Shown piece by piece: positions 1 through 64,000 of a stretch of 64,000 nt of DNA. The translations under genes were made by a program, and so were the position numbers. Each line of letters starts with the position of its first letter. Position 1 is the stretch's first letter. The notes beneath the pieces are model-generated. The model did not search any database. It was not told the origin of the DNA and saw only the letters and a list, made by a program, of their open reading frames with translations. This DNA comes from Methylocapsa sp. D3K7 (lineage in GTDB: Bacteria > Pseudomonadota > Alphaproteobacteria > Rhizobiales > Beijerinckiaceae), in the NCBI RefSeq assembly GCF_029855125.1, contig NZ_CP123229.1:1178001-1242000 (forward strand), read 5' to 3'.

Positions 1-81
1 AGTTGATCGCCAAACCGGCTTCGCGAATTGAACTTCTTGTGTCATGATTATGACTGTATGAGCCTTAAAAAGGAGTTCTGC

Positions 82-270
82 ATGTCACGTGAGACTCACT
101 TAAGCGCGCTCGGACAGCGTCATGAGGCGCTGGATAAGGAAATTGAGAAGGAATTGGCTCACCCCGCCAAGGACGAGTTGAAATTGGCTGAAATGAAACG
201 CCGTAAGCTTCAGCTTAAGGATGAAATCACGAAATTGCGATCCGATTACGCGAGTCCCACTTTGCATTGA
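82..270 (+). CDS. YdcH-like DUF465 small protein
   Basis: This 62-residue protein is highly charged and probably forms a helical hairpin or coiled coil, with runs such as EALDKEIEKEL and LKLAEMKRRKLQLKDEI. That pattern and length match the YdcH/DUF465 family, which is common in Alphaproteobacteria and has no settled function. The start at 82 is preceded by a clear AAGGAG Shine-Dalgarno at 70-75; an in-frame ATG at 28 would add 18 residues but has no comparable ribosome site. It is not part of the siderophore island and is separated from it by the tRNA region. Confidence 0.8.
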   Translation: MSRETHLSALGQRHEALDKEIEKELAHPAKDELKLAEMKRRKLQLKDEITKLRSDYASPTLH

Positions 271-742
271 GTGCGGGGCGTCTCGTGCTTAGGCAAGAGC
301 GTATAATCCATTGAACATATTGTGGTGAGTGCCCGTACTTTAGGTTTGTGGGGCTACCATAATTCTTAGGGTACGCTCCCCGTGCTGCAAGTTTTTGGTT
401 GAGCCGGCTTGGCATGTCCTATTATCCTAAGCTAGGTTAGCATCGTCGCGAGCAAAGGCACCCGTAGCTCATTGGATGGAGCGCTGCCTCCGAGCGCAGA
501 GGCAAGCGAGTTCTGCAGTGCTGTCGGGTGAAAGCAGCCGGGTTAAAACATTGTTTTGTTGAGGCTTCGGCGAGCTCACGTTATTTTCTTCTGTGTCGTC
601 AGAAGCAAACGAGAAGGAGGTTGCGGACGGCGAAGAACGGCAAAAAGGTTGGTTCGTAAGTAAGCCTTAATGTTGTTCGAGTCGATGAGGAACTACGTTT
701 GATGTTGACCGTCTCACGGGTCACACACTATCCCTTTTAGAT
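271..742. other. Non-coding stretch with tRNA relic
   Basis: No convincing protein gene lies between the YdcH-like gene and the intact tRNA-Arg. The stretch contains a degenerate tRNA-Arg copy (458-531). The sequence between that copy and the intact tRNA (532-742) has no coding signature I can recognise. Confidence 0.5.
458..531 (+). pseudogene. Degenerate tRNA-Arg relic
   Basis: The 5' acceptor strand GCACCCG, the D-arm (GCTC...GAGC) and the 3' CGGGTG match the intact tRNA-Arg about 285 bp downstream, and a TCCGA core remains where the anticodon loop would be. The anticodon stem can only form four pairs around an over-long loop, the T-loop reads TTCTGCA instead of TTCGAAT, the T-stem does not pair, and no CCA is encoded. 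I read it as a decayed duplicate of the neighbouring tRNA rather than a working gene. Confidence 0.55.
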
Positions 743-819
743 GCACCCGTAGCTCAGCTGGATAGAGCGCCACCCTCCGAAGGTGGAGGCCACACGTTCG
801 AATCGTGTCGGGTGCGCCA
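743..819 (+). tRNA. tRNA-Arg (anticodon CCG)
   Basis: A complete cloverleaf can be drawn: acceptor stem GCACCCG/CGGGTGC, D-stem GCTC/GAGC, anticodon stem CCACC/GGTGG around the loop CTCCGAA (anticodon CCG, reading CGG = Arg), T-arm ACACG-TTCGAAT-CGTGT, discriminator G and encoded CCA at 817-819. It lies immediately outside the end of the siderophore operon; tRNA 3' ends are common integration sites for islands. Confidence 0.95.
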
Positions 820-1156
820 TTTCGGTATAAAACTGCGAACGTCAGAATCCGCCGTTTCTGCGCTCGCAGCAGCCGCGAGTATTGGCAGCGGTTCGGTTTT
901 TTGTGCCGAGGATACAGATCTCTCTCGGACGGCCTCAACTCGCTGCCTGACGGCGCGCAAATGGTCCCCCCGGTATGTTCTGTCTTCGTTTCTCAGATTG
1001 CGTCGTACGCTCAGCGCGGACCTGCGAAGACTATCCGGCGTGATCGCCGATCCAAGACGTTCGAGCGCTGTCAATCAGCAACGATGGGGGACCCCAGATT
1101 TGCAGGCAAGGAGCCGAAACACAGCTTCTTCTCAGCCGCCGTGATCGCCATCATTA
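820..1156. other. Intergenic, no gene seen
   Basis: About 340 bp between tRNA-Arg and the 3' end of the acylase gene. Short reading frames occur on both strands but none has a ribosome site, recognisable domain or sensible composition. No clear intrinsic terminator is visible for the acylase transcript. Confidence 0.4.
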
Positions 1157-3559
1157 TCATCTGGTGGACTTGATTGAGTCCCGAACCCAAGGCCTCAGTG
1201 TCAAACCGTGCACGATCTCTTCGTTTGAAAATTTTGCCGGCTGTCCTTTCACCCAGCTCTCCTGCTGGTCGGAATAGTGAGGCGAGGCTGGCTGACCAGA
1301 TTGTCCTCCCGGCATGTGAAGTATGCCAGCGCTTTCCCTGCCAGGAGCAACGACCATGCGTTCGCTGGCACCATATTTTCCATCGGCAAATCGCACGCAG
1401 TGACCGCAACCTGGGACCGCCACGCGAGGCATGTCGAGAAAAGAACGGAGGACAGGGACTCCTTCCGTCAGCGGGTGGCGGACATCCACTTCGTTCACAC
1501 TGCCCCAAGTCAGCCCCTCCAAGACCGTCACGCCATGACGCTTTGCCAATTGCGATGCGCTTTGGAGAAGCCGCGCTCTGAGAAATCCATGCCAGTCATG
1601 AAAACTCTGCCTATCAGGCACAAGTTCGGGCCGGCCGCTTTCAATCATGCGCTGGACAGGAACGTCGGCGCTGCTCCAATTGTAAGAAAAACCTGGTTCG
1701 ACATTGCGGCACTTGGCAAGCAGCGGCGCGAGCACGGCCTTCACAAGTTCCTCGCGAAATTCCACCAGCAAAGCAATCCCCTCGGAATTTGTTTCTGCGC
1801 GGCCGTCCCAGGCTTCAAGATAGCGGCGCAGATCGCCCGCCGGAAACGGGCCTAAAGCGTTTTGCCCTTCCAAGACCCGCAAAGCCAGCTTCTGATAATA
1901 GCGGTAGAAATCTGTATCAGTATCAAGTTGCAAGGCTAGCATGTCGGGCTCACTGATACCGTTGAGCTGGTTAAGCCGCTCCGAGATTCGCCAGGCGCGA
2001 TACCCTCCGGAAAAATCATGACCGATCACTACGGAATAGCTGCTGCCGAGCATCCTCTGATTTGCGTTGACAAGGTAGCCAGCCGCGGGATTAACGACGC
2101 TTGGCAGCTCTTCTGGTGGAATATAGCCGTCCCAGCCCTTGCGGCCATCGGCCCAGGACTCACTGAACAGCCCGTCCATGCCAATACGGCGCGGAATTTT
2201 TCCCATATAGGTCCAGCCGATATTCCCGGCAGTATCTGCTAGAAGAACGTTTAAGGGCGGACCGCCCGCCCGATGCAGCTGTATGATCGCATCTGTTACA
2301 GTCGCAGCCCTTGCAAGGCCCATTACACCCAAATCGGTGGTGGTCGGATCGAGCGAGGTCCAGTGAACGGCCACAGGACGACCCAACAATAGCTTCGGCA
2401 GCACCGGTCCCCAAATCGTTGTCCGAACCTGAAGTGTCTCATCCACCCTATCGCGAACATGGATGTTTTCGGTTCTTGTTTCGAAACGAAGAGCGCCCGA
2501 TGGGCTCCGATACCGGCTCGGAACTTTCGTGTCTTCCTCGATCGCGACGAGATCGACGAAATCTCCCTCGATACTGGTCATGCCCCAGGCAATTTGCCCA
2601 TTGGTCCCAGCGATCAGGGCCGGAATGCCAGGCAAGGTCAAGCCTGATAGGCTCACTCCCGGATAGCGTAATGAGGCACGGTACCAGATATTAGGCACCG
2701 AGAGTTCAAGATGCATATCATTGGCCAGGATCGCCCGCCCATCCTGAGTTTTGTTCCCTCCAACGACCCAGGCATTTGAACCGCGCGGGCTGCCGTTGCC
2801 TGATACGATCCCGGAATCGTCATCGCCTCCTGCATTGGCGTTATTCAGAACAGCTATAAGATCGGCAACGGGAATGGCGTCCGTAGCACACCGGCCCGGG
2901 TTTCGCGGCGCCGTGATTTCGTTGTAACAGTCGCTCTCCGGTGTGAGAAAATCGACTACGGATTTCGGTAATACATGCCGCATCACTGTCGCTGTTCGTT
3001 CCTGATCTCCCGTCCAAGTCAGCATCGAGTGCATCGCCAGCATCACAAGAATACTGTCTTCCGGCCGCCATTTTTCGGGCCGATAGCCCAACATCATAAA
3101 CTCGATGGGAAACATCGAGGTCGCCGCCATCGCTTGGTTGACGCCAGCCGAATAGGCCTCAATCAATCGGCGCTGCGCCGCCGGTAGCCGGGCGAGAACT
3201 GCGTCGGCCACGTGGCCAAAGCCCATCGTCCTGTTCCATCGATCCTCTTCCAGCAAATCAGCGCCGAAAATTTCTGCTAGGCGCCCTGCTGTCCCGCGCC
3301 GGAGCAGATCCATTTGGAACAACCGGTCTCTAGCGGTGACGAATCCAAGGGCATAAAAGGCGTCTGCGTCACTTCCAGCGCTAATGCGCGGTACTCCCAA
3401 CCGGTCGAATTCAATCTCGACTATCGCGCCAAGCCCTGCAACTTCAAGAGAACCATCTTCAACAGGAAAAGGTGCGCGAACTATATAAACGAGCGCGGCC
3501 ACAACCCCTGCCAGGATAACCAACAGCGCAAGGGTGGCGTAGCTTATTCCTTTACGCAT
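1157..3559 (-). CDS. PvdQ/penicillin-acylase-like Ntn-hydrolase
   Basis: The 800-residue protein belongs to the penicillin acylase (Ntn-hydrolase) family. An N-terminal membrane segment (about residues 4-29) would send it to the periplasm. The family hallmarks are the early 'D..GVP.I.A....DA..ALG...A.DRLFQM' region and a G-S-N-A-W motif, whose Ser261 should become the N-terminal nucleophile after self-cleavage into two chains. In pyoverdine systems PvdQ removes the fatty acyl tail from the exported precursor; the position here, last in an operon starting with an acyl-loading NRPS, suggests the same job. The ATG at 3559 overlaps the NRPS3 stop by 8 nt (ATGCGTAA), implying translational coupling, with AGG upstream. 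An upstream in-frame ATG at 3601 is possible but lies well inside NRPS3. Alternative roles are quorum-signal or other amide hydrolysis. Confidence 0.85.
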   Translation of the reverse strand: MRKGISYATLALLVILAGVVAALVYIVRAPFPVEDGSLEVAGLGAIVEIEFDRLGVPRISAGSDADAFYALGFVTARDRLFQMDLLRRGTAGRLAEIFGADLLEEDRWNRTMGFGHVADAVLARLPAAQRRLIEAYSAGVNQAMAATSMFPIEFMMLGYRPEKWRPEDSILVMLAMHSMLTWTGDQERTATVMRHVLPKSVVDFLTPESDCYNEITAPRNPGRCATDAIPVADLIAVLNNANAGGDDDSGIVSGNGSPRGSNAWVVGGNKTQDGRAILANDMHLELSVPNIWYRASLRYPGVSLSGLTLPGIPALIAGTNGQIAWGMTSIEGDFVDLVAIEEDTKVPSRYRSPSGALRFETRTENIHVRDRVDETLQVRTTIWGPVLPKLLLGRPVAVHWTSLDPTTTDLGVMGLARAATVTDAIIQLHRAGGPPLNVLLADTAGNIGWTYMGKIPRRIGMDGLFSESWADGRKGWDGYIPPEELPSVVNPAAGYLVNANQRMLGSSYSVVIGHDFSGGYRAWRISERLNQLNGISEPDMLALQLDTDTDFYRYYQKLALRVLEGQNALGPFPAGDLRRYLEAWDGRAETNSEGIALLVEFREELVKAVLAPLLAKCRNVEPGFSYNWSSADVPVQRMIESGRPELVPDRQSFHDWHGFLRARLLQSASQLAKRHGVTVLEGLTWGSVNEVDVRHPLTEGVPVLRSFLDMPRVAVPGCGHCVRFADGKYGASERMVVAPGRESAGILHMPGGQSGQPASPHYSDQQESWVKGQPAKFSNEEIVHGLTLRPWVRDSIKSTR

Positions 3560-6500
3560 CGAGACCTGAAAGCACTTCACCGACCGAAGCATGCAGATCA
3601 CAATTGGATATGATGGATTTGTGATCTCCCTCGATGACCCTCACTTGCGCGATTGACTTCGCCTCGGCCGGCCAATCCACAGGTGGAATGTTGCCTTCGC
3701 CAAGAGTCCCCTGCGCCCACCAAACATGAAGACTCGCAGTCACCTGCGGGATCGTGAACGTATCCTCGATGAGGGCAACATGCTCCCACAGCGAAGTTTC
3801 AAGGCGCAAAACATCGAGTGATATATGGTTGAGCCAAAGTCCCCGCTCTCTCCCCCATAATGCGGCGCTGCCAGCAAGCCGCGTATCCGGGATGTCAGTT
3901 AAAAACCGTCGGAGCTCCGCAACTTCTAGTTCCGATAAATCAGCTAAAGTACGCAGATCTTGAGGATCATCCAGAAACTCTGCAAGACGGCCTTCCCAGT
4001 CATGCAGGGCAAATTTGCGCGGCACTGTCGTATCGATCAGTCCCAAGAAGTCAATATTAGCTCCCAACGCCTCGAGCCGCGCAGCAACGCCAAGTGCGAT
4101 CAGTCCGCCAAGTGACCACCCCATCAGGCGAAAGCGCTCTCCACGATGATGGGCTCGCAGTTCATCGGCATAGTCTTCGACGACAGTCATAAAATCCTGC
4201 GGTTCATCTGATGGATCCCTCATGGCGCGCATTTGGACTCCGTAGATTGAGTGGTCTCTATCGAGCGCGGCAAGCAGCGGATGATAGCCTCGAACGTGCC
4301 CGGCGCCGGTATGAAAGAGATACAGCGGCAATCTCTCCGCCGCACCCTCGCTCAATGTTACAAACAGAGACGTGAAGTCCTCGCTTTGGGACTGCAGCCA
4401 CTCGGCCAATTCCGCGACCGTCGGGTACTGGAATAGAGCGACGAGGGGGATCTCGGTTTGAATTGCATCACGCGCACGTTGCGCAAGTTGGACCGCGAGA
4501 AGAGAATGTCCCCCAAGTTCAAAAAAATTGTCATGCCTGCCAACCAGTGGTAGTGAGAGAATTTCGGCAAAGAGGAAGGCGAGCCGCGCTTCCAAAGCGG
4601 TGGCGGGAGTCGAGTCTTCGTCTAAAACTGCGGGATAGTTATGAACGGGCAGTAAAGACGATAGGATAGCTCGCTGGAGTTTGCCGTTGCTGCCGCGCGG
4701 AAGCTCCGCCATGAGCCGCCATGTGCTGGGGACCATGAAAGCCGGCAATCTTGCCCGAATTTGGCGGCGTAGCACGGAAGATGTGATGCTATCGTCCTTT
4801 GTCACCACAAAAGCCGCTAGGCTTTGCTCCCCGTGAGAATCTGTCCGCAGCACGACGGCCGCTTCCGCTACGCCAGGAACCTCTTCCAAACGGGACTCAA
4901 TTTCCTCAAGCTCGATGCGGAATCCGCGCAGCTTCACCTGATGATCCACGCGTCCCAGAAACTCGAGTGCACCGTCAGACCGCCTGCGGACCAAATCGCC
5001 AGTGCGATACAGCCGGCCTCCGTCTGTCGCAAATGGATCCGGCACGAACCATTGGGCGGTGAGAGCAGGCTGCCGGAAGTAGCCGCGCGCGAGACCAATC
5101 CCAGCAATATAAAGTTCCCCGGCAACCCCCAGTGGGACGAGATTAAGATTCTGATCCAGCACGTGCAAGCTCACGCCATCAATCGGCCGGCCGATCGGCA
5201 CGCCCGCGTCGCTGACCCCGTAACCGGCCGAGGCTCCGCAGGGCCAAAAGCTGGAATCTATCGTGGCCTCCGCTGGCCCATATGTGTTGTAAAGGTGGCA
5301 ATCGAGACTTGCCACGAATTTGCCTCGCAACGATTCGCTCATCGCTTCCCCGCCACAGGATACCACCCGCAGAGTTCGACATTCGTGCCAGCGTGGCTCG
5401 TTCAATACCAGCCGAAGAAGAGATGGCGGTAACTCTATCATCGTCGCCGAATGGCGTATCATCAATTCAATCAAATGCTTCGGATCCCCACCTGCGGTCC
5501 CTGCAAGGACGAGACACGCACCCACAGCAAGGCACCCGAAGATTTCCCCAACAGAGACATCAAAGCTAGGTGAGGCCCGCTGGATGATGACATCATCTGG
5601 GCCAAGTCCGAATTCTGCTTCGCCCCACCTCACACGATTGACAAGCGAACGGTGCGAGACAGCCACGCCCTTAGGACGCCCTGTCGAACCCGAGGTAAAA
5701 AGGAGGTATGCGAGATTCTCCCGATTGATCTGAACGGCTGGGTTCGTTTCGGGAAATATTATGTAAGCGTCTTCTTCAATATTGAGGACGATGCTCGTCT
5801 GGGACGACCCGGTAAGCTCATTGATTGCGGTACCCCGCAATAGGAGTATGCTTGGCGAGGACTCCTCAAGCATCGCTTGCAATCTTGCCGGCGGATAGGA
5901 TGGATCTAGCGGGACATAAGCGGCTCCGGCCTTGAGCACGGCGAGAAGTGCCACGACCAACTCAATGGAGCTCTCAGTAAGAATTCCAATGACAGTCTCT
6001 GGCCCGGCGCCAAGACCGATTAAGCGATGCGCCAGACGGTTGGCGCGGAGGTTGATCTCCTGATAGGTCAACTGGGAGTCGCCATCGACTACAGCAAGCC
6101 GGTCGGGAAAGCGTTTGGCTTGATCTTCGATCAGCGTCACGACAATCTCGGCCGATCGTATTTCCGCTTGCTCTTTTACAACCGAAATATCGAGGCTGTG
6201 GCCAACATCGAGAAGCCACCGCCGCTCCGACCCGGTGAGCATCTCCAGGCTACTCAATCGCGCATCAGGCCGCTCGACGATCGCATTGAGGAGGGTCTCG
6301 TAATGGCTTGCAAGATTCTCGATTGAAGCACGCAAGTACAGGTCAGTGTTATACTCGAAGAGAACCAAAAGTCCGTCTGCTGTCTCGACAACATCAACCG
6401 AAAGGTCGAACATCGCCGTTTTCGTCTCGACGTCAAACGCTTCGATGATGAGATCGCTCATCTCAATACGCGAGTCGGGCGTATTGTCCAGAGAGAAGGC

Positions 6501-9500
6501 GACCTGGAAAAGGGGGTTGTGCCCAAGTTCACGAGCAAGATCGAGCTCCATGACGAGCTGTTCAAAGGGAAGGTCCTGATGGTCTTGTGCTTCTAGGGTC
6601 GCCGTCCGAACACGTGTCAGCAAATCGGTGAAACACGGATCGCCAGAAAGGTCGGTCCGCAGCACCAGCGTATTGACGAAACAACCAATCAATCCCTCGA
6701 GTTCGATCCGCCGCCGGTTGGCGACCGGCGTACCAACGCAAATGTCGTTCTGACCACCATGACGAAACAGCAGCAATTTTAGCGTGGCAAGTAGAACCAT
6801 AAACATTGTCGCGCCATTGCGCCTTGCCAGGGCGCCAAGCTTTTCACTCAAGTTCAGGGGAAGAGACAAGCTATAGCTTGCGCCGGAGTAGCTCTGTATC
6901 TGCGGGCGCGGCCAGTCAGTGGGCAGCCGCAGTATCGCCGGCGCATCCGAAAGGCGTGCATGCCAATAAGTTACCTGCCTCTCAAACTCCTGGCCCGTCA
7001 AATAATCCCGCTGCCAGAGTGAATAATCAGCGTATTGCAGGTTTAAATCGGCAAGCGGTGAAGGCTCAGAGCATATGAAGCTCTTATACAGAACCGCGAG
7101 TTCATCGATGAGGATGCCCATGGACCAGCCATCGGCAATGCTATGATGCAAGCTCAGAACTAAGATATATTCATTTGCACCTCCTTCCTCTGCAGGGGCC
7201 GGTTCGAAAATGCACCCCCGGATCAGCGGGCCGGCTGCAAGGTCAAACGGCTTATGCGCTTCCTCCAGGATCAGGCGGTGCAGCTCCGCCGCTCGCGCTT
7301 CCGCTGGCACATGATGCAAAGGAATCAGCGGCAGGCCAATCTCAAGAGCAGGCTGAATTGATTGAACCGGTTTCCCGTCGATGAGGGGAAAGCAGGTACG
7401 AAGAACCTCGTGGCGTCCACCAACTGCTATCAGGGCCATTCGGAGGGCGTCGATATCGAGGTGCCCGGTAAGACGCAAGGCAAGCGGAATATTGTAGAAT
7501 GAACTGTTCGGCTCCAACTGGTCCAGAAACCAAAGTCTCTGTTGGGCAAACGACAAGGGAATTGGAACGCCACGCGGCCCGGTACCCAAAGGCGGCGATG
7601 CCGCTGCAGGGTTGCTCTTTGAACAATCAGCGGAACTTGAATTGGCGATAAGACAAGCGAGCTTGGCAACAGTCGGCGCCTCAAACAAGGACCGAAGACT
7701 GACCTCGACATTGAGATCTCGCCGAATCCTGGATATGGCACGAATCGCACTTAGTGAGTGTCCACCGATCTCAAAAAAACTCTCATCGATTCCCACGCAT
7801 TCAAGCCAAAGCACGTCCGCCCAGATTCCCGCAAGAATCTCTTCGATCGCTGTTCGCGGGGTAATGTAGTTAGCCCGCACATCAGGCACCCCTTCAGGTG
7901 GTGGTAGGGCCTTGCGATCGACCTTTCCGCTTTCCGTTAGCGGCAAAACATCCAGCGGAACAAAAGAGGCAGGAATCATATAATCTGGCAGATTCTTCCT
8001 CAGTGCTGTCCGCAAAACCTCCGCCGTCACATCACCGACAACATAAGCGACAAGCCGCCTGCCTCCCGACGGATCCGCGAGCGCCACAACAATCGCCCGC
8101 CGCACGTTCGCAACAGCAGAGAGAGCCGTCTCGATCTCGCCAAGTTCAATACGATGACCGCGAATCTTTACCTGATTGTCGATACGGCCAGCATAATGCA
8201 AGTTCCCGTCTGCACTCCAGTGCACCAGGTCGCCGGTGCGGTAAAGCCGCTCGCCCGCCCCGCCAAATGGATTCGGTACGAACCGCTCCGTGGTCAGATC
8301 AGGACGGCCGAGGTAACCGCGCGCCAGGCCAAGGCCACCAATATAGAGCTCCCCTTCAATCCCAACCGGAACAGGCTCGAGATTCCTGTCCAAAACATAA
8401 ACCCGAGTGTTGGCGAGCGGGTGGCCAATCGGGACATCGCGTAGATCGGCGCTCGCGGCGGATAAGATGAACGCCGTCGCCGTAATTGTCGCTTCCGTCG
8501 GGCCATAGGTGTTTATCCAAACGACGTTCTCGCTCGCCAAGGCGCGCCAACACCGCAGGCTTTCCGCAGGGACCTTTTCTCCGCCAACGAAAACAAGCCG
8601 CAAACTCGCCGGAAGAGGCTTCTTCGCATCCATCAGCTGCATTGTCAGTTGGCACCAGTATGCCGTCGTGAGTGCCGCGACGGTGATCTCGGCGCCGGCA
8701 ATAAATTCCACAAAATCGATAAGAAATTCACGATCGCCGCGAGGAGGCAACACAAGCGTCGCGCCGCTAAGCCATGTGGGAAATATTTCTTCGGCAGCTT
8801 GGTCAAAACTGATCGAAGAGAATTGCAAGACCCTGTCCCGTTGATTCAGGTTAAACGTGCCTGTCTGCGCCTGCACCAAATTGATCAGGCTTTCGTGCGT
8901 GACCATTACGCCTTTGGGAAGTCCGGTTGAACCCGAAGTGTAAATCACGTAGGCCAGATTGGCGGGGCCGCTTTGTTGCGGAGGATCAATATCTGGCGCT
9001 AGCACCCATTGCGAGGCATCGCGGTCGAGGCAGACAGTCCTCACCGGAATTGCTGGCAAACAACCCAGAAGATTCTCTTGCGTCAGCAGCACCGCAGTGC
9101 CAGCATCGGTCAGAAGATAGGCGAGACGTTCCCTTGGATAGGCTGGGTCAAGCGGCAAATAGGCACCACCTGCCTTCAAGATGCCGAGGATGCCGATCAC
9201 CATGTCAAGCGACCGCTCAACGAAAAGGCCAACGATCGTCTCGGCCGCTACGCCAAGATTCCGCAGATGATGGGCAAGCCGGTTTGCCTTGGCGTTCAGC
9301 TCGCCATAGGTCAACTGCCCGGCCTCGCACATCACCGCCACCGCGTCCGGATGCCGCGCGGCTTGCGCCGCGAACAACTCGTGAAGAAGATGGTCCTTGG
9401 GGCAATCCGCCGCGGTCGCGTTCCACTCAACAAGCAATTGCCAGAGCTCGGCGGCGTTTAGTAAAGGCAGAGCGCCGATACGGACGTCTGGCGAGGCAGC

Positions 9501-12500
9501 GATCACTTTCAGTAATGTCGAAAAATGCCCGAGCATCGCTGTCACCCTGGCGGTATCGAAAAGTGCGCAATCGTAAGAAATACCGAACTCCAGGACCACG
9601 TCTGGCGAGACCGACACCGTGATAGGATAGTTGGTTTGCTCATGAGCGGACGTATCACTGATCTCGACGTTACCTATGCGGCCGGACAGGCTCCGGTTGA
9701 CCGGATAATTCTCGAAGACCAACAGGCTTGCGAAAAGCGGCGCACCGCGCGGCACCTCGCTCCAGCCCTGGACTTCCACGAGCGGCGTATATTCGTATTG
9801 ACGCAGCTGAAGGTTTTGCGCGAACAACGAGCGCAGCCAGCTGGAGACATGGGCATCCGGAGGCACAGCCACACGCAGCGGCAAGGTGTTGATGAACAAC
9901 CCTACCATTGACTCGATGCCCGAAAGCTCGGCCGGCCGCCCCGAAACCGTCACCCCAAAAAGCACGTCCCGCTCACCGCTGGTGCGGCTCAGAAGAATGG
10001 CCCAAGCCCCCTGCACCAACGTATTCAGAGTCACATGATGACGGCGAGCAAAATCCTCCAGGACCCGTGTCTTTTCCGCGCCGAGCGTCAGGCTTATCTC
10101 GGCATAGCGATCGCCGGAAACCGGCGCATCGCCAGCAGCCAACGAGGAGAATGGCAAAGGAGTTACTGCGCGGAACCCTGCCAAAGTCTGCCGCCAATAC
10201 GCTTCCGCCGCCGCCATGTCCTGATGCGTCAGCCACGCGAGATAATCGCGATAGGGGCGCGAGGGGAGAAATCGCGGCGGCTCCCCTCGGCACATTGCTC
10301 CGTATGCGTCGAACACTTCCTTCAGGATAAGCGCAAGACTCCATCCATCCAGCAGGACGTGATGGTGGCTCCACAAAAACAGACAACGATCCCCGGCGCA
10401 GCGCATCAAGGCAAGGCGCATCAATGGCGCATGAACGAAGTCAAACCCTGCTTGCCGGTCGGCTTCGAGGTAAGCCGCCCAGCGCTCGGGATGTTCTTCC
10501 GCGGGAACGCCGCGCCAATCCTGTTCCTCGATCGGTAAGACAGACTTCGCGTGTACCACCTGAACAGGCGAATCCAAATTTTCCCACCGGAAAGAACTCC
10601 GAAAAACCGGATGCGCCACTATCACTTGCTGCCACGCCACCGTGAAGGCCGCGGTGTCCAGCGGTCCCTGCAATGTGCAACTCAGCTGCTCGACATAGAC
10701 CCCCGACTTCGGCGCATAAAGCGCATGAAACAAAATCCCTTGCTGCAGCGGCGTCAGCGGATAGACATCCTCGATGCCTCGTACGCCGCCAAACAGCTGA
10801 TCAAGCTGAGGCTGAGACAGCCGCGCCAAACAATAATCCGATGGCGTATAGCCGCATGAATCCGGCCGCAAACAATGCGAAATCAAATCTCTGAGCGACC
10901 GAAGATAGGCTTCCATCAGCCACTCTGCCGTCGCCCGACGGTAACGTGCGCTGCTATAACTCAAAGAGAGCTGCAAACTACCTTTAAGCACATTGCATGA
11001 AAAATCCCATTCATGGGGACGTATTCCATGTCCGTCATGTTCCAGCCCAACGCCCGCTCCTGCCACGACAAACAGAGCTCCTTCCTGTAGACTCTGGTCG
11101 AATTGCCCGAGATAATTGAAACTGATTTGCCCCGCGGGGTGCGCCTTTAAGCGCCGTCCGATAGCGCTTTCCTCATCGCCATAACGCAGCAGTCCATAGC
11201 CGATCCCCTTGCGCGGGATTGCTCGCAGCTGTTCCTTTATTGACTTCAGCGCATCGCCAGCGTGGCCTCCCGCAGCGCCGCGCAGAAGAACCGGAAACAA
11301 AGTCGTGAACCAACCCACCGTGCGTGAGAGATCAATCTCTGGAAAGAGTTCCTCGCGACCGTGCCCCTCAAGATCAATAAGAAACGCCGAATGCCCGCTC
11401 CACATACTCAGGGCCTGAACCAATGCCGTCAGTAAAATGTCGTTGATCTGTGTCCTATAGGCTGCCGGAACATCCTGCAGCAGCGCGCGAGTCTCATATT
11501 CCGTCAGCGACCTGGACACACTCTGTGTCAGCTCCGCCTCGTTCGACCCACTTGCGTCATCGATCGGCAGGGGCAACACATCCAATCGCCGTGGATCGCC
11601 CCAATATGCTTCTTCCTTGCGTAAGCCCTCTGACTCCAACGGAGACTTCGAATAGCTCCAAAGCCGTTCCGACCATTGCTTGAACGACGTAGTCTTCGAG
11701 AGACAGTCCGTTATTCCTCCGCCGGCCCCTGCAGAAAGCTGACGGTAGACACTTTGCAAATCCTCCAGCAGGATCCGCCAGGAGACTCCGTCCACTACCA
11801 AATGATGGGCTGCCAGGAGCAAAAGCTGCGACTCGCCCAGATTGAACCAACCAGCCCGTATCAAGGGTCCCGTCTCAAGATGAAGGCTCCTCTGCAGCGC
11901 GGTCGTCGCATCGACCAAAGCCTCCTTCTGCGACGCGGATGGAATTCCTCTAAGATCGACGCGAACGAACAGACCCGTACATGAATCTGCCGCGAGATTG
12001 CGCTGCCTCCAGCCTGCTGCTGTCTCGGCATGAACCGCGGAATCCGTCTTAGCAAAGCGCATCCGTAAGGCGTCATGGTGAGCGACAAGCCGTACGACAG
12101 CTTGTTCCAAGAGATCAGGCTCGAGTATCGACCTCACTTCCAGTAGGATTGATTGATTCCAATGATGCGGATTGGGCAAAGGAAGATCAAAAAACCAGCG
12201 CTGGATGGGCGTCAGGGGTACATCCCCGCTCACTGCTCCTTGCTCAGCGCTCACCGCTTGCGCCGCCGCTATGCCAGTTTCTGCCACTACGGCCAACGCG
12301 ACGAGGGTCTGATTCTCGAACAGCTGCCGTGGCGTAATCATCAGCCCGTGCTGCCTGGCCCGGCCCACCACTTGGATACTCAGAATAGAATCGCCGCCCA
12401 GGGCAAAGAAATTATCCGACACCCCAACTTTCTCGACGCCTAGAACCTCTTTCCAAATCCTGGCAAGTTTTTCCTCAATCGCGGTTCGCGGAGCGGTGTA

Positions 12501-15500
12501 GCTGGCCTGCGGGATAATCCCATTGTCGGTCGCAGGCAGGGCCTTGCGATCAATCTTTCCATTGGGCGTCAGGGGAAGAGTGTCCATCCTGACAAAGACC
12601 GTTGGAACCATATAGTCTGGCAGACGCTCGCGGAGCCAATCGCGAAGAGTCTCGAGACCGGGTTGCATATCTGGAACGCACACGACATAGGCTATGAGCT
12701 GACTGAAAGCTTCTGATTTACGTGCCATCACGACAGCCGCGCCGACGGCGGGATGGTCGACGAGCCGCGCCTCGATCTCGCCAAGCTCGATCCTGAAGCC
12801 CCGAATCTTCACTTGCTGATCGATCCGTCCGAGATATTCAATGATCCCATCAGGCCCATAACACGCCAAGTCGCCGGTCCGGTAAAGCCGCTCCCCTGCC
12901 CCGCCAAATGGATCTGGAACAAAACGATCCGCCGTCAGATCCGGCCGCCCAAGATACCCCCGGGCCAGCCCAGCCCCCCCGATGTAAAGCTCCCCTACAA
13001 CCTCAATCGGCGCCAGATCCCCACCTGCATCAAGAATGAAAGCTTGCAGATCCGCCAGCGGCCGGCCAACTTTCGATGTTCCCACCGTATCGCCGCGCTT
13101 TAACCGCTGGAGAGTGACATGCACCGTCGTCTCGGTGATGCCATACATGTTGACGAACTCAGGACAATCGTCGCCATGACGGCCAAACCATCCAGCAAGG
13201 CGCTTTGGCTCGAGCGCTTCGCCGCCAAAGATGACAAGCCGGAGAGACAAGGATTTATCCGTGCCCCTCACTGCATCCTCTGCGTCAAGCTGATAAAAGC
13301 TCGAAGGCGTTTGATTCAGCACCGTTACCGCATGTGTTATCAGGAAATCATGGAACGCTTCGGGCGAACGGCTGATCCAATATGGAACGATGACCAATCG
13401 CCCCCCGTAAAGGAGGGCTCCAAAAATCTCCCAGACAGAAAAATCGAAGGCAAAGGAATGAAACAGCGCCCAGACATCCGTCGCGGAAAAGCTATACTCG
13501 GCCTCCGTCGCGGCAAAGAGCCGCCCAGCATTTCGATGGCTAACGCCAACACCTTTGGGCCGTCCGGTTGAGCCCGATGTGTAGATGACATAGGCGAGGT
13601 TTTGCGCGGTTACGGCCACCGCCGGAATGTTTACGATGGCACCGGCGGGCATCTCCCATTCTTCATCGAGGAAGAAAGTCTTCACTGCCGCCGGCAGCCG
13701 CTCACGCAACCGTTCCTGTGTCAGGACCAGCACTGGCCCCGCATCTTCGATCATATAGGCGAGCCTGTCGCCCGGATAGGATGGATCGAGCGGCAAATAG
13801 GCGCCGCCAGCTTTCAATATGCCGAGAATGCCGATGATCATCTCAAGCGAACGCTCGACGCAAAGGCCGACGATCGCCTCAGCACCTACACCAAGACCGC
13901 ACAAAAAAAGCGCAAGCTGGTTCCCCCTGGAGTTCAGCTCGGCATAGGTTAGCGCCTCCTCCCCGCAGACCACCGCAATCACATCCGGCGCCCGCGCCGC
14001 CTGCGCCTCAAACATCTCGTGGAGAAGACAATCCTTGGGATAATGCGTCGCCGTTGTATTCCAATCGACCATCAGCTGCCGGCGCTCGGTGTCGCCTAGA
14101 ATGTCAATATCCCGCTCCGCCGTATCCGGGGCCTTCTCGAGCGTATCGACGAGCTGCTCTAGGGCAACCCGCATATAGCCGCAGATACGGCGAGGAGCGA
14201 TTGGCGCTTGTATTTGCACCGTTAGCTGAAAGCCTTCGCCGAAATCGTCCACCGACAATGTCAGCGGATAGTTGGTACGCTCTTCCACATAAAGCGTCTC
14301 AACCCCTTTCCAATCCGGCGGCACCTCGCCCGAAGTTCTCTCCCGCATGGAACTGTGACGATAGTTCAAGAGTGCCGAAAATAGAGGCGCGGGTGCGGTA
14401 ACCGCGCTGCACCGCTGCGCAAGAGCCAGCGAAGCGTGCTCATGCCGTAGCAGATCACCGAGTAGCTCATGCGCGCGCCGAACGCCCTCCGTGACGCTAG
14501 CCGCTCCCACCCTGATACGCACTGGAAGGGTATTGATAAATATGCCAAGCGCACGGTCGAGGTTCTCACCGCCCTGCATCCGGCCAAACAGAACCGTGCC
14601 GAAGACCACATCCGCGTGCCCAGAGACCCGCGCCAGAACATGGGCAAAGGCTGTATGAAAAAGGCTCGCCGCGCTCACACCAAGGAATCGCGCCCACTTC
14701 CTCACTTTCCGGGCAAGAACTGGGTCGAGATCTAGCCGCGATTCCAAAATCTTTGAGCCATCGCCCTGAACATCCAAAAGACCAAACGGCGCCGTTGGCT
14801 CGCTCACGTCTCCCAACATCGCCTTGAAGAAGGCTTCGTGTTCTGCTCGGCTTACCCCCAACCTTGCTTGCGCCACGAAATTGCGGAAAGGCAGAGGCGC
14901 TGGAAGCGTCCCTCCCCGGCCTTGGAGACATGTTTGCGTTTCTTCCACCAGGATTTCCAGCGTGGTGTGGTCCAACACTAAGTGGTGCGCAAGCAATAAC
15001 AACAGCCAGCGATCCCCGCTGGCGTCACGCGCAACGAAAGCGCGCAGGAGCGGCGCTTTCCGCAGATCAATGCGAAATTGGCGCGGATCAAAGCGGGCTC
15101 GCAATTGCGCGGCGATATCACCTTCGGCCGGGTCCAACCGCACATCTTCCACGTGCAGCGGTGCCTGGCACCACACCACCTGGACCGCCTCGGGCAATCC
15201 CTCCCACTCCACAGCCGTGCGCAATATGTCATGCCGCGCAATGACCGACTGTATCGCGCCGAGAAATCCATCAAGCCGTTCGCGCCCATCAAATGCCAGC
15301 AACACCGGCATAAGGTAGGGGTCACCTTTGGCTGCCATCAGATGGTGGAACAATATGCCTTCTTGCAACGGCGCCAGCGGGTAAATGTCCTGCACGTTAG
15401 GTGCCCCGCCGGGAACTTCGCCAACGATCTGATCGATATCGGCTAGGTTCAGATTCACGAGGGACAGCATCTCAGAACGGATAGCGTCGCAGCCGGGCGG

Positions 15501-18500
15501 GATTAGGTTGGGAGGAACCGCGACTCCAGAGCACGTACCTATCGTACCAGCAAGGGCCGCCGGCGTCGGTTTTGAAAACAGCGCGCGCACGTCTGTTTGC
15601 AATCCGGCGTGCCGCAAACGCTCGATCAATGTCACAGCCGATAGCGAATGTCCGCCGAGTTCAAAAAAATTGTCTTCAATCCCGACAAGATCAAGTCCAA
15701 GCGTCTCAGCCCAAATTTGGCACAGTGTCATTTCCGCTGAGTTGCGCGGAGCGATATATTGACGCCGGGCGTATGCATCAACGCCCGGCGGTGGCAAGGT
15801 TTTACGATCAATCTTCCCGTTTTGTGTCAGCGGCAGAGCACCCAATCTAACAAAGGCTGCAGGAATCGAGTAGTCCGGAAGACGCTCCTGCAACGCGGTC
15901 CGCAATGCGTCCGGCTCTGCCTCACTCACGACATAGGCGACAAGCTTTTCACCTCCCGATGCATCGCCAAGCACGATGACGATAGCCTCGTTTACCGCGG
16001 GATGAGCACAAAGCGCCGTCTCGATTTCGCCAAGTTCGATACGATGACCACGGATTTTTACTTGATGGTCGATACGCCCGGCATATTCCAAATTCCCGTC
16101 AGGTTGCCAGCGCGCCAGATCACCGGTGCGATACAGACGACCGCCAACCCCGCCAAATGGATCCGGCACGAACCGTTCAGCGGTCAGACCAGGACGGCCA
16201 AGATAGGCGCGTGCCAAGCCAAAGCCGCCGATATAGAGTTCTCCTTCAACCCCCGCCGGAACAGGCTGCAAGAAAGCATCCAAAACATAGGTCCGCACTC
16301 CGTCAATCGGGCGCCCAATGATGCTCCCTTTCCCCGCAAGCTGCGCGGCCCCCTGATTACACATCGTCACATGCACAGTCGTTTCCGTAATCCCATACAT
16401 GTTCACGAGGAGGGGAGATGCCTCGCCATGGCGGTCAAACCATGGCCGGAGACTCCGCGGGTCAAGGGCTTCGCCGCCAAAAATCACCAAACGCAGCACG
16501 AGCCGCTTGCGATCCTCCGCGAAAGCCTCCGTCTGCAGCAATTGCCGGAACGCCGAGGGCGTCTGGTTCAGGACCGTTACCTCCGTCCTCGCTAGCAACT
16601 CATAAAAAGCCTCGGGTGCCCGGCTCACCCAATAGGGCACCACAACAAGCCGTCCGCCATAAAGAAGAGCGCCCCATATCTCCCAGACTGAAAAGTCGAA
16701 GGCGTAGGAATGGAACAAGGTCCAAACATCTTCTGGACCAAAACCAAAAGCCGCTTCCGTTGCAGAGAAAAGATCCATCACATTGCCATGCGAGATCATG
16801 ACGCCTTTAGGCTGGCCGGTCGAACCCGAGGTGTAAATGACATAAGCGAGATTGGCTGGGCCACAGAGTGTCGGCGGATCCACATCCGATGATCGCGCCC
16901 ATTGCCAGGCATCCTCGTCGAGGCAGATGGTCTTCGCTAGCGTCTCTGGCAGACATCCCAGCAGCTTCTCCTGCGTCAGCAGCACCGAGATGCCAGCATC
17001 CGTCACGAGATAGGCAAGGCGATCCTTTGGATAGCTTGGATCAAGCGGCAAATAGGCGCCACCGGCCTTCAAGATGCCGAGAATGCCGATCACCATATCG
17101 AGCGAACGCTCGACGCAAAGGCCAACGACCGTCTCGGCGCCGACTCCGAGACCAAGTAGATGATGCGCAAGCCGATTAGCCCTGGCATTCAGCGCGCCAT
17201 AGGTCAGCTGCTCGGCCTCGCAGATCACCGCCACCGCGTCCGGGTTCCGCGCGGCTTGCGCCGCGAAGAGTTCCGCAAGACAGGACCGGGAGCGCGCCTT
17301 ATCCACGACATTCCCCGCCCCGCTCCACTCTTGCACAATCTCCGCCTGTTCACTTGCCCCCAGAAACGACAACTCCGACAAAAGTGCCCGCGGCGAGGTC
17401 GCGAGCCCACTAAGCAAGACGCCATAATGACGCGCCATGCGTTCGATCGTAGCAAGATTGAACAAGGCCGTCGCATATTCGATCGATGCGCGTAGCCCCT
17501 CCTGATCTTTCGTTAAACTTAATGTTAGGTCGAACTTTGTCGTTGCCGTCTCTAGGGTCAGTGGCGTAACAGCGAGGTCTCCTAATTCAATCACCTGCAA
17601 AGGTGCGTTCTGTAAAACGAACATCACTTGAATGAGCGGTGAGGATGCGAGATCGCGCTGTGGACGGAATTCCTCCACCAATCGTTCGAAAGGTAGATCC
17701 TGATGTGCCAATGCACCAAGAACAACTTCCCGCACACGGCGAAGGACTTCGACAAAGGTGGGATTCCCGGACACATCGCTGCGCAAAACCAAAGTATTGG
17801 TCAGGAATCCGACCAGTCCTTCGGTTTCGATCCGATTCCGGTTGGCGACGGGGGTACCAATACAAAGATCGTTCTGCCCAGTATAGCGGAAAAGCAAGAT
17901 GTTGAAGGCTGCGAGAAGCAGCATAAATAGAGTGACGCCTTCGCGCGCGCAAAGTTCATCAAGCTTGTGCGTTACGGAACAGCTCAAGCGCCAGCTAAAA
18001 ACTTCGCCCTTATGGCTTGAGACAACGGGCCGGAGGTGGTCAGACGGAAGGTTTAAAATCCTATCATGACCGGCAAGACGCTCCCGCCAATAGGCGAGTT
18101 GAGTGTCGAAAGAGCCTCCTTCAAACGCTGTCCTCTGCCAATGCGCGTAATCTGGATAATGAATTGGTAATTCATTCAGAGGACTTAATTGCCCAGCAAC
18201 GAATGCGGGATAGAGGACCGCCAGCTCACGGATCAGAATATCGATGGACCAAGCATCTGCCGCGATGTGGTGCAGGGTTACCACCATAAGATAATCGAAA
18301 CTGGCCGCGTTTTGCGTTTGAGGCTCGGAAAGCTGGAACAGACGAACGCGGATCAACGGTCCTTTCGCGAGATTGAAGGGGCGTATCGCTTCCCTGCGAG
18401 CCAGAGTCTGTGCCACAGCTTGCCGCGCCGTTACCCCAAAATCCGTAAGCGGTTCTGCGGCAATCGTCAGGCACTGTTCGGGCTCAATAATTTGAATTGG

Positions 18501-18830
18501 CTTTCCGCCGTCCGCCGGAAATCGAGCGCGCAACACCTCATGCCTCTGCAATATCTCGTTCAGGCTGCGCTCCAGCGCCACGACATCGAGCGACCCTTTC
18601 AGCCAAAATCCGGCCGGAATGTTATAGGTCGGGCTACCCGGCTCTAGCTGGTCGAGAAACCATAAACGCAGTTGCGCAAAAGAAAGCGGCGCGGGTCCGG
18701 CCGGCCGCGCTGTGATCCGTGCACTTGCGATGGAAGCGTCGAATTCGCCGCGCAGCCGCTTTTCCAAAAGCGCGATCTTTGCCGCCGACAACTTTCCGCG
18801 CGAGGCTGATGGTCCGATTACTTTGGTCAT
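3552..18830 (-). CDS. NRPS3: four-module synthetase with terminal thioesterase
   Basis: 5092 residues. Domain order with rough residue positions: C (40-480, motif HHIAADA), A (520-1010), T (1060), C (1150-1580), A (1600-2095), T (2147, GGDSI), E (2210-2640, HHLVVDG-SW), C (2695-3130), A (3150-3640), T (3687), C (3760-4200), A (4230-4720), T (4773), TE (4830-5092, GWSLGG nucleophile). Specificity residues read by hand: A1 and A2 DFWNIGMVH (threonine signature), A3 DQEAFGTIT (no confident match), A4 DVGESGTID (close to Dab/Orn codes). The second C domain carries HHLMAAKGD, the HH(I/L)xxxxGD hallmark of dual condensation/epimerisation domains, so the first Thr should become D; the E domain makes the second Thr D. 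Its ATG overlaps the NRPS2 stop (ATGA). The terminal TE releases, and perhaps cyclises, the chain. The A1 core is in a 1439-bp repeat shared with NRPS2. Confidence 0.95.
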   Translation of the reverse strand: MTKVIGPSASRGKLSAAKIALLEKRLRGEFDASIASARITARPAGPAPLSFAQLRLWFLDQLEPGSPTYNIPAGFWLKGSLDVVALERSLNEILQRHEVLRARFPADGGKPIQIIEPEQCLTIAAEPLTDFGVTARQAVAQTLARREAIRPFNLAKGPLIRVRLFQLSEPQTQNAASFDYLMVVTLHHIAADAWSIDILIRELAVLYPAFVAGQLSPLNELPIHYPDYAHWQRTAFEGGSFDTQLAYWRERLAGHDRILNLPSDHLRPVVSSHKGEVFSWRLSCSVTHKLDELCAREGVTLFMLLLAAFNILLFRYTGQNDLCIGTPVANRNRIETEGLVGFLTNTLVLRSDVSGNPTFVEVLRRVREVVLGALAHQDLPFERLVEEFRPQRDLASSPLIQVMFVLQNAPLQVIELGDLAVTPLTLETATTKFDLTLSLTKDQEGLRASIEYATALFNLATIERMARHYGVLLSGLATSPRALLSELSFLGASEQAEIVQEWSGAGNVVDKARSRSCLAELFAAQAARNPDAVAVICEAEQLTYGALNARANRLAHHLLGLGVGAETVVGLCVERSLDMVIGILGILKAGGAYLPLDPSYPKDRLAYLVTDAGISVLLTQEKLLGCLPETLAKTICLDEDAWQWARSSDVDPPTLCGPANLAYVIYTSGSTGQPKGVMISHGNVMDLFSATEAAFGFGPEDVWTLFHSYAFDFSVWEIWGALLYGGRLVVVPYWVSRAPEAFYELLARTEVTVLNQTPSAFRQLLQTEAFAEDRKRLVLRLVIFGGEALDPRSLRPWFDRHGEASPLLVNMYGITETTVHVTMCNQGAAQLAGKGSIIGRPIDGVRTYVLDAFLQPVPAGVEGELYIGGFGLARAYLGRPGLTAERFVPDPFGGVGGRLYRTGDLARWQPDGNLEYAGRIDHQVKIRGHRIELGEIETALCAHPAVNEAIVIVLGDASGGEKLVAYVVSEAEPDALRTALQERLPDYSIPAAFVRLGALPLTQNGKIDRKTLPPPGVDAYARRQYIAPRNSAEMTLCQIWAETLGLDLVGIEDNFFELGGHSLSAVTLIERLRHAGLQTDVRALFSKPTPAALAGTIGTCSGVAVPPNLIPPGCDAIRSEMLSLVNLNLADIDQIVGEVPGGAPNVQDIYPLAPLQEGILFHHLMAAKGDPYLMPVLLAFDGRERLDGFLGAIQSVIARHDILRTAVEWEGLPEAVQVVWCQAPLHVEDVRLDPAEGDIAAQLRARFDPRQFRIDLRKAPLLRAFVARDASGDRWLLLLLAHHLVLDHTTLEILVEETQTCLQGRGGTLPAPLPFRNFVAQARLGVSRAEHEAFFKAMLGDVSEPTAPFGLLDVQGDGSKILESRLDLDPVLARKVRKWARFLGVSAASLFHTAFAHVLARVSGHADVVFGTVLFGRMQGGENLDRALGIFINTLPVRIRVGAASVTEGVRRAHELLGDLLRHEHASLALAQRCSAVTAPAPLFSALLNYRHSSMRERTSGEVPPDWKGVETLYVEERTNYPLTLSVDDFGEGFQLTVQIQAPIAPRRICGYMRVALEQLVDTLEKAPDTAERDIDILGDTERRQLMVDWNTTATHYPKDCLLHEMFEAQAARAPDVIAVVCGEEALTYAELNSRGNQLALFLCGLGVGAEAIVGLCVERSLEMIIGILGILKAGGAYLPLDPSYPGDRLAYMIEDAGPVLVLTQERLRERLPAAVKTFFLDEEWEMPAGAIVNIPAVAVTAQNLAYVIYTSGSTGRPKGVGVSHRNAGRLFAATEAEYSFSATDVWALFHSFAFDFSVWEIFGALLYGGRLVIVPYWISRSPEAFHDFLITHAVTVLNQTPSSFYQLDAEDAVRGTDKSLSLRLVIFGGEALEPKRLAGWFGRHGDDCPEFVNMYGITETTVHVTLQRLKRGDTVGTSKVGRPLADLQAFILDAGGDLAPIEVVGELYIGGAGLARGYLGRPDLTADRFVPDPFGGAGERLYRTGDLACYGPDGIIEYLGRIDQQVKIRGFRIELGEIEARLVDHPAVGAAVVMARKSEAFSQLIAYVVCVPDMQPGLETLRDWLRERLPDYMVPTVFVRMDTLPLTPNGKIDRKALPATDNGIIPQASYTAPRTAIEEKLARIWKEVLGVEKVGVSDNFFALGGDSILSIQVVGRARQHGLMITPRQLFENQTLVALAVVAETGIAAAQAVSAEQGAVSGDVPLTPIQRWFFDLPLPNPHHWNQSILLEVRSILEPDLLEQAVVRLVAHHDALRMRFAKTDSAVHAETAAGWRQRNLAADSCTGLFVRVDLRGIPSASQKEALVDATTALQRSLHLETGPLIRAGWFNLGESQLLLLAAHHLVVDGVSWRILLEDLQSVYRQLSAGAGGGITDCLSKTTSFKQWSERLWSYSKSPLESEGLRKEEAYWGDPRRLDVLPLPIDDASGSNEAELTQSVSRSLTEYETRALLQDVPAAYRTQINDILLTALVQALSMWSGHSAFLIDLEGHGREELFPEIDLSRTVGWFTTLFPVLLRGAAGGHAGDALKSIKEQLRAIPRKGIGYGLLRYGDEESAIGRRLKAHPAGQISFNYLGQFDQSLQEGALFVVAGAGVGLEHDGHGIRPHEWDFSCNVLKGSLQLSLSYSSARYRRATAEWLMEAYLRSLRDLISHCLRPDSCGYTPSDYCLARLSQPQLDQLFGGVRGIEDVYPLTPLQQGILFHALYAPKSGVYVEQLSCTLQGPLDTAAFTVAWQQVIVAHPVFRSSFRWENLDSPVQVVHAKSVLPIEEQDWRGVPAEEHPERWAAYLEADRQAGFDFVHAPLMRLALMRCAGDRCLFLWSHHHVLLDGWSLALILKEVFDAYGAMCRGEPPRFLPSRPYRDYLAWLTHQDMAAAEAYWRQTLAGFRAVTPLPFSSLAAGDAPVSGDRYAEISLTLGAEKTRVLEDFARRHHVTLNTLVQGAWAILLSRTSGERDVLFGVTVSGRPAELSGIESMVGLFINTLPLRVAVPPDAHVSSWLRSLFAQNLQLRQYEYTPLVEVQGWSEVPRGAPLFASLLVFENYPVNRSLSGRIGNVEISDTSAHEQTNYPITVSVSPDVVLEFGISYDCALFDTARVTAMLGHFSTLLKVIAASPDVRIGALPLLNAAELWQLLVEWNATAADCPKDHLLHELFAAQAARHPDAVAVMCEAGQLTYGELNAKANRLAHHLRNLGVAAETIVGLFVERSLDMVIGILGILKAGGAYLPLDPAYPRERLAYLLTDAGTAVLLTQENLLGCLPAIPVRTVCLDRDASQWVLAPDIDPPQQSGPANLAYVIYTSGSTGLPKGVMVTHESLINLVQAQTGTFNLNQRDRVLQFSSISFDQAAEEIFPTWLSGATLVLPPRGDREFLIDFVEFIAGAEITVAALTTAYWCQLTMQLMDAKKPLPASLRLVFVGGEKVPAESLRCWRALASENVVWINTYGPTEATITATAFILSAASADLRDVPIGHPLANTRVYVLDRNLEPVPVGIEGELYIGGLGLARGYLGRPDLTTERFVPNPFGGAGERLYRTGDLVHWSADGNLHYAGRIDNQVKIRGHRIELGEIETALSAVANVRRAIVVALADPSGGRRLVAYVVGDVTAEVLRTALRKNLPDYMIPASFVPLDVLPLTESGKVDRKALPPPEGVPDVRANYITPRTAIEEILAGIWADVLWLECVGIDESFFEIGGHSLSAIRAISRIRRDLNVEVSLRSLFEAPTVAKLACLIANSSSADCSKSNPAAASPPLGTGPRGVPIPLSFAQQRLWFLDQLEPNSSFYNIPLALRLTGHLDIDALRMALIAVGGRHEVLRTCFPLIDGKPVQSIQPALEIGLPLIPLHHVPAEARAAELHRLILEEAHKPFDLAAGPLIRGCIFEPAPAEEGGANEYILVLSLHHSIADGWSMGILIDELAVLYKSFICSEPSPLADLNLQYADYSLWQRDYLTGQEFERQVTYWHARLSDAPAILRLPTDWPRPQIQSYSGASYSLSLPLNLSEKLGALARRNGATMFMVLLATLKLLLFRHGGQNDICVGTPVANRRRIELEGLIGCFVNTLVLRTDLSGDPCFTDLLTRVRTATLEAQDHQDLPFEQLVMELDLARELGHNPLFQVAFSLDNTPDSRIEMSDLIIEAFDVETKTAMFDLSVDVVETADGLLVLFEYNTDLYLRASIENLASHYETLLNAIVERPDARLSSLEMLTGSERRWLLDVGHSLDISVVKEQAEIRSAEIVVTLIEDQAKRFPDRLAVVDGDSQLTYQEINLRANRLAHRLIGLGAGPETVIGILTESSIELVVALLAVLKAGAAYVPLDPSYPPARLQAMLEESSPSILLLRGTAINELTGSSQTSIVLNIEEDAYIIFPETNPAVQINRENLAYLLFTSGSTGRPKGVAVSHRSLVNRVRWGEAEFGLGPDDVIIQRASPSFDVSVGEIFGCLAVGACLVLAGTAGGDPKHLIELMIRHSATMIELPPSLLRLVLNEPRWHECRTLRVVSCGGEAMSESLRGKFVASLDCHLYNTYGPAEATIDSSFWPCGASAGYGVSDAGVPIGRPIDGVSLHVLDQNLNLVPLGVAGELYIAGIGLARGYFRQPALTAQWFVPDPFATDGGRLYRTGDLVRRRSDGALEFLGRVDHQVKLRGFRIELEEIESRLEEVPGVAEAAVVLRTDSHGEQSLAAFVVTKDDSITSSVLRRQIRARLPAFMVPSTWRLMAELPRGSNGKLQRAILSSLLPVHNYPAVLDEDSTPATALEARLAFLFAEILSLPLVGRHDNFFELGGHSLLAVQLAQRARDAIQTEIPLVALFQYPTVAELAEWLQSQSEDFTSLFVTLSEGAAERLPLYLFHTGAGHVRGYHPLLAALDRDHSIYGVQMRAMRDPSDEPQDFMTVVEDYADELRAHHRGERFRLMGWSLGGLIALGVAARLEALGANIDFLGLIDTTVPRKFALHDWEGRLAEFLDDPQDLRTLADLSELEVAELRRFLTDIPDTRLAGSAALWGRERGLWLNHISLDVLRLETSLWEHVALIEDTFTIPQVTASLHVWWAQGTLGEGNIPPVDWPAEAKSIAQVRVIEGDHKSIISNCDLHASVGEVLSGLDA
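15979..17417. repeat. 1439-bp direct repeat, copy 1 (A-domain core of NRPS3 module 1)
   Basis: This stretch matches 20655-22093 at a constant offset of 4676 bp, with no difference in the lines I compared base by base; shadow reading frames in several frames are also identical. It covers the C-to-A linker and the A domain up to about motif A8. Sequence similarity falls away sharply at both ends. It is best read as a recent intragenic duplication or gene conversion of a threonine-type adenylation core. Confidence 0.93.
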
Positions 18831-21800
18831 TCGGCTTCACAGTTTCCAGCGCTAGTGTCATCCAACATCCGTTCAGCTTCGTCGTCGGATATCACCTCGA
18901 GGCTTTCGATCAATGCCACTTCGATCGCTTCAGCAAGTTCGGCGGGGGTTGGCGCTTCGAACAATAGGCGCAGTGGTAACTCAACCTGGAATGACTTACG
19001 CAAGCGAGATAAAACTTGGGTGGCCAGAAGGGAATGGCCGCCGAGCTCGAAGAAATTGTCATAAATCCCAACTCTCTGGTGCCCCAACACCTCGGCCCAA
19101 ATGCCAACCAGAATCTCTTCTGTTGGATTTCGCGCCGCTGCGAAGCGAACCCGCGAATGCTCGTCAAATCCCGCCGACGACAAGGCCTTACGGTCGATTT
19201 TCCCATTTTTGGTCAATGGCATGGATGGCAAAATAACGAATGTCGCGGGCACCATATAGTCCGGCAAAGTTGCGCGGAGGCTCTCGCGCAGCTTCGCTGT
19301 GAGACTCCTCACAGTCCGTCCCTGCGCCGGATCATTGGCGTAAGCACGAAGCGAAAGACTCGCCTCGCAATCGGGTTGGTCCAACCAGTCCTGTTTGGGT
19401 GGCTCACCCTCGGATCTCTGACGAGTGCAGACAACCTCAAAACTTCCGTCAGCTGCGCCACGTAACCAACCAATTTCGATCGTATATGGTAGATGCTGAG
19501 CAATCCCCCAAATGTCTTCCGGATCAACTGCCGCATCGCAGCACTCAGCCCAAATACCGCGCAATCGATCAACGATCGGGCACTGGGCCACAGCCCAAGA
19601 GTCGTCCTCCAACATACTAACAGCACGCACCGCGCCCATCACCCTGCGGTTTGGAACGCCGGCTATTCGCAACTGATTAGGCTTCTCACGAGCTAACCGC
19701 GCGCGCAGTTCTAAAATGGTGAGCCCTTCTTGCGTCCAATCGAGCCAATCGCTATCGGGAGTTGTCTCACAATCAAAATACAGAATTGCATCATAACGAA
19801 ATTGCGTCATTTCGTTTGGATGCCTTCCTTTTTTCGGCACAACATCGATCCGCCCGACGCGCGCAAGCCGCCGCGTTAGGACCGTGAAGATTGCGGGATC
19901 GATGAGAAGCTCCTCTTCCTGGAGAAAGCGCAACTGCAGACGATTGCGAAGCTCACTGGCAGAGATTAATGTGGAACACGATGCCGATGCGCTCTCCAGT
20001 TCCACAGCGAGGTTGAAAGCCTTCAGCAATCCAAGATGACGCAGATCCCCAAGAAAAATCCGTCCCCCCGGCTCGACCAATCGGGCCGCTTTTTCAAGAA
20101 CGTTGAAAAAATAATCGACATCAGGGAAATATTGTACGACCGAATTCAGTATAACCGTATCGAAGCTCGCGTCCTCGAACCCATCGAATTGATCCGCAGC
20201 GCGATGCAACAATTCTACACCGGCACATTTGGGCTTCAATTTCGCGATCACCTCTGAAACATAGCCAATCGCCGAAGCTGAAAAATCGGTCCCGACATAG
20301 CGGATGCATTTCGGCGCGAGGCGAAAGAGAAGCAGGCCCGTTCCGCAGCCGATTTCGAGCACTTTTTTAGGGTTAACGGCGCGAATGCGGGCGACCGTCT
20401 GATCTACCCACTCTTGCATCTCATTGGCCGGTATCGGCGCTCCGGTGTAGGAGCTAATCCAACCGGAAATATTGAATTTTACATCAGCGGACAGCGATGG
20501 CGACCGGAAGGTCTCGTCAAAGATATTCCGCCATTGTTGGACTTGCTCTTCCGCCGCACCTTCAATCTTCTTAGTAAGCTGCTTTACGACGATATAGGCG
20601 ACCAACCTCTGGTCTCCATTTCCCTGGGTATCCGCTCCCGCTCCCGACACTGCTACGATAGCCTCGTTTACCGCGGGATGAGCACAAAGCGCCGTCTCGA
20701 TTTCGCCAAGTTCGATACGATGACCACGGATTTTTACTTGATGGTCGATACGCCCGGCATATTCCAAATTCCCGTCAGGTTGCCAGCGCGCCAGATCACC
20801 GGTGCGATACAGACGACCGCCAACCCCGCCAAATGGATCCGGCACGAACCGTTCAGCGGTCAGACCAGGACGGCCAAGATAGGCGCGTGCCAAGCCAAAG
20901 CCGCCGATATAGAGTTCTCCTTCAACCCCCGCCGGAACAGGCTGCAAGAAAGCATCCAAAACATAGGTCCGCACTCCGTCAATCGGGCGCCCAATGATGC
21001 TCCCTTTCCCCGCAAGCTGCGCGGCCCCCTGATTACACATCGTCACATGCACAGTCGTTTCCGTAATCCCATACATGTTCACGAGGAGGGGAGATGCCTC
21101 GCCATGGCGGTCAAACCATGGCCGGAGACTCCGCGGGTCAAGGGCTTCGCCGCCAAAAATCACCAAACGCAGCACGAGCCGCTTGCGATCCTCCGCGAAA
21201 GCCTCCGTCTGCAGCAATTGCCGGAACGCCGAGGGCGTCTGGTTCAGGACCGTTACCTCCGTCCTCGCTAGCAACTCATAAAAAGCCTCGGGTGCCCGGC
21301 TCACCCAATAGGGCACCACAACAAGCCGTCCGCCATAAAGAAGAGCGCCCCATATCTCCCAGACTGAAAAGTCGAAGGCGTAGGAATGGAACAAGGTCCA
21401 AACATCTTCTGGACCAAAACCAAAAGCCGCTTCCGTTGCAGAGAAAAGATCCATCACATTGCCATGCGAGATCATGACGCCTTTAGGCTGGCCGGTCGAA
21501 CCCGAGGTGTAAATGACATAAGCGAGATTGGCTGGGCCACAGAGTGTCGGCGGATCCACATCCGATGATCGCGCCCATTGCCAGGCATCCTCGTCGAGGC
21601 AGATGGTCTTCGCTAGCGTCTCTGGCAGACATCCCAGCAGCTTCTCCTGCGTCAGCAGCACCGAGATGCCAGCATCCGTCACGAGATAGGCAAGGCGATC
21701 CTTTGGATAGCTTGGATCAAGCGGCAAATAGGCGCCACCGGCCTTCAAGATGCCGAGAATGCCGATCACCATATCGAGCGAACGCTCGACGCAAAGGCCA

Positions 21801-24800
21801 ACGACCGTCTCGGCGCCGACTCCGAGACCAAGTAGATGATGCGCAAGCCGATTAGCCCTGGCATTCAGCGCGCCATAGGTCAGCTGCTCGGCCTCGCAGA
21901 TCACCGCCACCGCGTCCGGGTTCCGCGCGGCTTGCGCCGCGAAGAGTTCCGCAAGACAGGACCGGGAGCGCGCCTTATCCACGACATTCCCCGCCCCGCT
22001 CCACTCTTGCACAATCTCCGCCTGTTCACTTGCCCCCAGAAACGACAACTCCGACAAAAGTGCCCGCGGCGAGGTCGCGAGCCCACTAAGCAATGTCGAA
22101 AAATGATCGAGCATTGCGGTTACGGCACGCACGTCGAAGCGCGTGGAGTCATAGTTGACCTTGAAGGTCAGTTGCGGCCCTGGAAATGCAACGATCGTGA
22201 GCGGGTAATGCGTTTGCTCTGCGAAAGAGACATCTTCCGCTAAAATCATACCCTGCTGCTCGCGCAAGGCCGCATCAAGTGGATAGTTCTCGAAAGCCAA
22301 CAAGCTTACGAAAAGCGGTTCGCCCCGCGGCGCTTCACCCCAACCTTGGATCTCCACGAGTGGCGTATATTCATACTGACGCAGCGCAAGGTTTTGCGCG
22401 AATAGAAAGCGCAACCAGTCGGTAACCCGCGCATCAGGCGGTACCTCCACGCGCAACGGCAGGGTGTTGATGAACAGCCCCACCATTGTCTCAACGCCCA
22501 CAAGTTCCGCCGGGCGTCCTGAAACAGTCACTCCAAAAAGGACATCCCGCTCGCCACTAGTGCGGCTCAGAAGAATCGCCCAAGCCCCCTGCACCAGTGT
22601 ATTCAGGGTTACCTGTTGGCGGCGGGCGAACTCCTCGAGAGCGCGCGTCTTTTCCACGGAGAGCGCTAGGCTCATCTCGGCATAGCGATCGCCAGAGTTC
22701 TGTGCCTCGCCAGCGGCCAAAGAAGAAAATGGCAAGGGGGTCGACGCCTGAAAACCCGCCAGCGCTTTCCGCCAATACGCTTCCGCCGCTGTCATGTCCT
22801 GACCTGACAGCCAAGCGAGATAATCGCGGAATGGTTTGCACGGCATAAAGTGGATCGAATCGCCCTGTATTAGCGACTGATATACAGAGAAAGCATCCTT
22901 GATAATGAGCGGGCCGCTCCACCCATCCAGCAGCACATGATGGTGGCTCCACAGAAACAGCCAGCGATCCTCGGCGCAACGCATCAGAGCGAGTCGCATC
23001 AGCGGCGCCTGCGCAAAATCGAACCCTGCCAGCCGATCATCTTCGAGGTAAGCCGTCCAGAGCCTGGCCTGCTCTTCCGCAGAGACACCACGCCAATCCT
23101 GTTCCTCGATGGAGAGGGTCGCTTTCGCATGCACCACCTGCACCGGCGCATCGAGACCCACCCAGCGGAAAGAACTCCGCAGGATCGGATGCCTCGCCAT
23201 CACCTGCTGCCACGCCGCCGCGAAGGCAGCTGTGTCTAGCGGTCCCCGCAATGTACAAGTCAGCTGTTCGACGTAGACCCCAGACCCCGGCGCGTATAGC
23301 GCATGAAACAAAATCCCTTGCTGCAGCGGCGTCAGCGGATAGACATCCTCGATGCACCGCACGTGGCAAAATAGCTGATCAAGCTGGGACTGTGACAACT
23401 GCGCCAAAGGAAAATCCGACGGCGTATAGCCTCCCACATCCGGCAGCGCACAATGCAAAATCAGCGCCCGCAAATTCTCCTGGCAGTCGTTCGCCAACGC
23501 CTCAAGCGTGCCCCGCCGGTAGCGCGCCGCGCTAAAATTCCAGCCTATGCGCAGCTGCCCTTCAAAAATGTCGGCATTGATAGCAAGCTCATAGGGTCGC
23601 CGCCACTCCGGATGTCGGCCTTCTATCACTTCGCCGCCGATCAATGAAAACAGCGACCCTGGCGCGAAAGATGGATCGAGACGCCCCATATAGTTGAAGA
23701 GAATTTGCGCGCGTGGCAGGTCGCGCAAAGACTGCGTCGCCTCATCCGGCGCGTCGAGATAGCGTAGCAGTCCATAGTGCAGACCGCGCTGAGGTGCCTG
23801 CCGCATCGCTTCTTTGACCGACATCAGACTGTTGGCTAGAGGCGCCTCGGGGTCGATGCTAAACAAACGAGGCGAGACGCTGGTGAACCAGCCCAAAGTC
23901 CGTGTCAGGTCCACATCCGCAAAAAACGCCTCCCGGCCGTGGTGATCAACATCCACCAACACATTTTTGCTGCAACACCAGCGGCTCAGTGTCAGTGCCA
24001 TAGCCGTCAGGAGTAAGTCTTCGATTCCTGTCCGGTACGACGAGGATGCGCGATGCAGGAGCGCCTGCGTGACGGTTTCGTCGAGTACGGTTTGGATCGT
24101 TGCACTCGATTGTTCGCGAGGATCGCCGCTGGGGTCGTCGACTGGCAGATGCGACGTGGAATCATGGAGCAGTCCGGTCCAGTAGCTCACCTCGGCCCGC
24201 ACAGCTTCACTTTGCGCATAGCGTTGCAGACGGTGCGTCCATTCGGCGAACGACGTGGTGGAGATTGATAGTTTCACCTCCGAACCTGCACGAGCCTGCA
24301 GATAGGCCAACTCAAGATCCTCAAGCAAAATACGCCAGGAGACACCGTCGGCAATAAGATGACTCATCATGACGATCAGGTAGCCTGTTCCTCCATCATA
24401 AGTCTCTACCCAAACAAGGCGCAGCATCTGTCCTGATTCAAGATCGATTTCCATTTGCTCGCTAGCGATACGTCTTAGTTCCGCAATTTGCTCGGCCTCG
24501 GGCAATATGGGTAGCTTGATCCGGGCAACCGCCGCACTTTGCCAATCTTCTGCAATGCTTTGACGCCAGCCACTTTGACTGCGCTCAAAACGCATCCTCA
24601 ACGCATCGTGGTTGTGAAAAACAGCGGCCAATGCCGCGTTCATCGCAGCGTCGTCAAGGGGTTCCCGCAAGGCAAGCAAAAGCGCATGTGTCCAGAACCC
24701 TTGGTGCACATATTCGAGGTCAAAGAACCATTTCTGGATGGGGGTCAGTGGATACACGCCTCCCTGTGCTGGTAAGTGTTCTTGCGATTCCGTTGCAACA

Positions 24801-27800
24801 GTCACGGCGGCCAAAGCTGCGATCGTTTGGTGTCCGAACAGCTGGCGCGCAGTCACTGCTAGCCCTTGCTTTCGTGCTCTCCCGACCATCTGAATGCTAA
24901 GGATGGAATCACCCCCTAGCTCGAAGAAATTATCTTCGATGCTGATCGTATCTGTCCGCAATAACTGCTGCCAGATGGAGAGCAGCGTTGCTTCGATGTC
25001 GTTGCGCGGCAGAATGAGATTACTTGCCTTTGTGCTCCGGTCCGGCGCTGGGAGGCGGGCACGATCCAGTTTGCCGTTGGAAGCCTTTGGCAAGTGTTGT
25101 TGTAACACCCAGACCGACGGTACCATGTAGTCGGGCAAGACCCGGTGAAGTTTTGCACGCAGCGAGTCAAAATCCGTATCTGCGCTCCGTGCCACCAGAT
25201 AGGCGACGAGCTGTCTGTCACCAGGACGGTCTTCGCGCATGGTGACTGCACAATCGCGCACTTCCGGCATAGCCAATAGGCGCGCCTCGATCTCGCCCAA
25301 CTCAATACGGTAGCCTCGGATCTTAATCTGATGATCTGTACGTCCAACGAAATCGAGCTGCCTATCAAGAGTCCAGCGCGCAAGGTCGCCAGTACGATAG
25401 AGACGGCCACCGCGAGGGCCGAAGGGATCCGGCAGAAAGCGTTCGGCGGTAAGATCAGGCCGATGGAAATAGCCTCGCGCCACGCCCGCTCCGCCAATAT
25501 AAACCTCGCCGACTATTCCACGCGGCACCTGTTGCTGCCATGCATCGAGCAGATAAATCTGCACACCTCCTATAGGACGTCCAATCGAAACCGCCCCTTG
25601 CCGCTGCGCGATCTCGAACACCGTGCTCCACACGGTTGCTTCCGTCGGGCCGTATTCGTTGTAAAGCCGTGTTCCTGGGAGGCGTTCGTGATGCAGCAGG
25701 GGTAGGCCTGGCGGACAGCTTTCGCCAGCAACGATCACCTTCTCTAGGCACCGCAACCGAGTGCAATCCTGCTCGAGCAGCACTTTATAGAGGGATGGAA
25801 GGCAAAGAATATGTGACAATTTATAACGGTCAATCAGCCCGGCCAGCACATCCGGATCCTGGATTTCTTCGACCCGTGGCAGATACAGACAGCCCCCCTG
25901 GCTCAGCGTCCAGAACAGACCAGCCACCGAACTGTCGAAGCTGAACGAAGAAAGAAGCAGAAACCCCCGGACCGGCTCCGTATAATGTTGATGGCGGCTC
26001 AGAGTTGACTGCAGCGCGGTGCGGTGACTAACAGCCACCCCCTTCGGACGCCCGGTAGAGCCCGAAGTGTAGATTATATAAGCAAGCTGATCTGGGAGCG
26101 CCCGCTTTTCAGGCCGCCAACTCTGTTCCCCGGCAGGGGCGCCATCAACCGCACCGTCAAGATAGATCGCCTGCAGTGCCAAAGGGTCGGCCACCTCGGC
26201 AAAAGCAGGTTCCGCCAAGATAAGCGCGACCGCAGCATCCCGAATCATCCATTCCAGACGTTCGCGCGGATGCTCGGGGTCCAATGGGACGTAGGCACCT
26301 CCTGCCTTGAGCACCGCGAGGATCGCTGCGACCATCTGGAGTGGGTCCGCGATCAGGAGGCCAACCCGGTCCTCGGCTTTAAGACCCCTGGCCCGCAGGC
26401 ACGCCGCCAGAGAGTTCGCCCGACGGTTCAGTTCAAAATACGTCCAGCTCGTTTCTCTATGGCGTAGCGCGAGAGCTTGCGGAACGCGCCCGGCCTGCCT
26501 TTCGACTAGCTCGTGGAGTCCTTTCACCTCAAGAAATGCTGAAGCAGTCGAAGAACACATTTCGTCCATCAACCGCAGGCGTTCGGCGTCGCTGAGCAAT
26601 GACAGTTGTTCGACCGGCACCCCCGGTTCGCGGGTAGCATGCGCCAAAAGAGTCAGCCATTGCTCCGCGAGACAATCGACAGCCGCCAGGGAAAGCCGCG
26701 CGCGGTCGTAATGGAATTCAACGATGCCCCCTTCCTCCCCGAGAAGGCATTGCAAATGGAGACGAAATGGCTCCTCAAGGGACGATTCTCGTTCGAGAGT
26801 CATGAGTAAGTGGCGCGACCGCTCGGGAGCCATCGCGGGAGCATAGCCAAAACCAATCAGTGGTTCGCGCGAGCGGCAGGTATAATGCAAGGAATCGGCA
26901 GCAGCATAGTCCTGCCAGTCGTGATGCGCTTCTAGAATTACCTGAAGCCGCCGCACGAATGTGGGGAACGGTTCACCGGTGTTAAAAGTACATCGCAAAG
27001 GCAGGGGACACGCAAAAGGGCCAATCGCCGTGGCAATCGACTCACTGCGGCCATCGCTAAGATACGCGAGCTCAATTTCCTGGTGATCGGTTTGCCGATG
27101 CAGCAAAGCCAACCAGCTAGCCAGCAGTATGGTCTCGAGCGTCGCACAATGCCGCGCCGCATATTCAGTCACAGCACAGACCTGATCCCGCGATAGCGGC
27201 AAGGTCATCACAGCCGGGACGAAGATTGATTTATCCGCAATCTCATTCTCAAGAGCCAGCCGAATTGGAAAAACATCCGGCCGCTGTTGCTCGTCCCAGT
27301 AACGCACCCCTTCGCCCGTGTCACTTGCGATAACATCCTCCTGCCAGGCGGTGTAATCCGCGTATTGCAGCGGCTCCTCCGCGTGTCGGGAGGCGGTCTC
27401 CTCGCTGTACCCATCTATCAATTCACGTACGAGGTTGTGGAGGCTGGCTCTGTCGCCGCAGAGTGGCGAAATCGCGATCAACAGATAATGCAAGCCGGTG
27501 GAAAATCGCACCAGTTCCGTACGAATCGCCGCGCCGCATAAATCATTGAATGTTGGTTCGTTTTCGATTTCAGCCAGAGCCGATGCGGCTCGTTCCTCAG
27601 AGCCTGGTCCATGCTCCAACTGGCTTAAATCGCAGAGTTCAACGATAAAGGCCGCGTCATCAATGATCTGGATCGGCAATGACAAACCAGGTGCCATCTC
27701 AAATCGTGTGCGCAAAGACTCATGGCGCGAAACTAGTTTGCCGAGCGCCTCCCGCAGGTGCAAGACATCGAGCGGGCCTTCCAAACGCAGCCGTCCGCAC

Positions 27801-27898
27801 ACCGGTCTCAAATCTACCCCTGCCCGCTCTCGAAGGCGCCATAAACGCTGCTGTTGCTGTGAGAGCCGGAATCCCGTCGTCTGTTTGTTCGACGTCAC
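18827..27898 (-). CDS. NRPS2: interface-A-T-E-C-A(N-methyltransferase)-T
   Basis: About 3023 residues. Order: a C-like domain (5-430) whose HHxxxDG motif is replaced by SPLCGDR (near 145), A1 (460-950), T (995, GGDSI), E (1055-1500, SHLIADG-SW), C (1530-1960, HHHVLLDG), A2 (1985-2430), an inserted SAM methyltransferase (2430-2850, motif VLEIGCGTG near 2518), the A9-A10 end of A2 (2890-2910), T (2953). The degenerate C-like domain fits the 'interface' class that recruits carrier-bound amino-acid beta-hydroxylases, and such a hydroxylase is encoded just upstream. A1 reads DSACIAEVW, closest to histidine codes; A2 reads DFWNIGMVH (Thr), N-methylated by the insert. I place the start at GTG 27898: it overlaps the upstream TGA as GTGA and follows AGGGGGAG by 7 nt. 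A TTG at 27925 is the other candidate. No TE: the chain passes to NRPS3. Confidence 0.93.
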   Translation of the reverse strand: MTSNKQTTGFRLSQQQQRLWRLRERAGVDLRPVCGRLRLEGPLDVLHLREALGKLVSRHESLRTRFEMAPGLSLPIQIIDDAAFIVELCDLSQLEHGPGSEERAASALAEIENEPTFNDLCGAAIRTELVRFSTGLHYLLIAISPLCGDRASLHNLVRELIDGYSEETASRHAEEPLQYADYTAWQEDVIASDTGEGVRYWDEQQRPDVFPIRLALENEIADKSIFVPAVMTLPLSRDQVCAVTEYAARHCATLETILLASWLALLHRQTDHQEIELAYLSDGRSESIATAIGPFACPLPLRCTFNTGEPFPTFVRRLQVILEAHHDWQDYAAADSLHYTCRSREPLIGFGYAPAMAPERSRHLLMTLERESSLEEPFRLHLQCLLGEEGGIVEFHYDRARLSLAAVDCLAEQWLTLLAHATREPGVPVEQLSLLSDAERLRLMDEMCSSTASAFLEVKGLHELVERQAGRVPQALALRHRETSWTYFELNRRANSLAACLRARGLKAEDRVGLLIADPLQMVAAILAVLKAGGAYVPLDPEHPRERLEWMIRDAAVALILAEPAFAEVADPLALQAIYLDGAVDGAPAGEQSWRPEKRALPDQLAYIIYTSGSTGRPKGVAVSHRTALQSTLSRHQHYTEPVRGFLLLSSFSFDSSVAGLFWTLSQGGCLYLPRVEEIQDPDVLAGLIDRYKLSHILCLPSLYKVLLEQDCTRLRCLEKVIVAGESCPPGLPLLHHERLPGTRLYNEYGPTEATVWSTVFEIAQRQGAVSIGRPIGGVQIYLLDAWQQQVPRGIVGEVYIGGAGVARGYFHRPDLTAERFLPDPFGPRGGRLYRTGDLARWTLDRQLDFVGRTDHQIKIRGYRIELGEIEARLLAMPEVRDCAVTMREDRPGDRQLVAYLVARSADTDFDSLRAKLHRVLPDYMVPSVWVLQQHLPKASNGKLDRARLPAPDRSTKASNLILPRNDIEATLLSIWQQLLRTDTISIEDNFFELGGDSILSIQMVGRARKQGLAVTARQLFGHQTIAALAAVTVATESQEHLPAQGGVYPLTPIQKWFFDLEYVHQGFWTHALLLALREPLDDAAMNAALAAVFHNHDALRMRFERSQSGWRQSIAEDWQSAAVARIKLPILPEAEQIAELRRIASEQMEIDLESGQMLRLVWVETYDGGTGYLIVMMSHLIADGVSWRILLEDLELAYLQARAGSEVKLSISTTSFAEWTHRLQRYAQSEAVRAEVSYWTGLLHDSTSHLPVDDPSGDPREQSSATIQTVLDETVTQALLHRASSSYRTGIEDLLLTAMALTLSRWCCSKNVLVDVDHHGREAFFADVDLTRTLGWFTSVSPRLFSIDPEAPLANSLMSVKEAMRQAPQRGLHYGLLRYLDAPDEATQSLRDLPRAQILFNYMGRLDPSFAPGSLFSLIGGEVIEGRHPEWRRPYELAINADIFEGQLRIGWNFSAARYRRGTLEALANDCQENLRALILHCALPDVGGYTPSDFPLAQLSQSQLDQLFCHVRCIEDVYPLTPLQQGILFHALYAPGSGVYVEQLTCTLRGPLDTAAFAAAWQQVMARHPILRSSFRWVGLDAPVQVVHAKATLSIEEQDWRGVSAEEQARLWTAYLEDDRLAGFDFAQAPLMRLALMRCAEDRWLFLWSHHHVLLDGWSGPLIIKDAFSVYQSLIQGDSIHFMPCKPFRDYLAWLSGQDMTAAEAYWRKALAGFQASTPLPFSSLAAGEAQNSGDRYAEMSLALSVEKTRALEEFARRQQVTLNTLVQGAWAILLSRTSGERDVLFGVTVSGRPAELVGVETMVGLFINTLPLRVEVPPDARVTDWLRFLFAQNLALRQYEYTPLVEIQGWGEAPRGEPLFVSLLAFENYPLDAALREQQGMILAEDVSFAEQTHYPLTIVAFPGPQLTFKVNYDSTRFDVRAVTAMLDHFSTLLSGLATSPRALLSELSFLGASEQAEIVQEWSGAGNVVDKARSRSCLAELFAAQAARNPDAVAVICEAEQLTYGALNARANRLAHHLLGLGVGAETVVGLCVERSLDMVIGILGILKAGGAYLPLDPSYPKDRLAYLVTDAGISVLLTQEKLLGCLPETLAKTICLDEDAWQWARSSDVDPPTLCGPANLAYVIYTSGSTGQPKGVMISHGNVMDLFSATEAAFGFGPEDVWTLFHSYAFDFSVWEIWGALLYGGRLVVVPYWVSRAPEAFYELLARTEVTVLNQTPSAFRQLLQTEAFAEDRKRLVLRLVIFGGEALDPRSLRPWFDRHGEASPLLVNMYGITETTVHVTMCNQGAAQLAGKGSIIGRPIDGVRTYVLDAFLQPVPAGVEGELYIGGFGLARAYLGRPGLTAERFVPDPFGGVGGRLYRTGDLARWQPDGNLEYAGRIDHQVKIRGHRIELGEIETALCAHPAVNEAIVAVSGAGADTQGNGDQRLVAYIVVKQLTKKIEGAAEEQVQQWRNIFDETFRSPSLSADVKFNISGWISSYTGAPIPANEMQEWVDQTVARIRAVNPKKVLEIGCGTGLLLFRLAPKCIRYVGTDFSASAIGYVSEVIAKLKPKCAGVELLHRAADQFDGFEDASFDTVILNSVVQYFPDVDYFFNVLEKAARLVEPGGRIFLGDLRHLGLLKAFNLAVELESASASCSTLISASELRNRLQLRFLQEEELLIDPAIFTVLTRRLARVGRIDVVPKKGRHPNEMTQFRYDAILYFDCETTPDSDWLDWTQEGLTILELRARLAREKPNQLRIAGVPNRRVMGAVRAVSMLEDDSWAVAQCPIVDRLRGIWAECCDAAVDPEDIWGIAQHLPYTIEIGWLRGAADGSFEVVCTRQRSEGEPPKQDWLDQPDCEASLSLRAYANDPAQGRTVRSLTAKLRESLRATLPDYMVPATFVILPSMPLTKNGKIDRKALSSAGFDEHSRVRFAAARNPTEEILVGIWAEVLGHQRVGIYDNFFELGGHSLLATQVLSRLRKSFQVELPLRLLFEAPTPAELAEAIEVALIESLEVISDDEAERMLDDTSAGNCEAE
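19340..20645 (-). other. N-methyltransferase domain embedded in NRPS2 A2
   Basis: Between motif A8 (HRIELGEIE) and the A10 lysine region (NGKIDRKAL) lies roughly 420 residues of class I SAM-dependent methyltransferase. It has the glycine-rich VLEIGCGTG loop, an acidic partner region (VGTDFSASA) and a FDTVILNSVVQYF segment. Insertion at this point is the standard place for NRPS N-methyltransferases, so the threonine loaded here should be N-methylated. Boundaries are approximate. Confidence 0.85.
20655..22093. repeat. 1439-bp direct repeat, copy 2 (A-domain core of NRPS2 module 2)
   Basis: Second copy of the repeat at 15979-17417. On the coding strand it runs from the C-A linker to just before the methyltransferase insertion, so the two A domains share core and substrate code but differ in tailoring. 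Because the copies are this long and identical, short-read assemblies could misjoin them. Confidence 0.93.
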
Positions 27899-28956
27899 GA
27901 CGACACTCCCCCTCTTATCGCCCAATCATTCGGTTGAAACGTCTGGGCCATGGCCACGAGGATCCGGCGAAATCCGCGAAACGGATTACGGCCGTGCACC
28001 GTGAGAATATTGTCCACCAGCAGGACGTCGTTTGTTCGCCAGTCAAACTCGCGGAGTGCCTGTCGGTAGACGCAACGCAGATGCTCCAGCACCTCGCGTT
28101 CGATAGGCGCGCCATCGCCATAATAGGTTTGGGTGGGAAGGTCCTCTTCCCCGAACTCCTCAAGCAAAGCGTTGCACAACGCAGCTGGCAGGGTGGTCAG
28201 ATGAAAAAACGTCGCATGATTGAACCAAACATCTTCGCCGGTACGCGGGTGACGGATCATTGCCGGGCCGGTCTGACGGGTGCATAGACGGTTGCCGGAT
28301 TTCCATGTCCAAACAATGCCAAGGCTGGAGCAATAGCGCTCAACCTCGGCACGGTCATTGGTCTGAAACACAGTGGTCCAGGGTAAGCCGAACCCAGCCC
28401 CGTAATTGCGCACGTAGAGAATACCGCGCTCCACAAATTGCTTCTTGACTGCGGGATTGATAAGCCGCGTGATTTCACGGTTGTCGCCGATCGGTGTCTC
28501 CCCCCCTTCGGGAGCCGGAACCTCGCTATAAAAGACGAGGTAAAGCGGACAGATGGGCGAGTAGGAATGTTCATTGTGTGGAAAAATGGTCTGGTCCGAT
28601 GGATAATCCGTCGCGGTGTAAACGTGGCGTCCGACTTCGGTACGCGGAGATGCGCGAAAGCGGTACTCCAGCGCGCCGCCGCACAGCTTCTCCACGCAAT
28701 CTTCAAAATCCGGTACCCCATCGACGGCAAAGCCGCGCAACAGGACCGCTCCGTGCCGTGCTGTCAGCACCTCAAGCTCCGCCCGCCGCCCGGTTACCCA
28801 GGACGATAGCCGCAGTCCTTTGGCGGGAGCTTCGACAACAATTGGATGTTCGCCGCACCCCGGCAAAAACCCATGCTTCATGGGCTCTGCCTGCCCGAAG
28901 GTAACGGAACGGCGGCGCACGGACCCGAGTGCAGGCTTGCTTCCCTGGGTAGTCAT
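27895..28956 (-). CDS. SyrP/TauD-like Fe(II)/2-oxoglutarate beta-hydroxylase
   Basis: 353 residues, TauD superfamily, closest in pattern to SyrP-type enzymes that hydroxylate amino acids while tethered to an NRPS carrier. The iron facial triad is visible as H127-x-E129 (in FPHNEH) and H321 (in LTVHGRNP); Arg330/331 is placed to bind 2-oxoglutarate. It sits between NRPS1 and NRPS2, 49 nt after the NRPS1 stop, with GGAG six nt before the ATG. NRPS2 begins with a degenerate C-like domain of the sort known to partner such hydroxylases, followed by a His-type A domain, so the likely substrate is carrier-bound histidine (giving beta-hydroxyhistidine, an iron ligand). Aspartate, the substrate of SyrP itself, is the main alternative. 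Confidence 0.88.
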   Translation of the reverse strand: MTTQGSKPALGSVRRRSVTFGQAEPMKHGFLPGCGEHPIVVEAPAKGLRLSSWVTGRRAELEVLTARHGAVLLRGFAVDGVPDFEDCVEKLCGGALEYRFRASPRTEVGRHVYTATDYPSDQTIFPHNEHSYSPICPLYLVFYSEVPAPEGGETPIGDNREITRLINPAVKKQFVERGILYVRNYGAGFGLPWTTVFQTNDRAEVERYCSSLGIVWTWKSGNRLCTRQTGPAMIRHPRTGEDVWFNHATFFHLTTLPAALCNALLEEFGEEDLPTQTYYGDGAPIEREVLEHLRCVYRQALREFDWRTNDVLLVDNILTVHGRNPFRGFRRILVAMAQTFQPNDWAIRGGVSS

Positions 28957-29005
28957 GGTTCGCTCCAGCGGTGCTGAATATGGGAATGCGGCAAATTAGA
29001 TAGGG

Positions 29006-32000
29006 TCATTGTTCTGTCCGCACATTTCGGCGCTTGACGGCATGAAGCCGATCCATCCGGCGGGCGAGCCGCTCAGTTCGCGCGGCGCCCCGGATCGCTT
29101 GGTCCTGCTCCGCAAGCACATTCATGAGGGTACTTAGACGGATGCTTGGTTTGGCCAGGACGCTGTGCAACAACAGCTGCAATAATTCTGCGAATTTCGA
29201 GATGCTGGCTACGTCGAAGAGACCTCTCCGGTACTCAAAAACCGCGCGAAGCCTCTGACGGTCCTCATAAACATGAAGCACCAGATCCAATTCCGTGCGT
29301 GGCGGTTCGAAGGGAATTGCCTCGAATCTTAGGTCCTGAAAACCAAGCTCTGTCAGCGGAACGTTGTGAAATACCAGCTTGACTTGAAAGAGCGCTGCAT
29401 GCAGCGCGCTGCGCTCGGGACGAAGAGTCTCGACCAGCTTTTCAAAAGGGAAGTCTTGATGATCATAGGCGCCGAGCGTGACGTCCCGCACGTGCGCCAG
29501 CAACTCGCTGAAACTCTGATCACCATCCAGCTTGATTCGCAAAGCAACCAAATTAATGAAAAACCCGATCAGGGTTTCAAATTCCCTGCGTTGCCGGTTC
29601 GCTATATCAGCGCCGACCAGCAGATCTGAAGCTCCGCTGAGGTAGCGTAGCAATCCCGCGAAGGCCGCTAACATCGTCATGAATGAAGTTACCGCATGCT
29701 GACGATTAATTTCGTCAAGCCCAGATCTAAGATCGCTTAGATCAAATTCATATGAGCCCGCGGCATCACTCGTGACCGCGCTGCGCGGCCGGTCTGCCGG
29801 CAAATCGAGAAGAAACGGTGCTCCTTTAAGTTGCCCCGTCCAATAATCTTTCTGACGCGCAAAACACGCATTTTGCGCCCGCTCACGCTGCCAGATAGCA
29901 TAATCGGCATATTGCACAGGGAGTCGCGGCAGCGAAGGTTCAGCGCCATTTTGCAAAGCCGGATAGAGAGCCCCAAATTCTTTCAAAAACAGTCCGAAAG
30001 ACCAGCCGTCAAAGACGATGTGGTGGAAACAGAGGAGTAACGCACAAATAGGAGGAGTGCCCTGTTGTACCCCTTGCGGGCGATAGAGCATCGCCCTGAC
30101 TAGAGGGCCATTCGTAAGATCGAAGGGGGCCGCAACGGACTCATGCATCCGGCTCGGTAGCCCGTTCGTGAACTCCTTCATCGAGTCACTTTGCACCACC
30201 ATCGATTCAAGTTTAACGGGAAGCTCCGAAAGAACTTCCTGCCGGAGCTCGCCCCATTCTTCGTGAAACACCGTCCGAAGCGATTCATGACGCCGTACGA
30301 TTGCATTCAAGCTTGCTTCAAGGACATTAGCGTCGAACGGCCCGGTAATCCTGACGGCGACCGCATAGTGATAGAGGGGATTGGCGGGATCGAACTGCTG
30401 CATAAACCACAGCCGTTGCTGTGCATATGAAAGCGGCAGAGGACCTATGCGGGGAGCCGGAATAAACGGTAACGAAGAGGAGGACTCCCCTTCGCGGCGG
30501 GTAATATCGACGTAAACCGAAAACCTGGCGATTGTCGGAGCATCAAACAACGAACGGAGCGGCGCTTCCAGGCAAAATATCTGATTGCTTCTGGCTATCG
30601 CCTGTGTCGCGAGCAGTGAATGCCCCCCGAGTTCAAAAAAGTTATCGTTCCTCCCAACACGATCGCGACAAAGCATCTCACCCCAAAGTCCAGCCAAGAT
30701 TTGCTCGGTCGGCGTCGCTGGAGCCTGAAATTCCTGCGCAGCATCGAATTCTACAGGCGGTGGAAGAGCCTTTCTGTCTAGCTTGCCATTGGAATTGAGA
30801 GGCAAATCTGGCAGTTGCATCCAGATAGATGGAATCATGTAATCTGGAAGCCAATCACGCAGAAAAGAACTGAGTTCATCATTCTCGGTTTTTGCATTTG
30901 TTATCAGAACAAAATATCCGACAAGGCGATATCCGAGCTTAGCGTCCGGCCATGCCATCACAGCGGCATCTCTTATCTCTGGGTGCCGCCTCAGGCGCGC
31001 TTCGATTTCCCCGATTTCAATCCGATGCCCCCGTATCTTTACCTGGTCATCGGCACGGCCATGAAATTCAATCGTCCCATTGTCACGATAGCGCGCCAAA
31101 TCGCCTGTTCGATACAGTCTGGCTCCTGGCTTCCCGAAGGGATCTGGCAAGAACGCCGTCGCCGTCAGGTCGGGCCGCCCGGCATAGCCACGGCCGACAC
31201 CCATGCCCGCCACATATATTTCCCCGGTAACGCCAGCTGGCGCTAGGTCCATAAAACGGTCCAAAATGTATAGCCGCAAATTCGCTACAGGCCGGCCAAT
31301 CGGCATCACCAAAATTTCGGCCTCGGGGGCCGCTTCGATCTGATGATAGGCCACGTCATCGGCGCATTCTGCGGGGCCATACGCATTTAGCATTGGAATG
31401 TTCGGATAGCGCGCGAACCAACTTTGACAAAGGAGGGGAGATAGAGCTTCGCCGGTCGGGAGCAGCCAGCGCAGTCTCTTCGGTGGCATTGTTGGCACCA
31501 TTGCATCTAGAATGGCTTGGATCATCGCCGGTACACTCTCGAGAATAGTTATGCCGCGATTGTGCAGCGCAGCTGACAATGCAAGGGGATTCTGCGCCAC
31601 ATTGTCAGGCAGAATATCGACGCAAGCACCGCAAATGAGAGCGGTAAGGAATTGCCAGATAGAAATGTCAAAAGCTTGCGAGGCGGTCTGAGCAATGACG
31701 TCACCCGGCTCAAGATTGAGTGCCGGAATCTTGGTCATCAGATTGTTGAACATTCCAAGGCGTTCGATCATGGCGCCCTTTGGCGTCCCAGTCGAACCCG
31801 ATGTGTAAATGATATAGGCAAGATTGCGTCCGTCGACGTAGCCCAGCGGATTTGACTCTGTGACTTCTTTCTCGAACTCAAGAAACGCTACAACGGAGAC
31901 CGCTTGCCCCTTACAGAGTTCCTGGCACTCTTCCAGACATGCGCGGCTGGCAAGGACCATCGCAGTACCGCTCTCTTGGAGCACGCGTAGATGCCGAAGC

Positions 32001-35000
32001 TTGGGATGACGAGGGTCTAGCGGCAGGTAGACTCCGCCAGCCTTGAGCACAGCCAAGAGCATCACAAGGAAATCAATATCGCGCTCGCCAATAAGACCAA
32101 CAACAATTTCAGGTCCTATGCCACGCGCGAGCAAGCCATGGGATACTCGATTGACGCGCCGGTTGAGTTCACGATAGCTGAGCGCGACATCCTCACATCG
32201 CACAGCCAGCGCATCCGGGCACGTCTCTACCTGCACTTCAAAAGCGGCGACAAAATCCACAGGCGGTGCATAGGTATGGGTCGTCTCGTTCCAATCCTCC
32301 AACTGCTGTGACCGCTCTGCTGGAAGGAGCAGACCAAATTCTCCGAGTTGAGCTTGTGGCCGTGCGATCATTGCCTCGAGCACGATTATAAGATGAGTCA
32401 AGAGCCGATGGATGGACTCTGGTTTAAAGCGATTGGCCTGGTAAGTGATTCTGACTTGAAGCTTATTGCCAGGAATAACGGTTACCGTAATCGGATAGTT
32501 GGTATGAACTCGGTTACCAATGAAGCGCATGTCGAGGATGGATCTATCTGACAAAAGGCTTGGATCAATGGGCGCGTTCTCAAACACAAGAAGATGCTGG
32601 AACAAATCAATGCCGGCTGGGACTTCGCTCCAAGCTTGGCACTGCACCAATGAGGTGTATTCGAATTGCCGCATTTCGAGATTGACAAACTGTATTTCCC
32701 TCCACCAATCGCAGACTCGCTGTTCGCCGCGAAGGTGCAACCGGAGCGGCAGAGTGTTGATGAACAATCCAAGCATCTGCTCTACGCCTGGCAGCTCGGC
32801 GGGGCGCCCGGAGACCGTTATTCCGAACACCACTTCCGGGCGATTGGCGTAGCGGCTAAGAAGCAGAGCAAACGCTGCTTGTATGAGCGTATTGGGCGTG
32901 ACGCAGTAATTTTGCGCGGCCTGCTGAAGCGCCAGCGACGGTCCACTGTCAAGCGCCGCTTGCGCATCAAGGACGTCTCCTAGTGGTGTATCGCGGGTTC
33001 GAAGGGAAACATCGATGACCAGAGGCGTCGGCTCGCGAAAGCCCTTTAGATAGCTTCGCCAGAACGCTTCAGGAGCTGCAAGATCCTGCTGATTTAGCCA
33101 GGCGAAGTAGTCACGGAACTGATACGCTTGGTGTTCGGGTAAGGGGCGCCCCGCAATCAGTGCCGCATAGGCATCACGGAATTCGACAAATAAGGGGGAG
33201 GTACACCATTCGTCGGTCAGAATGTGATGATGACTGCGTACGCAGCGCCAGAGGTCCTCTCCTAGGCGGATCATCCGTATTCGCATCAAGGGCGGCTTTT
33301 CCAGATCGATGCCCTCCCGCCGTTCATCCTCGAGGATACTGGCTAACTGTTTCTCCTGCTCTACATTCGTCAGGGCTCGATAGTCTTCAAAGAAAAATGG
33401 TAACGCCGCCCGGCCTTGAACACGCTGATGCGGCCTCTTGATCTGCCGCCACACTATTGCGGAACGCAAAATATCGTGGCGATCTACGGCGTACTGCCAA
33501 GCGCCGCGGAAAGCCTCAATGTCAACCACGCCGCGGATCTCATATTGATCTTGCAGCACATAAATCCCACTCCCAGGATGCAGCAGGCAGTGAAACAGCA
33601 TCCCTTCCTGCATCGGGGTCAATGGATAGAGATCGGTGAGCCCGGGAAATTCGCCTTGTAACTTCACGACTTGATCGAGAGGCAGCTCAGCCATCCAGAA
33701 ATGTTCTCTGGGCGGCATTATAGCCTCTGTCGCCGCAGTTATGATTGGCTGTAACAGCGACGCAAGGGCGCCTAATATTGGATGCAAAAATATGTAACGA
33801 GGGATAAGATCAAACCCAGCCGCGCGAACCTTGCTCGCGACTTTTATGCTCAAAATGGAATCGCCACCGAGCGCAAAAAAATTATCGGTTATTCCTATCT
33901 GCTCAAGACCCAGAACCTCTTTCCAAATCCCAGCAAGTAACTTTTCCTCGAAGGATTGCGGCGGCACATAGCCCTTATCGTCGTCGCTAGTCTCCGGCAC
34001 CGGCAGGGCACCACGATCTATTTTTCCATTCGGTGTTAGAGGAAGAACATCAAGAAAAACGAAAGCTGACGGAATCATATAGTCTGGAAGCCCGCGCCGT
34101 AACGAGGTGCACAGTGCCTCCGAATTAAGCCGAACGTCCGGCATGGTCACGACATATGCCGTCAGGAATTTGCGGGCTTCCATCTCACGCATCATCACAA
34201 CGGCGGCGCGAACGGCTGGATGCTCTAGGAGCCGTGCTTCGATCTCTCCCAATTCGATCCGGAACCCGCGCAATTTGATCTGATGATCGCTGCGGCCGAG
34301 ATACTCCACGTTCCCATCAATCTGCCACCGGGCCAAATCACCGGTACGGTACAAACGGCCTCCCTCCCCGCCAAAGGGGTCTGGCACAAATCGTTCCGCC
34401 GTGAGATCCGGACGGCCAAGATAGCCTCGCGCCAGTCCGGTACCCCCGATATAAAGTTCGCCGGGAATTCCAACCGGTACCGGGTTGAATTTCCCATCAA
34501 GGATATAAATCTGCGTGTTCCAAATCGGCCGGCCGATCGGAACACTTACGCCCTCGCCGTCTTGCCTGCAAACATGCGCGGTGACATCGATTGACGCCTC
34601 GGTCGGGCCGTAGAGGTTGTATAGGTCCGCCGATTGGAAGGCATGGAATCGATCTCTAAGGCACGAAGGAAGAACCTCCCCACTACAGATCACGCCGCGC
34701 AGCGTCACTAGCGCCGAGTGAGCTGGGGCATCCAGAAAGGCTTGCAGCATCGAGGGAACGAAATGTACGAGGGTTACCCCTTCTTGCTCAATGATATCCA
34801 TAAGGCAGGCTGGATCATGATGATCTCCCGGACCCGCCACGATGAGACGCCCTCCGGCCAAGAGTGGCAGGAAAAACTCCCATGCGGATACGTCGAAACC
34901 ATAGGGAGTTTTTTGCAGGACCGCGTCGGTCTCGCCGACAGCAAAATAGCTCTGCATCCATTGAAGTCGATTGACTAAACCACCATGGGTGACGGCAACG

Positions 35001-38000
35001 CCCTTGGGTCTTCCTGTAGATCCCGAAGTGTAAATCACATAAGCGAGATTAAGAGGCAGTGTCTTGCTGGTTAGGTTCTGGCTCTTTGTGCTCGCGACTG
35101 CGCCTAAATCCCGATCAAGACAGAAGAGGCTAATAGCTTCTGGTAGCAAGGGAATAAGGTCCTCTTGGGTCAAAACCAGGCGCGGCTTCGCGTCCGTGAC
35201 CATGTAGGCCAGCCGCTCTTCGGGATAGTCGGGATCGAGCGGGAGATAAGCGCCCCCGGCTTTTAATATACCGAGGATTCCAACGACCATCGCGAGCGAA
35301 CGGTTGACGCAAAGACCAACCAAATCATCCGGTCCGACACCACGATCACGGAGGTAACCCGCCAACTGATTTGTCTGCTCGTCGAGCTCGGCGTAAGTGA
35401 GCCGCTTGTCCCCGAAGGACACCGCGACGGCGCGGGGCCTCAGTTTTGCTTGCGCTACGAAAAGTTCATGGACGCAAATGTTTCGGCTATAGTCATGAGC
35501 CGTGGCGTTCCATTCTGTGAGGAGACGATGTCGCTCCGCCTCGGTCAAAAGCGGCAGCTCGCCAATCTTGGTTTCCTGCGACGCTGCGATCCCCGCTGTC
35601 AGACGCGAAAAATGCCCGGCCATGCGTGCGATCGTCGCTGGCAAGAAAAGTTCGGTTCGATATTGCAAAGACAGGACAAGCCCACCTTCCGACTCTGCCG
35701 CCATCAGTTTCAGATCGAAATTCTCGACCCGTTTTTGCACCGGAAGAATTGCCGCTTCACAGCCACACCAAAAAAATGGCGCGTTCTCTTCCCCTAGGGC
35801 AAGCGGCGCCATGTCTCGCGGCAATCCCTCCTGTGCTTGCTGCAGCACGAAAGACGTTTGGTAAATCGGCCATTGATCAGATTGTCGCTCCGGGTGCAGC
35901 CGCTCCACTAGAATAGGAAACGGGAAGTTTTGATGCACGAGTGCATCCCGTACTTGTTCGCCGATATGACGCAAAAACTCCGCGAAAGAAAGCGCCGGTA
36001 AAGGACGACCAACAATTGCAATCGGATTGACGCAATTTCCAACAAGCCTTGCAAATTCTTCCCGGAGTCGCCCGCTACTGGGGATGCCGACGACAATCTC
36101 GCATTGCCCGGAATAACGATGCAGCAGCACCTGATAAACGGCGAGCAGCATAGTAGACAAACTAACCCCGTGATGGGCCGCCAAAACCTTCAAAGCGGCG
36201 GTAAGATTGGCATCGAGACGCAGGGCATAGGAAGCGCCGCAATAGTCTGATTCGGACGGCCGCGGAAAGTCTGTCGGCAACGCCAAAATGGGAAGTTGCC
36301 GGTCAAGCTGGATTTTCCAGTAGTCAAAATCATCGGTCGCAAGTGAACTCTCTAGGTAACGGTTCTGCCAGTTGATGAAGTCCGCATAATCGGGAGTGGG
36401 TGTCGTCTTGCACGCAAGACCGGATTGGAGCTCCCGATAGGACTCGTCGATCTCCTGGATTAGGAGAAGAAATGACCATAAATCGACGGCTATATGGTGA
36501 GCACAAAAAAGCAGCGCGGATTTTCCGTGTCCCTGACGATAGATGGTCACCCGCAGCGGCACCCCGCATTCGAGGTCAAATGGTTGCCGTACGCGCGCTC
36601 CGATATCGGCTTGCAAGGCCGCATCGTTCCAACCGTTCGCATCGACGCAAGAAAGCCACTCTGTTAGTTTGATAAAGGGCTCGGAAGTCTGTCCCAGCTG
36701 ACCGTCATCGTCGTGATAGATTGCTCGAAGCTGCCCGTGGCGCTGTAAGATATTGGTAAGCGCGGTAGCTAATGTTTCGGTATCTAACTTGCCCGTAACG
36801 TCGAGAGCCAAATGCAGATTATATGAGATGCTCTTTTGATCGAGGCGGTGCACGGTCCATAGCGCCCGCTGCGTGTATGAGAGACCCGTTCCTCCGCTCG
36901 GGCCAGGCGGGTGAGCTGTTGGCGGCAGCGCCGCGATTTTCTTCGCCAACGCGCGGAGGCTGCCTTCGGCCAAGAGCAATTTGAGTGGAAGATCTATCTC
37001 TAGGAACTCATCCACTGCATGCTTCAATCCCACTGTCTGCAAGGAATCAAGCCCCAGTTCGGGGAGACTTTTCTCAGTCAGGATTTCCGATTCTAGACAA
37101 CGCAGGAATTGCGAAATCTTGACGCATAAAAAGCGCAGGACATCGCCGTCCCTCCCATACTTTTCCTTTATTAAGTCAGATGGTGCTCCAAATGCCTGTT
37201 GCATTCCGCGAACCGGCGCCGGGAAGTCCTTCGTCTCAGCACCTGTTGCGGCGAGTATACGCAACGTCCCATCGAGATAGGCTTGGCGGCAGGCGCGACG
37301 GCGGATTTTGCCGCTGCTGGTTTTGGGAACAGCTCCGGGCAGCACCAGAACGATTTCGCCTATCGTGAGCGAGTATTCGCGGGACACGGCCTCACGCACC
37401 GCTAGAAATATTGCTGAAGCACCAGTGAGACGAAGATAATCACGCTTGGCTTCTGCCACGAGGATCAAAACTTCCTCGTTTTCCCTCTCAACCGCGAAAG
37501 CAGTGTTGCATCCGACTCTGAGGCCTGGCACGCCCTGGTCGAGAATGCGTTCAAAATCGGATGAATAGTAATTGGCGCCTCGAATAACGATCAAATCTTT
37601 TATCCGGCCAGCGATATAGATCTCGCCATCATCGACAAAGCCAAGGTCGCCCGTACGTAAATAGAACTTCTCTTCTCCGCCAGCCATACTGGCGCGAAAG
37701 GTCTCCTCGGTTTCGCTTGGTTGCCCCCAATAGCCCTGCGCGATACTCGGTCCGGACAACCACATTTCGCCTATCCGCCCGTCCGGACAAACGTATCTTG
37801 TTTCCGGATCGACGATCTTCAGATGATGGCCGCTTCTGCACTGACCGCATGAAACAATGCCTTCGTTCTCGTCGAGCGAATTGATCTCGGCATTTGCAAG
37901 ACCTTGCGACAGCGCTGCCTTGTTAAACCTCTTAACGATAAAGCCGCGGCCTCGTTCAGGGCCGCTTACCAGCAAGGTCGCCTCGGCCAGCCCATAACAG

Positions 38001-38998
38001 GGATAGAACGCTTCGCGCCGGAAGCCGCACGCAGCGAAGGCCTCCACGAAGCGAGATACAGTCGAAGCCCGCACCGTCTCGGAGCCGTTGAAAGCCAGGG
38101 TCCAAGAACTCAGGTCGAGATCTTGTTTGTCCGCCGCCAATACTTGCCGTACACAGAGTTCATAGGCAAAATTTGGTCCACCGCTGGTGCGGGCTTTGTA
38201 TTTTGAGATCGCTTTCAGCCAACGGAGGGGCTTATCGAGAAAGGCGTATGGCGGCATTAGAATTGCCGTCGAGCCGACAAAAAGCGGTTGAATGACATTA
38301 CCTATGAGCCCCATATCGTGATAGAGCGGCAGCCACCCGACTACGGTTGACTCTCTGTCATGACCGAAAGCACTCTTAATGGTTGCTTCATTCGACAAAA
38401 GATTTCGATGGCTAATCATGACGCCCTTGGGTGTCCCAGTTGAGCCAGATGTGTATTGAAGAAAAGCCAGACTTTCGGAGTTGATAAGGGGGCGCGCCCA
38501 TTGGTCTGCGATCGCCAGATCATGCTCCTCGGTCACCAGCCAAAGCAGCTTGCCATTGGGCCATGACTGTGCCGATCGCATCTCAAACTGCTCGCGTAAG
38601 TCTGCGGTCGTCATGACAATCGTGGGAGCTGAGTCTTCCACGACAGATCGCAATCTGTGCAGATGCTGGCGTGAGGGCGGGTTCGCAGGAACAGCGACGA
38701 CCCCAGCATAAAGGCACCCGAAGAAAGCGCTAATAAAGTCCAGGCCGGGAGGATAGAGAAGTAGAGCACGTTCACCGGGCCGCGTTATCTCAAGCAGCCG
38801 AACCGCTATCGCCCGCGCGTACCGGTCAAGTTCGCCAAATGTTAATCGGGCGACCTCCGTTTCTCCGTTGCCAAGAAAGACAAATGCTGGTCGTTTCCCT
38901 TCTTCTTCGATAGCGCGAGCCTGCAGCAGCGCAATCATGTCAGCAAAGACAGATTCGTGGCTTCCGGGAGCCAAAGATTCAACAGCAGCATATTTCAC
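29006..38998 (-). CDS. NRPS1: FAAL-T-C-A(Ser)-T-C-A(Dab)-T-C
   Basis: 3330 residues. It starts with a fatty-acyl-AMP ligase (1-600; TSGSTG, WLPLYHDMGLIG) and a carrier (GLDSLQ, near 650), which together load the lipid. Then follow C1 (700-1130, HHIAVDLWS, as in C domains accepting acyl groups), A1 (1165-1660), T (1711, GGDSI), C2 (1790-2210, HHHILTDE), A2 (2245-2745), T (2793) and a terminal C3 (2850-3290, HHIVFDG) that should join the chain to the first residue on NRPS2. A1 reads DVWHISLID (serine); A2 reads DIWELTADD, the known 2,4-diaminobutyrate signature. The organisation parallels pyoverdine PvdL at its start. Oddities: the first T is of the GGDSI type that usually precedes an E domain, yet none is present. 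The start codon is GTG with GAGAG upstream. It is the first gene of the leftward operon. Confidence 0.95.
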   Translation of the reverse strand: MKYAAVESLAPGSHESVFADMIALLQARAIEEEGKRPAFVFLGNGETEVARLTFGELDRYARAIAVRLLEITRPGERALLLYPPGLDFISAFFGCLYAGVVAVPANPPSRQHLHRLRSVVEDSAPTIVMTTADLREQFEMRSAQSWPNGKLLWLVTEEHDLAIADQWARPLINSESLAFLQYTSGSTGTPKGVMISHRNLLSNEATIKSAFGHDRESTVVGWLPLYHDMGLIGNVIQPLFVGSTAILMPPYAFLDKPLRWLKAISKYKARTSGGPNFAYELCVRQVLAADKQDLDLSSWTLAFNGSETVRASTVSRFVEAFAACGFRREAFYPCYGLAEATLLVSGPERGRGFIVKRFNKAALSQGLANAEINSLDENEGIVSCGQCRSGHHLKIVDPETRYVCPDGRIGEMWLSGPSIAQGYWGQPSETEETFRASMAGGEEKFYLRTGDLGFVDDGEIYIAGRIKDLIVIRGANYYSSDFERILDQGVPGLRVGCNTAFAVERENEEVLILVAEAKRDYLRLTGASAIFLAVREAVSREYSLTIGEIVLVLPGAVPKTSSGKIRRRACRQAYLDGTLRILAATGAETKDFPAPVRGMQQAFGAPSDLIKEKYGRDGDVLRFLCVKISQFLRCLESEILTEKSLPELGLDSLQTVGLKHAVDEFLEIDLPLKLLLAEGSLRALAKKIAALPPTAHPPGPSGGTGLSYTQRALWTVHRLDQKSISYNLHLALDVTGKLDTETLATALTNILQRHGQLRAIYHDDDGQLGQTSEPFIKLTEWLSCVDANGWNDAALQADIGARVRQPFDLECGVPLRVTIYRQGHGKSALLFCAHHIAVDLWSFLLLIQEIDESYRELQSGLACKTTPTPDYADFINWQNRYLESSLATDDFDYWKIQLDRQLPILALPTDFPRPSESDYCGASYALRLDANLTAALKVLAAHHGVSLSTMLLAVYQVLLHRYSGQCEIVVGIPSSGRLREEFARLVGNCVNPIAIVGRPLPALSFAEFLRHIGEQVRDALVHQNFPFPILVERLHPERQSDQWPIYQTSFVLQQAQEGLPRDMAPLALGEENAPFFWCGCEAAILPVQKRVENFDLKLMAAESEGGLVLSLQYRTELFLPATIARMAGHFSRLTAGIAASQETKIGELPLLTEAERHRLLTEWNATAHDYSRNICVHELFVAQAKLRPRAVAVSFGDKRLTYAELDEQTNQLAGYLRDRGVGPDDLVGLCVNRSLAMVVGILGILKAGGAYLPLDPDYPEERLAYMVTDAKPRLVLTQEDLIPLLPEAISLFCLDRDLGAVASTKSQNLTSKTLPLNLAYVIYTSGSTGRPKGVAVTHGGLVNRLQWMQSYFAVGETDAVLQKTPYGFDVSAWEFFLPLLAGGRLIVAGPGDHHDPACLMDIIEQEGVTLVHFVPSMLQAFLDAPAHSALVTLRGVICSGEVLPSCLRDRFHAFQSADLYNLYGPTEASIDVTAHVCRQDGEGVSVPIGRPIWNTQIYILDGKFNPVPVGIPGELYIGGTGLARGYLGRPDLTAERFVPDPFGGEGGRLYRTGDLARWQIDGNVEYLGRSDHQIKLRGFRIELGEIEARLLEHPAVRAAVVMMREMEARKFLTAYVVTMPDVRLNSEALCTSLRRGLPDYMIPSAFVFLDVLPLTPNGKIDRGALPVPETSDDDKGYVPPQSFEEKLLAGIWKEVLGLEQIGITDNFFALGGDSILSIKVASKVRAAGFDLIPRYIFLHPILGALASLLQPIITAATEAIMPPREHFWMAELPLDQVVKLQGEFPGLTDLYPLTPMQEGMLFHCLLHPGSGIYVLQDQYEIRGVVDIEAFRGAWQYAVDRHDILRSAIVWRQIKRPHQRVQGRAALPFFFEDYRALTNVEQEKQLASILEDERREGIDLEKPPLMRIRMIRLGEDLWRCVRSHHHILTDEWCTSPLFVEFRDAYAALIAGRPLPEHQAYQFRDYFAWLNQQDLAAPEAFWRSYLKGFREPTPLVIDVSLRTRDTPLGDVLDAQAALDSGPSLALQQAAQNYCVTPNTLIQAAFALLLSRYANRPEVVFGITVSGRPAELPGVEQMLGLFINTLPLRLHLRGEQRVCDWWREIQFVNLEMRQFEYTSLVQCQAWSEVPAGIDLFQHLLVFENAPIDPSLLSDRSILDMRFIGNRVHTNYPITVTVIPGNKLQVRITYQANRFKPESIHRLLTHLIIVLEAMIARPQAQLGEFGLLLPAERSQQLEDWNETTHTYAPPVDFVAAFEVQVETCPDALAVRCEDVALSYRELNRRVNRVSHGLLARGIGPEIVVGLIGERDIDFLVMLLAVLKAGGVYLPLDPRHPKLRHLRVLQESGTAMVLASRACLEECQELCKGQAVSVVAFLEFEKEVTESNPLGYVDGRNLAYIIYTSGSTGTPKGAMIERLGMFNNLMTKIPALNLEPGDVIAQTASQAFDISIWQFLTALICGACVDILPDNVAQNPLALSAALHNRGITILESVPAMIQAILDAMVPTMPPKRLRWLLPTGEALSPLLCQSWFARYPNIPMLNAYGPAECADDVAYHQIEAAPEAEILVMPIGRPVANLRLYILDRFMDLAPAGVTGEIYVAGMGVGRGYAGRPDLTATAFLPDPFGKPGARLYRTGDLARYRDNGTIEFHGRADDQVKIRGHRIEIGEIEARLRRHPEIRDAAVMAWPDAKLGYRLVGYFVLITNAKTENDELSSFLRDWLPDYMIPSIWMQLPDLPLNSNGKLDRKALPPPVEFDAAQEFQAPATPTEQILAGLWGEMLCRDRVGRNDNFFELGGHSLLATQAIARSNQIFCLEAPLRSLFDAPTIARFSVYVDITRREGESSSSLPFIPAPRIGPLPLSYAQQRLWFMQQFDPANPLYHYAVAVRITGPFDANVLEASLNAIVRRHESLRTVFHEEWGELRQEVLSELPVKLESMVVQSDSMKEFTNGLPSRMHESVAAPFDLTNGPLVRAMLYRPQGVQQGTPPICALLLCFHHIVFDGWSFGLFLKEFGALYPALQNGAEPSLPRLPVQYADYAIWQRERAQNACFARQKDYWTGQLKGAPFLLDLPADRPRSAVTSDAAGSYEFDLSDLRSGLDEINRQHAVTSFMTMLAAFAGLLRYLSGASDLLVGADIANRQRREFETLIGFFINLVALRIKLDGDQSFSELLAHVRDVTLGAYDHQDFPFEKLVETLRPERSALHAALFQVKLVFHNVPLTELGFQDLRFEAIPFEPPRTELDLVLHVYEDRQRLRAVFEYRRGLFDVASISKFAELLQLLLHSVLAKPSIRLSTLMNVLAEQDQAIRGAARTERLARRMDRLHAVKRRNVRTEQ

Positions 38999-39368
38999 GG
39001 AATATCACTCTCGTTTTGCCGTTTGCCGTTCTCGTCACTACCGCGTTACTTTCGCCTGTTGGAGGGCGGTCTGTTGCTTCGGAATGCAATCTCGCTCCGT
39101 CTTGGTTTTGCTGCGGCGCAGAATGCCAATATGGGACTGCCCAACTGGGTAAAACGGATTGGTCAGAAATATCCCGCCATCCCGGCGCGAAATAAATTTT
39201 GGTGTCGCGACCTGCGTTTGCTTTCGTGATATCCGGCCCTGAGATAAAAGGAGATCCCTATATTTGCGAAGGGTATGATCGGCTGCGGACGTTAAGCCCG
39301 GCCTTCCGCGCCTCGGAGAGAGACGCTTTGGACATTGGGGCAATCGCTATCCCGGATCGATCTATTTG
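38999..39368. promoter_or_regulatory. Divergent promoter region between the two arms of the island
   Basis: A 370-bp gap separates NRPS1 (leftward) from the glycosyltransferase operon (rightward) and must hold both start points. No protein gene is credible here. I could not find a clear Fur, Irr or RirA palindrome. One rightward site resembling an iron-starvation sigma promoter is listed separately. Confidence 0.6.
39193..39217 (+). promoter_or_regulatory. Candidate iron-starvation sigma box (TAAAT-N17-CGT)
   Basis: TAAAT at 39193-39197 is followed 17 nt later by CGT at 39215-39217. This resembles the TAAAT-N16-CGT element used by PvdS-type ECF sigma factors in Pseudomonas. It points toward the glycosyltransferase-aminotransferase-MbtH operon, about 150 nt upstream of its first codon. 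The match is short and one base longer in spacing, and no sigma factor gene is present in the window, so chance is a real possibility. Confidence 0.25.
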
Positions 39369-40724
39369 ATGTCAACGATCGTTATTTTTATTTTGCCCAA
39401 CCCAGGCGGTCTTTACGCGACGCTAGGTCTTGCCAACCATCTCCTTAGCCGCGGGCATGATGTTCACTATTTTGGCTTTGCCGACTCAAAGGCGGCTGTT
39501 CATGCTCAGGGTTTCCCGTTTACGGCCATTTTTGAAGGTCATTTTCCCAAAGGTTTTTTACTCGAAACCGAAACTCTTGAGACCCTTCCACCCGGTCTGG
39601 CCGCATTTCGGGCACAACGAAAATTTATCGGCCGCATCAATGCCTTCATCGAAGACCTCCTGACGCGCGGTGGAGAAATCCTACAAGACAGTCTCATGCG
39701 GCTGGCGCCAGATCTCGTCATATTCGCATCCGCCGACAAATGGATGGAATGGCCCGCCTTCGTTACCAGCGCCAAAGGTTTAACCTGCGTCTATTTTCAT
39801 GATTCTCTTTCGCCCGCCGTCGGCTCCGGTCTACCGCCCATTTCTAGTCCGCTAGTCCCGACGGGAACTCGGCGCTCCCGGTGGAAAATCTCAACTGCTT
39901 GGTGGCGGGTGCGGTGCGAAGAGCGGCTCCGGTCCGTTATCGCACGGGCTCTAGGGCTCTACCTTGATTTCGATGGAATTAGGTTCCGGTTCGCATTGCG
40001 CTACGGCTACCCTCTCGACTTGTGCCTCACGGACCGGCAAGCGCCTGGGCTGACCGAACTCGTCGCGTGGCCGCGCGCTTTGGAGTTCGCTCATGCGGAA
40101 ATGCCACAGCGAGTTTACATCGGCACATCGCTCGCGCTTCATCGCCCGGACGAACCATTTCCGTGGGATCGCCTCGACGAAACACGGCCGCTCTTTTATT
40201 GCGCCTTGGGAAGTCTCGTTTGGTTCGGAAAAGAAAGATATCGAAGGTTTTTCCAGACCATTATCGAAGTTGCCCGCTCGCGGCCCCACAGACAATGGGT
40301 GATCGCGACGGGTGCTGGTCTGAACCCTGAGGATCTTGAGTATTCGTTATCCGATATCGTGATTGTCAAGAAAGCACCTCAATTGGAGATCCTGCGACGG
40401 GCGCATTTGATGGTTACGCACGGCGGCGCCAACACGATCAAGGAATGCGCTTTTATGGGTGTCCCCATGATCTCTTTCCCGCTGGGATACGACCATCCCG
40501 GAAACACAGCGCGCATGGTCTATCATGGTCTCGGGCTGCACGGCGACATTAAGAAATTGAGCGTTTCTTATCTCGAGGGGTTGATCCTCGCAATCGAGCA
40601 AAGCACGGCAATTCGCGAGAATGTACCGCGGATAAGGGACATCCTGCACCAGGAACAGGAAGCCGGTCTTTTGGCGCCGATCATGGACTCTTTGCTTACG
40701 AAAAAAATATATCCCCGAAGATGA
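39369..40724 (+). CDS. Family-1 (UGT/MGT-like) glycosyltransferase
   Basis: 451 residues with the two-domain GT-B layout. The N-terminal half opens with a Rossmann strand and glycine turn (FILPNPGGLYATLGLA). The C-terminal half has the nucleotide-sugar signature HGGANTIKECAFMGVPMI and the downstream D-H-P-G-N-T-A segment, as in macrolide and UDP-glucuronosyl-type transferases acting on small molecules. It is the first gene of the rightward operon and overlaps the aminotransferase start by ATGA, so it is very probably a tailoring enzyme that adds a sugar to the peptide, perhaps at Ser, Thr or beta-OH-His. An in-frame TTG directly before the ATG could add one residue. Sugar and acceptor cannot be told from the sequence. 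Confidence 0.85.
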   Translation: MSTIVIFILPNPGGLYATLGLANHLLSRGHDVHYFGFADSKAAVHAQGFPFTAIFEGHFPKGFLLETETLETLPPGLAAFRAQRKFIGRINAFIEDLLTRGGEILQDSLMRLAPDLVIFASADKWMEWPAFVTSAKGLTCVYFHDSLSPAVGSGLPPISSPLVPTGTRRSRWKISTAWWRVRCEERLRSVIARALGLYLDFDGIRFRFALRYGYPLDLCLTDRQAPGLTELVAWPRALEFAHAEMPQRVYIGTSLALHRPDEPFPWDRLDETRPLFYCALGSLVWFGKERYRRFFQTIIEVARSRPHRQWVIATGAGLNPEDLEYSLSDIVIVKKAPQLEILRRAHLMVTHGGANTIKECAFMGVPMISFPLGYDHPGNTARMVYHGLGLHGDIKKLSVSYLEGLILAIEQSTAIRENVPRIRDILHQEQEAGLLAPIMDSLLTKKIYPRR

Positions 40725-42328
40725 AAAACCTGTCGGGATCTTCCGGTCTCAACCGTTACAGGCCCGGGTTGTTTTGGCGCGCTGAAACTTTCGGCAGACT
40801 GTTTGAATATCTGTTGGGAGTTCCCCTGACGCGCCACACAAGACGGCCGGCAACAAAAAACGTCATGAGCACAAAAATGGATGCGTCAGGGATTTTACGT
40901 CCACGGGAGGATCGTGAAGAAAAGCCAGAGTTACGATCTGTACTGACCGAGAAAGCCTATGATCAGAATCCTTTCTACACATCTTTTGATAATACTTACC
41001 TTAAGCATCAGAATGCAATCGAATCCAATGCCAGGACCTATCCGCGGCGGCTGCCGGTCGCACTGAAGACGGGCCGCGGCATCCTCGTCACGGACACCGA
41101 AGGCCGCGAATATATCGACTGCCTTTCAGGGGCTGGCACGCTCGCCCTTGGCCATAACCATCCCGTCGTCGTGGAGGCTATCCGCAAGGCCCTGGAAGAT
41201 GAAGTGCCGTTTCAAACGCTTGACCTTCCAACTCCAGTCAAGGAACGGTTCATCGGCGAATTGTTCGCGACCCTTCCTGCGGATTTTTCGGCGGATGCTA
41301 AAATTCAGTTCTGCGGCCCCTCGGGAGCCGATGCGGTCGAGGCGGCAATCAAACTCGTCAAGACAGCGACGGGACGGCGGGGCCTGCTGAGTTTTCACGG
41401 CTCGTATCATGGGATGACGATTGGAGCTCTCAGCCTCACCGGCGACATCACGGCGAAAGCTGCCATATCCGGACTTTTACCGGAAGTCCAATTCCTCCCC
41501 TACCCTTCAGACTACCGCTGCCCATTCGGCATTGGCGGAGACTCGGGGCAGCAAGCCATTGCTCATTATATTGAGACGCTACTGGATGACCCTAGTAGTG
41601 GTATCCCGGCGCCAGCAGCGATGATCCTTGAAGTGGTTCAGGGTGAGGGCGGTATAAATCCCGCACCCTGCGTGTGGTTGCGGAAGATCCGCGACCTGAC
41701 CAAGCGTCTTGGAATTGTTCTTATCGTGGATGAAGTCCAGACGGGCCTCGGACGCACTGGTAGCCTCTTTGCATTCCAACGCGCCGGCATAACGCCCGAC
41801 GTCGTCGTACTCTCCAAGGCGATCGGTGGAGGTCAGCCTCTCGCGGTCATCGTTTACCATCGCGACCTCGACCTCTGGAAACCAGGCGCGCACGCCGGCA
41901 CATTTCGCGGCAATCAATTCGGATTTGCGGCTGGAGCCGCGACCATTCGGCACATTCGCCTCAACAGACTGGATCAACACGCCGAGAGCATGGGAAATCG
42001 TCTGATGCATGAGCTCGCCCGGATCGCGTCGACTACGCCCTCGCTTGGCGATGTGCGCGGTCGGGGGCTGATGATCGGCGTCGAAGTTATTGATCCAGAT
42101 GGCAAGAGGCGTGGATTCGAGCCTCCCCCACCCTGCCCGGAAATGGCTCGAAGGATTCAACTCAACTGCCTCCGGCATGGCTTAATCTTGGAACTCGCGG
42201 GCAGGTCCGGAAGCGTCATCAGGTTTTTGCCGCCCTTGATAGTCACCGGCGACCAGATTGATGAGATCGCAAACCGTTTTGAGAGGGCCGTGCAGACATC
42301 GGAATCGCAGAGAACAACAGTTGAATAG
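40721..42328 (+). CDS. Diaminobutyrate-2-oxoglutarate aminotransferase (PvdH/EctB-like)
   Basis: 535 residues, class III PLP aminotransferase. Visible features: LGHNHP early, [12 protein letters not shown] (PLP phosphate region), FHGSYHGMT, the [12 protein letters not shown] stretch with the cofactor-binding Asp, and the catalytic Lys in [10 protein letters not shown]. It is expected to convert aspartate semialdehyde plus glutamate to L-2,4-diaminobutyrate, matching the Dab-type A domain in NRPS1 and possibly the last A domain of NRPS3. Its ATG overlaps the glycosyltransferase stop (ATGA). The protein is longer than PvdH-type relatives by a basic N-terminal extension of about 48 residues; an internal ATG at 40865 would give a more typical length. 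Confidence 0.88.
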
Positions 42329-42414
42329 CCCGTGTACTTGATGCGCGTCTCATTCAGACGGGCATCAAGCGTTGGAAGAAAATGCCATCAGCCGCTAGCA
42401 AAGGACATCGAACC

Positions 42415-42663
42415 ATGGCTTGGGAAGAAGACGAAACAGCAACCTATATCGTCGTCGTCAATCATGAAGAGCAATATTCGATCTGGCTGGACTACAAGGA
42501 AATCCCGAATGGCTGGCGCGCCGTTGGAAAGGGCGGCCCAAAAGCAGAATGTCTTGCCTATATCAACGAAGTCTGGACCGACATGCGTCCATTGAGCCTG
42601 CGCAAACAGATGGAAGAGGCGGCACAGGCCGCGCAGAAAGCTGGTGAAACGCCAGTACAGTGA
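42415..42663 (+). CDS. MbtH-like protein
   Basis: 82 residues with the family core: N-H-E-E-Q-Y-S-I-W, then I-P-x-G-W-x-x-V-G, then the W-T-D-x-R-P-x-S-L ending. MbtH-like proteins bind NRPS adenylation domains and are needed for their folding or activity, so this one probably serves the three synthetases. I place the start at ATG 42415, preceded by AAAGGA eight nt upstream; an ATG at 42382 would add 11 unconserved residues. It follows the aminotransferase by about 86 nt and is probably co-transcribed. Confidence 0.93.
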
Positions 42664-42941
42664 AGACGTCTCGTTGTTCTCTCGGCGTCCCGGAGTTCAC
42701 GCCGCGCGATCGGCGGGGAAACCCCACGGTATTCAAAATATTTGTCCAAACTTGCCCAGCATGTCGGGTTCACCGCCTCTCATCCGTTTTAGTCGAATAA
42801 GAAGGCTAGTCAATTTTGGATGGCGCGCGTGTGTTGGTACCGCCCAATGGGTCGTTATCGCATTCGTGCAATGCCAGCTTCTCTTTGACTAGCACCCTCT
42901 TAAAAACGCCAAAGCCTCACCGGGTGAACGAGAGATTGTTG

Positions 42942-43649
42942 ATGAAACGCTACCAAATCGAAAATCGCTGCAAGATTCTCACTTTCGTTGGAACCTTCGC
43001 GATGTCATGGGCGCTGCAGAACCCCGCCCATGCGCACGAGGACCGCCTCGTCACGGCCTCAACTGGGAAGGTCCAGCTGTCGGTTGGATTCCATATCGAA
43101 CCGGCGTTGTTTGGCACCACCAATGCGAACGACACTTTCCTCTACACCTACGACAAACCCTGTACGGATGTCGGCGGCACCGATCCGGAGGATTTCGTCG
43201 GCGCACCGATCGACGTCAATGGGAGCAATGGCGACACCGTCAACCTCAAAGTCGAGGTTCTCATCTTGAGCAAGGAAAAGCCCTATATTCCTGGCCATTC
43301 TGGCAATCCGCAGATTCTAGCGAGCAAGAAAATTACCGACATTTCACCCTTGCAAGAGAACAGCGATACGACCGGGCTGTACAATAGTTGGTTCGTTCCG
43401 TCACAACCCGCCGGAGGCCCCGCCAGCGGCCTTCTCCCCAGCGGCACCAATGCCGGAAATGCCTATGGCTTTCACATCTACGGAACCGTTCACGCGGGGG
43501 CCAACAGCTATCAATGCGCAGGAACTGCAAGCCCGCTGCCAATCGCCGCCAGAGACGCGACAATCGATGAATATTTCGTTTGCGGCAAAGGGACAAGGAC
43601 CCCAGGAGATGGTCATAGTTGCGTCGAAATTCCCCAGAAGGCGCCTTGA
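42942..43649 (+). CDS. Secreted four-cysteine protein, paralogue 1
   Basis: 235 residues of unknown function. A signal peptide is evident: charged start, hydrophobic core (LTFVGTFAMSWAL), and AHA cleavage site, so the mature protein would begin with His (HEDRL). Four cysteines remain (in KPCTD, YQCAG, FVCGK, HSCVE), enough for two disulfides. It is clearly homologous to the 46403-47119 protein (shared VGFH(I/V)EPA, DTVNLKVE, YNSWF, AYGFH, YFVCG). The ATG is preceded by GAGAG; the longer reading frame upstream lacks support. It ends just before a strong hairpin and then the ABC exporter, inside the siderophore island, so a periplasmic role in metal or siderophore handling is likely but unproven. 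Confidence 0.75.
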   Translation: MKRYQIENRCKILTFVGTFAMSWALQNPAHAHEDRLVTASTGKVQLSVGFHIEPALFGTTNANDTFLYTYDKPCTDVGGTDPEDFVGAPIDVNGSNGDTVNLKVEVLILSKEKPYIPGHSGNPQILASKKITDISPLQENSDTTGLYNSWFVPSQPAGGPASGLLPSGTNAGNAYGFHIYGTVHAGANSYQCAGTASPLPIAARDATIDEYFVCGKGTRTPGDGHSCVEIPQKAP

Positions 43650-43689
43650 GACGTTTGTCTCGCGCCAGTCGCAAAGAGCAGCTAGACCA

Positions 43690-43727
43690 ATCGCGAGGAC
43701 GGACCGCTCCAGGTCCGTCCTCGCGAT
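43690..43727 (+). terminator. 16-bp perfect hairpin
   Basis: Arms 43690-43705 and 43712-43727 pair perfectly (ATCGCGAGGACGGACC with its complement) around a six-base loop. The downstream T-run is weak (TTTC), so it may be a terminator, attenuator or mRNA-stabilising structure between the secreted protein and the ABC exporter. Confidence 0.6.
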
Positions 43728-43797
43728 TTCGGTATCCAGGGAACGCATATCAGGATGGCACGATTGCGATTGAAGCAGCGCTGCAATTGGAGCGAGG

Positions 43798-45504
43798 ATG
43801 GTTGAGTTCTTACCAGCAGCTTTAATGCCATTGTTTGGGACCTTCGGCAGGCTGCCGGGTGTGTCACAGCGTGCTTTCCTTGGGTCCGTCTTCTTCGGCC
43901 TTGCCGCCGGAGGCAGCAGCACCGGCCTGCTGATGCTCATTAACGACACTCTGGCAAGGGGGCAACGAGCGGGAACGGTATCCCTTGCCGCCTTCCTTGG
44001 CCTTTGCCTGCTCATGCTCGTGGCGGGCGTCGTTTCCGAAGTTCTGATTCTACGCCTGACCCAGAACAATCTCTTCGATTTACGCCTCTGGATCAGCCGC
44101 CGGATCCTCTCCGCGCCGCTCTCGCAGCTGCAATCTTGCGGCGCCCCCCGCCTCATGGCAGCGTTGACGGACGACATCTCAAGTGTCGCGCATGCGCACC
44201 AGGCGCTACCCGTGCTTTTCATCGAGGGTTCGATCGCGCTGGGCGGTTTGATCTATGTCGGTTCCCTGTCTCCCGCTTTGCTGGTGATCCTTCTGCTTTT
44301 GCTTGCCGTTGGTCTGAGTATCTTTTTTGTCACCCAGCGCTGGTCTTTACATTGGGTCCGCCTCGCGCGAGACGCCGATGATGCTTTATTCGGGCATTTT
44401 CGGGCATTAACCGAAGGTTGCAAGGAGCTGAAGATGAATGCCCGCCGCCGGGGGGCGTTTCTGGACGAGGAACTCAGCGTTACGGCCAACATAATCCGGA
44501 CTCGTTTCAACACGGGCCTAACGATCTTCATTGTGGGAGCGCATGCCAGCAAACTCTTGTTTTTTATAGCCATCGGCCTCGCTCTTTTTGTTCCTCCCCT
44601 GTTTCAAAACTCTCCGGCGGACACCGTAACCGGATGGACTCTGTCGATCCTTTTCATCATGGGGCCAATCTCGACCATCGTAAATACGATTCCAGCCCTA
44701 GGGCAAGGATTGGTCGCGCTCCGCAAACTCGAGGCACTTGGCTTCTCAATGTCCGAGGAGCCGCTCATCGGAAATGAAGACAAATCTTCAGTAGCGCCCG
44801 TGGTACCCGGGGTCCTCGAACTTTCAGGAGTCCGTTATAGCTATCGATCAGAAACCGAACGATCTGAGTTCACGCTTGGCCCTCTTGATCTACGGATCGA
44901 ACCAGGAGAACTGATTTTTATGACCGGTGGCAACGGTAGCGGCAAGACAACGTTTGCATTTCTTCTTCTTGGCCTGTTTGTCGCAGATAAAGGAGAAATC
45001 AGACTGAATGGCAACCCAATAGCTGGGAATCAATGGGATGTGTTCCGCCAGAATTTCGCGGTGGTCTTTGCCAACGCTTTCAACTTCGATTCGTTGCTTG
45101 GCTATCATGACGCGAACTCACTCGCGCGTGCCGGCAATTTTCTCAAAGAATTTCAGCTGGACCACAAACTAACTATAAAGGATGGATGTTTTTCGACCGT
45201 CGATTTGTCCCGTGGCCAACGCAAAAGACTGGCGCTATTGACCGCTTTTATCGAGGACCGGCCGTTCTATCTTTTTGACGAGTGGGCGGCAGAACAGGAC
45301 CCTATCTTCCGGGAAATTTTTTACACGAAAATACTTTCTCAACTTAAGGCGCGTGGCAAAACGGTCATCGTAATAACCCACGATGAACGTTATTATCCCG
45401 TTGCCGACCGTTTGCTTCGGCTCGATTCCGGAAAAATCGAGGAGACGCCGGTACATGGTTCGACCCCGTCCAGCGGAAGCATACGCCGGGTTTCCTGCTC
45501 ATAG
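43798..45504 (+). CDS. PvdE/SyrD-like peptide-siderophore ABC exporter
   Basis: 568 residues with fused membrane and ATPase parts. About six hydrophobic helices occupy residues 20-310. The nucleotide-binding domain follows, with Walker A GGNGSGKTT, a signature variant LSRGQRKRLAL, Walker B plus the family-specific FDEWAAEQDP, and the switch His in VITHDE. This arrangement is that of cyclic-peptide exporters such as PvdE and SyrD, which move NRPS products or precursors across the inner membrane. GGAG lies six nt before the ATG. In pyoverdine pathways this step precedes periplasmic deacylation by PvdQ, which also has a counterpart here. Confidence 0.9.
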   Translation: MVEFLPAALMPLFGTFGRLPGVSQRAFLGSVFFGLAAGGSSTGLLMLINDTLARGQRAGTVSLAAFLGLCLLMLVAGVVSEVLILRLTQNNLFDLRLWISRRILSAPLSQLQSCGAPRLMAALTDDISSVAHAHQALPVLFIEGSIALGGLIYVGSLSPALLVILLLLLAVGLSIFFVTQRWSLHWVRLARDADDALFGHFRALTEGCKELKMNARRRGAFLDEELSVTANIIRTRFNTGLTIFIVGAHASKLLFFIAIGLALFVPPLFQNSPADTVTGWTLSILFIMGPISTIVNTIPALGQGLVALRKLEALGFSMSEEPLIGNEDKSSVAPVVPGVLELSGVRYSYRSETERSEFTLGPLDLRIEPGELIFMTGGNGSGKTTFAFLLLGLFVADKGEIRLNGNPIAGNQWDVFRQNFAVVFANAFNFDSLLGYHDANSLARAGNFLKEFQLDHKLTIKDGCFSTVDLSRGQRKRLALLTAFIEDRPFYLFDEWAAEQDPIFREIFYTKILSQLKARGKTVIVITHDERYYPVADRLLRLDSGKIEETPVHGSTPSSGSIRRVSCS

Positions 45505-45522
45505 GTTGGAGGGGCATATACC

Positions 45523-46059
45523 TTGAAACCATCGCGGTTCCTTCTATCAAGACGGCAGGTGTTGATCCGTTCAATGGTGCTCGCCACTCTCCTGCAAGCG
45601 CTTTCGACAAGCTTGCGCGCGGAAGTTCGCGTCACGGGCGAGGCGGATGCGGTTAAGATCGAAGCAAACGATACGTCAGTCGAAGAACTGCTAATCAAGC
45701 TCAGCAACATTTATGGTGTGCGGTACAGCTCCTCAGCGGATCTTAGCCGTTCCGTCTCCGGCGCGTTCGACGGGCCGCTTCAACAGGCCATCTCGCGGGT
45801 GCTCTTGCTGCAGGGATACAATTTCAGCATCGAAACAACATCGAACATCATCGAGGTCAGCGTATATGGCAAAGATGCGTTGCACGGCAACAGCGTCGGA
45901 TCCGCTGCTTCCGCCGTGACCGCACCTTCGAGGCATGTTTCGAATTCGTCCCGTCATGCACTCTCAATACGCGCGGTAGGGCATGGGAAACTCGGACTAG
46001 TGGCGCGCATAAATCATCCACATTCGGCTGGTGCCCATCGTTTGCAGGTGCCGGATTGA
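45523..46059 (+). CDS. Free-standing STN-domain secreted protein
   Basis: 178 residues. A signal peptide (basic start, then VLIRSMVLATLLQAL, LRA cleavage) is followed by a region (about 35-115) typical of the secretin/TonB short N-terminal (STN) domain: SVEELLIKLSNIYGV, then SVSGAFDGPLQQAISRVL, then NFSIETTSNIIEVS. STN domains normally sit at the N terminus of TonB receptors and pass a signal to an inner-membrane anti-sigma factor. Here the receptor in the same island lacks one, so this protein could supply it in trans. The C-terminal 60 residues are low-complexity. TTG start, with GGAGGGG upstream; 18 nt after the exporter gene. Confidence 0.7.
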   Translation: MKPSRFLLSRRQVLIRSMVLATLLQALSTSLRAEVRVTGEADAVKIEANDTSVEELLIKLSNIYGVRYSSSADLSRSVSGAFDGPLQQAISRVLLLQGYNFSIETTSNIIEVSVYGKDALHGNSVGSAASAVTAPSRHVSNSSRHALSIRAVGHGKLGLVARINHPHSAGAHRLQVPD

Positions 46060-46402
46060 TCGGTATTTTTTCTATTATAGAAGCAACAACTGCTTTCCGC
46101 ATTTCCGCAGCCACAAGGCGTTAGCCTCCATCTTGCTTTCATCGCCCCGCCAGGATCTTTGGCCGGGCGGAACGAATTTTTGTTCTTAAACATGGCGGAT
46201 TTTTCCGGCCCCGAACGTCTCACCTCTTAATAGCAAAGTTACCGTCGTAACGCGGGCCAACTTTTTCAAATTTTGCACGCCTAGGTGGATGGACCACCGG
46301 ATGTGCGAGTCGAGATTCGCGATCACGTTGCGAATGGGGGCCCGGCCTGCTTCCGGGTTACACAGGGGACGATTCCCCAGACTTATATGTGGAGGAAACG
46401 AT
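46060..46402. other. Intergenic region with hairpin and leader
   Basis: About 340 bp between the STN gene and the second secreted paralogue. It contains a terminator-like hairpin (46143-46169), AT-rich sequence from about 46180 to 46275 that may hold a promoter, and the strong GGAGG ribosome site of the next gene at 46391-46395. No gene is evident. Confidence 0.4.
46143..46169 (+). terminator. Candidate terminator after exporter/STN genes
   Basis: Arms CGCCCCGCCA and TGGCCGGGCG pair with one mismatch around GGATCTT, and a T-run (ATTTTTG) follows after six bases. It would end the rightward transcript beyond the STN gene. Confidence 0.4.
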
Positions 46403-47119
46403 ATGAAAATCCGACGGCAGCTTATGGCTGCCACCGCCCTAGCCGTGTCAATCGCCTTTGTAGTCCCGGCCTTCGCCCATGAGAGCCGCACTTTGCCACC
46501 TGTTTTCGCGCTGGGCAGCAATATCCGGCTGACGGTCGGATTCCACGTCGAACCCGCTTTTGAAGACAGCTTCAATGCCGTCGACGTCATCCTTTATAGC
46601 TACGACGGTGCCTGCGCAGACCCCACGGATTTCTGGGGAAACCCCCTCGACACCAGCGCTGGGGATACCGTGAATTTGAAGGTCGAGGCATTGTATTTGA
46701 AAAATCAGACGCCCCCGACCGGGCCCGGAGGCAACGTTGCTCCCGCCGGAATTCTAAAGACGCTTGCTATTACCGATGCCTCCCCGCTGAAGCAAGCCTT
46801 CGGCAATCCCGGCACCTATAACAGCTGGTTCAGGCCAACCCATCCCGGCAATACAACAACGGGAGGGGCTTATGGCTTCCACGTTAAAGGTACCGTCAGT
46901 GCCGCCGCCAGCACCTACCAATGCGAAGGCGACCCGGCACCCCATTCGCTTGCTGCAAGAACGGTCAGCATCGATTCTTATTTTGTATGCGGCAATGGGT
47001 CGTTGAACCCGCCACACTCTTTTAACTGCGTCGCAGCGATTCAACCTTTCCCCGGCAATGTGAAAGACGGCTATGAGCCAGACAAATCCTTCGGCAGCGG
47101 CAGCGGCCATGGCTGGTAA
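46403..47119 (+). CDS. Secreted four-cysteine protein, paralogue 2
   Basis: 238 residues; start fixed by GGAGGAAACGAT directly upstream. Signal peptide MKIRRQLMAATALAV...VPAFA, cleavage leaving His at the mature N terminus (HESRT). Four cysteines match those of the 42942-43649 paralogue, as do VGFHVEPA, GDTVNLKVE, YNSWFRP, AYGFHVKGT and YFVCGNG. It ends in a Gly/Ser/His-rich tail (GSGSGHGW). Function unknown. Both copies lie in the siderophore island, one on each side of the exporter, and this one converges on the PepSY/receptor operon. A mature N-terminal His plus further conserved His raises the possibility of copper or other metal binding, as in CopC or histidine-brace proteins, but no fold assignment is possible from reading alone. 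Confidence 0.75.
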   Translation: MKIRRQLMAATALAVSIAFVVPAFAHESRTLPPVFALGSNIRLTVGFHVEPAFEDSFNAVDVILYSYDGACADPTDFWGNPLDTSAGDTVNLKVEALYLKNQTPPTGPGGNVAPAGILKTLAITDASPLKQAFGNPGTYNSWFRPTHPGNTTTGGAYGFHVKGTVSAAASTYQCEGDPAPHSLAARTVSIDSYFVCGNGSLNPPHSFNCVAAIQPFPGNVKDGYEPDKSFGSGSGHGW

Positions 47120-47140
47120 GCACTAACTCAATAAGGCATT

Positions 47141-47164
47141 CTGGGCAGGAGAATACCTGCCCAG
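47141..47164. terminator. Bidirectional terminator between convergent genes
   Basis: A perfect nine-base-pair stem (CTGGGCAGG with CCTGCCCAG) around AGAATA lies between the convergent ends of the second secreted protein and the PepSY gene. Neither side has a strong T-run. Confidence 0.5.
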
Positions 47165-47240
47165 AGGCCAACAGGCCACGGTAGCGCATCAACAGAAAAA
47201 ATGAAGGCCCAATTCTGCCGGAATATAGGTCGCGCGAGCC

Positions 47241-48518
47241 CTACCGGGCGATATTTGATGTCCCGGAACGGCTCTTCCAGCACCCCCTGACGAAGGCCAA
47301 CGCCGCGAAGCGCTTGCCAGGGGCGCCCACGTCGCCCCGCCGCGAAGCGGAAAATTTTCGCGCACCGCGTTTTTTCCACCAGATATAAATTCCGGTGCAA
47401 GACAGCATGGTGATGGCGAGCCCAAGCACGCTTACAAAAATGCGGTAAGGCATGCCGAAGACATTCGCTTCGTGCAAGGCGTAGAGCCAGCTTGTGACCG
47501 TATTGCCCGCGTATTGCCCGCTCGGTAAGATCAGCTGCCGCAACTCACCCGAATCGGCGTCGAACAAAATTTCCGTGTTGCCGCGCCGGTCCTGTATGTC
47601 GCGGCCACCACGCACCTTGTAGCTGTAGAGTCCCTTTCCCGAGTCAAAGGAGAACCCCATCGGGCGCTCGACCGTGAAGCCGTGGATCTCCGCTTGCTTG
47701 GCCATCAGCCGCTCACCGGCCGAAAGCGCGGCGCGCCAATCGAGACGCGGGGTCTCATTGGGCCGAGGAAGATCGGGCAGCCCCGTTCCGGCAGGCCGGT
47801 AGTCGAGAATCGCCTGCGTGACCCAGCTATAAACCGTGTCCGTCAGATTCATGTAGACGCTCGACCAGGCGAAGATGAGCAGCATTGCCCACAGCCACAA
47901 GCCGCCGGCGCGGTGCAGATCGAAATTGATCCGGAAGGCGCCCGCCCTCCATTTGACGAGCCAGGCGGGTTTCCAATGCCGCCAAAAGTTGCCGATGCCA
48001 GCTGGCAGCGTGAGATAGACTCCGATGAAGCAATCCAGCGTCCAAACCAACGCAACGATGCCCATGATCCAGAAACCGGTGAGGCCGAGCGCCAATTTGA
48101 AGTGCAGGCTATAGATGAACGGCATCAGATTGATCCAGCCTTGCGAGAGATCCCCCCAGGCGCGGCGGCCAAGCTCGTCGCCAGTATAAGGATCGAGGAA
48201 AAGCTGGTTGAAGCCGAGCGTGTTGTCTCCAGTTTCGGACCCCTCGCGCGGGATGATCGTCACAAGCACCTGATCCGGCTCGGCGAAGGAGACCGAATAG
48301 ACCTGCCCCTTCGGGACCAAGGCCTCGGCGCGCAAGGCAAGCGCCGCCGCGTCGAGCGGTACCGCGCCCGGTTTTGGCGCGGCATAGAGCTGCGGGCTGA
48401 TCAGCCGCTCCAGCTCGCTGTTGAAGGCGAGCAGGCTGCCAGTGATTCCAACGACGATAAGGAAGCCCGCCATCAGCAGTCCCGCCCAGCGATGGAGGAA
48501 CACCCAAAAGCGGCGCAT
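47241..48518 (-). CDS. PepSY-associated inner-membrane protein (FoxB/PiuB-like)
   Basis: 425 residues with about four membrane helices: near residue 10-32 (HRWAGLLMAGFLIVVGITGS), 140-165, 205-225 and 365-388. Conserved His residues occur near them (LHRWAGL, SLHFKLALGL, DLHRAGGLW, ALHEANVFG) and can bind haem. This is the PepSY-TM family found beside ferric-siderophore receptors (FoxB, PiuB, FegB), believed to reduce or help release iron from the siderophore. It starts three nt after the receptor stop, so the two are translated together. The basic C-terminal tail lies in the cytoplasm. Confidence 0.88.
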   Translation of the reverse strand: MRRFWVFLHRWAGLLMAGFLIVVGITGSLLAFNSELERLISPQLYAAPKPGAVPLDAAALALRAEALVPKGQVYSVSFAEPDQVLVTIIPREGSETGDNTLGFNQLFLDPYTGDELGRRAWGDLSQGWINLMPFIYSLHFKLALGLTGFWIMGIVALVWTLDCFIGVYLTLPAGIGNFWRHWKPAWLVKWRAGAFRINFDLHRAGGLWLWAMLLIFAWSSVYMNLTDTVYSWVTQAILDYRPAGTGLPDLPRPNETPRLDWRAALSAGERLMAKQAEIHGFTVERPMGFSFDSGKGLYSYKVRGGRDIQDRRGNTEILFDADSGELRQLILPSGQYAGNTVTSWLYALHEANVFGMPYRIFVSVLGLAITMLSCTGIYIWWKKRGARKFSASRRGDVGAPGKRFAALAFVRGCWKSRSGTSNIAR

Positions 48519-48521
48519 AGG

Positions 48522-50873
48522 TCAGTACTCCACTTTGAGCGACACGGTGACGGCACGCGGCGTGCCGGTGTAGATCCCAAATCTCGGCGCGTTGTTGAAA
48601 AAGAAATCGGTGCCCGGGTAATAGTTCGTGTTGGCGATGTTCTGCAGATTGACTTGCGCGGTCCAGCGCGTCGGGCCGAAGACGGCTTTGTAGGCCGCAA
48701 AAGCGTCGAGGCGCGCGTAGGCCGGAAGAATAAAGGTGTCCTGGTTATCTCCCCACCGGTCGCCCACGGCATAGACACCGCCGCCCGCGCGCCAGCCATG
48801 AAACATGGAGACGGCTGGAAACTCATAGGCGAGGAACAGGCTGCCGGAGTTCGGCGCAACACCCCCAGGCGTCAAGCCAAGCAAACCGCCTGCGAACGGG
48901 TCGAGAGGGTCCGGAACGGTGTCCTTGATCACCTTCGTATCGAGATGCGCATAGCTGGCGATGATGCTGATCTCGTTGGTGAGCTTGCCCAGCGCATCGA
49001 GTTCGACACCCTGGCTGCGCACTTGGCCAATCGGCCGCGATTCAGCGATTGGATTGAAGGGATCCGTCGACGTCAAGACATTGCTTTTCGTGATGGTGAA
49101 GAAGGCAAGCGTCGTTGTCAGCCTGTGATCGAGCAGCTCGGTCTTGACACCGCCTTCCCATCCTTCCGCGATTTCCGGTGGGAGCGGCAGGTTGTTGTTC
49201 GAGAGGCCATTGGCCGCTCCAAACGACTTGGTATAGCTGCCATAGAAACCGAGCCAAGGCACGGGTTGATAATTCACACCGATGCGCGGGCTGAATGCCT
49301 GATTGTGCTGGTCCGGATTTGCATCAAAATTCGCGGAGGCTTCGGCAAAATTTCCGGCGCCCGTAAAATTATTGGAATTCCCGGACCGTACATCAGCCAA
49401 ATCGTAGCGGCCGCCCACCAAAATATGGAGATTATCGAAGAGAGTGATGGAATCTTGCGCATAGATGCCAAGATCCCTCTGCTGGTTGCTACTAAAGGAC
49501 CTGAAGCCAGACGTCCCCGACCACGCCATGGTGGCGGCGGAGGCAAACTCCCAATACGGCACCGTGCCATAGACCGGATTGTAGATGTTGATCGGGAAAT
49601 CTCCGTTGCCCGAAAGCACATAGTTATAGAAGCTGTAGAAATAGTCGGTGCCAATCAAAACATCGTTGCGGACATTTGCCACATAGAACTTGCCGGTCAG
49701 ATCGAGATTCGCGGAATAATTCGTGCCCGTCAATTTTTGATAGGTAATGCCTCGATCGAGCATATAAGCAGGCAATGTATTGCCCGCTACGACGCAAGGA
49801 GCCGGGGCTGCTGGGTCCTGGAAGAAAAAGCAATTCCCGGTCAAATCGGTTTTTTCGATTGTGGCTCTTGCCGCGAGGAACCGGTTGGTGATGGCCCAAT
49901 TATTGTCGAACTCATGCCTGAAATTATAACTGATAAGCGAGCTGCGGACCGTATCCTGCGGCTCGTTGGGATCCAGGAACGACCGGCTCACCGGAATGTT
50001 GGCGGGGAACGCGCCGATCGCGGGCTGGCCGGTGTTGCTTCGCCCATCCTCGCGATTGTACTGCGCCTCGACCGTCAGTTTCGTCGAGGGGTCGATCTTC
50101 CAGGTGATGGACGGCGCCAGCAAAAGGCTCCGGGTCTCCGTGAAGTCCACCCATTGGCCGCCATCTTGATAGCTGCCTGAAAACCGGTAGCTTACGGCAC
50201 CTTTGTCCAGATCCGGAATGTCAACCGGGCCGGTGAGATCCCACACCGAGCGCAACATATTGAACGAGCCCATCTGCTGCTCGATACTGTAGTAAGGAGT
50301 GTCTAGGGGCTTCTTGGTCACCAAATTGATCACGCCGCCAGGATCGGCGCGGCCAAACAGAAAGGAGGCGGGACCTTTTAAGACATCCACGCTTTGCAGA
50401 TTGGCGGTATCGTAGGATTGGGGAATGGCCACCCCAATCAACAGGCCGTCGCGGAGCACATTGAAGCTGTTAAAGCCGCGAATGTTAAAGACATACCCTT
50501 CGATGTTGTTGTTGCTCGAGCGCACACCGCTGACATTTTCGAGCGCGTCCTGAATGTTGACGGCGTTCTGATCGATGATGACCTGCTCCGGCACCGTCTG
50601 GATCGCGATCGGAAGATCGAAAGTTGGTACCGCGATCTTGGTGGTGCTTTGCTGGATGGACGGGGCGCTGTAGCCAGCCTTTTCCCCAGGGCTTTCTGGC
50701 GGTCCGTTCCCTGCCCCCCCGCCTTCACCGCCGCCGTCCGTGGCGGTGACCTCGACGGTGGGCAGAGCAATGGCACCACCTGCAGCGGCAGGCTGATCGG
50801 CTGTTTGGGCGAACGCCTGGGCGAGCGGAAGTACCGCCACGCTGGCGAGAAGGATGAGTTTCATTTTTAACAT
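48522..50873 (-). CDS. TonB-dependent ferric-siderophore receptor
   Basis: 783 residues. Signal peptide (LILLASVAVLPLAQAFA), a short Gly-rich linker, then a TonB-box-like/plug region (about 55-200: PIAIQTVPEQVI, DALENVSGVR, FNIRGF, DVLKGPASFLFGRADPGGVINLVTKKP), and a long beta-barrel ending in an aromatic residue (SLKVEY). These are the hallmarks of FhuA/FpvA-class siderophore receptors. It lacks the extra N-terminal STN signalling domain, unlike FpvA; a separate STN protein is encoded at 45523-46059. It should import the ferric form of the island's own peptide. Co-transcribed with the PepSY gene and probably with the DUF2946-like gene upstream (86-nt gap containing a hairpin). Confidence 0.93.
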   Translation of the reverse strand: MLKMKLILLASVAVLPLAQAFAQTADQPAAAGGAIALPTVEVTATDGGGEGGGAGNGPPESPGEKAGYSAPSIQQSTTKIAVPTFDLPIAIQTVPEQVIIDQNAVNIQDALENVSGVRSSNNNIEGYVFNIRGFNSFNVLRDGLLIGVAIPQSYDTANLQSVDVLKGPASFLFGRADPGGVINLVTKKPLDTPYYSIEQQMGSFNMLRSVWDLTGPVDIPDLDKGAVSYRFSGSYQDGGQWVDFTETRSLLLAPSITWKIDPSTKLTVEAQYNREDGRSNTGQPAIGAFPANIPVSRSFLDPNEPQDTVRSSLISYNFRHEFDNNWAITNRFLAARATIEKTDLTGNCFFFQDPAAPAPCVVAGNTLPAYMLDRGITYQKLTGTNYSANLDLTGKFYVANVRNDVLIGTDYFYSFYNYVLSGNGDFPINIYNPVYGTVPYWEFASAATMAWSGTSGFRSFSSNQQRDLGIYAQDSITLFDNLHILVGGRYDLADVRSGNSNNFTGAGNFAEASANFDANPDQHNQAFSPRIGVNYQPVPWLGFYGSYTKSFGAANGLSNNNLPLPPEIAEGWEGGVKTELLDHRLTTTLAFFTITKSNVLTSTDPFNPIAESRPIGQVRSQGVELDALGKLTNEISIIASYAHLDTKVIKDTVPDPLDPFAGGLLGLTPGGVAPNSGSLFLAYEFPAVSMFHGWRAGGGVYAVGDRWGDNQDTFILPAYARLDAFAAYKAVFGPTRWTAQVNLQNIANTNYYPGTDFFFNNAPRFGIYTGTPRAVTVSLKVEY

Positions 50874-50913
50874 GACGGTATTCCCGTGCGAGTGACAGGC
50901 GAGTGGGCGAACG

Positions 50914-50932
50914 GGATTCCATGTGGGAATCC
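50914..50932. promoter_or_regulatory. Hairpin upstream of receptor gene
   Basis: GGATTCC and GGAATCC form a perfect seven-base inverted repeat around ATGTG in the 86-bp gap before the receptor start. It could be an mRNA structure or a protein-binding operator; the sequence gives no further clue. Confidence 0.25.
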
Positions 50933-50959
50933 ATGCCGCTTCTCACGAAGGAGAAAGAC

Positions 50960-51388
50960 TCAAACTGTCAGGGGAGGTGCACGGGGGGACCGGCTGCTCA
51001 TAAAGCCGGTATCGAACGGCGGTGCCGCATTCGAGCGAGTGGATGGTATTGCCTCGCCAGGCAAACGTTCTGGCAACGGTGCGAAGGCCGGAAGAATAAC
51101 GGAATGGCCGGGCGTGGAACCATGCGCGCCCACTCCGCAGAGGACGCAATGATGCGCCTGATGCGTGTGAGCCTTGCCTGGCGCGCCTGCGTCTCCGCCT
51201 ATGTCGGAAGCCGCCGCCGCCGCCGCGCAGATGACATTGGCAAAAGACGAACCCTGGTCGCGCTCGATCGATTGACCCGAGGCGGTCCCGAAGCCGCCGA
51301 GAACCCCGTTGATCGCAAGCAGATAGGCGAGTGCGATTGGCAAAACCGCACGCAGGCGCATAGCTGTTTTTGTCACGGGCCGGAACAT
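50960..51388 (-). CDS. Small DUF2946-like secreted protein
   Basis: 142 residues. A hydrophobic N-terminal segment (LRAVLPIALAYLLAINGVL) indicates a signal peptide or anchor. A cysteine in ANVICAA and the H-x-A-H-H-C-V-L-C-G motif follow, resembling DUF2946 proteins, which are often encoded next to TonB receptors and have no established role. The Cys/His cluster could bind a metal. GGAAGAA precedes the ATG at 51388; an internal ATG at 51361 would also keep the signal segment. It precedes the receptor gene on the same strand. Confidence 0.6.
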   Translation of the reverse strand: MFRPVTKTAMRLRAVLPIALAYLLAINGVLGGFGTASGQSIERDQGSSFANVICAAAAAASDIGGDAGAPGKAHTHQAHHCVLCGVGAHGSTPGHSVILPAFAPLPERLPGEAIPSTRSNAAPPFDTGFMSSRSPRAPPLTV

Positions 51389-51520
51389 GCCAATTCTTCC
51401 GAAAGCAAGATCCGCAAGGCGCCGAAATCGACTTACATTCGTTCAGCATATCCCATTGGTGCGGATCAAATGCGCCAAATCAACGGGAAGTGTACCTGCG
51501 ACAGAGTGGCTTTCAAAGCG

Positions 51521-51541
51521 CGGGGCGGCATTGGCCCCGCT
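51521..51541. terminator. GC hairpin between pump and receptor operons
   Basis: GCGGGGC and GCCCCGC pair perfectly around a seven-base loop. It is flanked by TTTT on the plus-strand side and CTTTG on the minus-strand side. It lies just after the MacB-like permease and would separate the pump operon from the DUF2946-receptor operon. Confidence 0.45.
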
Positions 51542-51585
51542 TTTGCCAAACGACGTGGCATTTTTGCACTGTCAAATCACGATGT

Positions 51586-52806
51586 TTATTCACGCCGTAG
51601 CGCATCAATCGGATTGAGCGCCGCGGCCCGGCGCGCCGGGAGATAGCCGAAGAGAACTCCAACCCCAACGGAAGACAAAACCGCTATGACCACGCTCGAC
51701 GGTCCAATAATCAAGGGCCAGCCCGCCACCTGCGCCACCCCATAGCCGCCAGCGACACCAAGAGCGAACCCCACGGCGCCTGCTGCAAGACAGAGCACGA
51801 CGGCTTCAGTCAAAAATTGCGCGAGAATATCGCGCTTGCGGGCGCCGATCGCCATGCGAAGACCAATCTCGTGCGTGCGCTCGGTGACCGACACCAGCAT
51901 GATATTCATAATGCCAACCCCACCCACGACGAGCGAAATTGCCGCTGTCGCCGCGAGCAGCCAACTAAGCGTCGTTTGCGTGGCATTCATCAGCTCGACA
52001 AACTGTGTTGGATCGAACATATCGAACCTGTCTTGCTCGCCCTCATGGATATGCTTGCGCTGGCGCAGCAGCGCCAGGATCGTATCCTTGGTGGCCCCCC
52101 GGTCCGCGTCCGGCGCGACTTTCATATCGATCAAATTGAGCTGATGCGCCGAGGCCCTATCCTCTTGCGGCAAGCGCGAGCGGGCCGTCGTAATCGGAAC
52201 GATAACGTGATTGTCAAAATCTTGTCCGCCAACAGATCCGAGTTGTGAACGCACGCCAATGACCTGCATAGGTACCCCGCCCATGCGCACCATTTGGTCA
52301 ACCGGTGACCCGGACCCGAACAGTTTTTCCGCAACTGTTGCGCCAAGTACGATGACCTTGGCTCCCGACCGCACCTCTCGTTCCTCGAAGAACCGGCCCT
52401 CCGATGTCGTCACGTTAAACACATCAGCATATGCGGCATCGACACCCCAATATTGGGGAGTCCAGCTCTTGTTGCCAGCAATGATCGTAACATTTCCATC
52501 GACTTCCCTGGAAATATGGCGGACATCCGGGACACGCTCTGCGATGGCCCTCACATCCTCGTCGGTCAGCTGCACGACAGGGCCCCGCTGACCGGCATTG
52601 GTCACCTTGATTGGGCTTGCGATCAGAGTGTCGGCACCCATTGCGGAGAGCTGTTTCTCGACCATCTTCTCGGCGCCGCCACCGGCCGCTCCAAGAACAA
52701 TGATGCCCGCGACACCTATGATGACACCAATGGCGGTGAGTGCGCTGCGCAGCGCGTTGAGTCGCAGCGAAGTGACCGCCTCGGAGAGCAAAGCGGCCGG
52801 TGTCAT
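51586..52806 (-). CDS. MacB/PvdT-like ABC permease
   Basis: 406 residues in the MacB permease layout: a first helix near residue 20-45 (LTAIGVIIGVAGIIVLG), a large periplasmic domain (50-275), then three C-terminal helices with the family motif GGVGIMNIMLVSVTERTHEIGLRMAIGA and the end LPARRAAALNPIDALR. Here the permease is a separate protein from its ATPase, with which its start overlaps by four nt. With the adaptor it forms a pump like PvdRT-OpmQ, which secretes mature or recycled pyoverdine from the periplasm. No outer-membrane factor gene is present, so a TolC-type channel must be encoded elsewhere. Confidence 0.92.
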   Translation of the reverse strand: MTPAALLSEAVTSLRLNALRSALTAIGVIIGVAGIIVLGAAGGGAEKMVEKQLSAMGADTLIASPIKVTNAGQRGPVVQLTDEDVRAIAERVPDVRHISREVDGNVTIIAGNKSWTPQYWGVDAAYADVFNVTTSEGRFFEEREVRSGAKVIVLGATVAEKLFGSGSPVDQMVRMGGVPMQVIGVRSQLGSVGGQDFDNHVIVPITTARSRLPQEDRASAHQLNLIDMKVAPDADRGATKDTILALLRQRKHIHEGEQDRFDMFDPTQFVELMNATQTTLSWLLAATAAISLVVGGVGIMNIMLVSVTERTHEIGLRMAIGARKRDILAQFLTEAVVLCLAAGAVGFALGVAGGYGVAQVAGWPLIIGPSSVVIAVLSSVGVGVLFGYLPARRAAALNPIDALRRE

Positions 52807-53546
52807 GGCTTGGAGCCCCCAGCGGGCAACCGGGAGGCATTTTGGCGCACGTCCTCGATGAGTTCGCCATCACGAAAACGCAACAGGCGCCCGGCGTAGG
52901 CGGCGACGTCCGGTTCATGGGTGATCACGATCACCGTGAGCCCTTCGGCATGAAGTTTCACGAAAAGATCCATGATCTCATCCGAGGTATGGGTGTCGAG
53001 CGCGCCCGTCGGTTCGTCGGCGATGATGATGCCGGGATTGTTGATAAGAGCGCGCGCGATGGCCACCCGCTGCTGCTGACCCCCGGAAAGCTGCGCCGGC
53101 CGGTGCTGAAGGCGGGCACCGAGTCCGACCGCTTCGAGCTTGGCGCGGGCGCGGGCCGCCGCATTCCCCTCCGTTCGCGGCGCGTAGACGAGCGGCAGCA
53201 TGACATTTTCAAGCGCGCTCATCCGGGACAGCAGATTGAATTGCTGGAACACAAAGCCGATGTCCCGGTTGCGCAAGCGCGCCAGCCCGTCGCCAGACAA
53301 TTCGGCAACTGGCTCACCATCGATCACGAGTATGCCGGAGGTTGGCGTGTCGAGCGCGCCAAGGAGATTGGCCAAGGTCGATTTGCCTGACCCGGACGCT
53401 CCCATGATGGCGACGAACTCGCCGCGCGAAATGCTAAAGGTCACCCCGTGCAACGCATGGACCTGCTCGGCGCCAAGGTCGTAGATTTTGCTGAGCGAGG
53501 TGCAAGCGATGATTGGCGCCGCCGGCGCGCCGGATTGTGGTGACAT
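52803..53546 (-). CDS. MacB-type ABC ATPase subunit
   Basis: 247 residues, LolD/MacB-type ATPase: Walker A GASGSGKST, Q-loop FVFQQFNLL, signature LSGGQQQRVAIARAL, Walker B IIIADEPTGALD and switch His in VITHEPD. The start codon directly follows the adaptor stop (TGA-ATG), and its own stop overlaps the permease start. It powers the tripartite pump with its neighbours. Confidence 0.94.
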   Translation of the reverse strand: MSPQSGAPAAPIIACTSLSKIYDLGAEQVHALHGVTFSISRGEFVAIMGASGSGKSTLANLLGALDTPTSGILVIDGEPVAELSGDGLARLRNRDIGFVFQQFNLLSRMSALENVMLPLVYAPRTEGNAAARARAKLEAVGLGARLQHRPAQLSGGQQQRVAIARALINNPGIIIADEPTGALDTHTSDEIMDLFVKLHAEGLTVIVITHEPDVAAYAGRLLRFRDGELIEDVRQNASRLPAGGSKP

Positions 53547-54860
53547 TCAAGGCCTCCGCCGCTCCGCCGCGCTCTTGACGCGCAGGACGGCCGCCTCGCC
53601 CTGCTTGACCTCGCCATCGAGAATTTCGGTTGCCGTGTCGCCCCGGAGGCCCAACCGCACCGTCCGCCGTTCAAGTGCTCCACTTGGCGCGGTCACCCAT
53701 ATCGCGGCACCATCCGGGATATCTCGGCCACCTGCTGGCGGCCGGAACCGCAATGCATCGTTGGGGACACTCAGCACATTCTCGCGTCTGTCGCCGATAA
53801 TCTTCACGGTGGCGGTCATATCGGGAAAAAGCCGTTGGCCGGGGTTTTGCGCCTTGATGATCACCGTATAAGTGACGACGCCAGCGGTCTTCGCGGCGGC
53901 AAGCCGGACCTGCTCCACGGTGCCTTCGAATGTCTCGTCCGGAAAGGCCTCCACCGAGAACGTGACCGGGGCACCGGGCCGCACGGGACCGATATCCGCC
54001 TCATCGACCTGTGCGAAGATCAGGATTTGCGAAAGATCCTGGGCGATCTGAAACAAAATCGGCGTTTGGTATTGTGCGGCGACCGTCTGACCCGGCTGTA
54101 TCCGCCGGTCGACAACGACCCCGTTGATCGGGGATCGGATCAAGGTATGGTCGAGATCGATTTGCGCTTGAGAAACATCGGCCTCGCGGAGCGCGACGGC
54201 CGCCTTGGCCGATTCCAATTGGGCGGCGGCCATCGCCAGCTCGGCTCGCGCCAAGCTAAGCTGGGTTTGCGCATCCTCGCGGCTCTTTTGCGACACGACG
54301 CCCTTGGGCGATAGCAGTTCGAAACGCGTGGCATCGCGCTCGTCTTGCGCGATCCTCGCGCGCGCCCTTGTCATCGCCGCTTCGCGCAGCCCAATGTCCG
54401 CCTTTGCCATGGCAAGATTGGCGGCGGCCGATGCCAATTTTGCCTCGAAAGGGGCGCGGTCAATGATCGCGAGGAGATCCCCTTCCTTCACCGGATCGTT
54501 GAAATCCGCCTTCATTTCGAAGATCAAGCCCGAAAGCTGCGACCCGACATCAACGGTCACAAGGGCCTTCACCGAACCGGTCGCCGAAATGCTGCGCTCC
54601 ACCACCCCGACGCCAACGGGTCGCGTCTCGTAGGAAGGCGCGGCGTCATCGCTCCTGCTCGCATAGTGCCACCCCCCAGCCGCCAGCATCACAGCAGCGG
54701 TGGCCGCAAGCGCAAGCCCCGTCGCCCTCCAGCCGGCCAAAGGCTTCCGCACGCGCAGCAAACGCCCATCCGTGGTGGCCCGCCAGCTCATTATTCTGCA
54801 CAGCTCCGTCGTTTCGGCACGTGGCTCCCCCGAGGAACCTAGGTTGATTGTCGCAGGCAT
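53547..54860 (-). CDS. PvdR/MacA-like periplasmic adaptor
   Basis: 437 residues of the RND/MacA membrane-fusion family. One N-terminal membrane anchor (about 46-65) is followed by a lipoyl half-motif (GSQLSGLIFEM), a long alpha-helical hairpin rich in Ala (about 135-245), the second lipoyl half (IRSPINGVVVDRRIQPGQTV) and beta-barrel domains (FPDETFEGTVEQVR; FPDMTATVKI). First gene of the three-gene pump operon. The 45-residue cytoplasmic N-terminal stretch is longer than usual; an internal ATG (MSWRATTDG, residue 24) could be the true start. Confidence 0.9.
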   Translation of the reverse strand: MPATINLGSSGEPRAETTELCRIMSWRATTDGRLLRVRKPLAGWRATGLALAATAAVMLAAGGWHYASRSDDAAPSYETRPVGVGVVERSISATGSVKALVTVDVGSQLSGLIFEMKADFNDPVKEGDLLAIIDRAPFEAKLASAAANLAMAKADIGLREAAMTRARARIAQDERDATRFELLSPKGVVSQKSREDAQTQLSLARAELAMAAAQLESAKAAVALREADVSQAQIDLDHTLIRSPINGVVVDRRIQPGQTVAAQYQTPILFQIAQDLSQILIFAQVDEADIGPVRPGAPVTFSVEAFPDETFEGTVEQVRLAAAKTAGVVTYTVIIKAQNPGQRLFPDMTATVKIIGDRRENVLSVPNDALRFRPPAGGRDIPDGAAIWVTAPSGALERRTVRLGLRGDTATEILDGEVKQGEAAVLRVKSAAERRRP

Positions 54861-54934
54861 ACGTCCGCCGCTTTATAACGGATCAGAAGCGTTTCATCCG
54901 ACAAAAATTAGCTCACCGTAGAGAACGCGGCGCG

Positions 54935-54946
54935 TTTTCATGAAAA
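54935..54946. promoter_or_regulatory. TTTTCATGAAAA palindrome upstream of pump operon
   Basis: A perfect 12-bp palindrome about 75 bp before the adaptor start codon. It is positioned where an operator would be, but I do not recognise the binding protein. Confidence 0.2.
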
Positions 54947-54971
54947 TCACACTTGAGTAAGCGATCCCTGT

Positions 54972-54988
54972 CCTGGCGGATGGCCAGG
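54972..54988. terminator. Hairpin downstream of HAD gene
   Basis: CCTGGC and GCCAGG pair around GGATG about 80 bp past the stop of the leftward HAD gene. There is no T-run, so this is a weak terminator candidate. Confidence 0.3.
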
Positions 54989-55066
54989 CATGGAATTTAC
55001 CGGCCGAAAACTGACTTTCAGCGAATGGCTGGCAAACGCGGCGCCGGCGCGTTCAACGAAGCGATG

Positions 55067-55741
55067 TTACCAGTTCGCGAAAGCGCTCATGGCATAATTC
55101 GTTAAATCGCCAATACGATCCATCGGAATGTCGGCGGGGGAACAGCCAGCAAGAACTTTCGGGTCTCGCGCGTAGTGACCTTGCTTGGGGAAAACGGTGG
55201 TGACGCGCTCGCCCCACACCTGCTTGACCGCATTCAGGATGCGCAATTTGTCATCGATCATCACATAGCGTTTTGCTGGATATAGGCGCTCGACCTCGGC
55301 AAGCTCGTGCTCCTTATGGACATAGATAAGGACACGGTCCTCGAAAGCCGTCCAGAGCCCAGAGCGCACGATCTTCCAGGGTTGAAATACCGCGTCCCCA
55401 TCGGAAAGGATGACGGGGAGACCCCATTGCTGGACATGACGAATGACATCAAGCGCCCCCGCATAGAGCCGGTCGGCAAAGGGATAGTCGATGAGCCAGC
55501 CTGACATCCTCAGCACATTTGGATCGTGCATCCTTTCAAGCCGGAATCGCTCCAAAGCACCGAGGTAATCGGCATAGCCGAGTTCACTCCGCAACTGTTC
55601 GAACATGGTCCAATAAAGTTTGCAGGCGTCGGCCCCAAATGCTTCGGTCAAATAGGCGGCCATATCAGCTTGGACGCGATCATTATCAAGGAGCGTGTTG
55701 TCAACGTCGAAAAGAAAGACAAGGTCATGCGTTGTTGTCAT
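55067..55741 (-). CDS. HAD-family hydrolase
   Basis: 224 residues with haloacid-dehalogenase motif I near the start (FLFDVDNTLLDND, nucleophile Asp12), motif II Ser in ILSDGD, motif III Lys region and a final acidic MIDD. Most such enzymes are phosphatases for small phosphorylated compounds. It is the last gene of the gnd-zwf operon, its ATG overlapping the zwf stop (ATGA), so a sugar or sugar-acid phosphate is a reasonable guess for the substrate. Outside the siderophore island. Confidence 0.85.
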   Translation of the reverse strand: MTTTHDLVFLFDVDNTLLDNDRVQADMAAYLTEAFGADACKLYWTMFEQLRSELGYADYLGALERFRLERMHDPNVLRMSGWLIDYPFADRLYAGALDVIRHVQQWGLPVILSDGDAVFQPWKIVRSGLWTAFEDRVLIYVHKEHELAEVERLYPAKRYVMIDDKLRILNAVKQVWGERVTTVFPKQGHYARDPKVLAGCSPADIPMDRIGDLTNYAMSAFANW

Positions 55742-57123
55742 GGGCCCGGCGCCGCCGGCAGCGGGTTATGCCATGGGCCGTCTGTCCCGATCAGCTGGCT
55801 GGCTTCCTTCGGTCCCCAACTTCCCTGGGCATAGGCAATCGGCGGCGCGTTCTCGTTCAGAACAGAGTCCACAATCCGCCATTGCGCATCGACGATATCC
55901 TGCCGTCCGAAAAGATCCCCGATGCCATGCATCGCGTCGCCAAGCAGACGCTGATAAGGCGGCATGAAAGCCGACTCCTGCTCGGTCAGGATCAGCTCCA
56001 CATCCTGACCTTGCATTCCCTCGCCAGGATGTTTGACCCGCAACCCCAAGGCAATGGTGACATCCGGGCTGATCCTGATTCGCATGTGGCCCGATGCCGG
56101 GGGAATAAATTCCGCAAAAGATTCCCGCGGCGGTCTTTTGAAATCCACCATGATCTCCGTTGCGGTCAGCGGCAGCGCCTTGCCCGCCCGAATGAAGATT
56201 GGCACGCCCGCCCACCGCCAGGAATCGATGAAAAGTTTGGCCGCGACAAATGTCTCGATGGTCGAATCAGATTTGACCCCGGGCACCGATTGATAACCTG
56301 CATATTGGCCGCGAACGACATGCGCCGCGTCGAGCGGGCGGACCGCCTTCAGCAGGGCCGCTTTCTGTTCGCGGATAGCATCGCATTCCTCGCCTGTCGG
56401 CGGGTCCATGGTCAGGCTGGCGAGCACCTGCAGCATGTGGTTTTGAAACACGTCGCGGATTGCGCCAGTCTCATCATAGAATTTGCCACGGTCCTGCACA
56501 CCAAATTTCTCAGCCATGGTGATCTGAATGCTGTTGATATAAATGCGGTTCCAGATCGGCTCGAACATCGCATTCGAAAATCGCGTATAAAGAATGTTCT
56601 GAACAGGCTCCTTGCCAAGATAGTGATCAATCCGGAAGATGTTTTCTTCTGGAAAAAACCGATTGAGGATGCGATCGAGCTGACGCGCCGACTCTCTATC
56701 GCGCCCAAAGGGCTTTTCGACAACGAGACGAGCGTCCATTCCGGCGCCCAGCGTCGCCAGTCCCTCGGCAACCGTCCCAAAGAGGCTCGGTGGAATGGCA
56801 AGATAATGCAGCGGCCGCTTCGCGTCGCCGAGTTCCTGGCGTAGCCGCACATAAGTCGATGGATCATTGTAGTCGCCGTCGACATAGCGGAGCAGACTGG
56901 TGAGCTTGGCAAAGGCTTTTGCGTCGAGGCAGCCGTGACTGGAAAGGCTATCCTTAGCGCGCGCCTTCAACTGATCGAGCGACCATCCGGCCTTGGCAAC
57001 ACCTATGATCGGGACATCGAGGCCTTCGTCACGAACGAGCCCCTGCAACGACGGAAATATCTGCTTGTAGGCAAGGTCGCCCGTGGCACCGAAGAAAACG
57101 AGCGCGTCGGAAACCGGGCGCAT
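55738..57123 (-). CDS. zwf: Glucose-6-phosphate 1-dehydrogenase
   Basis: 461 residues. NADP-binding start FFGATGDLAYKQIFPSL, the substrate/catalytic motif RIDHYLGKEPVQN (general-base His within it), VVEKPFGRD and IRAGKALPL. It oxidises glucose 6-phosphate to 6-phosphogluconolactone, opening the pentose-phosphate or Entner-Doudoroff route. The start codon directly follows the gnd stop (TGA-ATG), and the HAD gene overlaps its end. No pgl gene for the lactonase is adjacent. Confidence 0.97.
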   Translation of the reverse strand: MRPVSDALVFFGATGDLAYKQIFPSLQGLVRDEGLDVPIIGVAKAGWSLDQLKARAKDSLSSHGCLDAKAFAKLTSLLRYVDGDYNDPSTYVRLRQELGDAKRPLHYLAIPPSLFGTVAEGLATLGAGMDARLVVEKPFGRDRESARQLDRILNRFFPEENIFRIDHYLGKEPVQNILYTRFSNAMFEPIWNRIYINSIQITMAEKFGVQDRGKFYDETGAIRDVFQNHMLQVLASLTMDPPTGEECDAIREQKAALLKAVRPLDAAHVVRGQYAGYQSVPGVKSDSTIETFVAAKLFIDSWRWAGVPIFIRAGKALPLTATEIMVDFKRPPRESFAEFIPPASGHMRIRISPDVTIALGLRVKHPGEGMQGQDVELILTEQESAFMPPYQRLLGDAMHGIGDLFGRQDIVDAQWRIVDSVLNENAPPIAYAQGSWGPKEASQLIGTDGPWHNPLPAAPGP

Positions 57124-58152
57124 TCAAGCATTGTCCTTGTTCGCGGCTTTCTCGATATGGCCGCCAAATTCGTAGCGCATCGCTGAGAGCAGCTTGTCAG
57201 CATATTCGGCCAGCCCGCGCGATTCGAACCGCCCAAACAGAGCGGCGCTGATGACAGGGGCTGGGACGCCTTCGTCGATTGCCGCCTGCAATGTCCAGCG
57301 ACCTTCGCCGGAATCAGAGACATGTCCCGCAAAACTCGTCAGCTCCGGATTGTGGCGGAGTGCCGCGGCGGTAAGATCGAGGAGCCATGAGCCAATGACG
57401 CTGCTGCGCCGCCAGACTTCGGCGATCTGCGCAATGTCAAAATCGTAGCGGTAAAATTCTGGATTGCGCAATGGCGTCGTTTCCGCGTCCACGTCGCGCG
57501 TGACATGGCCAGCATTGGCATTCTTGATGATGTTCAAACCTTCCGAATAGGCGGCCATGATGCCATATTCGATCCCATTGTGGACCATCTTGACAAAGTG
57601 ACCGCCGCCGTTCGGCCCGCAATACAGATAACCCTGCTCGGCCTGACTTGGCTCTCCGGTCGCCCCAGCCGTACGCGGCGCCGTCCCCACTCCTGGAGCA
57701 AGAGCACGGAAGATGGGATCAAGATGCTGGACAATTGTAGGCTCGCCGCCAATCATTTGGCAGTAGCCTCGCTCCAGTCCCCACACCCCTCCACTTACGC
57801 CGACATCGACATAATGAAGCCCCGTTTGCTTTAGCTCGGCCGCGCGGCGGATGTCATCATGATAGTAGGAGTTGCCGCCGTCGATGAGAATGTCGCCCGG
57901 TTTGAGCAGCGGCGTCAGAGAAGTCAGGACGGCATCCACCGCTGCCGCCGGCACCATCAGCCACAGGGCGCGCGGCTTTGACAGACTTTTCACGAAGGCC
58001 GGCAGACTGGTCGAGCCTTCGGCCCCCTCCTTGACCAGGGCTTGGACGGGCTCCGGATGGCTATCGTACACCACGCATTCATGGCCGGCCTTCATAAGCC
58101 GCATCGCCATATTGGCACCCATCCGACCAAGACCGATCATGCCAATTTGCAT
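57124..58152 (-). CDS. gnd: 6-phosphogluconate dehydrogenase (decarboxylating), short form
   Basis: 342 residues, the shorter GndA/YqeC-like type. Dinucleotide-binding motif GLGRMGANMA at the start, DGGNSYYHDD, GVSGGVWGLERGYCQMIGG (catalytic region), then KMVHNGIEYGIMAAYSEG with the catalytic Lys. It converts 6-phosphogluconate to ribulose 5-phosphate. First gene of the gnd-zwf-HAD operon, with a strong GGGGAGGA site six nt before ATG. It diverges from the debranching-enzyme operon, with which it shares a 256-bp promoter region. Confidence 0.95.
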   Translation of the reverse strand: MQIGMIGLGRMGANMAMRLMKAGHECVVYDSHPEPVQALVKEGAEGSTSLPAFVKSLSKPRALWLMVPAAAVDAVLTSLTPLLKPGDILIDGGNSYYHDDIRRAAELKQTGLHYVDVGVSGGVWGLERGYCQMIGGEPTIVQHLDPIFRALAPGVGTAPRTAGATGEPSQAEQGYLYCGPNGGGHFVKMVHNGIEYGIMAAYSEGLNIIKNANAGHVTRDVDAETTPLRNPEFYRYDFDIAQIAEVWRRSSVIGSWLLDLTAAALRHNPELTSFAGHVSDSGEGRWTLQAAIDEGVPAPVISAALFGRFESRGLAEYADKLLSAMRYEFGGHIEKAANKDNA

Positions 58153-58408
58153 TTGTGTCCTCCCCTAAGCGAAACTGTTTATAGCGCGCGCTTGTTCCAG
58201 CGGCAAAGCCAGGACCGGTGACGCCATGCGCTTGCCACGAGACGGCATTACATCAAAAAATAAAAATTAAGCGCTGGAGCGGGGATGATCTGAACGTCTC
58301 GCGCGTTATATTCGTTCACGGAACAGAGTCTTAACCATACGGCGGACACCAGGCTTCAGCATTTTTCCCAAGCCCGGACGGTGGGCTTTTCAACGGGAGC
58401 GCATCGCC

Positions 58409-60610
58409 ATGCCGTTCAAGGTCCAGATCGGTCCGCCCCAGATCTCCATCCATCAAGGCCAGACCGTCCTCATCAGCGATCCCGACGGACAGATCAATTG
58501 GCCGAGCGAAAGGGGTCTTTACTTTCTCGATACGCGCGTCGTCAGCAGTTGGACCGTCTACGCCAATGGAGAGCCTTGGGAGTTGTTGAACGGCGGTCCC
58601 GTCACCTATTACGCGGCGCGTATCTTCCTGACCAATCGGGCTTTCGCGACGGAAGCGGGCATCATTGCGCCGCGCACACTTGGCTTCACCATAAGCCGGT
58701 GGATTCATCACGGAATGCACGAAGATCTCGACATTACGAACAACAGTATGAAGCCGGTAAAATTTCAGCTCGAGATCGCCATCCGCTGCGATTTCGCCGA
58801 TCTCTTCGAGGTGAAATCAGGCAATATCGTACGCCGGGGGCGGATCACAACGGAATGGACGCAGGCGCGCCAACGGCTTTGCACGACCTATCGCAACAGA
58901 GACTTTAGCAGAGCTGTTACCATATCTGCGCATCGCGTTCCCAAAGAAGCGGTCTATGCAAATGGCCGTCTCAGTTTCGAGGTTGCTATCAATCCTGGAG
59001 AGGCTTGGCATACATGTCTTCTCTATAGCTTGATGGACAATGACAAACATTTGGCTCCGCCACAGGACTGCGCCGAAGATCATCCCAAGTCCAGCCACGC
59101 CGAAACCCTGGCGGATTGGCTACGGACTGTGGCAAAAATCCAGACCAGCAATGAAGAATTCTACCGGCTTTTTCGCCGCGCCCTGGAAGACATGGCCGCG
59201 CTCCGCTTACCTATCAAAGGTACGGACCATATCGTCTTTTTGCCTGCCGCTGGGCTTCCCTGGTTCATCGCCCCATTCGGACGCGACAGTCTCATCGTCT
59301 CGCTGCAGAATATTTTGATCCATTCGGAATTCGCGCGAGGCACCTTGGACATCCTCGGCTCTCTTCAGGCGAAGGAAGATGACCCCTACCGGGACGCTGA
59401 GCCGGGCAAGATTTTCCACGAATTGCGCTATGGTGAATTGGCCCATTTCAAATTGATCCCGCACACGCCTTATTTTGGCACCGCCGACGCCACTCCGCTA
59501 TATTTGATCACCTTGCATGCGGCCTGGCGCGCGACCGGCGACCAAGCCTTGCTGGAGCGGCATCTTGAGACCGCAGAGGGCTGCCTGTCATGGATCGATC
59601 ACTATGGAGACCGCGATGGAGATGGCTTTCAGGAATATCAGACGCGATCTCCGGTCGGGTACGAGAACATGGCGTGGAAGGATTCTGGCGACTGCGTCGT
59701 CTATCCGGACGGCTCGCTCGTCAAGGGGCCGAAAGCACTCTGCGAACTCCAGGGCTATGTTTACAGTGCGTGGCTTCGCATGGCCGAGGTATTTGACGCG
59801 CTCGGCAAAAGCGATCGTGCGGCGGAGTTGCGGGCAAAGGCCGCCGCTTTGTTCGAACGGTTTAACGCGGCATTTTGGGATGACGAACTTGGCTTTTACG
59901 CCTACGCGCTCGATGGCGATAAGAAAAAGGTCCTGACCGTCGCCTCAAATGCCGGCCATTGCCTTTGGTGCGGGATCGTGCCTCGGGAACGGGCCAAACG
60001 TGTCGTGGAACGCCTGATGGCGCCGGACATGTGGACGGGATGGGGCATCCGCACGCTCTCGGCCGATCATCCGGCATTCAATCCCTACAATTATCAAACG
60101 GGATCGGTGTGGCCGCACGACAATGGAATTATCGCGCTGGGGTTCAAGCTCTATGGCTTTGGCGCGGAGGCGGCCCGGATCGCGCATGACATCAGCATCG
60201 GAGGAAGCTACTTCCTATTGAACCAATTGCCGGAGCTCTACACGGCCTTTCAACGCGACGGGACGACATTCCCGGTGCAATATATCGGCGCCAATGTGCC
60301 GCAAGCCTGGGCGGCCGGATCGATCTTCATGCTGACGCAGGCCATGCTGGGGTTCCTGCCCGATGCTCCACGGAATAAACTTTATGTCGATCCGTTATTG
60401 CCGGATTGGTTGCCGGACCTCAGGATTCGTGATCTTCGCCTAGGCCGGCACACATTCGATATCCGCTTCTGGCGCGAGGGAGAGCGAACCGAGTTCGAAG
60501 TGCTCAATGGCGATGCAAAACTGGTGGAACGCTGTGAAATGGGCCTCAAGGCGGCTCAGCTCCGGGACCATGCGGAGCCGCTCAGACGGGTCAAAAAGCC
60601 GCGACCATGA
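58409..60610 (+). CDS. Glycogen-debranching-type amylo-alpha-1,6-glucosidase
   Basis: 733 residues: an N-terminal beta-sandwich domain (about 1-235; DPDGQINWPSERGLYFLDTR) and a C-terminal (alpha/alpha)6 barrel of the GH63/GH133-like type (about 250-700). Conserved points include LPWFIAPFGRDSLI, KIFHELRYGELAHF, YFGTADATPLYL, the acidic MAWKDSGDCVVYPDG and YQTGSVWPHDNGIIALG. This family occurs in bacteria as 'amylo-alpha-1,6-glucosidase' and acts on alpha-glucans, though real substrates are rarely tested. Followed with a four-nt (ATGA) junction by a ROK-family kinase gene, so released glucose could be phosphorylated and fed to the divergent zwf-gnd pair. Confidence 0.88.
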   Translation: MPFKVQIGPPQISIHQGQTVLISDPDGQINWPSERGLYFLDTRVVSSWTVYANGEPWELLNGGPVTYYAARIFLTNRAFATEAGIIAPRTLGFTISRWIHHGMHEDLDITNNSMKPVKFQLEIAIRCDFADLFEVKSGNIVRRGRITTEWTQARQRLCTTYRNRDFSRAVTISAHRVPKEAVYANGRLSFEVAINPGEAWHTCLLYSLMDNDKHLAPPQDCAEDHPKSSHAETLADWLRTVAKIQTSNEEFYRLFRRALEDMAALRLPIKGTDHIVFLPAAGLPWFIAPFGRDSLIVSLQNILIHSEFARGTLDILGSLQAKEDDPYRDAEPGKIFHELRYGELAHFKLIPHTPYFGTADATPLYLITLHAAWRATGDQALLERHLETAEGCLSWIDHYGDRDGDGFQEYQTRSPVGYENMAWKDSGDCVVYPDGSLVKGPKALCELQGYVYSAWLRMAEVFDALGKSDRAAELRAKAAALFERFNAAFWDDELGFYAYALDGDKKKVLTVASNAGHCLWCGIVPRERAKRVVERLMAPDMWTGWGIRTLSADHPAFNPYNYQTGSVWPHDNGIIALGFKLYGFGAEAARIAHDISIGGSYFLLNQLPELYTAFQRDGTTFPVQYIGANVPQAWAAGSIFMLTQAMLGFLPDAPRNKLYVDPLLPDWLPDLRIRDLRLGRHTFDIRFWREGERTEFEVLNGDAKLVERCEMGLKAAQLRDHAEPLRRVKKPRP

Positions 60611-60627
60611 AATCAAGAGGTGACTCC

Positions 60628-61407
60628 ATGCCGAACACCAACGATCACACCGGACAGGCGGAACCGCTGACCCTTGCCATCGACATCGGCGGCAGTCATC
60701 TCAAGGCGGCCATTCTCGACGAATCAGGAGAGATGTCTTCAGTTCCCATCCGCGTCAAGACCCCGAAGCCAGCCACGCCGGAGGCCGTGGTCGCGGCGCT
60801 GATCGGCGTCTCGCAGAGGCTCGGCCAGTTTGATCGCGTCTCAATCGGCTTCCCGGGCGTGGTGCGGGCGGATTTTGTTTTGACGGCGCCCAATCTCGGG
60901 ACCAAGGCGTGGCATGACTTCCGGCTCGCAGATGTCATGGCGAAAGATTTGGGTAAGCCGGTTCGCATGCTGAACGATGCCAGCATCCAAGGCCTCGGGG
61001 TTATCAGTGGCCAGGGTCTCGAATGCGTTTTGACCATGGGCACGGGAATGGGCTTTGCTTTGTTTCGCGACGGCGAGATCGCGCCGCATCTCGAACTCAG
61101 CCAGCATCCCCTTCGCAAGCATAAGACCTATGACGAATATGTGGGCGAGGCTGCGCTGGAACGCGCCGGCAAGCGGCGCTGGAACAAGCGTGTCCGCAAG
61201 GTTATCGGCATCCTCGAAACTGTGATCAACTATGACATGCTCTACATTGGCGGGGGCAATGCAAAGCTGATCGAAAACCCATTGCCTTCCAATGTGAAGA
61301 TCGTTTGCAACTCGGCCGGGATTACGGGTGGCGTGCGGCTCTGGGACGCGCGGCTGGATCACGCATTTGCTGAGCATCCCCCTGCTTTTGCTGGACAGCC
61401 GGTTTAG
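60628..61407 (+). CDS. ROK-family sugar kinase (polyphosphate-glucokinase-like)
   Basis: 259 residues. ATP/phosphate motif AIDIGGSHLKAAI, sugar-binding region GFPGVVRADFVLTAPNLG, catalytic Asp in LNDASIQGLG, second phosphate loop VLTMGTGMGFAL. It is close to polyphosphate or ATP glucokinases of the ROK family, but lacks the usual ROK zinc-binding CxCGxxGC motif. The start at 60628 is supported by GAGGTGA just upstream; an ATG at 60607 overlapping the debranching stop would add seven residues. Likely converts glucose to glucose 6-phosphate. Confidence 0.88.
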   Translation: MPNTNDHTGQAEPLTLAIDIGGSHLKAAILDESGEMSSVPIRVKTPKPATPEAVVAALIGVSQRLGQFDRVSIGFPGVVRADFVLTAPNLGTKAWHDFRLADVMAKDLGKPVRMLNDASIQGLGVISGQGLECVLTMGTGMGFALFRDGEIAPHLELSQHPLRKHKTYDEYVGEAALERAGKRRWNKRVRKVIGILETVINYDMLYIGGGNAKLIENPLPSNVKIVCNSAGITGGVRLWDARLDHAFAEHPPAFAGQPV

Positions 61408-61443
61408 GCTCCATGGTGCCCCTTCGCGCGCTTGGTTCCTGCA

Positions 61444-62367
61444 TCACGTCTCCACTTCTTCGAACACCGTGACCCATTCCAAATATCTGCGGGCAATGCT
61501 CTCGACCGCCTCCTGGCGCTGGATCTTGCCGTCACGCCACGCGACCAGCGGCTCCCAGAAGGACGTCCGTCCCACCGCAAAGCCAATGAATCCCGGCACG
61601 GCGGCCGCCACACGAAGCCACTCCACCACCTTCTGCTCATTGGAGCCGCGCCCGAGAATGATGCATCCGACCTGTTCGCGGCCGTCACGGCGCGCCATGT
61701 CCACGATTTTGAAACAATCCTCGGCCCGGTCCAAACCTTCGATCTTCCAGACATCGGGCTCGACACCGGCATTCTGCAGCTGTTCCAACGCGGCCACCAT
61801 CAGCAAGGGCCTCAAATCAAGGTCATAACGATTCTGATCACCTCCCACGCTCTCCATCTGCGCAGGGGTGGCTGGCACCAGCAATTCGAACATGAAATAG
61901 AAATTATGGCTGTGGCAATAGTCGGCCAGCTCCTTAAGACGGGCGGCCTGCCGGCGATTCATCGCCGCGTCATCTTCGGGATTATAGCGCACCAAGACCT
62001 TGACGAAGGTCGGTTTGAATTGCTCGATATGGGCGCCATATTGCGAGCCGAACTCGAATTGAAACTCGGCCTCGCCGCTCTTTTCCGCCGGCATCGCGGT
62101 GATGAAGCCATTTTCGGCAGCATCGCGCAGGATGCGCGCGCCAAACTGCTCATCGACGAGGATACCGGCCCGGTCCTTTGACAGTCCGGTCCCGAGAGCA
62201 AACTTAAACCCGTCAAATATGATATCCTTGGTCTTCGCAATGCGCTCGGTCTGCTCGGCGCTCAGCCCCCCGCTCCATCCATAAAGACCTTTTTCGAAGG
62301 AGCTGCGATGGTCGAACGGCAGGATGTAGAGCGGCTTGTTATACCCAACGGGTCGAATCGTGCTCAT
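61444..62367 (-). CDS. DUF2090 / IolC-C-terminal-like aldolase-fold protein
   Basis: 307 residues matching DUF2090, the domain fused to the C terminus of some IolC (5-dehydro-2-deoxygluconokinase) proteins and thought to be a 2-deoxy-5-keto-gluconate-6-phosphate aldolase-type barrel. Visible features: LPFDHRSSF, KFALGTGLSKDRAGILVDEQFG, MPAEKSGE (candidate Schiff-base Lys), FMFELLVPAT, WKIEGLD and ILGRG. AGGAG precedes the ATG. It converges on the ROK kinase gene with a 36-bp gap. A role in sugar-phosphate cleavage fits the block, but the substrate is unknown. Confidence 0.8.
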   Translation of the reverse strand: MSTIRPVGYNKPLYILPFDHRSSFEKGLYGWSGGLSAEQTERIAKTKDIIFDGFKFALGTGLSKDRAGILVDEQFGARILRDAAENGFITAMPAEKSGEAEFQFEFGSQYGAHIEQFKPTFVKVLVRYNPEDDAAMNRRQAARLKELADYCHSHNFYFMFELLVPATPAQMESVGGDQNRYDLDLRPLLMVAALEQLQNAGVEPDVWKIEGLDRAEDCFKIVDMARRDGREQVGCIILGRGSNEQKVVEWLRVAAAVPGFIGFAVGRTSFWEPLVAWRDGKIQRQEAVESIARRYLEWVTVFEEVET

Positions 62368-62741
62368 ATTCGCTCCTGCCGATGGATAGCGCGGTGGCGG
62401 CGTTGTCAGCGTATCCTATGATAACGCGGGATCAACGCATTGGTAGTGGCGAGACTCAGATCCCGCCCGGCGTAGGCCAACTCTCGCCGTCGATTGGACT
62501 TCGATACGTTCAACACGCGAGACGGCGGGGAAAGAGAGGGGCTTGCAGCGGCCGCGGCCTTCGCTGTGGGCCTTTGGCCCCACGGGCACCAGCCTCAGAT
62601 AGGAGCCTCGCGATGGATGAAATTCCAGAGGGCTCCCCCATGACGGCACCGTGACGAGTTCCATCAAGGCGCGGAATTTCTCTTTGCGGGCGCGACGCGG
62701 ATAGCGATTTCACCCCTATGGTCACGCTTATAGAGGCTGAG
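62368..62741. other. Intergenic region with terminator-like hairpin
   Basis: About 370 bp between gcrA (leftward) and the upstream side of the DUF2090 gene (leftward). GTGGGCC and GGCCCCAC at 62566-62583 form a stem with one bulge around TTT and could end the gcrA transcript. The 62400-62368 end should hold the DUF2090 promoter. No gene seen. Confidence 0.4.
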
Positions 62742-63266
62742 TTAGCCGCGGGACTGGCGTTGCGGCGGCCTCTCCCGGCGGCGATCATTCGGACCGTGAT
62801 AGGCGATGCCGGCGTGGCAGGAGCAATATGGTCCCGCGCCCGGCAATTTTTTTGCACCGCAGTAACGGAATTCGGACTGCGCCGGATCTCCCATCGGCCA
62901 GCGGCACATCGACTCCCGCAATTCCATGATGGTCACGGGTTCACAAATTGGGACGACAACATCCCTTGCCACGAGAGGCCGCACATCTTCCATCACCATC
63001 GGCTGCAAGGCCAGAGCGGTATTGCCGATGGACGCGTGGGTGCCAGAACGCTGCGGTGCCTGGCGCCGTGGTGCTTTTTGATGCGACTGCGCTGGCACAT
63101 GTCCCGCCACTGCCTTGACCCGGCCCGAGAGCCCGAGACGGAAGACCTTGCCGATCACCGCGTTGCGCGTCACCCCGGCACCGAGTTCGCCTGCGATACG
63201 GCTGGCACTACAGCCTTCAAGCCATAGCTTTTGCAACAACTCGATTCGTTCATTGGTCCAGGACAT
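62742..63266 (-). CDS. gcrA: GcrA-family cell-cycle regulator
   Basis: 174 residues. The N terminus has the GcrA helix-turn-helix signature: MSWTNERIELLQKLW, then GCSASRIAGELG, then VTRNAVIGKVFRLGL. The C-terminal part carries the CRWPMGDP and Y-C-G-A...YCSCHAGIAY segment. In Caulobacter, GcrA binds sigma-70 RNA polymerase and activates promoters at GANTC sites methylated by CcrM. This family is essentially alphaproteobacterial, which is the best lineage marker in the window. AGGAGG lies five nt before the ATG. The linker (70-110) is basic and unconserved. Confidence 0.94.
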   Translation of the reverse strand: MSWTNERIELLQKLWLEGCSASRIAGELGAGVTRNAVIGKVFRLGLSGRVKAVAGHVPAQSHQKAPRRQAPQRSGTHASIGNTALALQPMVMEDVRPLVARDVVVPICEPVTIMELRESMCRWPMGDPAQSEFRYCGAKKLPGAGPYCSCHAGIAYHGPNDRRRERPPQRQSRG

Positions 63267-63825
63267 CAGGGCCTCCTAGAAACTTGCCATCGTGCAATGA
63301 GAGTCGTTTGGAATTCCGATCAAAACATCGAACTCACCAAAAATGCATTCAATAAACACCGCATGACACATAACTCCGCCTGCGGCGGCAAAGTTCAACG
63401 CGGCGTAATTTCAAGCCGTCTCTTGCCTAAGCTTTCGTAGTTTCCATGGGACAAACTACACTAGCGATGAAATCATGCGCAAGCCGCGTATCACGTCGCG
63501 GAATGTTTTCAACAACAGCTTGCATCGCGCGGTCAACCGCCATTTCCCGCCAACTTTCCCTCACACCGCCACAAAATGAACTGGATCATGGCGCGGTGGA
63601 GGCTGCTGCCGGACAATGTATGGTGTCAAATTGAGCTTGCGCCGGGCTGGCCGTTCCATTCGCGCGATGTAAGCCGCGCGTTTTTTCTGTGAGGCTTGTC
63701 AGCAAACAAAATCTAACGGGCAGCGGGCTAGCGTCTCGAAGATTGAGCGGAACTCGCTGCGCACAATTCTGGGGGAAAAGGCATCTCCCCACTTCTTAAA
63801 TAACCGGCCATCTCGGCCGCAACTC
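63267..63825. other. Upstream region of gcrA, no gene seen
   Basis: Some 560 bp with no credible coding frame on either strand; the part next to 63267 should hold the gcrA promoter. Short frames here have no ribosome site or recognisable content. Confidence 0.4.
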
Positions 63826-63998
63826 CCCATTCATCGCACGGCCGACCCGAGCGTATCTGAACTTTGAAGTCAAGGACGCGCCTGCTTCGAGACGCTTGCT
63901 GCGCAAGTTCCTCAGCATGAGGGCGCGCCGCCTCCGGCGGTCGAAGATCCTTGAGTTCAAAGTTCAGATACGCTTTTCTGCTGCCGTCCGATGAATGG
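63826..63998. repeat. Long imperfect inverted repeat at right edge
   Basis: Left arm blocks 63826-63840 (14 of 15) and 63851-63875 (24 of 25) match the reverse complement of the right arm 63947-63971 and 63984-63998. Between the arms, 63884-63921 (CTTCGAGACG...CATGAGG) looks like the short palindromic intergenic repeat widespread in Hyphomicrobiales genomes. The whole looks like a nested repeat element, perhaps a small non-autonomous mobile element. It may continue past the window edge. Confidence 0.6.
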
Positions 63999-64000
63999 CT

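Follow-up and report, generated by a model that had tools for sequence, protein, structure and literature searches.

A 54-kb gene set in a methane-oxidising bacterium (positions 1157-54860 of the window, the whole 64,000-nucleotide stretch of Methylocapsa sp. D3K7 contig NZ_CP123229.1 analysed here) appears, from its domains and gene order, to direct the synthesis, export and re-import of a metal-binding peptide. We give just under an even chance to the reading that this island makes, exports, matures and re-imports a nonribosomal metallophore of methanotrophs, with copper as its most likely metal. The host carries pmoA and belongs to a methanotroph genus (relatives Methylocapsa and Methylocella), and variants of the island occur in sister species. 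A CruR-type gene stands ahead of the uptake genes, and copper for methane oxidation, not iron, may therefore be what the peptide brings in.

The island and its predicted product

Open reading frames, domains and their order (Table 1) agree with a first-pass annotation that had listed three NRPSs, FAAL loading, a SyrP-like hydroxylase, MbtH, a Dab aminotransferase, a PvdE-like exporter, a MacAB-like pump, a TonB receptor and a PepSY protein. Its statement that no unrelated genes interrupt the island also stands, but four genes had been left unnamed: the DUF2946/CruR-type frame, two paralogous exported-looking proteins (PER1 and PER2) and a weakly STN/FecR_C-like protein. The reading as a complete NRPS metallophore island, whose product has eight residues, is N-methylated and is probably deacylated, is likewise supported. 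Among the matches listed in the searches there is no description of the island.

Table 1. Features of the island, with positions in the window and the matches behind each name
Feature	Positions	Strand	Basis
Penicillin-amidase/PvdQ-like N-terminal nucleophile acylase	1157..3601	-	Penicil_amidase 1e-166; N-terminal hydrophobic stretch
NRPS3: C-A(Thr)-T-dual C-A(Thr)-T-E-C-A(X)-T-C-A(Orn-like)-T-TE	3552..18830	-	E, dual and TE labels from order and motifs
NRPS2: interface-like C-A(His)-T-E-C-A(Thr)-MT-T	18827..27925	-	Domain reading; E label from order
TauD-type Fe/2-oxoglutarate hydroxylase, putative His beta-hydroxylase	27895..28956	-	TauD 2.4e-38
NRPS1: FAAL-ACP-C-A(Ser)-T-C-A(Dab)-T-C	29006..38998	-	Domain reading
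Macrolide/UDP-type glycosyltransferase	39366..40724	+	UDPGT 2.9e-11; MGT 99.5 bits, below cut-off 260
Diaminobutyrate transaminase	40721..42328	+	NF005393 720 bits, above cut-off 671
MbtH-like protein	42382..42663	+	PF03621 80 bits
PER1, exported-looking, paralogue of PER2	42942..43649	+	No Pfam match
Cyclic-peptide/PvdE-type ABC exporter	43798..45504	+	TIGR01194 433 bits, above cut-off 286
Short protein, weakly FecR_C/STN-like	45523..46059	+	E 0.04 and 0.16, both below cut-offs
PER2, exported-looking, uncharacterised family	46403..47119	+	96 homologues; no Pfam match
PepSY_TM inner-membrane reductase-like protein	47241..48518	-	PF03929 9.5e-61; PDB 7abw 7e-61
TonB-dependent receptor	48522..50873	-	TIGR01783 321 bits, above its cut-off
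CruR-type (DUF2946) upstream ORF	50960..51388	-	PF11162 31.7 bits, above 23.7
MacB-like permease	51586..52806	-	Family match
MacB-like ATPase	52803..53546	-	Family match
MacA-like periplasmic adaptor	53547..54860	-	Family match

The assembly line comprises FAAL loading, eight modules and a thioesterase, the domains of NRPS3 having been read with profiles made from the window's own domains. Alignment gave the eight A-domain codes DVWHISLIDK, DIWELTADDK, DSALIAEVWK, DFWNIGMVHK (three times), DQEAFGTITK and DVGESGTIDK, which we take to specify Ser, Dab, His, three Thr, X and an Orn-like residue. The predicted product is thus acyl-Ser-Dab-(OH)His-NMeThr-Thr-Thr-X-Orn, in agreement with codes previously read by hand, which had ended in Dab/Orn. 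The fourth module in line holds a methyltransferase domain (Pfam), and positions 15979-17417 and 20655-22093, each carrying one copy of the same Thr A domain, are 100% identical across 1439 bp. NRPS2 opens with a condensation-like domain that has AISPLCGDRASL at the active-site region in place of HHxxxDG, as we would expect of an interface domain. This domain, the His-type code DSALIAEVWK and a TauD enzyme with HxE...H (facial-triad candidates HNE at 127 and H321) lie side by side.

In the proposed mechanism, the FAAL would start the chain with a fatty acid, the eight modules would add Ser, Dab, His, N-methyl-Thr, Thr, Thr, X and the Orn-like residue, and the TauD enzyme, docked on the interface-like domain, would hydroxylate His on its carrier. 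The PvdE-type exporter would carry the acyl peptide to the periplasm, where the acylase may strip the acyl chain and thereby free H2N-Ser-Dab-(OH)His, a putative Xaa-Yaa-His Cu(II)-binding (ATCUN) terminus; MacAB would complete secretion. Xaa-Dab-His with a free N-terminus is a classical Cu(II)/Ni(II) ATCUN site. The acylase carries GSNAW from residue 274, presumably in the Ntn role, and scores 42.6 bits against the NCBIfam PvdQ equivalog model (cut-off 950), which places it outside that equivalog; it is still an acylase of the penicillin-amidase family.

The first-pass annotation had read the island as a corrugatin-like iron-siderophore system, on the premise that corrugatin-type siderophores of Pseudomonas are acylated octapeptides with beta-OH-His. 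The metallophore character and the eight residues are supported; kinship with corrugatin is not, as neither the hydroxylase nor the interface-like domain has a close Pseudomonas relative among the matches listed. Within the best 120 of 4269 hydroxylase matches, all organism-named rows in the 61-83% band are methanotrophs or Beijerinckiaceae and Pseudomonas-named rows stand at 54-55%; the best 120 matches to the N-terminal domain of NRPS2, many without an organism name, include no Pseudomonas-named protein. The predicted peptide resembles corrugatin, ornicorrugatin and histicorrugatin in being acylated as assembled; FAAL and eight modules would give an acylated octapeptide, although the acylase may leave the mature form without its acyl chain. 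N-methyl-Thr, a glycosyltransferase and a CruR-type gene are points of difference. Nor is iron established as the metal, because a CruR-type copper uORF heads the receptor operon and beta-OH-His is the only recognised NRP chelator pathway within the island.

A CruR-type reading frame ahead of the receptor

The DUF2946 frame ends 86 bp before the receptor start, with PepSY_TM next, which is the placement expected of CruR, and a motif scan read CVLC, 51 residues, RAPP, three residues and the stop, so that both CXXC and the C-terminal RAPP are present. In Bordetella, the nascent DUF2946 protein of cruR-crtA-crpH senses copper (PMC9426467, PMC12914433 and PMC13038864, in excerpt), the CXXC-RAPP spacing is 45, and a five-residue insertion weakened the response (excerpt of PMC9426467). 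The window and the Bordetella pertussis CruR-CrtA-CrpH system share the order DUF2946 uORF, TonB receptor, PepSY_TM as well as CXXC and RAPP; they differ in spacing (51 in the window, not 45) and in the PepSY_TM protein, which in the window is nearer to 7abw. We take 7abw to be the ferrisiderophore reductase FoxB. CrpH falls in a different sequence cluster from FoxB (excerpt of PMC13038864). No high-affinity CrtA ligand has been identified in Bordetella, according to the available part of PMC12914433, whereas in the window a peptide synthesis island adjoins. If the DUF2946 gene acts as CruR, plentiful copper would turn off expression of the receptor and PepSY_TM genes.

Methylocapsa aurea (G002) repeats the window's order MacA-MacB-DUF2946-receptor-PepSY, on a contig other than that of its NRPS genes, and this architecture in both genomes speaks for copper. 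The spacing of 51, found in both and removed from the value near 45, speaks against it; at 12 other DUF2946 loci of the genus fitting the pattern, the spacing is 45-46 in nine and 49-54 in three. Diverged CruR-like frames precede the receptor in M. palsarum (G003) and Methylocystis iwaonis. None was found before the receptor in M. acidiphila (G001), G008 or Methylocystis bryophila, and these three of seven islands also count against copper.

Beyond the island, CruR-type frames were found in all five distinct methanobactin loci examined, and one precedes the sigma-FecR-receptor operon of OB3b, whose FecR gene CQW49_RS21790 is reportedly raised without copper on methane; the authors of that work tie the operon to iron uptake. 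Both occurrences count towards copper. The island also suggests that regulators of CruR type may be widespread at the copper loci of methanotrophs, those of methanobactin among them. In the literature covered, this is touched on only by a comment about MbnPH-like genes within CruR operons (PMC9426467). By eye, no Fur/Irr/RirA-type motif was seen in the upstream regions.

Related islands and their hosts

Seven related islands were counted, leaving out Methylomagnum (43% hydroxylase, ornithine hydroxylase present) and G012 (40% hydroxylase, mostly Ser codes) because their stretches show no His code. In six of the seven, the third residue after the acylated N-terminus is His, which favours copper; the exception, Ser-Dab-Dab-His in G008, counts against it. 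The islands of M. acidiphila, M. aurea and M. palsarum share the FAAL-Ser-Dab-His start, the TauD enzyme and the interface-like domain, and those of M. acidiphila and M. palsarum also the acylase and PER1/PER2; all three differ in later residues where readable, and their receptor genes lie elsewhere in the genome. Plasmid p1 of Methylocystis bryophila S285 (NZ_CP019949.1) has the same DabAT-MbtH-FAAL NRPS-TauD (67%)-NRPS order and receptor-PepSY-MacA-MacB set, but its first code is Asp-type, it has a second His code and other later residues, and a two-component system stands where the window has CruR. Thirteen further hydroxylase relatives among genome contigs (36-49%; Nostoc, Streptomyces and others) have other codes, with no DSALIAEVWK in their stretches, and belong to a different system.

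All five genus genomes with a hydroxylase of at least 68%, host included, carry pmoA (p 0.10 within the genus, uncorrected for kinship), and MbnC was found in none of the 10 genus members in the sample, the host among them (9/199 overall; G002 and G008 lay outside the sample). Both observations favour copper. Methanobactin is likewise a copper peptide of methanotrophs, with CruR-type frames at its loci, but it is ribosomal, whereas the window peptide would be nonribosomal. Two further points on the same side are an ornithine-hydroxylase match of only 26 bits in the host (family cut-off 21.3), where five other members of the genus score 356-379, and the lack of IucA/IucC in 15 of 15 genus genomes.

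PER genes lie in the islands of the host, M. acidiphila (69% for PER1) and M. palsarum (74%), and were not seen in the G002 and G008 stretches; the acylase was not found in about 72 kb of the M. bryophila plasmid or in the M. iwaonis stretch. These absences tell against copper. In the PER2 family, a His-Glu pair is invariant in 54 aligned rows, directly after a likely signal peptide (cleavage site placed by eye), and the AF2 model has mostly strands (mean pLDDT 86). At E 1e-6 the family occurs in 5 of 199 genomes, each of them among the 20 with pmoA, a count uncorrected for kinship, and a CruR-type frame precedes PER in G031; both speak for copper. Sequence comparison with the PDB gave no match, kinship with MbnP found no support (hhalign probability 0.2), and a PER-CopC fusion (P0212) on a 2.3-kb, probably chimeric metagenome contig was set aside.

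Receptor kinship and the choice of metal

The receptor has orthologues of 62-75% in the four other genus members with a hydroxylase of at least 68%, plus G011, as expected of a cognate receptor encoded in the island. Across the genus, the hydroxylase at this level occurs in 5 of 15 genomes and a receptor of at least 62% in the same five plus G011 (p 0.002, uncorrected for kinship). Such co-occurrence argues against a lipopeptide made for a different role, as surfactant or antibiotic, whose island resembles that of a metallophore only in look; the Thr/Ser-rich peptide and the macrolide-type glycosyltransferase would suit such a product, which we consider very improbable.

With one program, the receptor scored 379-414 bits against methanobactin-locus receptors, 141 against FhuA and 73 against a NIS-linked M. 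iwaonis receptor, which leans towards copper; a cyanobacterial receptor adjoining an iron-siderophore binding protein scored 311. Of three receptor trees, one of 16 rows set island and methanobactin receptors together against FhuA and Fiu. Receptor phylogeny was dropped as proof of copper because a 24-row tree with more iron-linked controls did not join the two; in it, a Rhizobium receptor beside iron ABC permeases branches with the island clade (81/92). This tree, the 311-bit score of the cyanobacterial receptor, the membership of the receptor in TIGR01783 with ferrisiderophore receptors as its best PDB matches, and the closeness of PepSY_TM to 7abw all weigh against copper.

An iron siderophore, an acyl peptide in the broad beta-OH-His class, with the CruR-type gene only halting import when copper would load the siderophore, is a serious possibility, if short of probable. 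Pyoverdine of Pseudomonas has an acylated precursor, a PvdE exporter, the PvdQ acylase, a MacAB/PvdRT-like pump and PepSY_TM. The window has counterparts of each, its exporter matching TIGR01194, in which PvdE presumably falls, and this resemblance favours iron, as do the receptor family and 7abw; the window differs in having no recognised chromophore gene and an acylase outside the PvdQ equivalog. The Asp-type first code and second His code of the M. bryophila version would also suit iron, as would the M. iwaonis plasmid, where the related receptor-PepSY-MacAB genes have as a neighbour an IucA/IucC locus that brings a separate receptor and PepSY_TM. Beta-OH-His counts among the recognised chelators of NRP metallophores (PMC12971057, in excerpt), but the peptide predicted for the window contains no other recognised chelator of hard metals. 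A copper-sensor-type frame before the receptor likewise speaks against iron, and three of the five island-bearing members (G002, G003 and G008) have a separate ornithine-hydroxylase and condensation-domain locus, the host and G001 showing weak matches only.

Methylotrophs use lanthanide methanol dehydrogenases, and Xaa-Yaa-His sites bind Ni(II) too. A lanthanide- or nickel-oriented metallophore would be in keeping with the response of OB3b to cerium, which raises a TonB receptor together with the cyclic-peptide ABC exporter next to it, the exporter type of the window (PMC12482762, in excerpt), but none of the island's genes was recognised as lanthanide-linked and the regulator is of copper-sensor type; we hold this improbable.

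On the copper reading, the TonB receptor would re-import the metal-loaded peptide and PepSY_TM may reduce the metal. A fuller scheme, which we regard as somewhat unlikely in its entirety, is that methanotrophs lacking methanobactin rely on a nonribosomal chalkophore with an Xaa-Dab-His N-terminus of ATCUN type as its copper site; a fatty acid would cover this site while the peptide is made and exported, and the acylase would uncover it in the periplasm, with a CruR nascent peptide controlling the receptor and PER proteins passing copper towards pMMO. To our knowledge, there is no settled answer to how methanotrophs without methanobactin acquire copper for particulate methane monooxygenase. The metals bound by the products of the NRPS siderophore clusters of OB3b are not known, according to the available part of a 2026 paper on that strain (PMC12811070). 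For the question of copper supply without methanobactin, the island offers specific genes together with a predicted product and a candidate regulator and, if the copper reading is true, would represent an additional class of chalkophore, with a copper site unmasked by deacylation.

Island architecture and setting

The host, Methylocapsa sp. D3K7, has a single-contig genome of 4.15 Mb that includes the window and one copy of pmoA. Relatives named among the protein matches listed (Methylocapsa acidiphila, M. palsarum, M. aurea, Methylocella sp. and Beijerinckiaceae bacteria) place it in a genus that includes methanotrophs. The first-pass annotation had described a complete siderophore-type island; the island is real and its gene set complete, while a siderophore reading is now the main rival to a copper one. 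The adenylation codes read by hand in that annotation were confirmed by alignment, giving acyl-Ser-Dab-(OH)His-NMeThr-Thr-Thr-X-Orn as the predicted product. The code of residue X is DQEAFGTITK, and the nearest code seen, DQEPFGTITK in M. palsarum, likewise stands second to last. Recent gene conversion, duplication or an assembly effect could each account for the identical Thr domains.

Island genes, in order within each group, and other features of the host and compared genomes
Feature	Coordinates	Strand	Content or position
NRPS1		minus	first in transcription order; FAAL, Ser, Dab, terminal C
TauD hydroxylase		minus	between NRPS1 and NRPS2
NRPS2		minus	after TauD hydroxylase; interface-like, His, E, Thr + methyltransferase
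NRPS3		minus	after NRPS2; Thr, Thr, E, X, Orn-like, thioesterase
Acylase		minus	after NRPS3, last of NRPS-side genes
Plus-strand genes		plus	glycosyltransferase, Dab transaminase, MbtH, PER1, PvdE-type ABC exporter, short STN/FecR_C-like protein, PER2
Second minus-strand group		minus	MacA, two MacB parts, DUF2946, receptor, PepSY_TM (transcription order)
Thr adenylation domains of different NRPS genes	window 15979-17417 and 20655-22093		100% identity over 1439 bp
Island neighbours	window 55067-62367		HAD hydrolase, glycogen-debranching-like protein; by eye, ORFs like glucose-6-phosphate dehydrogenase, 6-phosphogluconate dehydrogenase, glucokinase, sugar aldolase/kinase
Another host NRPS ORF	G000:C1:682326-690032		4099 aa; three condensation domains score identically (repeated modules)
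TonB receptor, M. bryophila plasmid p1	L050 353-5236		annotated at 1627 aa; receptor models cover residues 116-796
Large NRPS locus, G012 (genus member without pmoA match)	G012:C1 ~5071638-5120298		several Ser codes; 40% identical hydroxylase adjoins PvdE-type exporter
PER gene, G031	L067 10359-11710		preceded by CruR-type ORF; kinase-like ORF beyond, by eye

CruR-type ORFs at the receptor and elsewhere

The gene preceding the window receptor encodes a DUF2946 protein. In Bordetella, according to Roy et al. (PMC9426467), a gene of this type was shown to be a copper-responsive upstream ORF, CruR, in which CXXC is the sensor and RAPP, three residues from the end, the arrest motif, and whose relatives often stand ahead of TonB receptor and PepSY_TM genes. 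The window protein contains CVLC and ends in RAPPLTV; the CruR motif pattern matched once in the window and once across 60 block-of-three shuffles of it. M. aurea carries the same six genes (MacA to PepSY_TM) in the window's order, on a different contig from its NRPS genes; its DUF2946 product shares 45% identity with that of the window and likewise has 51 residues between the two motifs. Ahead of the receptor, M. palsarum has a diverged version of the ORF (E 1.4e-11; RGPP, and the second Cys lost) and M. iwaonis a degenerate one (6.7e-6; LAPP, without CXXC), and no CruR-type ORF was found at the receptor in M. acidiphila, G008 or M. bryophila. At E 0.01, 13 of the 15 genus members have a DUF2946 match (above cut-off in 10), indicating that its position rather than the family itself is island-specific; the host's sole match is the gene before the receptor.

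A profile search found CruR-type ORFs in all five distinct methanobactin loci examined (L109, L110, L111, L116 and L108/L115, the last being the same locus counted once), those of G196 and G145 among them. The ORF lies directly before the receptor in the C49 locus and before sigma-FecR-receptor genes in M. parvus, and judging from sequence, methanobactin uptake may commonly be under CruR control in Methylocystis and Methylosinus. The C49 ORFs are annotated as hypothetical proteins. C49 has two more receptor-PepSY loci, both with two-component systems; such an ORF is present at one and absent from the other. In OB3b a CruR-type ORF precedes a sigma-FecR-receptor operon whose FecR gene is reported among those raised in the absence of copper, in a study whose authors link it to iron. 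CruR-type ORFs also precede sigma-FecR-receptor genes in G011 and, in G031, a gene of the exported-looking PER family; no NRPS ORF was seen within the 20-kb G031 stretch, so this family occurs apart from the island too. None was found at Gloeocapsopsis or Rhizobium receptors with iron-transport neighbours, at Trichormus or Nostoc receptors, or at FhuA and Fiu of E. coli; Methylobacterium radiotolerans gave one weak match before another receptor.

Related islands and their distribution

FAAL and the His code are common to seven islands: those of the host, M. acidiphila, M. aurea, M. palsarum, G008, M. bryophila plasmid p1 and an M. iwaonis plasmid. Gene order predicts a Ser-Dab-His start for five of them, whose counterpart is Asp-Dab-His in the M. 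bryophila island and Ser-Dab-Dab-His in that of G008; later residues differ, leaving acyl-Xaa-Dab-His as the conserved head. Across 15 genus genomes the hydroxylase is 68-74% identical in four besides the host and 40% in one. TauD had no match in the M. iwaonis stretch, which contains a cupin-like protein. Besides the host, M. acidiphila, M. palsarum and G008 have the acylase (at 64, 63 and 46%, respectively), a count limited in M. aurea by a contig that stops within its NRPS genes; the M. bryophila and M. iwaonis stretches showed no acylase. PER genes turned up in the islands of the host, M. acidiphila and M. palsarum, and in neither the M. aurea (40 kb) nor the G008 (80 kb) stretch.

Among 199 family genomes, pmoA occurs in 20. 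The PER2 family (E 1e-6) occurs in five, all with pmoA (Fisher p 6e-6, kinship uncorrected), two of which (G011, G031) had no hydroxylase match at E 1e-60. The methanobactin marker MbnC occurs in nine, all with pmoA, and in none of 10 sampled genus members, a sample lacking M. aurea and G008. Within the genus, the link to pmoA is 5/10 vs 0/5 for the hydroxylase (p 0.10) and 6/10 vs 0/5 for the receptor (p 0.04).

Copper and iron

A free H2N-Xaa-Yaa-His terminus is a classical amino-terminal Cu(II)/Ni(II) site. In the predicted product the N-acyl chain would block this terminus until the acylase freed it outside the cytoplasm, an arrangement that would also shield the cell; N-methylating residue 4 would leave the following amide without an NH that could compete as a ligand. 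The His may be in the D form, since its module appears to be followed by an E-type domain. For a siderophore, hexadentate iron binding is not evident: the predicted peptide has one beta-hydroxy-His, and among the island's genes no enzyme for a hydroxamate or catechol was recognised. The PepSY protein, closest to 7abw (the ferrisiderophore reductase FoxB), speaks for iron. M. aurea, M. palsarum, G004, G005 and G008 have a separate locus in which an ornithine hydroxylase (356-379 bits) lies about 3 kb from a condensation domain; it could take on iron acquisition in three of the genus' five island hosts. Matches in the host and M. acidiphila are weak (26 and 29 bits).

The window receptor scored, all with one program, 379-414 bits against methanobactin-locus receptors, 480 and 241 bits against the M. 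iwaonis and M. bryophila island receptors, 311-329 bits against two cyanobacterial receptors, 233 bits against a Rhizobium iron-ABC-linked receptor and 141 bits against FhuA. The larger tree did not resolve how these receptor groups are related, so the receptor family does not name the metal.

Among the matches listed for corrugatins, beta-hydroxyhistidine siderophores, methanotroph NRPS, ATCUN/chalkophore and CruR/methanobactin, no description was found of this island or of a methanotroph NRPS chalkophore; NRPS-type chalkophores elsewhere include diisonitrile lipopeptides and chalkophomycin. Within already known kinds, the island is of a new type. A siderophore remains the main alternative reading, and the evidence for copper, while not proof, is more specific than that for a siderophore.
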